Below are positions 1 through 64,000 of a stretch of DNA of 64,000 nucleotides, one piece after another (positions within the stretch are counted from its first letter, which is position 1; each line of letters begins with the position of its first letter). The position numbers and the translations under genes are program-made. The notes below the pieces were generated by a model, which saw only the letters and a list, made by a program, of their open reading frames with translations, searched no databases and was not told where the DNA came from. The stretch is taken from contig JAPTJF010000167.1 of NCBI GenBank assembly GCA_029339195.1, positions 1-64,000 of the forward strand. The letters are read 5' to 3'. The DNA is from Micractinium sp. NFX-FRZ (lineage: Eukaryota > Chlorophyta > Trebouxiophyceae > Chlorellales > Chlorellaceae).

Positions 1-255
1 GGCAGCGGCGGTACGGGAGTACCGCCAGCAGCGCAGAGAACAGCAGTTACAGCGAGCTGTAACATATTGCGGTTACAGAGGCGGGGGGTGGAGCGGAGTA
101 GGGAGGCCAGTTGAACAGCACCCGCTGCCTGTGCAAGTGCCTGCACACACACCGGCTGTCGCCCCGCTTGCCCCTGCCCAATACCGTCACCTCCACTCCA
201 ACCAACCCACCCACCCGTGCTGCCCCCCCACCGTGCCTGCGCCCTCCCCGTGCAG

Positions 256-2673
256 GGTGTACCTGGTGCCCCCCTCTGTGTGCGGTTTTGTGGGCCTCGG
301 CTATGTGGGCTGTGACGGCTCCTACGACTGCCGCTCCTGGATTGGCGGCGACTTTTGGAATGCGACCGCCGCCATCGCGCACGAGATGGGGCACAACATG
401 TGAGGGCGCGGGGCCGCCGCTTGCTGGTTGTGAGCTCCCCCCCTAGATCTTGGGCGCACGTCATTCAAGGTGCAAGCCCGCTTGCGCAGGCCTCCGTCTT
501 CTTGCGGATGAACAGGGAGGCAGAGCTGGGTGACATCTCTGCTGCAAGGCAGCAGCCAGCTGGGGTGCAACGGGGCCTGGGGCTGTCCCAAAAGCGGCGG
601 AAGCCCCCGGCCGATGCTCGCGCATGCTGCCCTACGCCGGCCTCATGATTACTTGGCCGCCGCGCTGCTGCAGGTTCCTGGCTCACGCGGGGCGCGTCAA
701 CGCTGCGGGCGTGTTTGACGAGTGAGTGGGGCTGCAATCTGCAGCTCTTGCCTGCACCCGCCCGCCCGCTCGCCGCCGCCGCTGAAGTGGCCGGCACCTT
801 GTGAGACCCACGCTGCGCCCAGTCGTACCCACGTCATCCACTCACCTTGCGGTGCACCCTTCTCTCCTTTGCACCGTGTCCTGCAGGTGTGAGTCCTTCG
901 TTGGCTGGGCCGCCGGCCGGTCTGCCTTGCCTGCCTACCTGGGCGGCCATCTGGCGCCGGCAGCTGCGCCTTGCATTTGCCGCCACGCCTTGCTGCCGCC
1001 GGCTTGTGTGCCGAGCGCGCATCTTGGGAGGGACATGCAGGAGAGAAAGCGAGAGAGAGAGAGAGACAGTGCCCAGCGACGACAGGCGGCTTGTGCTGCG
1101 CCAGCCGCCCTGCACTCCCCTGCTGACAGTCCACCGGCTGCCTGCCCACCCTGCCCTTGAGCCCGCCTTGCCCGCATGCCTGCCTGCCTGCCCGCCTCAC
1201 TTCCTTCACCCTGCACGCCTCCCTGCCCGCCTGCCCGCCCGCCTGCGCAGATGCGGACATCAGCTGCACAATGGGATACTGCTGCCTCGACCGCTGCCCC
1301 AACGCGCCGCACGCGTGGCAGCTGGGCTGGATCAAGGCGCAGCAGTTTGACGAGACCAACCTGGTGCCCGGGCAGACGCAGCCGGCCCTGCTGGCCAGCC
1401 AGGCGCTCAAGGATGAGAGCGCGGTGCGCATTGAGACACGCTGGGTGGCGGGGTCGGTGCCCCTGTTTGTGGGCTACCGGACCAAGGCCAACCAAGACAT
1501 CAACGTGAGATGGCCTGCCTGCCTGGCAGGCAAAGGGGTGCTGCCAGCCTGCCTGCCTGCCCCCGCACACTGTGCCTTGCATACGCGCGTGCTCCTGGGT
1601 GGGTGCGTGCGCCCGCCTGCTCGCGAGAGGCGCCAAGTGCGGCATGGGGAGTGAAGGCACGTAAAGGGGCTTGGGCGCTCTGCCTGCCGCCTGCCCGCCC
1701 GGCCTGCCTGCCTGCAGCTTGCCTGCAGCTTGCTTGCTGCTTTCCTGCCTGCCTGCCGCCTGCCCGCACGGCCTGCCTGCCTGCAGTTTGCCTGCCTGGC
1801 CTGCCTGCCTGGCTCGCCTGCCTGCTTGTAGCCTCCCTGGCTGCTTGCAACGTTTGTGGCGGCAGCATGCCTGCCACTTATGTCGCCTGGACTGCCCGTG
1901 CAGCGCTCCCCCAAACCATGCACCTTCCACCCCACCCACACATGCCACCCTCCCCACGCCTTGTGCCACAGCTGGGGCTGGCAACGCTGGTGACACCCAC
2001 CCAAACATGGCACCCTGCCCACCTATGCCTTATCCTCCCACCTCCCGCCCCACCCATTCCTTGCTGTGCAGCTCGGATTGGACTATGCAGGCAAGGTGCA
2101 CATCTATGCATTCAATGCTTCCGGACCGCTCGACCCCCAGCTGTCCACCTACAAGGCGGGCCTGTCACGTGAGCACGCCCGCACTACATTGTATTGCACT
2201 GTATTGCCCCAACCCTGCGATCCTCCCGCACGCTGCCCCCCTGCCTGTGCCCGCGTCGCCTCTCGACTCGACCCGAACGCAGGCTGCTTCCCCCCGTCGC
2301 CGCGCCGCCGCTGTCGCCTGTCCCATGCACGCTCGATTGGTCATCCCTTCCTCCGCCCGCAGCCCAACTCCTGTCGCCTCGCGCCTGCGCCCCCCGACCC
2401 TGCCCCGGCCCCTGCCACTTGCCCCTGCCCGCTGCAGGAGGCCAGGCGTGGGAGGACCCAGCCTCGGGCGTGGTGGTCCGCTTCAAGGTGATCACGCCGC
2501 AGGGAGCAGCCATCACGGTGTGCCGCAAGGGCGGCAAGGAGACGGCGGCATCCTGCGCGGCCCGCAAGGACAACGACTGCAACGGTCTGGCGGGCAAGGA
2601 CACGGACAAGCTGGTGCCCAAGGGCACAGCAGACCCAGCGTGCAAGAACATCAGGGCTGTGCGTGGGCTCTGA
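256..2673 (+). CDS. Gametolysin-like metalloprotease, peptidase family M11 (5' partial)
   Basis: Zinc metalloprotease of the family that includes Chlamydomonas gametolysin, a secreted cell-wall lytic enzyme. Exons placed: 256-399, 674-721, 1264-1504, 2072-2168, 2438-2673; phases agree and the last exon ends at TGA 2671-2673. The first exon carries HEMGHN, and splicing to the second gives HEMGHNMFLAH, which fits the zinc signature HExxHxxxxxH. Exon 3 follows with CTMGYCC (Met-turn-like) and NAPHAWQLGW, both typical of M11. The N-terminal signal and prodomain lie left of the window. The start of exon 3 is uncertain: 1264 keeps the reading phase, whereas 1251 gives DADISCTMGY but would need an unseen small exon. 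Introns contain (TGCC)n tracts. The family is clear; the substrate is inferred. Confidence 0.82.
1170..1850. repeat. (TGCC/GCCT)n microsatellite tracts in M11 introns
   Basis: Two tracts of GCCT/TGCC tetranucleotides, about 1172-1250 and 1680-1830, flank exon 1264-1504. They read as long Cys/Leu/Pro- or Arg/Gln/Ala-rich open frames in several phases, but these are artefacts of the repeat. The same tetranucleotide recurs at 12500-12610, 22500-22600 and 60186-60240, always inside introns. Confidence 0.85.
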
Positions 2674-4530
2674 AGAGCCCCCTGCCGGCTGCCCAAGCTC
2701 CCGGTTGCGCCTGTGCGGTGATGTGCATGGCTGCCCAAGTTGGTGGGGTGGGCTTACAAACACGCTGCTGGGCGCAGCCCCGCCCTGCTCTTGCCTGCCG
2801 TTGCACCACCAGCACTGCTTTGCTGGGCCGTTACCCCTCTCGGTTTTTCCGCCACCCTCTCTTCCCCTCAATCCTTTGCACTGCCAACGTGTCCCCTCAA
2901 CCCCGTCGGCCCCTGCCACCCAGGCCACACACACGCGCACTTCTTTCCCCACCCCGCACTGCACCGCCCAAGATTTTATCTTCCCGCCCACCAGATCTGC
3001 TGTCTTTTGTCACCCACCACGGGTTGTGGCACAGGCTGGAACCAATCCCAACCTAGCGCGGACGTCCGCATGGATCATCGTCCTTACTCCATCCTTCACG
3101 TCATGCCTGCCATGTCAGCCGCACCCACCGACCCTTTTCCCTGCGCCCACATGTCCCTCACACACACCCGCTCTCTCCCTGCCTGCACGCCTACCAAATC
3201 TCCCGTCAACTCAGCAAGGCACAGCAGAACCCTCGGTCCGCTTCTTTTAAATAATGGCTGTCCTTGTCCTTGCTTGGGCTCCCTTCATCATCATAGCAAT
3301 CAAGCCCCCATCATGCGCCACTCAGCGCTGGCCTCACGCGGCTTGGGTGCACCCAGCCCCCTTATCCCTGCTCACCTCTCCCCTTGCACTTGCACGTGCA
3401 TCGAGTGCTCTCTAAGATACGCTGTAAGCCTCCCTTTCTCCCGCAGGCAGGCGGGCAGGAGCGGCCATGCAGTGTACAGCGCTGGTGGCATTCAGGGCAT
3501 GTGTGGCAGCTTGACGGTCCTGCCGCTGGCGCTCGGTACACGTGCGAGGGTTGCATGCACACCTGTGTGCTGCGCAAGTGGATGTCGGCCTATCAAGCTG
3601 TCTGATCACTTTCACAGCCAGCAATGTGTGTCTAATAACTTTGGGTAATCAAATAATGCCTGCCAACCACTCCAGCTACTTGGAGCCACTGCCACGCTGC
3701 GCTGGGCGGGCGAGCTGGTGCCGGCGACCTCGAGGTGCACCTACTAGGCACCTAGCAGGTGTGTGTGGCTCACGTGGTGAGGAAGTTGGTTCCACAATTT
3801 GTGCCCCTCACGTGCCACTCGCTCTGTACTGTTTGCAAATATGGCGCTACCTCGCGCAGCGACAGCATTTTTGTGTGGCGTGGCGCTGTGGTGCACCGGC
3901 GTGCGGGCTGAGCAGCCGGAGGTCGCTGTCACCAAGGCCTTTTCCCCCTTCTGCATGTGAGTTGTGAGCGCGATTATGCAAACAAATGCACCGGCGGACA
4001 CACGCAGCGCGCGCGGCCTCCCGCTGCCCCAGGCCTCTCCTCCCTCTGCCTGCCGACTCACGCAGCTCATCGGTTTGTGCATTCTTGGCAATGCTGCGGG
4101 GCACGGAGAATCACGTTGCGCGTGGCACTCGGCTCAGATACCTGTGCAGCGAGCAATGTGTGGTTGTGGCCGTTGTGGCCGTCCGACGCAGAAACACTGG
4201 AGGGCATCGAGCAGCATCGGGCAGCGCCTCAGGGCTGCAGCCGCACTGGCTGCAATGCCTGCCGCTCAGTGGCGGCGCGGCAGTGCCAGGCAGCGGCCAC
4301 CAATGCTGCGGCAGCTGCAGGCCCAGGGATACCTACCCTTCTTGTCTCATGCAGCTCGCAACCTCCAGTGCCTGCATAATGTACCCTCACTCACTGTCCA
4401 CGCAGCTCGGGGCATGCAGAAGCAAGGGCCTCTGTGGGCGCTTCTGCCAAGCTCAGCACCCACCTGCCCCCTTCCATTGCGTCAATCGATCAGCGTACTT
4501 GATGGGTTGATTCCCCCCTTCCCTCCCCAG
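2674..4530. other. M11 3' flank and unresolved 5' region of the next gene
   Basis: The stretch holds the 3' untranslated region of the protease, with a TGTAA word at 3423-3427, and then an unresolved region. Since the first certain exon of the next gene (4531) starts in phase 2, at least one upstream exon must lie here. An open frame around 4130-4310 has a C-x-A-C...C pattern resembling the 4531 exon and is a candidate, but I could not find a phase-compatible donor for it. Confidence 0.5.
3423..3427 (+). terminator. Candidate TGTAA polyadenylation signal (M11)
   Basis: TGTAA is the usual chlorophyte poly(A) word. This is the first one found behind the protease stop codon, about 750 nt downstream, so assignment to that gene is tentative. 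Confidence 0.35.
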
Positions 4531-7500
4531 GTGGAGCGGCCTCATCTACGCTCCTTACCAGCCCAGATCGAACCTGGACATCGTCAACCAGTCAATCCCA
4601 AACGACTGCCACGACCCCGCGCTCACCCCCTGGCTTCGCACCCGCTGCCACGCGTGCGCCAGCCGTCGCACGCGAGGTGGCTGCCTCGCCCTCGTCGCCG
4701 AGACATGGAACGACGGCGTGGGTGAGGCGGGCTGGGTGCTGTAGCAGGGGAGTTGCACACGCCTCGCCACGGCAGCGCCGCCGCAGCTGCTGCAAGGACA
4801 ACACTGCTGGTCACTCATGGCGGCCTGCCTGCACCAGCGTGGGCCCTTGCCAAGGCAGCACCCATTGGACAACCACGCCCAGGACTGGCCCACATTACCC
4901 CTGCCGCCCGCGCCCGCCCACCGCCTGCAGACGTGCAGAGCTGCACCTGGGTGGACAGGAGTGTGCTGGGGGAGACGACTCGGGAGTGAGTGGCAGCCTG
5001 CAGTTCCTCCAAGTGGGCATCATCACAACCTGTCGCACAACCAGCACGGTCTGCAGAGAGCGAGGCGAGGGTTTGAGCCCCGGTGGGGGCGGAGGGCAGC
5101 TGGCACCCCTGCAGCTGCGGCTGCTTGCTGATCTGGCGTGCTGCGCGTGCGCACGCTTCTTGCCTTGCAGGCTGAATTTTACGCTGGGCCTGAACCAGCC
5201 ATTTATGTTTGCCTCTAAAGTCGGTGCGCGGGGGCGGGGCCGGGCGGGGCGGGGCGGGGCCGGGCGGGGCGGGGCGGCTGGCGAGCATGCTGCAACGTGC
5301 ACAGCGGGAGCTGTGCGCCTCCTCATCTGCCTGCCGCTTGGCTGCAGCACCCCGGGTGCTCTCTTCCCCGCGCCGCATGCCCCCCTGCCCTCCGCAGCGC
5401 CTCCCCTGCACGCCCTGCCCTGCCCTGCCATGGTGCCCTCTTGCCCGCCACGCTGCCGCCCCGAGCCTCTGCCCCGCCCTGCCCCGCAGACCCCACGGTG
5501 TGCAGCGTGAGCCGGGAATATGAAGTGGATTTTGGGGAGACCTACACAGCTGCTTACTTCACGGTGAGGGGGGCACGCCCGGGGGGTTGATGACGCCCAG
5601 CTGGTGGGGCGCTGGGTCGGGGAACCGGGTACGGGGTGCAGGGGCAAGCGGCAGCAGGCCAGGGCAGTGTGCGCACAGGCTGCAGTGCTTGCCTGCAGCG
5701 TGCTGGCAGGGCCTCTGGGCCGGGGCGCAGTGCCGTTGCTTGGCAGGGGCAAGGCAGCACGGCATGGGCGGCTGCCACAGCGCGGCTCTTCGAATGCGTA
5801 GTGTGGTGTGATGGCTTTGCCCTTCCGAATGCAGCACCCAGAGCGCACGGCGTGTGCCCGCTTTGTGGCCAGAGCCGTGCAATGTGCCGTCACCACGGGA
5901 AGGTGGCCCCGCCTGCGCCGCAGGTGTATGGCAACGGCCACGGCAAGGATGGCGAGACGATGCCGCGGGGGCAGCGCCCCGACGTGAGCTGCTTCATTCG
6001 TGCCCCCCAGACCAAGTGCACCCTGCGCTTCTTCAACACGCCCGAAACCCAGTTTGCGGTCAGCAGCCGAGACGTGTGGACAAATGTGGGTGACGGTGGC
6101 TGTGCGGGGGGCGGGTGGGCGGGCTCGGGGGGCATCTGGACGTCCATTGGAGGGGCGAAGAGAAGGGGGCAATTCCGCCCAGGGCGATTTTGCAGGGCAG
6201 GGATGGGGCTGGGGCTGAGCACGACGAGCCCGTGGCGCGGCGGCTGAGCATGGCCGGCAACAGGAGGGCCGCTGGCACACTCCCGAGCTGCCTTGCTCCT
6301 TGCCCTGCTGCTCCACGCCAATCCGTGCGTGCAGGACATGGAGACTGTGCGGCGGCTGAACACGACAGGCAACGAGGAGTGCCTGGTGACTCCAGAGAGG
6401 CGGTGCATCGGTGCCGCCCGCCCCTTCCGCTACCGCATCAAACTCACTTGTGAGCCGCTGAGCTTGAAGAAAGGCAGGACAGGAGGCACTGGCAGTGTTG
6501 GCTTGCGGTCGGGGCCGGGCAATGGCGTCATTGTGGGGCAACCCGTGTCACGAAGCAGTTCCCCAGCCGTCTGCAGCTGCCTGCAGGGGGCCAGCAGGCG
6601 CCAGCATGTATCAGGCACCCGGCGTGCCATGCACAGCACATGTGTGCCTCTCCCCTCACTGCCGCCTTCTTCCTCCCTGCTCAGCACCGCTCCCATCTGC
6701 CCCATCTGCAGCGCCCCCCCTGCAAGCCGCGGCAGAACCCGCGCCCCGCCGCCTCCTGCTGTGGCACCCGCTTTGCACACCTTCGTCTGCCACTCAACCT
6801 TCACCCCACTCCACCCTCTGCAGCGCACCCCTGCAAGCCCCGGGAGAAGCCGCGCCGCACCGTCTCCTGCAGCGGCACCTTCCCCATGGCCCAGCCCGGC
6901 TACCTCCTCTACCCCGCAGCCATGCCGCTCAACTACCGCTCAGCCGGGTTCTTCCTGCAAGGTGGGTCGGCCAAGCAGCACCCAAGGGCTCTGCGTTGTG
7001 GTGCACGGGGACAGGTTGGCAGGTGGGCGCGGGCGGGCGGGCAGGCGGGCGGTGCCACTGGGAGGGCGTAGTGCCGACAGGGCTTCAAGCACAGCTGCAA
7101 CTCGGGCCCCGCCCACCCCCTCCATTCCTGCTCCTTTGCCCCGCTCTTCTGCTATTTGGTTTTCACACCCTAAACCCCAAGCCCTAAAATAACCTGCGCC
7201 CCCCACCTCCCACACACAACTGCCCCCTGCCATGCAGGCCTGTCGCGAGTGGTGTGGAGTGTGCGGCAGAAGTTCCAGCTGCTGGTGATGGTGGCCCCCG
7301 CTGACGTGGCGCTCAACATCTGCCCGCCGGGCACGCAGTGTGGGTGCCGCCAGCTGTGCATCCAGGGGGCTTTTGACTGCAACCACCAGGTTTGTTTCTG
7401 CCTCTGAAAACCATGGGACAGTGCAATAAAGTGCCGCTGCAGCCCAGCTGGGCCATTACAAAGTGCCCAAGTCCTTGACCCCCGGTGCATGCAGTCTGCG

Positions 7501-8765
7501 ACTACCGCCTTGCCTGGCTGTACGCTAACAATGCCAGCAAGTGTGAGTGGAAGGCGGGCGTCCCTGGAGTTTGTGGGCTGTGGCAGTGAGTGGCAGGGGG
7601 GCGTCCGGCAGCCGGCCGGCAGCAAGCGGCGCTGCAGCGCCAGGCCCGGCAAGGCTTCTGCGCCTAGTGTAGCCGCTTGCTAGGCTAGTAGACTCGAGCA
7701 AGTCTGCCCCGTGCTGGGAGCCGCCTATCGCTGAACCTGTTGCTTCTCTGCTGGCCTCCTGCCCCTTGGTTGCAGGCTATTGGAAGGAGTGCAGCGGGGT
7801 GCTCAACAAGAGGCGGGACTCCAAGTGAGGGGCCGGGGAGGGAGCCGCGGGGGGCGAGCGAGGCAAGCCTGCTTTGGTGTGCACGTCTGGGCAGCCAGCT
7901 GCGCGCTGCGGTGCAGCGCTCACAGCACCGCCCTTGCGATGCTGCCGACAGCCCCGCCCTTGCGATGCTGCCGACAGCCCCGCCCTTGAGGCGCACCCAT
8001 CCCACCCACCCAGCCCCATCCGCACCTCTCGCCGATGCCGCAGTGACGTGCTGCTCATCGTGTACCCGCGCTTTGAGGCGATGGAGGAGGTGGACCCAAG
8101 GCTGACGCCCACACAGACGGTGGACGTCAACCTCACGGGTTGGTGGCGCCTGCCTGGTTCCAGACCAGTAATCACGTGACAGTTGTGCACAGCAGTACAG
8201 TGTACGCAACCATACACAGCAAGCGCTGGCCACAACACACGCTCCAGCTCCCAGGCGGTCTTGGCTGGGCTGGGCTGGGTGGTTAGATGCGGGTCCCTGG
8301 GGCAGCGTGGGATCCAGGGAGGGCTGTTCCAGGAGCGCTGCCACCTCGCCCCGCCCAACCCTGCTGCTGCGGCACTGCTCCGGCTGCAGGGTGGTACTGA
8401 GCACAGCGGGCGCGGTGGCCCCATTCCCTGCGGCATGAGGAGCGTGCCCCGCCCTCGCAGCCGGCCAACCGGCGCTGGCTTCTTTGAGGCACCGCGAACG
8501 CGGCTGCCCCACCGTCTCTGTGTCCTTCGCCTGTAGAGCACACATGAATAACTTCGAGTCCTTTGTGTCCCTTCAGGGCTGCCCTATCCCTTCGTTGCAC
8601 ATGCCGCACCTTCAATCCATGCAGCGCACCTCCAATCCATGCAGCGCAGCGCACCTTGGCTGAGCCAGGCAGCATGCGCCCCCGCACCCCGCCCACCTGT
8701 TTTGTTTTCTGTTTTTCTCTGTTTTTGTTTTTTCTCGCCCGCTCTCAGCTGCCCTTGCCTGGTAG
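4531..8765 (+). CDS. Cysteine-rich putative secreted glycoprotein, family unknown (5' end unresolved)
   Basis: I do not recognise this gene. Exons placed: 4531-4721, 4931-4985, 5171-5223, 5490-5563, 5924-6085, 6335-6449, 6824-6961, 7238-7393, 7495-7542, 7776-7824, 8044-8138, 8749-8765. All junction phases agree and give at least 383 residues ending NLTALAW. The last acceptor follows a very strong T-rich tract (8700-8745). The donor at 7394 (GTTTCT) is weak and chosen by phase. The protein is rich in cysteine, in patterns such as CHACASRRTRGGC and CGCRQLC, and has several N-glycosylation sequons (NQS, NFT, NTT, NAS, NLT), which suggests a secreted or wall protein. No membrane segment or catalytic motif is visible. 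It follows a secreted M11 protease on the same strand; a shared role is only a guess. Confidence 0.6.
5226..5281 (+). repeat. GGGGC-rich intronic tract
   Basis: A run of GGGGC and GGGCC units lies in the intron after exon 5171-5223. It contains many runs of three or more G on the coding strand and could form G-quadruplexes in DNA or pre-mRNA. Confidence 0.6.
6706..6768 (+). repeat. Intronic copy of the 5' edge of exon 6824-6961
   Basis: The stretch beginning CTGCAGCGCCCCCCCTGCAA matches the acceptor and first about 55 bases of the downstream exon at 6818-6876 with scattered substitutions. Both copies encode a CKPR...SC-GT pattern in the same frame, and the frame stays open between them. The downstream copy is taken as the real exon because it continues into conserved-looking sequence and a good donor. 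Confidence 0.7.
7165..7192 (+). repeat. Short telomere-like CCCTAAA words
   Basis: Two CCCTAAA-type heptamers separated by a few bases occur in an intron. The match to the plant/algal telomere unit is exact, but the tract is only two units long. Confidence 0.3.
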
Positions 8766-9396
8766 CGGGCTCCCCCCGGCAACATATTTGGCGAAGGGTT
8801 CGCCCCCCACACTGCTTTCGCACCACCTTTTGCCACACACCCCTCGCCCCCACTGTTCCCCAATCTCCCTGTGCCCCCATGTCACGCCGGTTGGGGCAGG
8901 TCACCCATCACATGCCTTGTGTCCTCTCATCCTCAAAAACCTTCACGCAAACATGCATATGCGCCTCTCTGACGCCTCACCCACCCATCACCCTGCCTAC
9001 GCCTTTGTGCTGCACCCGCCCCCCAGCCGATCATTTGGGCCCTCCTCAGTTCAATCCCCCCTGCCAACAGCTCTTCTGGTCAACTCATTTATGGCATCAC
9101 TCATCGGGTCCCACCCGCGCCACACCACCCCCTCTCCCCTTTCCTCTCCCCTTTCGATTTAAATGTAATACATACGTAATTCACAGTGCGGATGCCAGGC
9201 ACCGCAGCATGGATGTGCAGGAATACAGGGTCGCAGGGGGCGTGCTTTGGTGCAAGGGCCCCTTGCTTATTGATTGCACAGAGGCACCGTTGAGCCCCCA
9301 TGGTGTATGTGAGAGTGTGGCTTCACGAAAGCAGCCGCAGGTTGCAGCGGTTCGGCGCACGCTCTGGCGCTGCATTGGGCTGGCACAGTGCACACA
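8766..9396. other. Convergent 3' regions
   Basis: Between two convergent stop codons. It holds the 3' untranslated regions of the Cys-rich gene (+) and the DMT transporter (-). An open + frame crosses it but has no protein character. I see no gene here. Confidence 0.6.
9164..9168 (+). terminator. TGTAA polyadenylation signal
   Basis: TGTAA lies in a locally AT-rich stretch about 400 nt after the proposed TAG at 8763-8765, consistent with the end of the Cys-rich gene. Confidence 0.6.
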
Positions 9397-11565
9397 TCAC
9401 AGGCGCAGCGTGCTGTCTTGCGGGTTTGTGTGCGCTGCCAGCTTGCCGCCCGCCAAGCTGAGGCTGGCCACGGCGCCGGCGCCGGCGCTGGGTGCGGATC
9501 GCATGCGCCAGATGGTGAGCAGCAGGCCGCCGGCACAGATCAGCCCGGCGCCCAGCAGGGAGGAGGTTGCAGGGAGGTGTTTGAAGATCAGCGCATCGGC
9601 GACCACCGCCCACAGTATGGAGAGGTACGTCAAGCTGGCCGTCGCCGAGACAGGGACACGCTGCAGACCTGCAAGCAGCAGGCGGCAGCGGGGGGCAAAT
9701 GCGTGAGGCGGGCAGACGGTGTGCTAGCGGGTGTTTCTGTGATGGCTGGCCGGGGATGTGGGGTGGGCCCTTGCAGCACCCTGCCTGCTAGAAGGGCCCC
9801 GGTTTGTTTGTCTTTACTGCGAAGTTTTTACTGCGAAGTTTTTGCTGATTGTGACAATGTTATTTCCTCCACAGTGCCCGCGCCTGCGGAAGGCCCCGCA
9901 CCCACCTGCCGTCATGGTTGCCTGGTGGCACCAGCCCACCAGTCCCACCGCCGCCAGCAGCGCCCAGTGGGCCGGGGTGGAAGGTGCCACGAAGCTGCGC
10001 TGCGCCAGCATCACAGCGCCCGACCCCACCGCGCTGACAAAGCCCGCCGCGAGCACAATCACTCCCGTGACCGAGCGCGAGGTGCTGCCAATGCCCAGGC
10101 TGCGAACCGTGATCTTGGCGCCAGCCGCCGACACCGCGTGCGCAAGCGCCGCCGCCACCCCCGCCTTGCTGGGCCCACCGCCTGGCGTGTCGTCGCTGCC
10201 GGCACCCACGGGCCCCCTGCCCGGCAGCAGCGCGCTGAAGGAGGCTGGGTGGGCAACCAGCAGCGCGCCGGTGGCAGCCAGTGCAAGCGCGGCGAGCACG
10301 CCGCGGGGCGGGCGCTCTTGGAGCAGCAGGGGGGAGAGGGCGGCCACCAGCAGGGGCGCCAGGAAGGCGAGGGCCACGGCATCAGAGAGGGGCAGCAGGC
10401 GGACTGCGATGTACATGAAGGCAACCTGGACACACAGCGGGGGTGGGGAGGCAGGGGTGCTTGTTCACGCGGCCGCGATGAGGGCAGCGGCAGCGGCTGT
10501 GCTGCTTTGCATGCCGCGCAGGGGCGGCAAGGGCGGGCGGCCACGGATGTGCAAGCCAGCGGCACTGGTTGGGACCAGTCTAGGCATGACGATTGCTTGT
10601 GCCCAGCGCGCCGGGCGCTGGTGCCAGTGGTATATGTGCCCTGCCAGGGCAGCGCTCCAGCCATGGCGTGCCCACAGTATGCTGCTGTACCAAGGCAGCA
10701 TTGCCTCACCGACATGAAGCCCAGGCAGCCGCGGATGCAGAGCATGTCGTGCCTGCAGGCGCCCCGCGGCATGAGCAGGAGGAGCGGTTGTGGTTCAGAA
10801 TGCGAAGCCGTTGTCACGCACATATCAACCACCAGATCATGCTGCCCATGCACACATGCTCCAGGCCAGGCAGAAGCAGCAGGACTGGGGAGCCGGGTGC
10901 AGCGGCATGGCGCGCCACGCACCTCTCGGCAATCAGCTTGCGCGCGGCGGCGTGGCGCAGGGTGGGCACGCTGCACAGGATGAGCACGCAGGAGCGCACG
11001 AAGACGAGCTGCATGGCCGGCATGCCGCCCGCGCCTGCAGCAGGGGAGGCAAGGGGAACAAAGGAAGGCAGCATGCGTTGTCAGGGCCAGAGGCCGCTTA
11101 CAGGTGCGGCGGCTCCCTCCCTGTGTCTGGGCGGCCGCCCTTGGCTGGCGGTGCGCATGCAGAGGGAGGCCTTGAATAGGCTCTTTAATTGCACCGGACA
11201 TATCATCTCACCTCCCAGCAGCTTGACAATGATGGAGGTGGATGCGCCAAAGAGGGTGGAGACGGTGTAGAGCAGCAGGCCGGAGAGCACGGTGTGGTCG
11301 GCCAGCGCACCCTTCCCCTCGTCGCCCTCGTCAGCACCATGCAAGCCACCGTGGTCTGACTCCGCCTGAAACTAGCGGGCGAGGTAAGCGGGGTCTGGTG
11401 CATTCGTTGATGCAATGCACAAGGGCGGAGGCAGCAGGGGGATGGGCGGCCAGGCAGCGGCGGCGGCAGCGGCGGCGGCAGCGGCAAAAGTTGCGTTTTG
11501 CAGGGCGCTGCTGCGGCCATTCCCTCTGTGTTCACCTGAGATGCGGCGTGGCGCCGTGCACGCAT
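9397..11565 (-). CDS. DMT/EamA-family membrane transporter (SLC35G-like)
   Basis: Integral membrane transporter of the drug/metabolite superfamily, 376 residues. Exons, in transcript order: 11565-11536, 11365-11212, 11034-10923, 10752-10710, 10425-9906, 9668-9397 (TGA); every junction phase closes. The short first exon encodes MRARRHAASQ. Ten hydrophobic segments are visible, two EamA units of five, starting around VLSGLLLYTVSTLFGAS and ending GLICAGGLLLTIW. The pattern RGCLGFMSVAFMYIAVRLLPLSDA, split between a 43-nt exon and the next exon, matches the third/fourth helix signature of EamA proteins. Substrate cannot be read from sequence; family members move nucleotide sugars, amino acids or metabolites. 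An alternative upstream start is unlikely because the ATG exon splices in phase. Confidence 0.85.
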
Positions 11566-12090
11566 GGAGAAGGCCGCAAGCGGTGTTGGAGTGTTCTGCT
11601 GCTAGTCTGCCGCTTCCTTCTCTTCCTTCTCCCGTTCTTACTGGCGATGCTCCTTATGCTGGGATGTCTATAATGTCGACCTCGAAACATAAAAATTACT
11701 GCTGGCACTGCCAGCAAACACGGTAGTACAAACTACCTGACACAGGTTCCGTGCTCCGGTGGCCACTGCGCTGGACAGTGCAGCATGAATGCGCCCGCAG
11801 GCCGCTTCAGCAACAGTATGGACGGTTCTGGGGAGCCGGATGGTTTTGGGGGCCCAAAGGTACTGCTGGTGCCAGCACCACCTTCCGCCGCCCCCAGCGC
11901 CGCTCCTCCCCAAATGGGATACATCCACCTAGCCCTGACATGAACACACCTGCGCACCCCTCAAGCACCAATCTCCTCCTCAGCGACACAATATATGAGA
12001 CCCCACACAGTTGCCGTGATCAGCGTAGCAGCATACAGCCAATGCAGTCAAGTGCATATAGAAGGCCGCTCAGGTCACGCAAGCCGGCTG
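11566..12090. other. DMT promoter / glycosylasparaginase 3' flank
   Basis: A 525-bp spacer between two tandem minus-strand genes. It holds the 5' region of the transporter and the 3' region of the glycosylasparaginase gene. No open frame with protein character and no clear TGTAA word on the minus strand. Confidence 0.6.
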
Positions 12091-13990
12091 CTACCCGCCT
12101 TGTCCACCGGCATCGCTGTTGCTGCCTAGTGCTGCCACCACCAGCGGCTCGACTTGCACTGTGTCCACCGCACCACCCGTGCCAGGGCTGGCCACAGAGT
12201 ATACAAACGTCCACCCATGCGCCGCAGCGCCGTGCCGGCCGTCCTTGCTCACCGCCACCACTGCGCCAACATAGGTGGGCACACGGCGTGCCATCCTGCG
12301 CACCGCATCCTGTGCAGCCTGCGTGGGGCTCATTCCTTGGCGCATCGACTCGACCACTTGATAGCAAGGGGAGAAGGCCAGGTGGACGTCGCCGTCACAT
12401 GCAGGGCGGAGCGGGGGAGGGGGTGGGGGTGTAGAGCACCCGGGAGTGCGCATGGAGGGGCAGCTTCCCAGCAGGGGGCGGGCAGGAAGGCTGGCTGACT
12501 GGTGCGCAGGGCAGGCAGGCAGGCAGGCAGGCAGGTTGGCTGGCGGGCAGGCAGGTAGACAGGCAGGCAGGCAGGTTGGCTGGCGGGCAGGCAGGTAGGC
12601 AGGCAGGCAGGTGCAAGCGGGATGTAAAGAAGGCATGTGGCTCCACCGCCCCATGCACCCAACCCCTCACACCTCACCCTCACACCTCACCCGTGGCTCC
12701 GCACCCCCCGACCTCCGAGTCGGCATAGGCGCCGCCACCTGGCACCGAGGCGTCGCCCACCCTGCCTGGCACCTTGTGGATCGCGCCGTTCGAGCTGCTG
12801 CCCGCCGCCACGCTGCCGTCGGCGCCCACCACCACCATTGCAATCGTGTCGTGCGCCTGCTCTGTGGGCCAGCGCTGCTGCTGCTGCTGCCGCTGCTCGG
12901 GTTGCAGCCGCCGCTGCCGCTGCTGTTTTCCGGCCTGGCCCAGCTGCTGCTGCTGCAGCAGCTGGCCCTGATCAGGCTGCTTGCTGCTCCCAATGCTGCC
13001 GCCGCCATCGTGGCTGCTTGAGTTGGCAGGGAGTGGGCGGTAGGGGCCACAGGACTGCAGCGGATCTGGCCTGACCCGCCGCCGGAAGTTGGGCTGGCAG
13101 CGGCCCGCCTGCCTGCAGGCGGCGAGCAGTGCGCGGCAACGGGCACGCTGTGAAAGAGCAAACCTGAGGCAAGCAGAGGCGGCGCCTGCGGGAGGGGCAG
13201 GGCATGCAGGCCAACCGCGCCGTCCAGCATGCCGCCTGCCCAGCACTGCAGTGCATTCTTCCACTTTCCAAGAGTCCCAGATTCGCCTGCATAGAGTGCA
13301 TGTGTTGCAGCGCTGCAAGCAGCGCCCGCCCCTCACCAGCGGCGGTGCATTTCCCGGCTCTCCTCCGTGGCCAGGCTGCCCTCCTGCAGCCCCATTTCCA
13401 CGGCAAACGCCGTGGCCTGGTCCCCGGCAAGCATGGTGTGGGTGGAGCGCTCCAACACGAGGCGAGCAGCGGTGGTCGCCTGGCGCACGCGTCGCAAGTT
13501 GCTGACCGCTCCCGCCCTCATTGTATTGCCATCCATGACCAGCGCGTCAAGCGTGGTCTCGCCCGACTCATCAGGGCTGCCGCCGAAGCCTACTGTACGG
13601 TCGCACTGCAACTCCTCGGCGGTTGTGCAGCCCTGCGAAGAGGGGTGGGCGACGGCGGCGGCGGCGGCGGAGCGCTCTGAGGTGGCGGCGTGCTGTGGTG
13701 GGTGCACAAGCCGCCTGCCTACCGGCGGATCCTCGACATCGGAACGTGCTTGCCTGCTCAACAGCGTCTAGTGCGCTGCCGCCTGCCTCTTGGACCGCCC
13801 ACGCGGCAGCTGTAGCCTCGCTGAAATTTGCGGCCCAAGTGTTCACGACAATCGGCAGTGCAGCGCGGGCGTGATCAGGACCCTCATTGAAGATTGTGGC
13901 GTCTAGTGAGGCGGCCTGGTGCCGGGTCAGAGCCGCAGCCACCAGCAGCGGCAGCCCCAGGACAGGAGCCAGCACGCGGAAGACGCCCAT
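12091..13990 (-). CDS. AGA: N4-(beta-N-acetylglucosaminyl)-L-asparaginase (glycosylasparaginase)
   Basis: Ntn-hydrolase that cleaves the GlcNAc-Asn bond of N-glycoproteins in the vacuole/lysosome, after self-cleavage before a catalytic Thr. Exons: 13990-13754, 13632-13337, 13112-12691, about 12398-12091 (TAG); about 420 residues. A hydrophobic N-terminus ([15 protein letters not shown]) is a likely signal peptide. Family blocks seen: [46 protein letters not shown], then HDTIAMVVV with the nucleophile Thr at about residue 267 and [17 protein letters not shown] Gln-rich insertion of about 40 residues sits just before the cleavage site. Intron 1 uses a GC donor (CAG|GCAAGC). Intron 3 lacks any AG acceptor near the conserved GDVHLAF block, so the start of exon 4 is set by homology. 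Confidence 0.88.
12500..12612. repeat. (AGGC)n/(TGCC)n microsatellite
   Basis: Two long tracts of GGCAGGCAGGC units, separated by TTGGCTGGCG interruptions, lie in intron 3 of the glycosylasparaginase gene. The interruption itself repeats, so the tract is a compound array. Confidence 0.85.
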
Positions 13991-14185
13991 GGCTCGAGTA
14001 GAAGCGAGTAGTAGAAGCAAGGGACGGTGCGTCCAAAACCCTAGGTGGTGGCATAGCATGGCCACAGCGAGCCTGCCACGCCCAGCGCGCAACGCCACCT
14101 CCCGCGTCCCAATTCTTGCATCTCATTCCTCACACATCTAAGCACATGAAATTCACACACGCATGCATCATGCAGGCAGGCAGGC

Positions 14186-17100
14186 TCAGGGTTGGGCCAG
14201 CAGCCAGTTGGCTGCCCGCTCCACATTGCCGCTCGTCACCCGCAGCGCGCGCTCCGCCTGCTGCCCCGTGAAGCCTAACGATGTGAGGGTCTCTACCGAG
14301 GCAGGGTCCAAGCCATTGCTTGCCGAGCGCTTTACCCCAGCTACTGCAGCAGCAGCAGTGCCTCCTGCGTCGCCATCGCTGCCGCCGTTCACTCGGCTCG
14401 AGCCACGCAGCACCGCTGTCCCCGCTGCTCCCAGCTCCCCTGCCCCTGTTGCTGCTGCTGCTGCTACGGTGGCTGAAGGGAAGGCATCCCTGCTGTCGTC
14501 TGCTGCTAGGTCCACCACGGCAGCTGGCGCTGAGGCAGCCTTGTGCTGCAGCCCCCCAGGCGGCCCCGGCTGCTGCGGCCGCCGGCTGAAGGCCGCTGCG
14601 ATGCCGCCGCCGGCAGGCTTGCCGCCCGCTGCTGCCGCCGCCTGCCGCTTGGCGGCGGTGCCAGCTGGCACCTCGGAGGCGGCACGCTTCATGCCAGCGC
14701 CCCCGCCAGCCCCAGCGCTGCTGCCGCCGCCGTCTGCTGCTGTTGCTGGGCCCTTGGGTCTGAAGAAATCTGTGATGCTCTTGGGAGCCTGGAACGCCTT
14801 TTTCAGGCACTTTGGGTCCACTGGGGTGGGCGGCTCTGCGCGCACAGGGAGGGGTGGCAGGCAGGGTGAGCGCGCGCTGGGAGGCGGGCAGCAGGACGGC
14901 AACAGGCCATGGGGGGCACGGTTGCCACAGCGGGCGCACACCGCCCCGTGTGCTGCGCCGTGCTCCCATCAGGAGCCCAAGTCTGGAGGGCAGGGGGCAT
15001 GCAGAGGGGGCTGCGTCGGTGCCCGCCTGCGCCCCACCCACCTGTGCGCCTCTGCAGCGGCACAGCCACGGCGCCGGTCGTGCCCTCCTGCTGCTGCTGC
15101 AGGCTCAGCACTGCCACCACCTCTGGCAGCAGGTGGCCCGGGTAGCGCACACCTGCGCAGGCGGGCAGAGGAGGGGCAGCTAGGGGCGGCTGTTGGCATG
15201 GAGTGGTAGAGCAGACCCCAATCTGGCCCCACCCAGCACATCGACACCTCTGAAGCACGTGCCGCCCCACGTCCAATGCACGAATAATCGCCCCAACACC
15301 CGGTCCCACCCTGCACCCCTCACTTGTCCGCCCCACACCCCACCCACCAATGCTTGGCATGCTTCCGTCCGCCGCGCCCACCAATGTCGGCCCCACACAG
15401 CACAGCACTATCCACCGATGGGCGGCAGGTCGCCGTCCCCAAAGCCTCCCATTCCGCCCTCAGGCCACCCAACCAGAAGCCACCCCGCCCACCAATGAGC
15501 GGCAGGCTGCCGTCTCCCAGCTCCACCCTCACGATGCGCAGGGAGCGGTCGCCCTTGGACAGCTCCATCTCGTGGCGCGCCAGCACGCGCTCCAGGCTGC
15601 AGAGGGAGGCAGCAGGGAACCCAGAGGAGGTGTAGTGAGGAAGGGGTTTGAGGGGGCGAAACAGAGCAGGGGCACCGTGCCAGCGCGCGCCAGGCTGCAG
15701 AGGGGTGCAGGCAGGGAATGCACGGGTGTCCTGATGAGGCAGAGGAGCGAGCAGGAGTGCACACACGCGCCACAGTGCAAAGCAGGGAGAACAGGGGGGA
15801 GGGTAGGGAGGAGGGGCGGTGGGACGGCAAGCAAGAGGGAACCGGGGTGAATGCACGCAAGGGGACGCAGCGGCAGCTGCAGCAGTGCCTCGATACCCAG
15901 GGTGTACAACCCCTCCCCCTCCCTGCCTCAACAACCAAGGCAGAGGGCTTCTCAGACAGCAGCGCGCACCAGTCCCAGATGCGCACGACGCTGCCGCTGA
16001 GGATCGTCACACCCGTCAGGCGGCGCCCCACCTGCATGTCCGGTCCGAAACATCAAGCATACATGCACATCACTCAGGTGTCACCAAAGGGTGGAGTTAA
16101 AGCCAGGGTCGGGCTGCATCGCTGTGCAGCCGCATTGCCAGGGGCACTGCAGCGCGCCGCCTGGGCAGACTAGCAAAGCCTGGTCTCCCGGCCCACCTGG
16201 CAGGCGGCGCCCTGCTGGCAGTGGTCGCCGTGCATGCATGCCTGCAGGGAGGCGTCGTACTGGTCCTCCCACCCCTCCTTCGCCTCCTCCTCTGCGCGGG
16301 GTGCAGCCAGACAGGGGCAGGTGAGGCGAGGACAGGCTGGTGGGACACGGTGCAGCAACGACAGCAGGCGGGGCAGAAGTGTGGACTGCCTGCCCCTGCC
16401 GCATGCGTGCTGAGCTCTCTGTTGTGGCAGTGCACGCAGCGCGCCCTTCCAATACGCGTGCCAGCCCAGCTGCCCCGCTTGATTGGAGACAGCATACCAA
16501 GCATGGCCGGCGCCTGCCCGCCCCCAGGTGGGCGCATGCTTGAGACAGTGTGTGCATTCCCACAAGCGCCTCACCTGAGACGGGCACATACTTCTGGTGC
16601 AGTTCGTCGATGTCCATGTCAAAGAAGGAGGGGCCTGCACCACAGGTACGTGCAGTGAGGCAAGTTGTGAGGTACGGCGGGGCAGCAGGGCAGGCGGGGC
16701 GGGCGCTGCCGGCAGGCAGTGAGGGCAAGAGCTGCACTCACTGCCAGCTGCTTGCTTCAGCTGCGCTAGCCACAGCCACGGCTGCATTGGGCAGGCAGCC
16801 TCCAGCACTGCACAGCGCGTGTCACGCCGCACCATCTAAACATGCACCAGTGCTCCCCAGCATGTGGGAGCACCCCTGGCCCTGCCTCCTCCCCGCCTCA
16901 GCCCCTTGTTTACCACCCTCACCCGTGTTGGGGCGGCAGATGGAGAACAGGTTGTGGGCCCCCGGCTTCTGAATGGCCAGCAGGTACACGGTGCGCCCAA
17001 ACATGGGGCGGCGGGAGGCGCGGAAGCCGCTGCGGTCGCCGGGGCCTGCAGGCGGGCAGCAGGAGGCGGGGGCATGGGTGAGGCTGTGGGCAGCGGCAGC

Positions 17101-20100
17101 AGTGCGGCGGCACAGCGGCATCAGGGCGGAGCGCGCGCAGCAGGGTGCCTGCCTGCCTGCCTGCCCATGCTTGGCCCGAGCACGCCCTGCCTGACCACCT
17201 GCCCAATCTGCCAGCACACATCCAAACGTAGGTTTGCAAACACGCCTGCTTTGCCCAGTTCTCCGGTTCTGGCTCGCTCACCCGCGCGCTCGTGCGCCAG
17301 GCGGGCGCTGGCCGCCTCGAACGACATCCCCCGGTCAATGGTGAGGTCGTGCCGCAGCGTGGCCAGCCCAGTCAGCGGGTCAACCCACAGCTCCTGTTTA
17401 GGCAGAAAGACAGGGGCAGTACGAGTATATATGTTTTACCAATACAGGCAGGAAGGCAGGCCGGCCAGTCAAAGGACCCAACCACAGCTCCTACACAGCA
17501 GGCAGGAAAGGCAGTACACTGGGAAGGCAGTACACCACCCTAACAGCGCTGCCCCTCCGGAGGTCACTTGCCTCTGCCTCGCCGTCCCTCGCGATGTTCT
17601 GCCCCGGCAGGTCGCTCACACCCTCAAAGTACTTGCCCTCCGCACGGGCCGCCCGAATCTCTGCCTGCATCACCGCCTGCAGGGGGGGCAGAAAGGGGCG
17701 GAAAACTACTCTTGAGCTTCCATTCCTGCCTGTGCAAGCATCCCCATATTCATGCCAGCCGCCATCCCCTCCCAGTCCATAGACCCCCTCCTTACCGAGA
17801 AGTAGTTGAACAGCAGGTTCTGGCGAGCCACCGGCAGGCCCAGCAGGCGGTTGAGGAAGCGCCTGCAGGGCAGGGGGGGCAGCAGCAACGGCGCGCAGTG
17901 AGGGTGCAGGGCAGCGGGTGCTCGTCAGGCCCCTGGCGCTGCTGCCCCTGTGCCATCCCCTCCCCATGGCATGATGCACGCACACACATGCACAAGCGGC
18001 CCAAAAGCAGACGGCTTGATGCGCATGATTGACCAACCAGGCGCTTTTCACAGCCCCACCCACAGGCACCTCACGCCTCTGCCGCTGGCTGCCCCCCTGC
18101 GCTGCTCTCCGCCCACCCCAGCACAGCGCACACGCTCTCATGCACACTTGCCAACACCCACCCCAGCGCACCTCACGTCCCCAACATCCTTGCCGCTGGC
18201 TGCTGCCGCGCTGCTGTCCTCAGCCACGGTGTCCCCCCGGGGTAGGCCCAGCCCAATGCCCATCATGTCCACACTGCCCCGCAGCCTCTCATGCAGCAGC
18301 TGTATGCCCTGCACCATCTGCGCCGCCGTGGTGCGCCCGTCGGCTGCGGGGATGGGGGCACGGAAAGAGGCGAAGAGGTGGGGTGAGGCAGGGGTGGACG
18401 GCTTCCCATGCTGCAGCTGGCTGCCCTGCACCACGTGTGCTGTAGTGGTGCTGCTGTCGGCTGCTCAGAGGAGCAGAACAGGGCCACTTGCCTGCCTCCA
18501 GGCAAGTCTCACTATGTGAGGCCGTGGCCCTGGGCACCAGGAACCACCTCCTTGGGCTGGCTTAAACCAAGCAACGCCTATCCTCCTTCTAGTAACCAGC
18601 CCATCCCTGCCCCCACCCACCCACCTCCCGGCATGGGGTACCACCCCCGCAGCTCCTCCTCTGGCATGCCGTCCACCAGCTGCGCCAGGCGCACCCCCTG
18701 GGGCAGCAGGGGGGAGCCCAGAACAATGAAGTCGTACCTGCACGGGAGAGCATGGGGTGGACAAAGGAGCACAGATGCAGAGGATTGGGGGCCGGTGCTT
18801 GGGGAACCCAAGTCAAGTACTGTATTGAGGCAGGCGGAGGGAGTTGGGGAAGCCCAGCACTACTGGAGGGGTTATGCCTGCATGCGGGGCGGCGACGCGA
18901 GTGAATGACGGGAGTGACAGACAGGAGAGATGAAGCCTGGGCCCAGCCCTCACTCAAACCCATGCTGGCCTCAGCCGCACCCACCCAAGTGCCCCCCCGC
19001 CCCGCTCACATCTTGCGCAGCGACTTGCGGCCCAGAGGGGAGTCGAAGTTGAGCTCGGAGAGGTCCAGGCCGCTGGCGGCGCGGCGGTCGCCACGCGTCA
19101 GCGCACCCAGAGACTGCAGGCGGCGGGCCACCGAGGCGGCAAAGCGCCGCTCGCCACCTGTGGCGGCGTGGATGAGGGAGGGGCGGGGGAGGGGTGAGTG
19201 GAGTGGTAGAGACAAAAGAAAAGCAAGGCAGGCACGGCAACGGATGGACACGGGCAGGCTGCCTGACAGGCAGGCATTCCGGGGAGACAGGTAGGCATCA
19301 GCAGACAAGAAGAGGGGCAGGCAGGGAGCATCGCCACAGCAGCTGTTGTAGAAAGGCAGGCAGCGCAGCAGGCGGACAGGCAGGCAGACTCACCCACAGA
19401 GGTGAAGACCAGTTTGTAGAGGGGGGCGGACAGCTGGTTGGAGCGGTGGGAGCGGCCGAGCTGCTGGATGGCCTTGTCCGCTGCAACGGGGCGGGGACAG
19501 GCTTTCATAATATGAGGAACACGTGGAAGAGGGGATGGCCTTGTCGGCTGTAAGGGGGAGGCAAACGTGTTGCAACATGATAAAGATGAAAGAGCCAGAG
19601 AAGTTGCACGGCCTAGTGAGGCCCAGCTGCTAGACAGTCGTGCCGGCTGCTGGGCGGGGGCGGGGGCAGCACGGCGGTGCAGTGAGGGACGCAAGACGTG
19701 CGCGGTAGCGGCCTCAGGCACTCAGGCCCATTGGCTGCTCCTGCATTTCGCCTGCACTGCATATAACTGAGCTACAGCCCCCGCTCCCACCACCCCCATC
19801 TGACCCTACCACCCACCAGACGCACACACTCCCTCGGGCCGCCAAGGCCAGCCCTATCACCCGACCAGGGCAGTTCAATGGTCAGATGCATGCGCCGCCA
19901 CAAGTCTGGCCCCACAACCCATCACTACGGAGTGGCCTCACCCGACCAGGGCAGCTCGATGGTGAGGTGCATGCGCCGCCGCTGGTTCCTGGCCACCTTG
20001 GAGGCGTGCAGGCTGATGCCGGTGGAGGCGGCATCGCTCACAATGGCCACCAGCTTCTTGCCCTGCAGGGGGGGCAAACCGACGCGGATCAGTGTACATA

Positions 20101-23100
20101 CACGGAATGTGGGAGCTGGCAGCGTGATCCCGGTCAGTTCACAAATAATGTAGGGAGCAGGGGCGCGTGGGATGAGGCTCGTAGAGGCATCCCTCAGATG
20201 CCGACCAGCTCTTGCCGAGCGACAGCAGAGTAGAGGTAGTGCAGTGTGAGAGCAGAGGCACGCGAGCTCATTGCCCGTGGAGGCGGCAGGCCACCCACTG
20301 CTTGCCCTGACGGTGTGCAGGATGAGAGGCCCTGTGGACCGGGTTTGGGTGCACTCACACATCCCTCATCCCCCACCCACCCAATTACGCCACCTGGTCT
20401 CAACTCCTCCCCCCTGGCCTAACCAACACACGAATCAAATCGAAGCCTGTCACATCCATGAAAGCCCGGCCTGTCCTTGAGGTTCAAGCTGTCCATTCCA
20501 CCACACCCGGACGCACACACCAGTCGCACACGCCCCCACACTCACATCCGCACATCCACGAATGCCTGCTTCTCCTTGATGTTCAAGCTGTCCATCTTGC
20601 TGGACTCTGGGCTTCCCGCAGCCAGCTTCCAACACAACGGCTCCCTAAACACCATCACACTGCAACCACTCACATCCATGAAAGCCTGCTTCTCCTTGAT
20701 GTTCAGGCTGTCCATCTCGCTGGAGTCGGGCTTGGCACGCAGGCTGTACACGCCACGCCCCCGATCGTCACGCACCTGCGGGCGGGGCGGGGCGGGCAGG
20801 GCCGCGGTCATGGCGTCGCGCTGGCCCAGGCGGGCAGGGCCACAGTTTGAGTCATTGTGGTGGACAGGGCGGGCAGGACCATGGTACAGGCAGCGTGGTG
20901 GGCAATTAATATGGGCAGGTAGTTACTGTCATAAGAGGGCTGTCCTTGTTGCCAAATCAGCTGTGCTGCTCAGGTGAGCTGCGGGCCTCTCCTGCAGCAG
21001 CTGCTGCCGCCAGCCTGAGAGCCGCAGCCAGGGGAGCAATACAGAGCCCCGCCACGTGTGACTCACGATGCGTGCCTTGCGCCCCGTCATCTCCGCCACC
21101 TTGGAGGGGCCGCCCAGCCGGTCCACCAGCTGCAGAGGGGGTAGGAGAGGGAGGGGTAAGCAAGGGACAGGAGAGGAAGGGGGCAGGGGTGGAAACCAGC
21201 GCAGTTGGGGGATGTAGGTGGGCATCGGTCTGGACGCTGTGCCACCATGTCCTACTTGCCCCTTATAGCCCGCTTGCCTGCCAGGTTGGCAGCTCCACAT
21301 TCCCTCTGCCATGGACTTCTCTAAACGTCCCTTCACAGTGCATCCAGGAATTTGAAACGCAGCATTGGTCTGGGCCCACACCCCAGGCACGCCCTCCCTT
21401 GCTCCTCACCTCATCCAGGAAGTTGGGGGGCAGGTCCAGGGCCGCAATGCGCTCCAGCATGCTGCACACATGCACAAGAGGAGAAGCAGCATGTGACAGG
21501 CGGGGAAGCAGGAAGGCATGGGTGCAAGGAAGGTCGGTGGCTGCGCTGCCAACGCCTCAGCCCAGCCAACCCCTATCAAGTCCACCACAGCCATGCCCAG
21601 GCCCGGACCCGGCGAGGCTGCCCACCCACTCACCTGCCCTTGAGCTGCACGCTGGTCGGGTCCTCCTCCCCCTGCTGCTGCCCCTGCTGCTGCCCCTGCT
21701 GCTGCCCTGCCGCTCCAGACTCCTGCCCTGCCGCCCACGTCGACTCGCTGCCATCCCCTCCGCCGCCGCCAGCCTGCCACTCCTCCCCCGCCGCCTCTGC
21801 CGCTGCCGCTGCATTGTGATCCTCCAGCGCTCTCGTGGTGGGAAAGTGCGTCTCCACAAACTGGAGCAGCAGCTGGCGGGTGGTGGACACAAAGCCGCAG
21901 CGGTCGCCCGGCTGCAGGCCCAGAGAGTCGGCTGCTGCCTCGCCCGTGCTCTGCAGGCCGATGACCACTGCAGGGTGAGGCGGGGTGGGGTGGGGTGGGG
22001 TGGGGCTGTGTGGGAAGGAGGCAAGCGGGGTGCTGGCGGGGGAGGTGGGAATGAGCGGCATAGGTGTGGTTCATGGGGCTGTTCATGCAGGAGGCAACCC
22101 GGCTGCTTTGCCCCCCGCTTTTCTTCCGAAAACCCGCTGGCAGCCTTGCCACTGGGAACTGTGCGCATTCACCTGCCCCACAGCTTGTCCACCTTCCCTC
22201 CTCACACACCCTCATAACCCACCCACCTGTGCATCCCGCATGCAGCGCCGCCGCCGCTGCCTTCGCCGCCGCTCCACCCTTTGTGCAGCCTCTCCCCCCA
22301 CCCAAGCTCTTTAAGAGCACCCTCAACATCACCTCAGCCTTGAGACCACGCACCCGCAAACCCTTCCTCCAGTGCCGCCGCCGCATCCTTCACCACCGCC
22401 CCGACCTTCATGGAAACGCACAACAGCTTGAAGAAGCGCTGCTGGGCTGCCCAGAAGGGCTTCCACACATCGGCCTTCACGCCCGTGGCTGTGGGCCGGG
22501 AGGCAGGCAGGCAGGCAGGCAGAGAAGGGGCGTGAGAGCAGGTGCGTGGGGGCACAGGTGGAGTAGCTGTGCAGGCAGGCTGGCAGGCAGGCAGGCACGC
22601 AACACTTGCTGCAGCGACCAGCCCACTGCAGGGATGCCGCTGTGCGGCCCTGCACTCAGCAAGCAGGCAGGCGCCCTGGCCCAACCCTGCCCATCGTATC
22701 CCACACCCCATTTTCTTGCTCCCCTGCGCCTCCACCGACACGCTGCGGTTACCGCCACATCCATGCCACGGCCCGCGCAGGGCCCCGTTCCTCTCCCTCT
22801 GACACTCTGAATCATGCATTTTATTTTTGGTGTAGAACCGGCAGTTTGATTTGAATGTGGGTCTGATTCCGTCCTCACCTGCCTGCGCCTCCACCAGCGC
22901 GTTCCGGAGGTCCTGCCAGAGCAGCGCCGCCGCGTCGTAGGCCGCCACCTGTGCGCTGCTCAGCCGGCACTCCATCTCGGAGAACTCGGCCTCCCTGCAC
23001 AGAAACAGCACAGCACAGCACAGCACAGCATGGTACGGCACGGCACGGCACGGTGATGAGAAGTGGCAGGGAAGCTGCCCAACCCTCCAGCTCAGAAAAT

Positions 23101-26020
23101 CCAACCTCCCAGTGCATCACACCACAGCACAGCGCAGCGCAGCGCAGCGCAGTGCAGTGCAGTAGTGCGGGAAATAAGACTGTGCAGGGCTGTGGTGAGC
23201 TAATGCTGGGACCACGCGTGATCCACTTGCTTCCCCACCTCTGCACTGCTGCCTCACCTCAGCAAGCCACCTGCCGCGACCAGCGCACACCCAGCTGGCC
23301 GCTAGTTAGCTTCCTTTCCCCCCGCCGCCCACCTAGCCTCCCAAGTCCAGGGGGCCCCGGCCCGCCCAGCCACCCCACCCGCCACACCTGAATGAGAGGC
23401 CACGTGAGACGTACAGCCCGTCCCCCTTGAGCTCCATGGACAGCATCTCCAGGAACGTGATGCCCCGCCGCTTCATCGAGTCCAGGAAGGCCTGTGGGGG
23501 TGGGGAAGCAGGGGGGCAGAGGGCCGGCAGGGGTATGGTGATGCTGGTAAGAAGAGGGCAGCTGCTCTGTGGATGGCAGGTGGGAGCGCAGGCGTGCCTG
23601 CCGCTGGCTGCCGCTATCACACGCAGCCGCACACGGTTCAGGGGGCGCACTGGGGGGCTCACCTGGAAGGAGGGGAAGGCGGCCCCGTCTCCCCAAAGCC
23701 CCAGGCGCTCCATGTAGGCCAGGTTGCCCACCTCTGCTTGTGGGGATTGTTGGGTGGGGTGGGGTGGGGTGGAGTGGGGCCGAGGGTGAATGGGGCGTGG
23801 TTAGGGCGCGCTTGTTTCAGCAGCTGGTGCTGCGCGCACGCAAGTACCAGTCCGTTGGGTGCTCGGTGGTGGGCAGCAGCGCCGCCCGCCAGGCCTGTGG
23901 CTGACCACCCCCGCCTCATGAGCCCGGCACCCACCCGAAACGCCGGTGGCGCTGCAGTAGACGAAGCGTGCCCTGGGCAGCAGGCGCTGCAGGTCCAGCA
24001 CGCATGTAGACACCTGCAACGTCAGGGCGGGGATCAAATGGGGCTGGCCAGAGGAAAGCAAGGCGAGATGGCAGGAAGGCGCTCCTGGTGCAAGGCAGCA
24101 TGATGACATCACATTGTGTATCAGATGAGCGGAAAGGCGCCGAGCCAGCCTCTCTGCTGCCCGGCTGCAGGCAGGCGCTGCCCGCCTGGCGCCAGCGGGG
24201 CACTCCTGAGATCCCCACTCACCTTGGTAGACTGCTTCTCCTTCCCAGGCACAAAGTTCTTGGCTGCAGTGGCAATCAAAAAGAGGAATTGGCAGGGCAG
24301 GGTCAGGTGCAGCGAAGGTGATGGGGCAGACAAATGCCACTGGAGCTGCACAACACCCCCAGCCGGGCGTGCCTTCCGCCCAGCCAGGTGCCCTAGCATG
24401 CGACCCACCCGCCCACCCACCCTTGTGGCACTCGTCCAGAATGATGGGCCCATCAAAGGAGGGGCCTCCCAGCCAGTCCACCAGCTGCTGCAGCCGGGTC
24501 TTGCCCTTGACGTTGCTAATCAGGGTGGAGTAGGTTCTGTGGGGACAGGTTGGGATGTGCAACATTGGACATGTGAAACAGTGAGGAGGTCGCCGCGGGG
24601 CTAACAGCCCCAGGCGGGGCAGGGCGGACTGAGGAGAGCCCACCGCTTGGTGCAGAGCAGGGCAGGCGCGACGGTACGCTACATGCTGGCAGGCAAGCAG
24701 GCAGGCAGACGGGCGGGCGGGGAGGGCGGCCTCACAGGAAGAGGCACCCCTCCTGGGGCGTCTTGTTGGTCTTGTCCAGCGCTTGGGCGTTCTGGATGAC
24801 CTGCACCCAGGGAAGCAAGGGGGGGACGATTGTGCTCAAGCAAAGGGCAACGAGTCAAATCTGCAGGGGGAAAATGCATCAGCAGAAGAAACAAGTCAGA
24901 CCTGCAGCCAGGGAAGCAAGGGTGTGGCACAAGGCACTGGTCACAGGCCGCGGCTACCAGGCAGGCAGGGGCAGCTGCCCCCCGCTCCCAGCATCATACA
25001 CCCGTGGTATGCCGGCCCTCGAAACCCACTGCTCCCTCCTCACACCTGCCCAGACCTGCGCCCCGCCACGTCAGCGTGTGGCTCGGCAGGTTGCACAGAC
25101 TGTTACTCCTCCGTGCCTACCTCCACCCACCAGTCACCACAATAAACCCACCTCAATGCCGCTCCCCAGATGGCGCAAAGCCCACTCCTCTGCGCCCACC
25201 TCTCCCCACCAACCAACCCACAACATGTGGCACTTCACCGAGTCGCCCACCCACCTCTACGTGGCTGCCCAGGTCGCGCAGGTCTCTCAGTGCGTCGGCA
25301 TACAGGTCTGTCGAGGTGGACAGCCACACGCTCTTGCGCCGCCCCCGCACATAGTTGTCCAGAATGATGCCGCTGATCTGCCGCCCCTTGCCCACCCCCG
25401 CGCCGTCGCCTGCGGCGCAGGAGGATGAAGCGAGGACGCACGAGTTGGGGGGAGCAGCAGAAGGCACACAATGGGTCAGGTTGATACCATCATATTGGAG
25501 CCCCCTGTCCACCCCCGTGCTGTCGCCTGCGGGGGAACGAGGGGCAGGGCGGGCGCAGCAGGGGCATGAACGCAGGCGCGCGGGCAGCAGACTGGCGGGA
25601 TCAGGATAGAACCTGGGTGCCTTGCGGCTCTGCTGGTGCGCTGGCCAGGCACCCGCCAACCTGCACAGTCCACCTGCGCCGCTCCCGCTCACCGATGAAG
25701 AAGCCGCAGCGCTCCCCCGAAGGCAGCCACGTCAGGTGTTTGGTGCAGGCGTACAGCACGCCCTCCAGCTGCAGGCAGCTCAGCTTGCCGGCACCCGCCA
25801 CGCCGCCCAGCGCGTCCCACAGAGGGTACGTCGTGGGTGGCAGCGCAATGGCGCTCAGGCTGGACGGCTCTGCAATGTCGCCTGGGTGCTCGTGGCCGTG
25901 CGCTGCCGCCGCAGAGTGGCACTTGTAGGTGGAGAACACTTCGCGAGAGAGCTCCTCAGACACGGTTTCCACAAACTCCCCAGCGTCGCCGCCCGCCGCC
26001 GCAACCGCTGCGGTGGCCAT
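14186..26020 (-). CDS. Strawberry notch / FORGETTER1-type helicase with C-terminal PIP-like box and UBA
   Basis: Nuclear SF2-like ATPase and transcription/chromatin co-regulator, 1300 residues in 29 exons. Exon ends in order: 26020-25693, 25409-25255, 24800-24736, 24536-24421, 24263-24223, 24013-23935, 23733-23663, 23491-23388, 22994-22879, 22488-22354, 21967-21634, 21461-21410, 21129-21067, 20775-20674, 20062-19942, 19480-19394, 19157-19010, 18737-18625, 18343-18172, 17862-17796, 17676-17572, 17393-17282, 17045-16923, 16634-16575, 16291-16197, 16031-15958, 15596-15493, 15152-15042, 14835-14186. Walker [11 protein letters not shown] about 110-119, DECH about 217, motif [10 protein letters not shown] about 633-640, then family blocks [10 protein letters not shown] and [16 protein letters not shown]. 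Residues about 1100-1112 read [13 protein letters not shown]; the last 40 form a UBA. The donor at 15957 is weak and the donor at 17571 is GC. An upstream in-frame ATG exists at 26068. Confidence 0.9.
15343..15440. repeat. Three decayed copies of an SBNO exon 3' edge
   Basis: CCCACCAATG-type sequences at about 15345, 15377 and 15412 resemble the donor junction of exon 15596-15493. The best copy (about 15411-15440) shares CCACC-ATG-GCGGCAGG-GCCGTC with the true junction at 15489-15516. All lie in the following intron. Confidence 0.6.
15678..15722. repeat. Decayed copy of the 5' edge of SBNO exon 15596-15493
   Basis: The true junction at 15580-15622 and this intronic stretch share GCGCCAGC...GCCAGGCTGCAGAGG and the following GCAGGGAA word, so the copy covers exon edge, acceptor and upstream intron. 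Confidence 0.65.
17472..17518. repeat. Decayed copy of the 5' edge of SBNO exon 17393-17282
   Basis: Both this stretch and the true junction (17376-17425) contain CCACAGCTCCT followed by a purine-rich segment ending GGCAGTAC at the same distance, so exon edge, acceptor and intron were copied together. Confidence 0.65.
18416..18468. repeat. Decayed copy of the 5' edge of SBNO exon 18343-18172
   Basis: The copy keeps GCCCTGCACCA, a GTGGTG core and GTCGGCTGC from the true exon edge at 18299-18347. Translated, [16 protein letters not shown] parallels the real [16 protein letters not shown]. Confidence 0.7.
19533..19555. repeat. Copy of the 5' edge of SBNO exon 19480-19394
   Basis: GGATGGCCTTGTCGGCTG here against GGATGGCCTTGTCCGCTG at the real acceptor (19466-19483). 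The reverse complement keeps an acceptor-like TACAG before CCGACAAGGCCATCC. Confidence 0.7.
19859..19900. repeat. Copy of the 3' edge of SBNO exon 20062-19942
   Basis: CCCGACCAGGGCAGTTCAAT and the following CATGCGCCGCC repeat the true junction at 19941-19982 with few changes. The copy still encodes [12 protein letters not shown] followed by a GGTGA donor-like word. Confidence 0.8.
20171..20310. repeat. Two decayed copies of the 5' edge of SBNO exon 20062-19942
   Basis: Copies at about 20171-20222 and 20271-20310 repeat parts of the exon edge at 20011-20066. The first keeps GCAAGAGCTGGTCGGCAT; the second keeps GTGGAGGCGGCA. One has gained an in-frame stop, so neither is a working exon in this frame. 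Confidence 0.6.
20451..20620. repeat. Two copies of the 3' edge of SBNO exon 20775-20674
   Basis: Copies at 20451-20498 and 20551-20617 repeat the true junction at 20671-20735, including CACATCCA and GATGTTCAAGCTGTCCAT. The nearer copy still encodes [15 protein letters not shown] with a donor-like GTGCGG, close to the real [14 protein letters not shown]. Confidence 0.85.
25478..25536. repeat. Copy of the Walker-A exon 5' edge of SBNO
   Basis: This intronic stretch repeats the acceptor and first about 50 bases of exon 25409-25255. The copy encodes [10 protein letters not shown] where the real exon encodes [10 protein letters not shown], so the Walker lysine is lost. Confidence 0.8.
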
Positions 26021-26861
26021 GCCTCGGTGCTGACCGGCCCTGCAGTTAGACGATGGAATAACCGGCATGGCAAGGTGTAGAGTTTGGATTGTATTCATTA
26101 TGAGCTGGCTGGTGTGATGCAACAAGGTGGGAGGAAGCCGAGGCAACGGAGTGCCATGTGACTGCAAGGGCGACAGCACCGGTTGCAGGCAGCGGCGGCA
26201 GGCGCCCCTCACAGGCGGCTGCTGCTGCCCTTGACTAGGATGATCTGATGTTCTGTGATTCGCCGACTAGTGTCTGTAGTGCGCCAAGGGACCGCACGCA
26301 GCCCGACTAGGGCCTCACGCCTTGCTCGACAAGAGCACTGCTGCCAGCGCCCTACCTGATGCGTCTCAGCACTTCCAGGGACCCTCCACCACGCGATAGG
26401 TGATTGCACAGCCGATGAGACGCCCCGCCAGAGGTTGCCGAACTTTGGAACTCGCGCTCTCAGCTTCACAGGCTGCGACAAGTGATCCCGGCAGCTATGA
26501 GGTGGCTCACGAGCCAATGGTGTCTGCGAATCTGCCTGCGAAGCTATCAGGTCCCGCACTCAAGCGCCGCCGCCGCCAGCGCCGCCTTGCTTGGCGGCAG
26601 CATGCAGAGCGGCCGACATGAGAGCTGTGCAAGCGGAACCCACTGTTGCTTTACATGGAATTAATAATTCATTGGAAGTAATAATCTCCGACAGTCAAAC
26701 TAAACGGTGCTCATAAAAGCGGCCAGCTAGCGCGCCGCATCTGCCCGCTGGTCACACGAGCGGTGCTCCGGTGCGTACAGTCGCACAGCAATCCGCTCAA
26801 GATCCTCCGAAAAAGGTGCATGCGCTGCCAAAAGCAGAAGAGAAGCACAGGTCAGCCCCGC
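26021..26861. other. SBNO promoter region and GEX1 3' flank
   Basis: An 840-bp gap between tandem minus-strand genes. It holds the SBNO 5' region (a possible 5'-UTR intron acceptor, CTAACTGCAG on the minus strand, lies near 26040) and the GEX1 3' UTR. A distinctly AT-rich patch occurs at 26650-26700. I see no coding sequence. Confidence 0.6.
26651..26655 (-). terminator. TGTAA polyadenylation signal (GEX1)
   Basis: TTACA on the + strand, 207 nt past the GEX1 stop and inside the AT-rich patch, is a good chlorophyte poly(A) word in the right orientation. Confidence 0.65.
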
Positions 26862-29800
26862 TTAGCTTCGCCGTGCCCGCTTGGGCGCAGCTGCAGGCAC
26901 CACCGCCAGCGCCGTGCCAGGATCGGCTGCTCCACGGCGGGTGCGCTTGCCAAGGCGGCTGCCGCCGTCAACCTCCATGCCTGCGGGCACCTCCTCAGAT
27001 GCACTGCTGCGCCGCCGGCTGGCACCCGCTTGCCGCTTGCCTGCACCGCCGCTAGGGGCGGCAGTCTCTGTGGCATCGGTGGCCGTGCGCTTGCGCCCTG
27101 CTGGCGCCGCTGGCGCCCGGCGCTGCGGCGCTGAGCTGGGGCGAGCTGGCGGTGCGGCGGCGGCACTAGGCCTGCCGCGCTCCTTCGCTGCTGGTGTAGA
27201 CAGCGCTGCTGCTGCTCCCGCCGGCGGTTGCTGCTGCCGCCTGCCAGGATGAGCTGCTGCCGCCTTCATGCTGTGCTGCTCCTGATCCTCGCTCGCCATC
27301 CCCACCCCTGCAACCTCCGCGTCCTCACTCCACTCCTCTGGCACAGGCGGCAGCCGCCGGCCGCCCCGACTGCCCACCCCTGCGCCGCCCAGAGCAATCA
27401 GCTGGCCGGCCCCGGCAGCATGTGCCCCCACCTCCGCATGCGGCAGATGTGCTACCGGCGCACCGCTGCCGACAGCTGCCGCTGCATCCCCGGCCCCTTG
27501 CTTTTTGACAGCGTCGCCCCGCATGTCGTAGCCGCCATTGCTGGCGCCGCCCCCGGCGCCGCCCAGCAGCGCTGCCAGCTCAATCCTGTGCCTGTTAACC
27601 AGGGCAACGTACTCGTCGTGCCGCCGCTGCTGGTCCTCCTCCAGCTTGCGCAGCAGCCTGAGGAGAAAGAGAGGTGCACACATGGGATGCCAGGGAGGCG
27701 GGGATGAGAGAAGCTGAGCAGATGGGGGGTCTGCTGTGGCGCTCAACCTCCGGCATGCCCAGGCAGGGCTGTCCCCTTGCGCATCCTCCAGCTCCTGATC
27801 CCCAAGGCACCACATCACAGCATGAGGAAGCACCCACCTGTAGCCCTCCCGCTCGTAGTCACGATAGGAGAGCGCAGAGTAGACGAGGATGGCGGCACCC
27901 AGCGCCACCGCCACCCGCCGCACCGCCCATCTGAAGCTGAACTGCCACATGGCGGCGCCAGTAGCGGAGGCAGCGCCAGCAGGGGCGGGCCCCAAGGGCA
28001 GCCAGCGCAGCAGGGGCGGCACCGGCAGGCTCAGGACCACCTGCAGGCCAGGAGGGAGGGGCGGGCATTTGCATGATGCAAGCCGGCTGGGGCCGCTTGT
28101 CCCTCTTATTATTGCTGCCATCGCCAGCTGCCAGGAGCTGCGCACGGCTGCACCTGTCAACGAGCAGGCGGCTTTCCGGTATCGTCCCACCCACCCACCC
28201 ACCCGTCAGAACACACGCACCTCGTTGCCCTCCCCCACGTCCATCCACATGTGCAGGCGGTCCAGCAGGATGCGCTCGCCCAGCAGGCTGACACCCAGCA
28301 GCGCCAGCACCGGCACCTTGGCCTGCAGGCAGGGGCAGGGCAAGGCAAGCAAGGCACTACATTGCTGCTGGGGTTGACGACAGTTCAATACTGTCCTTGC
28401 TCCTCTCCTAGCCCCCCTGCCATGCCAATCTACCTCTCAAGCAAGGACGGGTGGTCTGCGCAGTAACCGGCTGGCCCCAGATGAGCCTCACACAGCCACA
28501 GCAAAGCCCCCGCGCTTGCCCACTCGCCCTGGCGGTGGCGGGGGAGACGCCGGCGGCCAGGGCGGCCAGGGCGCCAGCAGCATAGAAGGCCACGTCCTCC
28601 AGGGAGTACGACTTGCCCAGCAGGCGCATCAGCACTGCAGGCCGGGGAGGGCGGGAGCCGATGGGTGAAGTGCGCAGATGGGGGGCCGGCAGCTGGGAGG
28701 GAAGCTCTTCCGTAGGCACCATCTGTCTGGCTGCCAGACTGGCGATCAATAGTGAAGCACCCAAGCGTGCCCCTCTCTCTGCCACCAAGCCGCGCCAATC
28801 AGCACCGCTCTGAGCAATCATGCATGCTTCAACCTGAGCGCTGCTGGTAGCCTTCAACAGCGCCGCAGCCCTGCTTGCACGCCCCGCCCAACACAGTAGG
28901 CCCGCACCGGAGTCTGAGCGCTGCTGGTAGCCAATCACCACGTCCACCGCGTTGCGGATGCCCGCGCTGCTGTCCGTCAGCGCGCCCAGCTCTCCCGCCA
29001 GCGCGCGCTGCGCCTCTGCCTGCCTGGCAGAGGCCGCTGCCAGCTCAGCAGCGCGCCCCTCCACCACGTCAAACAGCCCGGCCAAGTGGCCCTTTGCTTC
29101 AGCCACCTGCTGCAGCACGGTGGCTTGCCCCTCCTCCAGGGCAGCCTGCCGCTGCAGCGCCTGATCCTGCACGGCAGGGCGGGGCGGGGAAGGTGGCAGC
29201 GGGGCAGGGTGGCGTGAAGGTGTGTGTGAGCGAGGGCTGAGCACTGCTTACAGAGCTGGGCTGGGGGGGAACAGGGCCAGCTTGAGCATGCTGCTTGCGC
29301 GCAAGCGCACTGCAAGGCAGGGCGGGCTCCGGGAAACGCCCCCCTGCTCCAGCACACCCCAGCACCCACCTGCAACTCCAGGCCCTGCTGCTGCTTGGCA
29401 TCCAGGCTCATGTAGTAGGCCAGTGATTCAGCCCGCATCCTCTTTGCCAGCTTCAGCTGCTCCTGTGGGGCAGGAAGATTGGGGCAGGGAATTGGCATAG
29501 GTTGGCAGTGTGGGGAGGAAACACCAAGCATGCTCTGCAAGCCAAGCCCGGTCGTGTGGCAGCCGTGCAATAGATCCCCAGAGAGCTGTGATGCGCACGC
29601 CCAAGGTGCTGGGCATTCATTGCACGCATGCTCCATGCTGCACCATTTCGCCACCTCCGCCCCAATTCTCGCCGATCACCTCACCTCCTCCAGTTCGCCA
29701 TGCTGGCGCAGCAGGCCCAGCGCGGACTCTGCCTTCTTCCCCAGCTCCGCCGTGTCCTTGCTCAGAGCAGCGCTCCTTTTGGCCGCTTCTGCCAGCTCCT

Positions 29801-30748
29801 CGCGTGCGTAGCCCGCCCCCTCAGCCAGCCGGTTCAGCATGTTCTCCGTGTACTTCTCGAAGTTCTGGTTCTGGATGAACAGGCACATGCTGCACCAGAA
29901 GGCACGAGGCAGCATTAGGGCCAAAAAAAAGTGCGGGCACAGGGGCGGGCTGAGAAGAGGGCAGCACGGCTAGCTTGCCAGACAGTTCCTGTTTATGACG
30001 GATCCCACCTGTCAGCGTGCGTCAAGAACTCCACAAAGAGGGAGTGGGCTCGATCTGACAGTGCATCAGTGCACTCCTTGAGGCTCTGCCGGCGGTGGCA
30101 GGGGTAGGTGGAGCTGCCCTGCGTCGCCAGCTGGCAGTTCATGAGCCTGCAGGGGGCACATAGGCAGTGTGAAATGCGCAAGCCTCCCCCATAAGAGATA
30201 TCAAGCTGCGCACCTTCTGTGGACATTTCATTGGCTTTCGGCAATCAGCAAACACTTGCCGCTAGCGCTGCACTCGCCCACAGGAGCCTCTCTCACCGCA
30301 GCGCCAGGCGCGTCTTGTCCTCCTGCTCCATGCGCCGGCAGTCGGCGGTGAGCTCGCCCACCGCTTGCGAGAAGCAGTTGGTGCCGAACACTCGGTCCAG
30401 GAAGCCCTCATCACTGGCCTGCTCCTCCAGCCTCTCCATCCGACCTGCGACCAACACACAGGGTGGCGGGTGGCAAGAGCGGGTCCAGCTGGGGTGCCTC
30501 CTTGTCTGGTGGAAGCGCAATGGCTGTCTGCACAGTCCTCCCAACAGAGTGCATGTTTGATGCAGCTAGCACACCATAGCCAGGCATCACCGTGGCGCAC
30601 CTTTGCCCTCCCGCACATGGCTGGCGGGGACAACGGCAAAGCGGGGTGCTGGGGGAGCCGAGAAGCCCCACGCCGTGGCGCCGCTCACTGCAGCTGCGAG
30701 CAGCAGCAGCAGCTGTACCAACAGGGCTGACTGCTGAGTGCGAGGCAT
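26862..30748 (-). CDS. GEX1: Nuclear-fusion (karyogamy) protein, KAR5/Brambleberry/GEX1 family
   Basis: Nuclear-envelope protein needed for gamete nuclear fusion in yeast, plants and Chlamydomonas. 732 residues; exons 30748-30601, 30444-30297, 30146-30009, 29889-29685, 29462-29370, 29166-28908, 28634-28528, 28322-28221, 28040-27838, 27657-26862 (TAA); all phases close. Seen: a signal peptide (ALLVQLLLLLAAAVSG), a cysteine-bearing N-terminal domain with LKECTDALSDRAHSLFVEFL and CLFIQNQNFEKYTENML, a long coiled coil (about 150-330), three or four hydrophobic segments (about 335-460), then a charged Ala/Pro/Arg tail with GKRTRR and PKRARRS. This layout is diagnostic for the family. Intron 7 has a GC donor (AGG|GCGAGT). 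The gene is divergent from INCENP. Confidence 0.87.
28828..28858. repeat. Copy of the 3' edge of GEX1 exon 29166-28908
   Basis: TGAGCGCTGCTGGTAGCC occurs both here and at the true exon end (28914-28931), 82 bases apart, and the flanks diverge. The copy lies in the following intron. Confidence 0.8.
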
Positions 30749-31142
30749 AGCCGCTGCTTGCGGAGTGGCACGGGAGCTGAGAGGCGAGCGGGCAGCGCAG
30801 CCCCCAAGGGAGGGCCGAGGTGAGGAGCCCCGGAGGGCTTCGTAGCCTCGCGTTGATCAAGGGGTGTGATCCGAGGTGAATGCGGGGCGCCAAGGTGCCT
30901 GCCGCGGACAGGGTGACTGCCCACCGAGCATGGAGCCCAGCACACGACGCAGGGCGGGTGAATCAAATGGTCCGCCCCACCTGCTCGCTTACGGCGGTCA
31001 GCAGGGAGTCCCGCTGCCAGGAGCGCGGGTGGCGGCTTCAAACGGCTCACGGCGCGGCGAGACAGCCGGCGTCAGGTTTTCGCGCTGCGGCCTCAGCGGG
31101 CATCGAAGCCCTTTGGAGCGTGCTCTTGAGCGTGCGGCAAAC
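30749..31142. promoter_or_regulatory. Bidirectional GEX1-INCENP promoter
   Basis: Only 394 bp separate the two start codons. On the + strand AACGGCT (31041-31047), the core of MSA elements bound by MYB3R factors at G2/M, and TTTCGCGC (31078-31085), a match to the E2F consensus TTTSSCGC, lie about 100 and 60 nt upstream of the INCENP ATG. INCENP is a G2/M gene elsewhere, so both words make sense; binding is inferred. Several near-palindromic GC-rich words and no TATA box are seen. Confidence 0.55.
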
Positions 31143-34100
31143 ATGAGCAACAATCTGAACAGCGTGTTGGAGCGCCTGCGGGCGTTTGGCGATGGCAAGC
31201 TGGCGGAGCTGGAGGCCCGGGCGGAGGAGCACCGCGGCTGGCTGCGATCCGCTGTGGAGGAGGTGGCGCAGCAGGTGGCCGCGCTGGTGCCCGCCTCCAA
31301 GCGGCAGCGCCTGGAGGGCAGCGCCGCGCTGGCGACGGCGGCGGCGGCCGACGCAGCGGAGGAGCAACAGGTGGGAGGTGCTCGCCGAGGGGTGCATGCC
31401 CAGCCTGCATGGCGTTTGGTGAACTGCGATATGTGATTCGGGGTTGGTTGGCGGGCTAGTTCTTGGTGCTGATGAGCGGCCTGTGACAACCCTGCCCGGA
31501 TCTGCCCTTTGCAGGCCGCCGAGCAGCCGCGGGGCAGAAAGGGGCGTAGCAGAGGCTCAGCAGAGGAGGCGCCTTCTGAGGCAGCACCCACAGCTGAGCC
31601 GGACGCAGCAGATCCAGCAGAGAAAACCACCAAGCCAGCGCCGCGTGGCCGGCGGGGCAAGCAGCAGCAGGCGGCGCCAGCGGTTGAGCCAACTGTTGCG
31701 GATGAGCGTGCAGGTGTGCTGGCTGCCAGCTGCCTAGATGTTTCAGCTGCCTGGCTGTTTCACTGGGTTTGGTCTGCTTGTTTGCATTGCTCGCATGATT
31801 GCCAGCCTGCATTTGAGCCCCACCCTTCCTCCAAGTGTGCCCCGCTGTCACTGCTTGATGCAGAGGAGCCCGCGGCAGCGCAGCTTGCCAAGCCAGCACC
31901 TCGCGCCAGCCGGCGCGGCCAGAAGCAGCAGCAGCAGCAAGACGTGGAGGCGCCCGCAGCAGATGATGAGAAGGCAGCACCGGCAGGTAGGGAGTTGTCT
32001 GCAACCAAGCCAGCAGGGCAGGTGCAGTGGGGCACCCGCCAATTCGAGTACTGTTTGTGCTGTTGACTGATTGAGCTGTTGACTGGCATGGGCAGCCTCT
32101 CCTGCCGTTGGACAGCTTGGCTCCCGCGCCCCCACTCAGTGCACGCGCTGACATGTTGCATGCTTCACCTGGCCTGGCCCACCTCCTGTAGAGCCAGAGC
32201 CAGCGCCAGCTGTGGAGGAGCCAGCCAAACCAGCGGCGCGGGGCAGGCGTGGACGGAAGCAGCAGCCGCCCCCGCCTGAAGAGGCACCGCCCGCGGTTGA
32301 GGATGCAGAGGAGCCGGCAGCGGACGCGCCTGCCGGTGAGCTGGCTACATGCCTGCCGCTGCCCGCCCGTGCAACCTGTGGCGGTTGCGTTAGCTGGGCC
32401 AAGCGTCTGCCAGGAGGCTGCTTTTGCCGTCTGGGTAGGCCGGACTGCCTGTTATTGAGCAAGCAAAGAACTTGTCCCTTCCCCCTGCCCCTTGCTGCAG
32501 AACCTGAGCCCGTGTCAGCACCTGAGGATCCGGCCAAGCCAGCGCTTCGTGGCCACCGGGGCAAGCAGCAGCAGCAGCAGCAGCACGAGGCGCCTACGGC
32601 TGAGGTGCCGGCGGCTCGTAGCACCCGCACCCGCCGCGGCCAGGCGTCAGAGCGAGTGGCATCTGAGGAGCCATCTGCAGCCAGCGTGGAGCCAGAGAGT
32701 GTGGCTGGCACGGCCACTGGCCGCACAACTCGGAGCCGCCGCGGCGTGCGTGCTGCAGCATCAGCTGAGCCTGAGGAAGCACCGGCAGCTGCAGCGCCGC
32801 CTGCGTCTGCCGCAAGCCGCGGCCGGCGGGGAGCGCAGACGCAGGCAGCCAGTGCCAAGCAAGCAGAAGAGCCAGAGGCAGCTGCAGCACCCAGCGAGGA
32901 GCTGGCGGCAGACCAGCAGCAGCAGCAGCAGCCAGAAGGCAACGCAGACGAGGCGGCAGCAGCTGTGGAGGAGCAGCAGCAGGCAGAGGCGGAGGAGCAG
33001 CCAGCCAAGAAGGGCCGGGGCCGCAAGGCTGCCACAGCCGCTGGCCGGGGCAAGGCCGCTGCCGGGCGCAAACGCAAGAATGAGGAGCAGGAAGAGGCTT
33101 CAGCACAGCCGGCAAGCAGCCGGCAGACCTCCACCCATGGCAAGGCGGCGGCAGTGGCAGCAGAGGAACCAGAAGCAGAGGCTGAGGTGGCGTCAGCGCT
33201 GCCAGAGGAGGAGGCGTCAGCGCTGCCGGAGGAGGCAGCTGCTCCCGCAGCAGGTGATGCCGCCTTGGAAGCGCTGGCTGTCAGCCCAGAGCAGCTGAAG
33301 CAGTCACCGTCAGCGGCGGCAGCTGAGCCGGAGGCAGCAGAGGCACCCATGGATGCCAGCGAGCCCATGGAGGAGGATGTGGCAGCTGCAGCTGACGCCC
33401 CCAGCCCCGCAGCAGAGCAGGAGACAGCAGCAACGGCAGCGGCACCGTCAGCAGATGCTGACATGGCAGAGGCGACAGCGTCCCCTGTGGCGGCTAGCCC
33501 CGCAGCTGCTGTGGCTGCTTACGTGCCGGATGCGGGCCAGGCAGCAGCGGTGGAGGAGCAGCCAGAGGCACCAGCGGCTGAGGAGCAGCAGCTTGAGCAG
33601 GAGCAGCCCCGCGCGCGGCCATCGTCAGCAGGCTATCAGACTGCCGGCTCTATTCCTGGAGAGGCTGCAGAGGAGGGCAGCCCTGCTGTCATGGTGGCAG
33701 CTGCCCAGCAGCAGGCTGAGGAGCAGCTGCCGGCAGCGGAGGAGGAGGAGGAGGAGGAGGCGGTGCCCAACAGCGCCGCTGCTGACATGGAGGCAGATGT
33801 GCAGCAGCACAATGATGTCGAGATGGAGCAGCCGGAGCAGGAGGAGGCAGAGGGCGCAACAGGGGATAGCAAGGCAGCTGAGGAGGAGGAGGAGGAGGAG
33901 GAGCAAGAAGAAGAGGAGCCCGCAGAGGAGCAGCAGCAGCAGCAGAAGCCTGCCCCTGGCGGCGGCGGTGGCGGCATTGCCTCCAACCTGGTTGCCTCCA
34001 TCCGCTCCTTCCTGCCCATGTCCAAGCCTGCTCCACTGGCCCCCGCTGCTGGCACCAAGAAGCCTCCGCAGAAGGTGTGCAGTGTGGGGAATGCCTGCTG

Positions 34101-36369
34101 GGGAAGGGCACACTCAATTGGTGCATGCTGAGGGCAGGTCATCACGCCTCAGCTGCCTGCGTGCTTGCTGTGCTGCGCTCGGCCAGCCTCCCTGCCATCC
34201 AGCCCACCCACCCCACCATCCCATCTTCCCCCTGTTCCGCACCTGCTTACCGCCGTCCCACCTCCTGCACGCCTCTTCTGCAGCTCAAGGCACTTGAGGC
34301 AGCCGAGGTGGCGCGCAAGAAGGAGGTTGAGCGGGCTGCCGAGAAGCAGCGCCAGAAGGCGGACCTGGAGCGCCAGCGGCAGGAGCGCGTGAAGGTGAGG
34401 CGGGTGGTGAGGCTGCGCTTCGAGTGGCAGGATAGAACTTTTTGCCGCCCTGACTAGGTGCCTGCTAATATGCTGCACGGCTTGTGCTTGGCGGCGCCAT
34501 GCAGGGCGCGGTGCTGCACACAACGCTTGCCACCCACTCTTAGTTCTGTAGCGCATGCAAGTGCGTGGGGATTTCACTCACTCCTCGCATGCACTGCCCT
34601 GCCCTCTTGCCCTGTGCTCAGGCCAAGCAAGAAGAGGAGGCGCGCAAGGTGGCAGAGGAGACCAAGCGCAAGGAGGAGGCGCGGCTGAAGCGGGAGCAGG
34701 AGGCTGCACAGCGCAGGTGTGGGACAGGGGTGGTTTGGGTCCGGAGGTTGAGCTGGAAGCTGGCAGGACAGACCGTGCTGCAGGTTGCGTGTTGTTCTGT
34801 GGGGTTGATGGAATAACTTGTCTGTATTGAGCAGGCATGCTGGTTTACCTTCAGCAACCCAAGTTGTTTTGTTCTGGCCTCGCCTTGCAGGAAGGAGCAG
34901 CAGGAGGCGGAGCGGCGGGAGCGCGAGGAGAAGCAGCGGCGGCTGGAGGAGCAGCGGCGGCGCAAGGAGGAGGCGGCCGCAGCTGCCGCCGCCGCCGCAG
35001 CTGCGCCTCGCCAGCCGGCGCCCAAGCCAGCACCTGCTGCTGCCGCTGCTGCTGCTGCAGAGCCGGCCTCAGGGGCCTCGGTGCCGTCGGCAGCGGGCGA
35101 GAACCGGCCGGCCAACAGCGGAGCAGCCCCCAGCCTGGCAGCGGCCAAGCAACGGCTGCAGCGCATCCAGGAGGCCGCCATCCAGCAGGCAGCGGCGGCA
35201 CAGCAGCAGGGTGGCGGCGGCGGTGGGCACCCGTCGGGCCACTCTGTGAACAGCAAGCCCACGCTGGAGCTGAAGCCGCTGGTGCTGTCCAAGCCTGGGG
35301 AGGCGCCCCGGCTGGGTGCGCCCTCGGCGCCGGCGGCGCCTGGCGCCTCTCGCCAGACGGGCAGCCACGAGCGTGCAGGCCCGCAGACGTACGAGATCTC
35401 GCCCTACAAGTGAGCGGGTGCCAGTGTGCTTTGATGTGCGTGCTGACGACATGCATCCTACGGCCTCGCTGGGGGGTGTGGGGGCACCTGCAGTGTCAGC
35501 CCTGCGCGAGCTGCCCGCCTGCCTGCCTGCTATTCACCCATGGGCCTTCCGCCTGGCCCATCTGCTGTTCATCGATCCTCCCGCCTGTTTCCCGCTGCAG
35601 GAGCGACCACGACTCTGACGACGACCAGCCCAAGAAGCCGGTGCCTGAGTGGGCACGCGGCAACCTGCTGCGTGCGCAGCTGGTGGCGCAGGTGGGGCTG
35701 TGGCAGGCTGCAGACTGGGCAGCGTCCAGGCATGTGCTCGAGTGTCTGCGGACTCGTGCTGCCTGTTAAAGTCCTCACATGTGCTTTGCATGGACAGAGC
35801 CCTGCCTAGACTTGAGTGATAGGGTAGTGGGAGTGTCACCCCCCAGCGCCTGCCCTGCGCCTGCCTTCTCCTGCTGCGGAACCACACACCCCTGCCCACG
35901 CTCCCTCACACTCTGCCTGCCTCACGTCTCCTCCCCTGCAGACGTATGTCGACCCCGACGAGATCTTCCAGCAGCACCAGAAGACCTGCTCGCTGGATGA
36001 GGTGTTTGCAAACGGTGAGAGGGGCACCCGGCTCGGGGAAGCCAGCAGGGCACGCCTGGCGGCTGTTACCGGCGCATTTGAGGGTAGAAATCTGAATCGC
36101 GGCAGCTTCAGGCCTTGCCCCTCTGCTGCTACGGCCTGGCATTTTGCTGGATGCTCCCAGGCCAGCCAGCAGACCAGCTGTGCTCTCACACCGGGCTGTC
36201 TGGCACGGCACACTGCATCACCCTCTGCCACGGTCCCCCGCCTCTTCCCTCCCCCGCAGGCAAAAGCAAGCAGGACTTGAGCCGGCGCACCAGCAGCGGC
36301 AACTGGATCGAGGACCGGGTGACGTGGAAGGAGGAGATGTCATATAAGAAGGCGATGGGCTTCCTTTGA
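31143..36369 (+). CDS. INCENP: Inner centromere protein INCENP (Aurora B activator, chromosomal passenger complex)
   Basis: Scaffold of the chromosomal passenger complex: the N-terminus binds Survivin/Borealin and the C-terminal IN-box activates Aurora kinase. 1088 residues; exons 31143-31370, 31515-31713, 31864-31986, 32192-32335, 32501-34074, 34284-34394, 34622-34716, 34891-35409, 35601-35691, 35942-36014, 36260-36369; all phases close. Seen: a short helical N-terminus (SVLERLRAFGDGKL), four repeats of a PxxRGxRGxxQQ module, a very long Ala/Glu/Gln-rich region, a charged single helix (about 760-880), then the IN-box with PVPEWARG (Trp 1015) through CSLDEVF (Phe 1050) and a TSS motif (1063-1065), the site Aurora phosphorylates in animals. 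Low-complexity expansion makes it longer than the human protein. Confidence 0.9.
31640..32625 (+). repeat. Exon-encoded INCENP module repeats
   Basis: Exons 2 to 5 each carry a Lys-Pro/Arg-Gly module: KPAPRGRRGKQQQ, KPAPRASRRGQKQQQQ, KPAARGRRGRKQQ, KPALRGHRGKQQQQ, each next to an acidic E-P-rich stretch. Exons 3 and 4 start and end in phase 1, so they are symmetric and can be duplicated or skipped without a frame change. Confidence 0.8.
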
Positions 36370-37139
36370 GGGAGGCCTCGATTCGACAGCCTGGCCTCGC
36401 CAATGGGCTGGGTCCTGCTGACGGTGTGCGCTGAGGGTGCTCATGCCAGCCCCGCCCCGACCCCGCTTGGCGAGTGCTGCCAGCAGTCTCGGGCGTCAAA
36501 GGGGTGCTGACTGGCGCGCAGTCACATTCACTCGGGCATCAAGTAGTAGGGCGCGATGTTTCTGAAGTGCCAGCCAGCAAGTACGGCAGCGGGCACTTGC
36601 CGCCCTGGTGCGCTCCGCCTGTCTCGTCTGGTGGCAGCTGCGTGGCATCCTCTTGTATCTTCATTTAAGCTTCTTACTTTTGGCACCTGTAACGCATCAT
36701 ACCCAAATGGTGCTGAACCTCGGTCTGCTCCAGTAGGCAGGCGGGGTGGGCCGGGCTGGGTGGGCTCCACCGCCTGCCTGTACTTCTGTGCGTACTGCTG
36801 CCCCTGCTTCCGTCACACCTCTGAAGCTCACGGTGACGCGATCAAATCGCTCTGCTATTCACTGCGAACCACCGCTCTTGCGGAGGCAAGCGCGCAACAG
36901 ACCGCTATAGGTGAGTGACTAGGGCAAGAGTGAAAGGGACCACCCGATCTCAGTGCCCAATTGCGCCTTCCGGCCGGGTAAAAGCAAGCCAAACCAGACG
37001 GTCACATCAACAAACACGCCGGGGTGACGACACTAGCACTCAGCCAGAGCTCCTCAGCCGCCGCTGCAGGCGGCGCTGCCCGTGCTCACCGCTGCCGCCG
37101 CTGCCCGCCCTGCTGCAGACCCGGGCTGTAGCACCAACC
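36370..37139. other. INCENP 3' flank and formamidase 5' region
   Basis: Tandem + genes separated by 770 bp. The left part is the INCENP 3' UTR up to the TGTAA at 36688; the right part must hold the formamidase promoter and leader. No coding feature recognised. Confidence 0.6.
36688..36692 (+). terminator. TGTAA polyadenylation signal (INCENP)
   Basis: TGTAA about 320 nt after the INCENP stop, on the coding strand. Confidence 0.65.
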
Positions 37140-40100
37140 ATGGCGCCCCGCACTCCGACCCCACTCATCACTGTCGACCCCTCCAAGCCCGCCTGGGAGC
37201 AGAAGACGCCGCTGCACAACCGCTGGCACCCCGACATCCCAGCGGTGGGCGCCCCGCTGCCGCCAGCCTGGCGAAGCGACCGCCCGGGCGGCGCTCGCTG
37301 GTCATGTGCCTACCGCCATGGCAGAGCAAAACGAAGCCCCCGCACCTGTTGTTTCTGCCAAAGCTGCGCATGCCCATATACTTGTTTGAGTGCACCATTG
37401 CTGCCACTGCCCCTTACACACACACTGCACCAGCGCTTCACTACCACTCCCGCTCCCTCCCCCGCTCTCCCCCTGCAGGTTGCCGAGGTGAAGGAGGGTG
37501 AGCTGTTCCGGGTGGAGTGCCTAGACTGGACGGGCGGGCAGATCAAGGACGACGACAGCGCAGAGGACGTGAAGACAGTGAGTAGGCAGAGGAGTGGGCG
37601 GGGAATAACAAGGTTGCAGTTGGGGGCGGCGGGGTTTAGCATGGGCCCCCAGCCCTTGCCTGCCTGTGACATCCTCCCCCTTCCCCTGCCCTGCCTGCCA
37701 TTCTGCCTCGAGCCTGCACCAGCCTTGCTCACCGGCCTGCACTATACTTATGACCACCCCCCTTCCTTTGCCCCCCCCTACAGGTGGATCTGAACCAGGT
37801 CCACTACCTCAGCGGCCCCATCCGCGTGTGTGATGGCGAGGGCAAGCCAGCGCTGCCGGGCGACCTGCTGTGCGTGGAGCTCTCCAACTTGGGGCCCCTG
37901 CCGGGCGACGAGTGGGGCTTCACAGGCACATTTGACCGTGACAACGGTGAGGGGGCTATGGGGCAGGGGAGGGGAGGGGTGGGGAGTGAAGCGAAGGGAA
38001 GGGGAGGCAGAGCAGTCTTGAAGGAGGGGAGGCAGGCTGGCTTGTCTTGCCTGTGGCCTCGCCTGGCCCTTCTTGGTGCCTGCCGTGTGTGGAGCTCTCC
38101 ATCCTGGGCCCGCTGCTGGGCAACGACATGTGCGCTTCACTGGCATCTCTCACGCGACAGGGAGGGAGTGCCTGGCACCCGCCGGCAGCACCCCAGGCTG
38201 CCCTTGGACAGCCTCGCAGGCGTTGCATCCCCACCCTGGCGCTCGCGCCCACCTCCTGCCACCCAACCCCCGCAGGCGGCGGCTTCCTCACCGAGCACTT
38301 CCCCCACGCCACCAAGGCCGTCTGGCACTTTGACGGCATCTACGCCTCCTCACGCCACATCCCGGGTGCGCACGTGGCAGCTCAACGCCCTGTCCACTGC
38401 CCATCGACCCTGATTCCAGTGCTTAGGACAGCAGTACGGACAGCACTTTCTTCAGTACAGCTTCTTCAGTACAGCTACACAGGAGGGGTCCAGCAAGCCT
38501 GCTGGGCCGCTAATGTCCACACCAAGGTCTGCGGCCCACTTCTGAACAGCGCCACTTGTGTGTGTGTCCCTGGCTGCATGCTCAACCCTGCAGGCGTGCG
38601 CTTCCCTGGCCTGATCCACCCCGGCCTGATTGGCACCGCCCCCTCCCACGAGCTGCTGGCCATCTGGAACGAGCGGGAGCGGGGGCTGGTGGAGGCCGGG
38701 CCCGAGGGGACCACGCTGGGAGGGGTGCTGCACACCCGCCCGCTGGCCTGCCTGCCGGGTGCGAGGGCGCAGTGTCGAGTGGTGCGGCAGCACCGAGCGG
38801 CCGGCAGGGCGCCTGCCTGCCTGTCAACAGACGTGCTGTGTGCGCCTGCCCACATGGCCGGCCATAGCGGGGGCAGTTGATAAAGCGCCGCTGCATGCTC
38901 TTCAGGTCACCACTGCCCTGCACACTCACTTTCCCTCCTGTACGGTGCCGCAGAAACCAACGGTACGCTGCATACTCATCACTTCACCCCTCCCCTCCAC
39001 TGGCACCATCCCTCCCTCCCTGCAGAGCCCAAGGGCGCGCTGCTGGGCCAGGTGGCCAAGGGAAGCCCGCAGTGGGAGGCCATCGCAGCAGAGGCGGCGC
39101 GCACGGTGCCGGGGCGCGAGAACGGCGGTGAGCCACGCCCTGCACAGCTGCCTGCTGGGTGCCTGCCCGCCCTCCATGTTGGCACAAGTTGGCTGCGGCA
39201 GATGTGATCACCCCGGCGCCCCTGGCAGACTGCCCTGCCCCGCGTGCAACTGCCGCTTGCCCCCGCCTGCTTACCTGCCCACCCTGCTTCCCTCACTCTT
39301 CCCACTGTGCGCCCTTGGCTCCCCGTCGGCACTCATCCCCGCTCTCCCCAGGAAACTGCGACATCAAGAACCTCACCCGCGGCTGCAAGGTCTACTTCCC
39401 AGTGTTTGTGGAGGGAGCCAACCTCAGCATGGGCGACATGCACTTCAGCCAGGGAGACGGCGAGGTCTCCTTCTGCGGTAAGGCCCGCCCGCCCGCCTGC
39501 CTGCCCGCAGGCCCCCTTTACTGCACTGCCTTTTTCACCCACAGCTCTTTTTACCTTCCAGTGGGAGAAGGGGGGAATTCCCCCCGCCTGCCCCATCTGG
39601 GCCCGCCAGCCGCTGCTCTGTGCCACCGCAGCGTGCCGGGTCCTTCAGGTCCCCGCCCATCTCGCCTCATTGCAAGCACCGATGTGCACCACATGCCCTG
39701 CCCACCCCACCAGGCGCCATTGAGATGAGCGGGTTCCTGGAGTGCAAGTGCGAGATCCTGCGGGGCGGCATGGAGCAGTACCTCACTCCCATGGGCCCCA
39801 CCAAGCTGCACGTGCACCCCATCTTCGAGATCAGCCCACTGGTGAGCGCTGCTGGCGCCAGCTGGCACTGCCAAAGCGACTTTACCTGGACTTTCGGCAC
39901 ACCACAGCTGCCGTGGGTTGGGCACTGGGTCCCAGTTGTGCATTCCCGGCCCAACCAAGCCTCGCGTGTGCCCCCGGGAGGGGAAAGGATGGCTTCTTGA
40001 CACAATCAGCCCCGTTGGTGGGCATTTATGCCCGCCAGCTGTCGCCAAGGGAGGGGCGCTCGTAGCCACTCGGCTGCCTGCCCACCCCGTGCCCCTGTGC

Positions 40101-41504
40101 CGCCCCCCTCTGTGCCCACTGCTGCAGGAGCCTCGGTTCAGTGAGTGGCTGGTGTTTGAGGGGATCTCCGTGGATGAGACGGGCAAGCAGCACTACCTGG
40201 ATGCCACAGGTAGGACGGGGGCAGGGTGCGGGTTGTGTGGGGTGCCGGGATGTGTGATGCGTGCGGGGTGCCCTGGCAGGCAGGCATAGGGAGTGGGTGG
40301 CGGGGTTGTTGTGGGCCGAGAAGACCGGGCGCAGCGGCACACCGTGCATGGCGTGCGTGCTAGGGAGTGTGGCCGGGAGGACGGCCAAGCTCCGACAATG
40401 CCTGCACCTTGTGCACTTTGTGACTTCCGGGGAGCCTCCTCCAGCCCCGCGCCCTCCACCCAACCTTGCGCTCCGCCCCGAGCCTGCCGCTGCTGCTCAT
40501 CAGCGCATCTATCTTCCCTGCACCGCTCCCTCGCGCCCCCTCCCCTTCCCTTCAGTGGCCTACAAGCGCGCCGTGCTCAACTGCATCGACTACCTCTCAA
40601 AGTTTGGGTACACTAAGGAGCAGGTAGGCCCAAGCCTCGGCCAGTGCGAGGGCCAGCATGCACTTGAGGTTAGGGTTCCCTGTTTGCTCAGTGTCAGAGG
40701 TTCAATACTTCTTCGGTACTGTTATATGGCGAAATCCATATAGCACCCCGTTTCCATGCACATGAGATGCACAGCCGGGGCGGCAACGGCGGCGGCCAGG
40801 CAGAGGCCGGGTTCACATAAGAAGGCCTGCGCTGGCTGCTGCTCACCGACCCTTACAATAAGGCGACTCAAAAGGTCGCACCGAATGTGCAATGCACAGT
40901 GCGCTGTACCGCTGCCTGCCCCTCCCACACCTCACCATGCCGCCCTGCATCTCTCTGTCCGCCTGCTTGCCTGCAGGTCTACCTGCTGCTCTCCTGCTGC
41001 CCCTGCGAGGGCCGCATCTCGGGCATTGTAGGTGAGCCAGCCTCTCCTCAGCTAGTGTGGGGCACCTTTGGAAATCAGCGCCAGCAGAGCGCACTCCGTG
41101 CCATGGGCGCGAGCAACTCCAATGCTCCTTGGCCCCGCCTGCCCCGCTCCCACACACACCTGCCCCCTCTCTGCACCGCCCCACAGGCAGACGTGCCCGC
41201 CAGGATGACCACACTTGCCGTCCCACGTTGCCCCCGCCTCGCATGTTCTGCACTGCCCCCGCCCCCGCCTACCACCTTTGCTTGCCACCAGCCCACTGTG
41301 TTGCCCCTCGCCCCGTTTGCAGACGTGCCCAACGCGGTGGCCACCCTGGCGATCCCGGTAGCCATGTTTGACCAGGACGTGCGCCCCAAAAAGGGCGGCC
41401 CGCCCGTGGGGCCACGCCTGGTGGCACGGGGTGACGTGGCAAAGGCCACGTACGACGGGGACAAGCCCACGTTCAAGAACCCGTGCGTCAGCGGCTGCTG
41501 CTGA
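37140..41504 (+). CDS. Formamidase / acetamidase (FmdA family)
   Basis: Cytosolic amidohydrolase that releases ammonia from formamide or short amides. 454 residues; exons 37140-37244, 37479-37577, 37784-37946, 38276-38365, 38594-38758, 39026-39127, 39352-39477, 39714-39841, 40128-40209, 40556-40623, 40977-41031, 41323-41504; all phases close. The sequence follows the family from end to end: TPLHNRWHPDIP, FRVECLDWTGGQI, DLNQVHYLSGP, GDLLCVELSNLGPLPGDEWG, HFDGIYASSRHIPGVRFPGL, HPGLIGTAPSHELL, YFPVFVEGANLSMGDMHFSQGDGE, and a CCPCEGRISGIVDVPNA block near the end. Length is normal. It would feed nitrogen assimilation. Intron 3 contains a long copy of exon 3. The ATG is chosen because MAPRTPTPLITVDPSKPAW matches the usual N-terminus. 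Confidence 0.93.
38080..38160 (+). repeat. Decayed copy of formamidase exon 3 (3' half)
   Basis: GTGTGTGGAGCTCTCC, GGGCCCGCTGCTGGGCAACGA and the following CTTCAC-GGCA words repeat the exon edge at 37866-37946, about 214 bases upstream, with scattered substitutions and small gaps. It lies in the following intron. Confidence 0.85.
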
Positions 41505-41947
41505 GCTGGCGGCTGCCGATGACGTGGCACCGGGCGGCACATGTGGCGCGGACCAGACCCAGATCCACCATGCGCTTCTGCTCACTGCTCGCACATGCTT
41601 TGTACTGCCTTAGTGAGCTGTGACTTTTCGATCCAGCAGTGCCTTCCTTGTCAGATTCTGTGACCTTCAGACACCCTCAGAGTACTGCCCATTGTATCAT
41701 GCCCCCCATCCATCCTCGTCTTCTTTCTCCCCACCCCTCCACAAGCTTGCCCGTGTGCACTCTGTGCAGGATTGTAGCAGGCACAATACTTGCGGGGTGT
41801 TCAAAGTACTTGTAAGCCCTGAAAGTGGTACAGCTAGCAAGCCCTAAGAGAGAGGTCGGGCATGAGGCAGACGAGGCACAGGGGGACGAGTGAGCCGTCA
41901 GAGAGATGTCATGAGGCCCCCAACCAGGACCCGCACTGACGTGATGC
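41505..41947. other. Convergent 3' regions of formamidase and glutamate receptor
   Basis: 443 bp between two stop codons on opposite strands. Apart from the TGTAA word for formamidase, nothing is recognised; no minus-strand TGTAA is visible for the receptor. Confidence 0.65.
41811..41815 (+). terminator. TGTAA polyadenylation signal (formamidase)
   Basis: TGTAA about 307 nt after the formamidase stop, in the right orientation. Confidence 0.65.
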
Positions 41948-44900
41948 TCACACCATGGGGGCTGGAGGCAAGCCGGGCGCCGCTCCTGGGGGCGCGTGCT
42001 GCTGCTGCACGCGCTGCACCGCTGCCATCACTTCCGCCATGAACGCCTCTGCTGCTGCTGGGGCCGAGTGGTCTGAGCCAGAGCTCTCGCGCTCGGGTTC
42101 AGGCCCCTTGTCGCACCCGCTGCCTGACGTCCAGGAAGAAACCACTGCCAGCTCAGCATCTGCTGACGGTGCGCTGGCACTGCTGGCTGCACCCGTGCGC
42201 CGCCGCCCCCACCGCCACCCCCTGCCGCCGCCACAGCCGATGGCGCCGGCGCCGCCGCGTGGCGCGCGTATCGTGCGCAGGTGGCGCAGGCTGGCCTGGA
42301 AGGCCTTGGTTCTTGCCACGTGTTTGGCGGACAGCAGCGCCAGCTGGCTGCCAATCACCAGCAGCACCGCCACGCCCACGCTGCCCGCCAGCATGATCCA
42401 AAGCCCAGAGATGTCTTGGAACGTGACTCGGTTGGACGACTCGCTCACCCCTCGTGTCTTGCAGGTGGCCTCCGGTGGGCTCACATATTGATTGTACAGG
42501 TTCTCAAGCCACCCTGCACCAGCGGCACCCCAGTTGAGAGGGAGGCGGCAGCAGGCGGGCGGGCAGGGTTAGGCGGGCAGCGGGGCAGCACAATGTGGCA
42601 GGGCAAACGAGGCAGTGTGCAGAGCAGCGCAGGCATGTAGAGGCAGGCATGAGCGGCACCGCCCTGTGTTGGCAAGGTTTTATCCTTAGAAGCTGCCTGG
42701 CCCCATGAGCGGCAGTGCAGGGGAAGAACTCACCGGCATCTTTCAGGGACACCAAAATCCTGCTGTACTCCTTAAGCAGGGACTGGTTGTTGAAGTTCGA
42801 GGGGAACGCCACGGCTTGGTCGTACTGCAGAACACGAAACGGGTGCCATGCGGGCTGAGCGGGCGGTGGGGCGGCGCCCGACAGTGTGGGCAGTGGTGGC
42901 AGGAGGCGGCAGCAGCAGCAGCAGGCGTGCCCAGCAGCAGCAGCGGCACAGTATCGGATCTGCAGGGCAGCTGCACCGCCAGGGAGCAGGAGCAGCAGGG
43001 GCAGCAGCAGCAGCAGCAGCAGCGGCGGCAAGATTTTGGCAGGAGGGGTGAGCGCAGTGCCAAGGCTGCACTTACCTCCTCCCAGGTGCCGCCCACCACC
43101 TCGAGGTCGCACTGGCTGGCGGCCTTGAAGTCTGCAGAGGGAGAGGGCCAGGCACCTTGTGCACTCTTGAGGATGGGAGTCGCATGCAAAAGCACAATCA
43201 TGCAGGCCAGCCAAAGCTTCCTCATGCGTGCCTGCCTACAGGTAGCCAGTTTCTGCCAAACCCAGAGACAGCACACCTACCAAGGATGTACGAGTCGAGC
43301 ACGACAGCTTGCACCGCGCCACGCTACACGCAGAGAGGTAAAGAAGGGCAGACGGCGGGGTAAGAGGCAGGACGCAATGCTGGCACGTGGCAGGCAGGAA
43401 CACGAAGCTTCGAGTGGCTGCAGCTCTGCAATTCGCCACCTGCCTGCCCCTGCTGCCCCCAATTGTCCTCACCCGCACTCCCGCACGCCTGCCGACCAAA
43501 CGCTCAAACACCATGGCATGCCGCCCCCACACCAACCTTCCCACACACTGTGTCCGCCCCGCCAGCCAATCAAGCAAGCCACGGCGGGCATCCAGGCAGC
43601 CAGCCCTGCAGCAGCCAGCCAACTCACACGGAGCTCGTCAAACATGGCGTCCAGGTCTGCATCCGAGTCCCAGGGGTAGCCTGTTGCCTGCACACAGGGC
43701 GCACCATCGTGCCGTATGGGAGCGCCCAACTCAGGGGCCAGGGCGGTCCTGCTGGCCGCGCCGGCTGAAACCCCAAAGTCACACACACAAGAGACGTGGG
43801 CACGCCAGGGGGAGGGCAACTGCCACTCTCCCTCCCCCGCCCCGGCGCACCCTGATGCCTCGTTTTGAGATGTCGTTGATGTATTCAGGGTCCTCCCAGG
43901 TGCCCACCAGCTTGCCTGCATCCACAGAGAGAGCGCATGACAATGATGGTGGTAGTGGGGCCTGGGTGCCGTGAAGCCGAGCTGGGATGCATGTGGCGTG
44001 GATGCCCGCCGCAGCCTGCAACCAGGCAACAGCAGCTGACTGCCCCCTTGCCTGGCAGGTCCTCCACGCTGCGGATTGCAGTTCGCAGCTGGTTGGCGGT
44101 GAGGTTGGCGGCTGCGGCGGCGGGGGTGCACACAAGTGGGGGCGTGACCTGGCAGTGCCAGCAGCAAGCAAGAAGCAGCACGGCTCACTCTGCTGAGCAA
44201 CACAGCCGCATTGAGTGGGGTCGCATGCTGCCCTGCCGGTGGCCCCTTGCCCGGTCGAGTTGGATGGGGGCCACTAGGGGTGGCAGGGCAGGGCCCTCCG
44301 CAGCTAGCTAGCTCGAGTGCCCAGCGTGCACGCTGCCACGCCCACTCACGCACCCGTGTTGGCGGTGTAAATGGCGGTCACCACGAGCATCATGAACGCA
44401 AAGATGGCGATGATGAAGCGCCCTGCAAAGTTGCGGCTCTCGAGATCGCCTAGCTGCATTGGAGGGGCAGGGGAGGGGGCACGAGATTGGCAGCCTGGGC
44501 GCGGCGGTGTGGCCAAGGTGGCACCAGTCCTGGGGCGGGCTGGGCGTGGGCAAGCACCCCATGGCAGGGAGCCTGAGGGGACTGCTCACATCCCTCGCTA
44601 GCTGTGTTTCCATACTGCCAGGCCCGCACCGCTCACATCCCCCACTGGGAGTGATGCAATGGTTGCCTGGCCCTCACCTGCATGGGCCGCCCCAGGGAGG
44701 CAAAGATGAGGGGCTGCAGCTCGGGGTAGGGAGGGGCGCTAGGCGGGGGCGGGCGCACGTTGGCCCAGCGCTCCACCCCCCACAGTATGCAGCCCACAGC
44801 CACGGCGGTCAGCACGATCGCCAGCCACACCTCCCTGCACACGTGGTTGGGTAGAAGGCGGGCTGCGGTTGGCGACGCAGGGGCTGGGCAGGGCAGGCAG

Positions 44901-46249
44901 GCAGCGGAGGGACGATGACGCGGTACTGGCATGTTGTGTGGTACTGGCGCTAGAAGGCCCCATGCGCATCCCGCCACGTCGTGGCTCACCACTCAAATGC
45001 ATCGAGGAAGAGCCAGTAATCAACGCCGCCCGTGTCCTGGCTACTGATCAGGACCTTGTAGCCTCCACCCATGGTAGGGTAGGTGAAGGTGAGGCCCTGC
45101 AGGCAGGCAGGCGGGGTGCTCCGGGCACGCGGCAGCGGGTGGCGGTGCTTGTAGCAGCAGGCGCCGCGCCCAACAGCTGCCCAACCAGCACTCTCTAGCG
45201 CCCCTCCGCTCCATCTCTCTCTCCCTCTGTAGCCACGCAGGCAGGGTCGTGCTGCTTGGTTTCTTTCCCCGCCGTACATGCAGGCTGGTACGCTGAGCCA
45301 GTCCCCCACCCATTGCTGCCCATCAAGCCAGCACCTCGACCACGCCCTGCCATCCCCCCCAGCCCGCCTCCCCCCGCCTGCCTCATGTGCACCCACGCAC
45401 CATCTCCAGGTTGGTCCTGCTGACGTCAATCCCCGCCACAGCGATGTCGCACACCCCGTCCCCCGCCTCCAAGTGTGCAAGCATGTCATACCTGCCGGGC
45501 AGGAGGGTGTGAGGGGGCGCTGGTGGGCCGGGCAGAGGTGCTGCCTGTGCAATTGAGGGGGGCAGCAGCTGGCGCTGGCGCCGACACCCCCATGACCAGC
45601 CCGCCCATCGTCCCGCCACCCCTGCAGGCCCTTGAATCCCGCCATGCAAGCTGCTCTTCGCTGGCACTGGGCGTGCACCTGCCTGCCCGCCCCCTGCCCA
45701 CCCGCCCCACCAGTCCAGGCAGGTCCAGTTGAGCCGCGCCCGCGCCCAGCCAAGCTGCTGCCGCACGAGCTCAAACAGGGCGGGCTCGTAGCCGCCAAAC
45801 TCAGAGGGCTCCCTGTCCGCGCAGTACACCACTGCAGGGGGGTGGGTGGCGGCCAGGCCAGCAGGGGAGGTTGGCGGACGGGCGGCCGGGGGGCTGCGCG
45901 GGGCGGGCAGCGGTGGCATGCCGGCAGCAGGTTCACCTGGCGCGTAGTCAGAGGTGCAGACATTGATGGTGCTTGAGCTGGACGACCAGGGGTCTGTCTG
46001 CAGGTCTGGAACTGCCCTGCACGGCAAATGTTAAGTCGAGATGAATGAGCACCGCCAACCCGGTAGCTGGTACTGCAGTCGTGGCGGCAGGCAGGGACGC
46101 GCTGCCGCTGCCACACACTGGCTGCACGCCCGCCGCATCCACGAGTTGCAGCTCCGTGCACTCCCCGAGACCACCACGCACCCCTGGGCGGCGGCCAGCG
46201 GGAGCAGCAGGCCTGCAAGCAAGAGGAAGCGTGACAACGTCCGGCGCAT
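41948..46249 (-). CDS. Glutamate-receptor-like ligand-gated ion channel (iGluR/GLR family)
   Basis: Plasma-membrane cation channel gated by an amino acid or similar ligand. 554 residues; exons 46249-46182, 46016-45937, 45831-45711, 45491-45401, 45096-44990, 44834-44678, 44453-44354, 44111-44052, 43915-43851, 43687-43628, 43323-43281, 43131-43076, 42824-42734, 42513-41948 (TGA); all phases close. Order seen: signal peptide (RFLLLAGLLLPLAAAQG), ligand lobe S1 (DIAVAGIDVSRTNLEM), M1 (VWLAIVLTAVAVGCILWG), pore loop, M3 (FAFMMLVVTAIYTANTAANLT, the SYTANLAA gate), S2 (VEDLPGKLVGTWEDPEY, VLDSYIL), M4 (LWIMLAGSVGVAVLLVI), cytoplasmic tail. The N-terminal LIVBP-like domain of plant GLRs is absent. The exon after M3 uses the inner acceptor (44111) and a GC donor (CAG|GCAAGG). 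Confidence 0.88.
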
Positions 46250-46922
46250 CTGCTCGCGGGGCCGCGGGGAGGTGTCCCCCCGTCGAAATGCCTGGTAATT
46301 GCCCCTGGTAGTGTCTTGTCTAAAGCAGAGCGCTCTTGCAGAGGGCCTGTCAACATTGCCAGCTGCCTTGCCACCTGGGCGGAGCCTGCGACTCGGAGCC
46401 CCTTCCCCCTCTGCGCCGCGCTGGACGATTACGGCGCAGCATGCATACTAACGCAAGCCTGTCCCTCAGCTGTATCACTTAAACTTGGCCCGGTCCACAT
46501 GCCCACCTCAGAGTGCACAGGGCATCAGGTCTTCCTTACTGTTGACGGGCAAACTTTTGATGACATTTCGGAGGATTCTATCGCATATTGACGCTTGCAA
46601 GAAGAAAATGACAGTTAGCGCGCGCCAGCGCGCGCTCTTCTGAGGCTGGTAGAGTGCGCCAGATTTACGATGCCAAACGGGTGCAAGACCATGTTGATCG
46701 GTGTCTCACGTGTTCATGCATGCTAAAGCTGCTGCAAGCTTCCTATTGCGCGTTGCCACGTGGACACGATCTCGAGCCTCGCGCTTCCTCGTCTGCAGCC
46801 TGAACTAACACACACCTTCCATAGCCTGAACACATACTTCGCTTACAATCCTCCAGACCGCCACCATATCTCCCACCAACCCCGCAGCCTGGAACGGCTC
46901 GGCTGCGGCCAATGGCACGGCA
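46250..46922. promoter_or_regulatory. Divergent promoter region of glutamate receptor and LOV kinase
   Basis: 673 bp between two divergent start codons. It contains a near-perfect 20-base palindrome of GCGC units (about 46617-46637) and a CCAAT word just upstream of the kinase ATG. No transcription factor site can be assigned with confidence. Confidence 0.45.
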
Positions 46923-56366
<9,444 letters not shown>

Positions 56367-57763
56367 GTCGCACGCTGGTGCGTCCGCGCCCTGCGTCGCG
56401 CCTGAACCAGCCGCATGGGCACCTGCACCACCCGGCATCACCTGAATGTCCACTGATAGCAGCCAATGGGCTGCGCCCCGGGGGGGGGCTGCATGCCCTC
56501 CCCCAGCCGCCCTCCCCCCTGCAAATTTTCAGACGCAGAACGAATGAACTGATGTATTGCGCCTGCTGTTGTGTTCATGCCTTGCCCCTGCCTACGTGGC
56601 ACGCCCGTCTGCCCCAGCGGGGCCAGGCCGTGTAGTGTTGTGCCGGCGCGGACTTGTGACCTGCGCCGGGCACCCCTTTTTCCAATCTCTTGCCCCCTGC
56701 TATTTCGCCAGACACCTCGCTCACGATCCTGTTTCCCTCCCAGAGGCCTGGCTGCCTTGACGCCCCCGTTTTGATCCAGCGCAGTCTTGCCTCCCTATCC
56801 CTCTTCTGATCCCATGCCCCCTACACTCCCTCCCGCACTCCCTCTGCCAGAGTACACAGTCACCCACCGCTGCGGCCTCCTCTAGTACCCCACCCTGCCC
56901 CTGCGCCATTTTGAACAGCCCTGGGTGCGTGCATGCCCCGAAACAGACGCTTGTGGGCTGCCCTCCTCAACAGCTGAACTCGATCCCCCCGGTTCCTTTC
57001 AATCCCCCCATTGATTGACTCTTCCTGTCTTCCCTCTGGGCCACCCTTCTTTCTCCCTGTCGCTTTCTTCGCCACTGCACCCTCACACCCTGCACCAGCC
57101 ACCACATCACATCACATCTCATGGGAGGCCACACCCACCCCCTCCCCTGCACCTGCGCATCCCCAAAGCAACAAACCCTCAGGCCTGTTGAAAACTGCCC
57201 CCTGCCCGGCACCCCAACCGAACCCATGCCCCTTCTCATCCCACTTTACCCATGCATGCATGCATCCATCCTCCTAGATCAGCATCCTACCCCCCCTTTG
57301 ATTTTGACCTGAATCGCACCTCGCACCGTGCCTGCCTGTGCACTGTGTGCCCCTCGGCCCCAGCACGTCTCGGCCTCGGTCTTAGCGGATACATCGCCCC
57401 AGCAGTGGAACCACCCTCATTTCCCTTACTGTTACATACCAGGCTTAAGCTTTACACGCAAGGAAGTCGCGGAATGGTGGTGGGTTGGGGTGTTGCACAC
57501 GTGGCAGCGGGCAACGTCAGAGCGCAGCAGGAAGTCAGGAGAGCAGGGCAGGACGAACAGAGCGGAGCACAGCGAGAGGGGCGGTGGCGCCAGCAGCTGC
57601 CGGGACGTGGGTCGAAAGGGAGACACAGGGCGGGCTCTCACGTTTGTGGTCAGAGGCAAACCACCGCCAGAGCTGCTAGCTATTTATTTAGGGACAGTCA
57701 TGAGGGAGGGAGGAGGGGCTGTAGCACGGGGGCTGCTCTGGGGCGACCCAGACAGTGCAGAGC
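56367..57763. other. Long convergent 3' region
   Basis: 1.4 kb between the LOV-kinase stop (+) and the LYR-gene stop (-). The sequence is C/T-rich with many CCTCCC words and a CATGCATGCATG tract near 57250. Open frames have no protein character. No TGTAA for the kinase is visible; one for the LYR gene is at 57432. Confidence 0.6.
57432..57436 (-). terminator. TGTAA polyadenylation signal (LYR gene)
   Basis: TTACA on the + strand, 328 nt past the LYR-gene stop, in the right orientation. Confidence 0.5.
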
Positions 57764-58673
57764 TCAAAAAGAGGAGGGGTTGTAGCGCGGCGGCTCCCGC
57801 CCGAAAAACTGCCGCTTGAGCAGCTGCTGGTGCCGCTGCCGCGCCTCATCCATGCCGATGGTGCCGTCGGCCACGCTGCAGGGGGGCAGGGTGGGTGGCG
57901 GAGGGGGGGCAGGGAGCGTGTGGGTGGGCTTGAAACATGGACAGCTGGTTGTGCTGCTGCACCCCTCACAAATGCTGATGGTGCTGTCGGCCATGCTGCA
58001 ATGATCAAGGGGCGTGGGAGAGTGTGAGCAGGGATACGTGCGCAGGCAAGCAATGCCAATGATGGGAAGATGGCGATGAAACGTATGCGCCTCATCCATG
58101 CTTATGGTACCGTCTGCCACGCTGAGCAAGGACAGTGCAGCATTGAAAAAGGGGGGGGGGGGGCGCGAAGGCAGGTGCAGGGAGAAACAAGGGTGTGGGC
58201 AGGCAGGTAGGCGGGGGATGTGGCAAGCCTCGTAGTGCTGGCTGGATGTTATGTAGACAAACATTTGCACCTTGACCATGCAAGTAAGGTGCAGCAAGAT
58301 CCAGCCAGCATATTCATGTCATCCAGCCCGCCCGGCCCGCTCCTGCCGTGCTCCACCCCGCTCACCGTGTGCCGGTGGTCTCGCCGCTGCCCTCCACCAG
58401 CTTGCCGTCTCGCAGCACGTAGTGCCCCGCGCCGATCGATGAAACCTCCCCAGGATGCCGGGGCGTCATGACACGCAGGAAGCTGATTTTTGCGGCCAGT
58501 TGCTTGAAGAGGTCCTGCTGCCGCGCTACGTCCGCCTCCCCGGCGTGCTGTCGCATTGTTTGCCGCGCCTCCGACCAAGCTGAGCCGCGCTGCGCTTCGG
58601 GCAGCCGCTTGATGAGGGAGAGCAGCTCTTTGTAGGCTCTTATGACCTGAGTGCGGTGCTGGCTGGGCCCCAT
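57764..58673 (-). CDS. LYR-motif (Complex1_LYR-like) small protein, probably mitochondrial assembly factor
   Basis: 139 residues from two exons: 58673-58366 and 57875-57764 (TGA), joined in phase as GTR-VADG. The start QVIRAYKELLSLIKRLPEAQR has the helix and spacing of LYR proteins, with the tripeptide degenerated to AYK, and the rest is a small charged helical protein ending KRQFFGREPPRYNPSSF. LYR proteins act with acyl carrier protein or Fe-S carriers in assembling respiratory complexes. The segment ISFLRVMTPR followed by a basic tail suggests, weakly, the MZM1/LYRM7 group (complex III). Two extra decayed copies of the start of exon 2 lie in the intron, so the acceptor at 57875 is the third of three similar sites. 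Confidence 0.68.
57965..58126. repeat. Two intronic copies of the LYR-gene exon 2 start
   Basis: Copies at about 57965-58000 and 58087-58126 repeat the exon edge at 57840-57878. They encode MADSTISI and SVADGTISMDEA against the real SVADGTIGMDEA. The outer copy keeps an AG acceptor (TTGCTCAG) and an intact frame for several codons. Confidence 0.85.
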
Positions 58674-58841
58674 ACGGCACTCTCTGTGTTCCAACGAGTG
58701 AAAGTAGTGCCACTGGGATTGGGTCCGCCGGCAATTTGGGCTGAGGACCCTGCATGACACAAGAACGTCTACCCGCCGCCAGGGTGGCGGCAGCGGCGCA
58801 GCGTGGGGCGGCGCCGCCCCATGGTGCAGCACTGGGAGGAT

Positions 58842-58846
58842 TTACA
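58842..58846 (-). terminator. TGTAA polyadenylation signal (NOL/NYC1-like gene)
   Basis: TTACA on the + strand lies 103 nt past the reductase stop and upstream of the LYR start codon, so it fits the end of the reductase transcript. Confidence 0.65.
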
Positions 58847-58948
58847 GTCGGGGCATCCGTGCGTAGCACTGTGCAAACATAAAACGTGAGCGGCTGCAGC
58901 GGCATGAGCATGAACACATCCTCCCTGTCGGTGAACGCAATTCACGCC

Positions 58949-61759
58949 TCATTGTGCACCGCCAGCGGCGGGCGCCAGCGGCGAGTAGCCGCCGGCCGCA
59001 CGCGAGCCTTCTGGCACAAACCGCCCCCGCCTCTTGGCAGCAGTAGCAAACCGCCAGGCCACGCCGCTCATGGTCAGGTAGCGGATGTACTCCCCATTGC
59101 CCGTCACGCCTCTGCAGGTGGGCGCCCAGGGCGAGGGTGGGGGTGCGCGGGAAGGGTGGGAAGGCACGCACGGTAGCCGCACGTGGCAGCAGGGATCAAG
59201 GCAGCTGCGAGGGGAAGAGAAAGTTTAGTAGACAGTGCAGCGCAGCAGGCAGCAGGTGCCGGCGGGTGACTGCAGCGGCAGTCGGCAGGCAGCAGCAAGT
59301 GTAGCGACGCTGCCGGGCGCCCCGCAACGCAGCAGCGTCCCATGCCAGGTGGGCGCACCTCATGCGCGGCACCAGCCAGGCTGCCACGCTGGCAGGCTCC
59401 TCCGCCAGGATGTTGATCATGCGGGCTGCCGGTGGGAAGGGTGTGTTGAAGTTCTATGTCATCAAGGAGTTTCAGGTGGCAGGCGAATGATGATGCCGGC
59501 AGGAGGCAGGGCAGGCGGGCGGCAGGGCGCATGCAAGATGTCAAGTCACGCAGGCTGCTGGACAGACAGGGCGCAGGCGGGGGCCAAGCAGGCGGTGGGC
59601 CAGCAGGCCAGGAGCGGGTGTCGGGCCCAATCAGGAGGAGCGGTGCCAACGTGCGAACACTGTCACTCTCCAGCAGCCCGGGCCTGCCCTCCTTTCCATC
59701 CCATCCCGGCCCAGCCCAGCCACCCGGTCCTAACCTGACCTGAGCGCGGGTTGTCTGCATAGCGTGTGAGGAGATCTGTGGCCACCATCCCGGGGCTCAC
59801 TATGTGCACCCCTACAGCGCTGCCCTTCACCTCCGCCGCCAGGCTGTCCTTCAGCTGCACCAGCGCGCGCTTGGTGGCGCCGTACGCGGCGTTCCCAGGC
59901 GTGGGGTTGCCCCAGCTGCGGCAGAGGGTGCGAGCAAATGGTGGGGGCAAGAGGAAGGGTGGGCACCATGGCGCGCTTGTGGGCACACAAGCAGCGTTTC
60001 CTGGCGTAGGAGGTGCCCCGGCTGTAGGGTGGGCAACAGGAAGCGGGTGGCAATGTGCGGAGAGGCTTTCCTCACCGCCATGCTTCCACTTCGCGGCGAC
60101 TTCACACACAGGGTTGTGAGCTGCTTGTCTGCAGCTCAGCTGGCCCACGCTTGTCAGCTTAGCCGGCAGCAGCAGCACGCCGCCCCTTGCCTGCCTGCCT
60201 GCCTGCCTGCCCCGCTGCCTGCCTGCCTGCCTGCCTGCCGCACCTCCCGTTTCCGTCCACGAGGAACAGCTTGCCCCCAGTGGGCTGCGTCATCATGCGG
60301 CACAGGGCGGCGCGGGCGCTCAGCAGCGCGCCTGCGGGTGGGCCGGCAGGCGGGTGGTGGAGGAAGGCAGAGGTGGGCTGGAGGTGGAGGCGCTGCCGCA
60401 ATGCACAGCAGCAAGGCCAGCAGGGACCCGCAGCTCCCGCGGACCGAGGCAATGCAGTCAGCCGCCAGAAGCGTGCGTCATTGTGGCAGCCAGCGGCGGC
60501 ATCCCAGCTGTGGCAAGCGGCGCAGCAGACACACCCAGGCCCTGCATGCCTGCCCCACCCAAGCCTTGAGCCTGTAAACAAACGTGTGTGGCAAGGAAAC
60601 TGCTCGCAGTATTTGAATCACATCACTTTTCCCGCCTCACCCGTCAGGTTTGTGTCCACAATTGCAGTGAGCTCCGAGGTGGGGGTGGAGGCCACCGGCG
60701 CCTTGCGCTGCACAGGCAAAGAGGGGCCAGCCGTTGTAGCTACCGCCGTGCCGGGCCGCACAGCTGGCAGGTGCACGGAGTGCGTGGGGGGTCTCTCACC
60801 CGCCGGTCCCCACTCGCCTGCACCAACAGTGCCGCGCTGCACGCCCTTGTCGCATGTAGTTTTGCCCTCAGCTCTTCAAAAGTTGCCCTCTGCCCCACTT
60901 GACGCGCACCTGGTCACCCACCCCAAACACATGTGCGCTCACCTGCGCTGACAGCCCTGCATTGCACACCCAGATGTCGATCTGCCCCAGCTCCTGGTGC
61001 GCCCGCGCGGCCAGCGCCTCCACGTCAGCGGGCTTGGACACGTCAGCAGCCACGCCCACCACCAGCGAGCCGGGGAACTCCTGCAGTAAAAGGCACAGTA
61101 AAAGGCAGGGGACACTACAAGTGAGGACACGCCATACCGTGTGAGCATGCATGCGAGCAGCGAGCTGCACTTGTGGCTGCCGCCAGGGTGCCGGGGAGCT
61201 GCCCATGTGCAGGAAGGAGCGGCAAGCAACCAGCCGTGCCACGTCAGCACTGAGAAGCAGAGGCAAGGTTGCGTCTGCGCATTCAGCGCAGGCTAGACGG
61301 GATGGAAGGACACAAGCGTCGGCGGGAACAGGCAGGTAAGGCAAGGTGCAGGGCGGCGCCCACGGACCTCGCGCAGCCGCTGGAGGCAGTCCTCCACCGC
61401 TGCCGCCGAGCGGCTGCTGATCACCACATCGTCTCCCAGGGCCAGGAATTGGCGGGCCAGGTGCAGGCCCAGCCCACGCGTGCTGCCGGTGATGACGACC
61501 TGCACTGGCGGGCATAGAGGAGCGGAGACAAGGTGGCGAGCGGTGGAGGCAGCGGCGGGCGGCGGACAGGGCGGCGCCGGTGGAGCTGGCGAAGGCGGCG
61601 GAGGGCATGCACCTTAAAGCCTTGAGGGTGTGGTGTGTCATCCACGCGCGCCGTTGCGGCCGCGAGGGCCGACTTGGTGAGTTTGTGTCCCGCCCAGAGC
61701 AGCACGGGGGTGACAAGGCCGGCGATGAACCCACGCCATTCCCAGTCCCCTGAAGACAT
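58949..61759 (-). CDS. Short-chain dehydrogenase, chlorophyll b reductase-like (NOL/NYC1)
   Basis: NADPH-dependent reductase of the group that converts chlorophyll b to 7-hydroxymethyl chlorophyll a in plastids. 325 residues; exons 61759-61613, 61499-61368, 61080-60943, 60707-60641, 60331-60244, 59915-59740, 59425-59359, 59111-58949 (TGA); all phases close. Seen: an N-terminal hydrophobic helix (FIAGLVTPVLLWAG), VVITGSTRGLGLHLA (Rossmann TGxxxGxG), ISSRS, DVSKPADV, IDIWVCNAG, GKLFLVDGNG, catalytic YGATK (Tyr-xxx-Lys), VHIVSPGMVATDLL, then NILAEEPASVAAWLVPRMR and EYIRYLT, which are specific to NOL/NYC1 rather than general SDRs. No long transit peptide is obvious. The enzyme identity is by similarity; other SDR substrates are possible. 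Confidence 0.85.
59962..60026. repeat. Decayed copy of the 5' half of reductase exon 59915-59740
   Basis: On the minus strand the copy reads GGGGCACCTCCTACGCCAGG followed by AACGC and CACAAGCGCGC, parallel to the real exon edge (59855-59920: GGGGCAACCCCACGCCTGGG, AACGC, CACCAAGCGCGC). It lies in the preceding intron. Confidence 0.8.
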
Positions 61760-62845
61760 TTCGAGAGTCTGCAAGCGCTGTCGGGGCGCGGCACAATCTG
61801 GGCGCAGGCCAGGCCTGCTGCCGCCGGTGCTAGGGTTTTGGACACACTGCAGCCCTGCTGGCTCCCTGTGGTACGTACTGCCGTTCTTGTACAGACAGCT
61901 GGTCAGCACTGAGTGCGTGCTGTGCAGCATGGGGGTGCTCACAACAGGCTGTTTGCCGCCAGCCGAGCCCTCACGTAATTTGCCCTTGTACCACTCGGCA
62001 GCGCTCTAGTATTGCATGCTGTTTCTCATGAAGCTCTTCCATCCATATCCCCCTTCCCTACAACTCCGCTGTAGTGAACTATACCACTGCTCCCTGCCCT
62101 CCTATTCACACCAGCTCCACTGCCTCCACTGCTTGCACGCCTGCCCTCTTTCTACCACACGTCCGTGTACTATTAGTGTATTTTGCTTCACCGCAAGTAT
62201 CCTGCAACCTGCGCAGCCGCTGGGCAGCACGTGTACCGCCGCTGTACTGCACCCAGCCCGCTGGGCACGAGGCCGGAAAGAGGCGGAAGGCAGGCTGGAG
62301 GGAGGTGGGCAGGCGGGCTGGGAGGAGGTGGGCAGGCAGGCTGAAGGGAGCTGGCGGGCCGGAAGGAGGCGGCAGCCAGGCTGGGGGGTGGTGGGCAGGC
62401 ATGCCGAAAAGACGTGGCAGGCGGGCCGGAGAGAGGTGGGCAGGCGCCAACGAGTCCGGCGAACCCTGCTGACCCCAGGCCTGTGAGAAGGTTGATCATT
62501 CAACCTACAGCGAGCGCACCTGTGCCAGTATCAACTTCAACCGCTTCGCTTGTCAGCAGCAGCAAGCACTGCTGCACTGCCATTTGAGCCTCGAGCGGGC
62601 AGTCCCTGCGGCCATCTTCACGTGCCCAGCCGCCCCCTCGCTCAATCCCGCTGCCTCGCCCCCACCCCTTGTGGAGCTCTTAAGTCCCACACTGGACAGC
62701 ATCTCCCACGCATGATTGCCTCAGGTTGTCAAGGTCGACACTGTGCATTATAGGGGGACATGTTGGGATGTCAGAAGTGTCAAGTCGGGGTGGGCGCTAA
62801 CAACCGGCAGCACCGAGTGTGATTCTGTCTGTGGTGAAACGTGCC
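61760..62845. other. NOL/NYC1-like promoter region and 3' flank of the last gene
   Basis: 1.09 kb between tandem minus-strand genes. It contains a G-rich minisatellite (62270-62460) and no open frame with protein character. No minus-strand TGTAA is seen close to the stop at 62846. Confidence 0.6.
62270..62460. repeat. G-rich minisatellite
   Basis: Degenerate tandem units of about 20-30 bases built on GAGGTGGGCAGGCGGGC, at least six copies. The unit has regular G-runs and could form G-quadruplexes. It is intergenic. Confidence 0.75.
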
Positions 62846-63964
62846 TCATTGTGAACCGTAGCCACTGCTGCTGCCCCCACCAGGCCGATAGGCACTGTCG
62901 CTGCTGCCGCTACTGCCGTATGCGGGCTGATCACCAGGCGGCGGCCCCTGCCCCTCCCACTGCCACTGCTGTTGCTGCTGCTGCTGCCACTGCTGCTGCG
63001 AGTCCACGGCTTCTTGTGCCTCACGCTCCACCTGGAAAGGAGCAGCAAGCCAGCGCAGCCATGAGGTGCAGCACAGCAAGGGCACCTAGGATTGCTGAAA
63101 GTCCAGCTTCGGCGCAACCAGCTGGGGCCAAGACAGAACTAGGCGCCTCCCTCGTGTGCAGCGTGCGGGCGCACGTTGCAGCACCTACCGTGCCCATCAC
63201 ACACGCGCCACGCCCGACGCCAACCACGCACCTCCACCCATGCACTGAACCCTCTAATCCCGAACCCAACATGACGCCAACCCCACAACCAGGCATCACT
63301 GCCCCACACCACCACAGCCGCGCCTCGCCCCCTTCCCCATTCTTCCCAAACCCTCCTTCACCTGCAGGGACACCTCCCCTGCCCTGCCCCACCTGCAGGG
63401 ACACCTCCCCTGCCCTGCCCCACCTGCAGGGACACCTCCCCTGCCCTGCCCCACCTGCAGCGACACCTCCAGGAACTGCGTGCGGTCCGCATGCGGGTAC
63501 TCGCTCACCCACAGCCCGCTGTTCAGCAGGTACACATCCTGGACGGCCTGCCGGCGGGGAGCAGTGACCAGGAGGAGGGCGGGCAGGGCGGAGATCGTGG
63601 GTTGAGGCCGCAGCAGCAGGCGGGCGCAGGGTGGGCAAGGCGGCCGGGCGAGCTCCCGCTCGCGGGCATGTGCCGTCATGCAGGCCGGAGGCAGGCAGGC
63701 ATGCAGCAGGCTGGCTGCAAAGGTTCCAAGCTTCGACCAACGCCAAGCAAGCATGCACAGCAGCCCCACCACCCCGCCTTTTGAAACGCCGGGAGTGGGC
63801 GGGGCGGGGCACCACCTGCCCACCCAGGGACGCACGATGTCGACACGCCGCTGCAACGCTCAGCACCCCCAGCCCAGCCCGCGCCCACCTTGAATTTCTG
63901 GAAGGTGGTGTCGGCGCTCAGCACCACCAGCTCAGCGGGCTCTCCAGGCTGGATCAGCTCATAG
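62846..63964 (-). CDS. Unidentified protein, 3' part (gene continues beyond the right edge)
   Basis: I do not recognise this family. Three exons are placed: 63964-63889, 63547-63455 and 63031-62846, with agreeing phases and a TGA at 62846-62848. The visible protein is about 118 residues: YELIQPGEPAELVVLSAD, then DVYLLNSGLWVSEYPHA, then EREAQEAVDS and a C-terminal Gln/Gly/Ser/Tyr-rich tail. The first two blocks look conserved and soluble; the tail is low complexity. The first visible exon starts in phase 2, so upstream exons lie outside the window. The donor at 63454 is followed by tandem copies of the junction. Confidence 0.65.
63360..63452. repeat. Three 31-bp tandem copies of an exon-intron junction
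   Basis: Three nearly identical 31-bp units built on ACCTGCAGGGACACCTCCCC follow the true donor of exon 63547-63455. Each includes the last bases of the exon (GGTGTCCCTGCAG on the minus strand) and the GTGGGG donor, giving four consecutive equivalent 5' splice sites. Confidence 0.9.
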
Positions 63965-64000
63965 CTGCAAGGCAGGCAGGCAGAAGGCAGTAGGCAAGGT

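Follow-up and report, generated by a model that had tools for sequence, protein, structure and literature searches.

Introns of the alga Micractinium sp. NFX-FRZ carry decayed local copies of the edges of their own flanking exons

Results

Exon-edge copies in the genes of the window

The DNA analysed, referred to here as the window, comprises positions 1-64,000 of contig JAPTJF010000167.1 of Micractinium sp. NFX-FRZ (Chlorellaceae). It contains a Cys-rich gene, SBNO, GEX1, a formamidase gene, a LOV kinase gene, an LYR-like gene, an NOL/NYC1-like gene, a last gene and five others. Exon models are predictions from our own hidden Markov gene finder, which models both strands and learned its parameters from the window and 200 kb of the same genome; some are wrong, and copies were called exonic in SBNO and likewise, in part, in the NOL/NYC1-like gene. 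Each intron was aligned with its own flanking exon ends (up to 150 nt) with low complexity masked, using a main cut-off of at least 24 bits and a weaker level of at least 20 bits. Weak seeds (<24 bits) and similar cases, 10 of the 73 listed items, were kept outside the 24-bit counts.

The original prediction held that introns of eight named genes contain imperfect copies, about 25-90 bases long, of the adjoining exon edge. Copies were found in seven of the eight, and match lengths of 19-99 nt in the window fit the size given. The Cys-rich gene (plus strand) has matches in 2 of 11 introns: intron 5 holds a copy (6237-6270) of the following exon (6349-6383; 83% identity, offset 112 nt) and intron 6 a copy (6692-6768) of the acceptor and exon start at 6804-6879 (81%, offset 112 nt). 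GEX1 (minus strand; 1 of 8 introns) carries in intron 5 a copy (28834-28852) identical at 19 of 19 positions to the exon end 28914-28932 (offset 80 nt). On the plus strand, formamidase (1 of 11) has in intron 3 a copy (38079-38159) of the exon end 37864-37943 (77%, offset 215 nt), and the LOV kinase gene (2 of 19) has one in intron 3 (48730-48786, from the exon end 48580-48636; 70%, offset 150 nt) and one in intron 18 (56011-56053, from the acceptor and exon start 56118-56160; 79%, offset 107 nt). The only intron of the LYR-like gene (minus strand) holds three copies, including 57938-58034 and 58087-58124, of the acceptor and exon start at 57817-57915. The last gene (minus strand; 1 of 2) carries in intron 1 a copy (63857-63878) of the exon end 63915-63936 (91%, offset 58 nt); at its intron 2 a 31-bp tandem array (63344-63470, 21.1 bits) lies across the exon end and donor and is a minisatellite, unlike the other copies in kind. 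None of the eight introns of the NOL/NYC1-like region (58.9-61.8 kb, minus strand) matched at 24 bits or more, and the claim for this gene comes down to a weak 62-nt match of 63% (59963-60024) to the exon edge 59857-59918. The five other genes of the window gave no intron match at 20 bits or more.

In SBNO (minus strand), 6 of 29 introns match at 24 bits or more and 10 of 29 at 20 bits or more. Acceptor and exon start are copied in intron 1 (25464-25536 from 25347-25419; 72%, offset 117 nt), intron 18 (18401-18464 from 18284-18347; 78%, offset 117 nt) and, weakly, intron 21 (17465-17517 from 17368-17422; 67%, seed 20.9 bits). Exon end and donor are copied in intron 10 (22219-22287 from 22346-22414; 70%, offset 127 nt) and, weakly, intron 28 (15412-15442 from 15489-15519; 81%, offset 77 nt, seed 20.6 bits), and the exon end 18191-18219 in intron 19 (18080-18110; 84%, offset 109 nt). 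Two introns have copies from both sides. On the donor side of intron 14 the exon end 20671-20730 recurs as an in-frame copy at 20551-20610 (90%) and a second copy at 20451-20496, and on the acceptor side the exon start 20015-20062 recurs at 20171-20216 (73%). Intron 15 has a donor-side copy (19857-19911) of the exon end and donor 19938-19994 (84%, offset 81-83 nt) and an acceptor-side copy (19533-19594) of the region 19466-19531 (70%, seed 20.2 bits). The in-frame segment of intron 14, of 40 residues, is missing from the proteins of nine aligned relatives, and the C. ohadii SBNO protein has a different short insertion at this site.

Frequency of introns matching their own exon edges

Over the window and the 200 kb, 43 of 437 introns had a match of at least 24 bits to the exon that flanks them (14 of 124 in the window alone). 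The comparison with mismatched pairs that the original prediction proposed gave 11 of 4,370 (0.25%) when introns were paired with exons of other genes, and reversed introns gave 0 of 437 against their flanking exons. Distant exons of the same gene matched at a rate, quoted here without its pair total, of 1.06%, which is above the other-gene rate. At 20 bits or more the values were 15.1% for the own exon, 2.9% for other genes and 3.2% for reversed introns. The thresholds were chosen after the first 264 kb had been viewed, and a later 40-kb hold-out is therefore the sole independent check; with model and threshold frozen it gave 6 of 63 for own exons, 2 of 630 for other genes and 0 of 63 reversed. 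Matches occur in 26 of 63 genes, so that the predicted genome-wide, local pattern is borne out; it is also same-strand. The 43 introns contain 47 matches, distributed alike between donor (22) and acceptor (25) sides. Two of the three matches with offsets above 260 nt come from one gene of L005 with internal coding repeats and are thus not exon-edge copies of the kind first described.

An excess was also seen independently of annotation, with 164 local direct repeats against 15 at a distant offset. Counts by class at offsets 40-260 are 61 exon-intron, 41 intron-intron, 13 exon-exon, 4 intergenic and 4 exon-intergenic pairs (9, 6, 2, 1 and 0, respectively, at 90% identity or more). Random positions would yield nearly equal fractions of intron-intron (0.33) and exon-intron (0.31) pairs, and by our reasoning the frozen exon about doubles the visibility of the latter. 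Diagonal scans of the window gave 26 direct matches, and 18 inverted plus 25 reversed matches over three times that search space. When a single 60-nt query was compared with 66 Mb, the matches listed were its two local places only; a weaker third local copy is absent among them, so that decayed distant copies could escape such a query and the counts are lower bounds. The exon-edge copies in about one tenth of introns are a real trace of short local duplication.

Geometry, decay and intron length

Offsets of exon-intron copies peak at 80-120 nt, and the repeat covers at least 80% of the offset in 5 of 61 exon-intron pairs, 50-80% in 20 and less in 36. Intron-intron pairs are more often tandem (19 of 41 versus 5 of 61) and more often have offsets below 80 nt (20 of 41 versus 4 of 61, p=1.5e-6). 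Of the 44 matches that remain when the three offsets above 260 are left out, 39 have their intronic copy 40 nt or more away from the true splice site. Head-to-tail arrangements exist, including the array at 63344-63470, a 111-bp unit in L007/L008, a 66-bp unit in L011/L012 and some other arrays, and do not account for most exon-intron pairs. In the cases listed, upstream-exon copies sit after the 5' splice site and downstream-exon copies before the 3' splice site.

The copies range from 65 to 100% in identity. In 53 extended matches, mismatches by codon position number 126 of 743, 133 of 733 and 161 of 739 (17.0, 18.1 and 21.8%), a small third-position excess (p=0.047), and 24 of 38 gaps are of 1 nt. 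The predicted decay of the intronic copies thus resembles that of non-coding DNA, and coding constraint on the copy was not found. The splice site lies inside 37 of the 53 extended matches (all sequences), in accord with the claim that it is copied along; 8 of 16 copied GT and 14 of 21 copied AG sites are still intact, which by our own reckoning is close to what about 80% identity would leave. Offsets show no preference for multiples of three: among the 28 of 47 matches whose offset is the same at both ends, the three residue classes count 9, 10 and 9.

The suggested link to intron length also stood, with medians of 341 nt for introns with a copy and 240 nt for those without. Subtracting the copy leaves 278 nt, within the expectation of 275 (247-304) from an opportunity-weighted model that is itself an assumption, and subtracting the full offset leaves 224 nt, outside it; measured against the plain copy-free median of 240 nt, however, the 224 nt is closer than the 278 nt.

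Discussion

The observations to be explained are locality, a single orientation, genome-wide occurrence, non-coding decay and the geometry described above. We favour templated local insertion followed by a splicing filter, tentatively and at a little short of an even chance. About 30-100 nt of DNA would be copied in the same orientation, usually to a spot 80-200 nt away, probably during error-prone repair or replication, when the new strand slips backwards, copies a neighbouring stretch a second time and rejoins. Selection would purge copies that break coding sequence, and those inside introns would persist because splicing removes them. Copies of exon edges would stay recognizable longest, since the exon template is under protein constraint and the intronic copy alone decays, and a second filter, exerted by splicing, would remove copies near the true splice site and so leave survivors mostly at least 40 nt away. 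The intron would lengthen by the copy alone. The spaced layout, the distance of at least 40 nt, the length fit to the copy alone and the intron-intron copies argue for this explanation. Against it stand the head-to-tail cases and homology continuing past the splice site, features expected from a tandem origin, the inclusion of junctions beyond random placement, and a scarcity of copies in the 40 nt next to donors, for which splicing offers no clear reason; moreover, the analysis covers one genome, in which copy and template are indistinguishable.

Appreciably less probable is an ordinary tandem duplication, for example through filled-in staggered breaks, of a unit that spans the exon-intron border and measures 60-200 bp. 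The intronic half of the unit would decay faster than the exon-derived half, and the copies would consequently look spaced. The single orientation, the head-to-tail cases and the extra length of about 100 nt in copy-bearing introns agree with such an origin. In 10 of 35 cases (6 of 16 on the donor side, 4 of 19 on the acceptor side) homology past the splice site is above the 95% control level, and 12 of 19 pairs hand-picked for high identity or tandem look reached p≤0.035 on one side or both, 8 of these 12 having a copy labelled exonic. Simulated random tandem duplications with neutral decay and re-annotation, for which unit sizes and uniform breakpoints were our choice, behaved differently from the data. 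At 82% identity or more they retained near-full coverage of the offset (n=182), whereas the observed median is 0.28 (n=17). Simulated copies lay within 40 nt of a splice site in 193 of 333 cases and at least 40 nt away in 140 of 333, compared with 5 of 44 observed within that distance, and offsets below 80 nt arose in 132 of 331 compared with 2 of 44, a contrast that depends on the unit sizes put in. Tandem duplication also requires that the intronic half be lost much faster. The simulations and the coverage argue against it as the sole cause.

A process directed at junctions, possibly coupled to transcription or splicing, appears improbable; it would duplicate an exon edge and its splice site into the neighbouring intron at a distance of about 100 nt. 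The junction lies within 44 of 56 exon-bearing copies, where random placement predicts about 21-22.2, and the excess persists when at least 8 nt (30 versus 17.2) or 12 nt (24 versus 14.1) of intron are required. Five of the six hold-out copies include the junction, and exon-intron pairs are short of offsets below 80 nt and seldom tandem. However, under a null that holds copies at least 30 nt from junctions the excess shrinks (42 of 53 versus 28.4; 28 versus 22.1 with at least 8 nt of intron, 22 versus 18.6 with at least 12 nt; 19 versus 17.3 and 14 versus 13.5 for ungapped cores), so that part of it goes with the exclusion zone around splice sites, and much of it may reflect this zone together with splice-site consensus shared at alignment ends. 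Copies whose intronic part is no longer than 1-7 nt make up much of the remaining excess. Donor-side and acceptor-side copies are similarly common, and intron-to-intron copies also occur. Hence, of the local junction duplication originally proposed, local duplication with decay is retained and an aim at junctions is not established. Under such a process introns would steadily acquire decoy splice sites and lengthen by that route.

That selection maintains the copies for a function, as alternative exons or splice sites or as decoys, is very unlikely. Some copies do retain both an open frame and the splice site, the 120-nt in-frame copy in SBNO (20551-20610) being an example; in the SBNO copy 19857-19911 the four differences in the donor-adjacent 43-nt core look synonymous by eye, and mismatches are slightly more frequent at third codon positions. 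Yet this excess is small and could be produced by the exon copy alone, 1-nt gaps predominate, copied GT and AG sites are often lost and offsets have no bias to multiples of three. An artefact of assembly, low complexity or gene prediction is hardly credible: the introns are GC-rich and repeat-rich, some predicted exons are wrong and the window has inverted and reversed matches, but the same introns gave 0.25% in controls, annotation-free scans show the excess, the hold-out agrees and assembly cannot yield all the copies of 65-100% identity.

Three further candidates were rejected. Rogers-type intron gain, in which intron ends copy the opposite exons, does not fit the positions of the listed copies. 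An introner or mobile element does not agree with the 60-nt query, local only among the matches listed, or with the low match rate to exons of other genes. A duplicated or mutually exclusive coding exon does not fit the missing coding constraint and the many 1-nt gaps.

Blanc et al. (2010) reportedly comment on intron repeats in the Chlorella NC64A genome. Among the literature matches listed, titles and abstract beginnings hold no account of the pattern, nor do the passages on introns, repeats and tandem duplication in the genome papers of C. vulgaris (PMC6972661) and Auxenochlorella (PMC12636532). The view that the pattern has no described name was nevertheless too strong, as other papers describe related processes. 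Closest are repair-mediated duplication through capture of proximal DNA (Pace et al. 2009, PMC2671141) and, in potato RdRp, a tandem genomic duplication crossing an intron-exon border (PMC4974935). The former shares short local duplications, many of them intronic and a few with exon or partial-exon donors, that later decay; the layout there is non-tandem by selection of cases, and 56 of the 61 algal exon-intron pairs likewise lie below 80% coverage. Those duplications have a median of 147 bp and lie about 1.2 kb apart on average, compared with mostly 30-100 nt and offsets of about 100 nt in the alga. One exon copy there is inverted, whereas no reversed match was found at 24 bits or more in 437 algal introns, and breakpoint marks were read against relatives, whereas the algal analysis covers a single genome. 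The potato case shares a direct duplication bearing acceptor, tract and exon start, and the algal matches are likewise direct (43 of 437, versus none reversed); it is a single head-to-tail event that made a new intron, whereas the algal copies are many, mostly spaced, adjacent only in single cases, and inside an old intron. Small tandem duplications formed at 3'-overhang breaks via CST and Pol alpha-primase in mammalian cells (PMC8355091) share direct orientation and short range, but those copies are adjacent and most algal ones are not. Work cited in a review (PMC3443670) likewise traces changes in gene structure to short internal duplications; it concerns the creation of introns by duplication, unlike the decayed exon edges within existing introns seen here. 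The algal pattern is thus related to known duplication processes, yet frequent and regular in layout.

If about one intron in ten bears a readable copy, short local duplication would steadily lengthen the introns of this lineage and furnish them with ready-made donors and acceptors, and it is plausible, judging from the sequence, that the copies serve as raw material for new splice sites. Gene finders may read such copies as exons, as happened in SBNO. Protein constraint keeps one member of each pair fixed, so that every pair may be used as a clock for small duplications; the rate and size of such duplications, and the way splicing resolves them, would then become measurable from a single genome.

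Results

Exon models were obtained with a purpose-written two-strand hidden Markov gene finder trained on the window (66% GC; contig C167 of a 66.07-Mb assembly of 838 contigs) and on a further 200 kb from this genome. It learned donors of about GTGAGG and acceptors of about TGCAG, and predicted 437 introns in 63 multi-exon genes (medians: intron 250 nt, internal exon 121 nt). The SBNO model agrees with the proteins of nine relatives over most of its length and contains a few extra stretches, so individual predicted exon borders may be wrong.

Every intron was aligned to the ends of its own flanking exons, with a main threshold of at least 24 bits. At this threshold 43/437 introns matched their own exons, compared with 11/4370 pairings with other genes' exons, which bears out the original observation that introns carry imperfect copies of adjoining exon edges. 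Reversed introns gave no match to their own flanking exons (0/437), and distant exons of the same gene matched in 1.06% of pairings. At 20 bits or more the values were 15.1% (own exons), 2.9% (other genes' exons) and 3.2% (reversed introns). The window alone gave 14/124 introns at 24 bits or more, and a later 40-kb hold-out, with model and threshold fixed, gave 6/63 for own exons, 2/630 for other genes' exons and 0/63 for reversed introns. Annotation-free scans agree: at 24 bits or more the window holds 26 local direct repeats versus 1 and 2 at distant offsets (inverted 18 and reversed 25, in a search space three times that of the direct repeats), and 264 kb hold 164 versus 15. Copies were confirmed in seven of the eight genes originally named; the NOL/NYC1-like region gives a weak match only.

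The 47 matches of at least 24 bits are 19-111 nt long and 65-100% identical to the upstream (22) or downstream (25) exon. The splice junction lies inside the extended match in 37/53. Offsets, the distances from copy to template, peak at 80-120 nt (34/61 exon-intron pairs at offsets of 40-260). For intronic copies the distance to the nearest junction has a median of 68 nt and a 10th percentile of 40 nt (n=56). In the hold-out, 0/6 copies lie within 40 nt of a junction and 5/6 include one. The decay originally described is mainly non-coding, as mismatches are near-even across codon positions (126/743, 133/733 and 161/739; p=0.047) and copied splice dinucleotides are often lost (GT retained in 8/16, AG in 14/21). 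Outside the window, an array judged by eye at L019 1-450 repeats a single exon end and its donor about five times in decayed form, at a spacing of ∼70-110 nt. L018 7800-8140 (17800-18140 of s7, the joined sequence containing it) is a clean, ordinary tandem case, a head-to-tail duplication of ∼158 bp within an intron.

Several other window features were noted. GEX1 and SBNO adjoin on the minus strand (14186-30439). Among 120 listed of 1429 matches, the SBNO protein shows 73% identity with that of Micractinium tetrahymenae, 67% with Chlorella vulgaris, 74% with Chlorella ohadii (over 81% of the query) and 75% with a further protein, which places the window in the Chlorellaceae. In C. vulgaris, P0003 (a protein of 2017 aa) opens with a stretch resembling, by eye, the window's GEX1 and then runs on as SBNO; the neighbourhood thus seems to be kept there, annotated as one gene. 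Judged by eye from its translation, the 'LOV kinase' (46923-57448) looks less like a phototropin than like a PAS/LOV histidine kinase of the hybrid type, which includes a receiver domain. The LYR-like name (57764-58673) is solely a by-eye label, since the predicted protein had no Pfam match at E<=0.001. GGCA/TGCC-type 4-bp repeat arrays occupy 1680-1825, 12477-12611 and 60188-60239.

Discussion

We favour local templated insertion as the origin of the copies, with tandem duplication across the exon-intron border as the main rival or a second source. Head-to-tail units do occur among young cases. Homology continues past the splice site above the 95% control level in 10/35 cases, and some of the copies may therefore be tandem duplicates whose intronic half has decayed. 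Tandem duplication with neutral decay, our first idea, fared poorly as the sole explanation when simulated, with re-annotation by the same finder and with unit sizes and uniform breakpoints of our choosing. Simulated copies of at least 82% identity cover nearly the full offset (observed median 0.28). Among the simulated copies, 193/333 fall within 40 nt of a splice site (observed 5/44) and, for the chosen unit sizes, 132/331 have offsets below 80 (observed 2/44). Tandem layout is found in 5/61 exon-intron pairs versus 19/41 intron-intron pairs. Introns with a copy have a median length of 341 nt versus 240 nt without; subtracting the copy leaves 278, within the 275 (247-304) expected from an opportunity model, whereas subtracting the offset leaves 224, outside that range. 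The model is, however, an assumption, and the plain copy-free median is 240 nt. Together, the simulation mismatch, the few tandem exon-intron pairs and the intron-length fit under this assumed model favour templated insertion.

A process directed at junctions, as originally suggested, is unlikely. At offsets of 40-260 there are 61 exon-intron and 41 intron-intron pairs (9 versus 6 at 90% identity or more). Since random placement predicts about 1 to 1 and a frozen exon should roughly double the visibility of exon-intron pairs, these counts do not require junction targeting. Junctions are included more often than expected in exon-bearing copies of non-tandem pairs (44/56 versus 22.2), also when at least 8 nt (30 versus 17.2) or 12 nt (24 versus 14.1) of intron is required. 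A null holding copies 30 nt off junctions shrinks the excess to 42/53 versus 28.4, and to 28 versus 22.1 and 22 versus 18.6 with 8 or 12 nt of intron. The excess is thus partly an exclusion zone and partly copies ending 1-7 nt inside the intron. Such a zone is expected on the 3' side, because the branch point and pyrimidine tract lie there; no comparable explanation is evident for the 5' side.

In published accounts, vertebrate repair duplicates proximal DNA, copying introns and occasionally exons (PMC2671141), a potato intron arose by tandem duplication across an intron-exon border (PMC4974935) and fill-in at breaks yields small tandem duplications (PMC8355091). No earlier account of intronic exon-edge copies was found among the literature matches listed. 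Compared with these three systems, the present set is set apart by its within-gene frequency, offset near 100 nt, single orientation and spacing.

One SBNO copy (window 20551-20673) is open, in frame and retains its donor. The finder called it as a 40-residue coding insertion, absent from nine aligned relatives, and it is a candidate exon extension.
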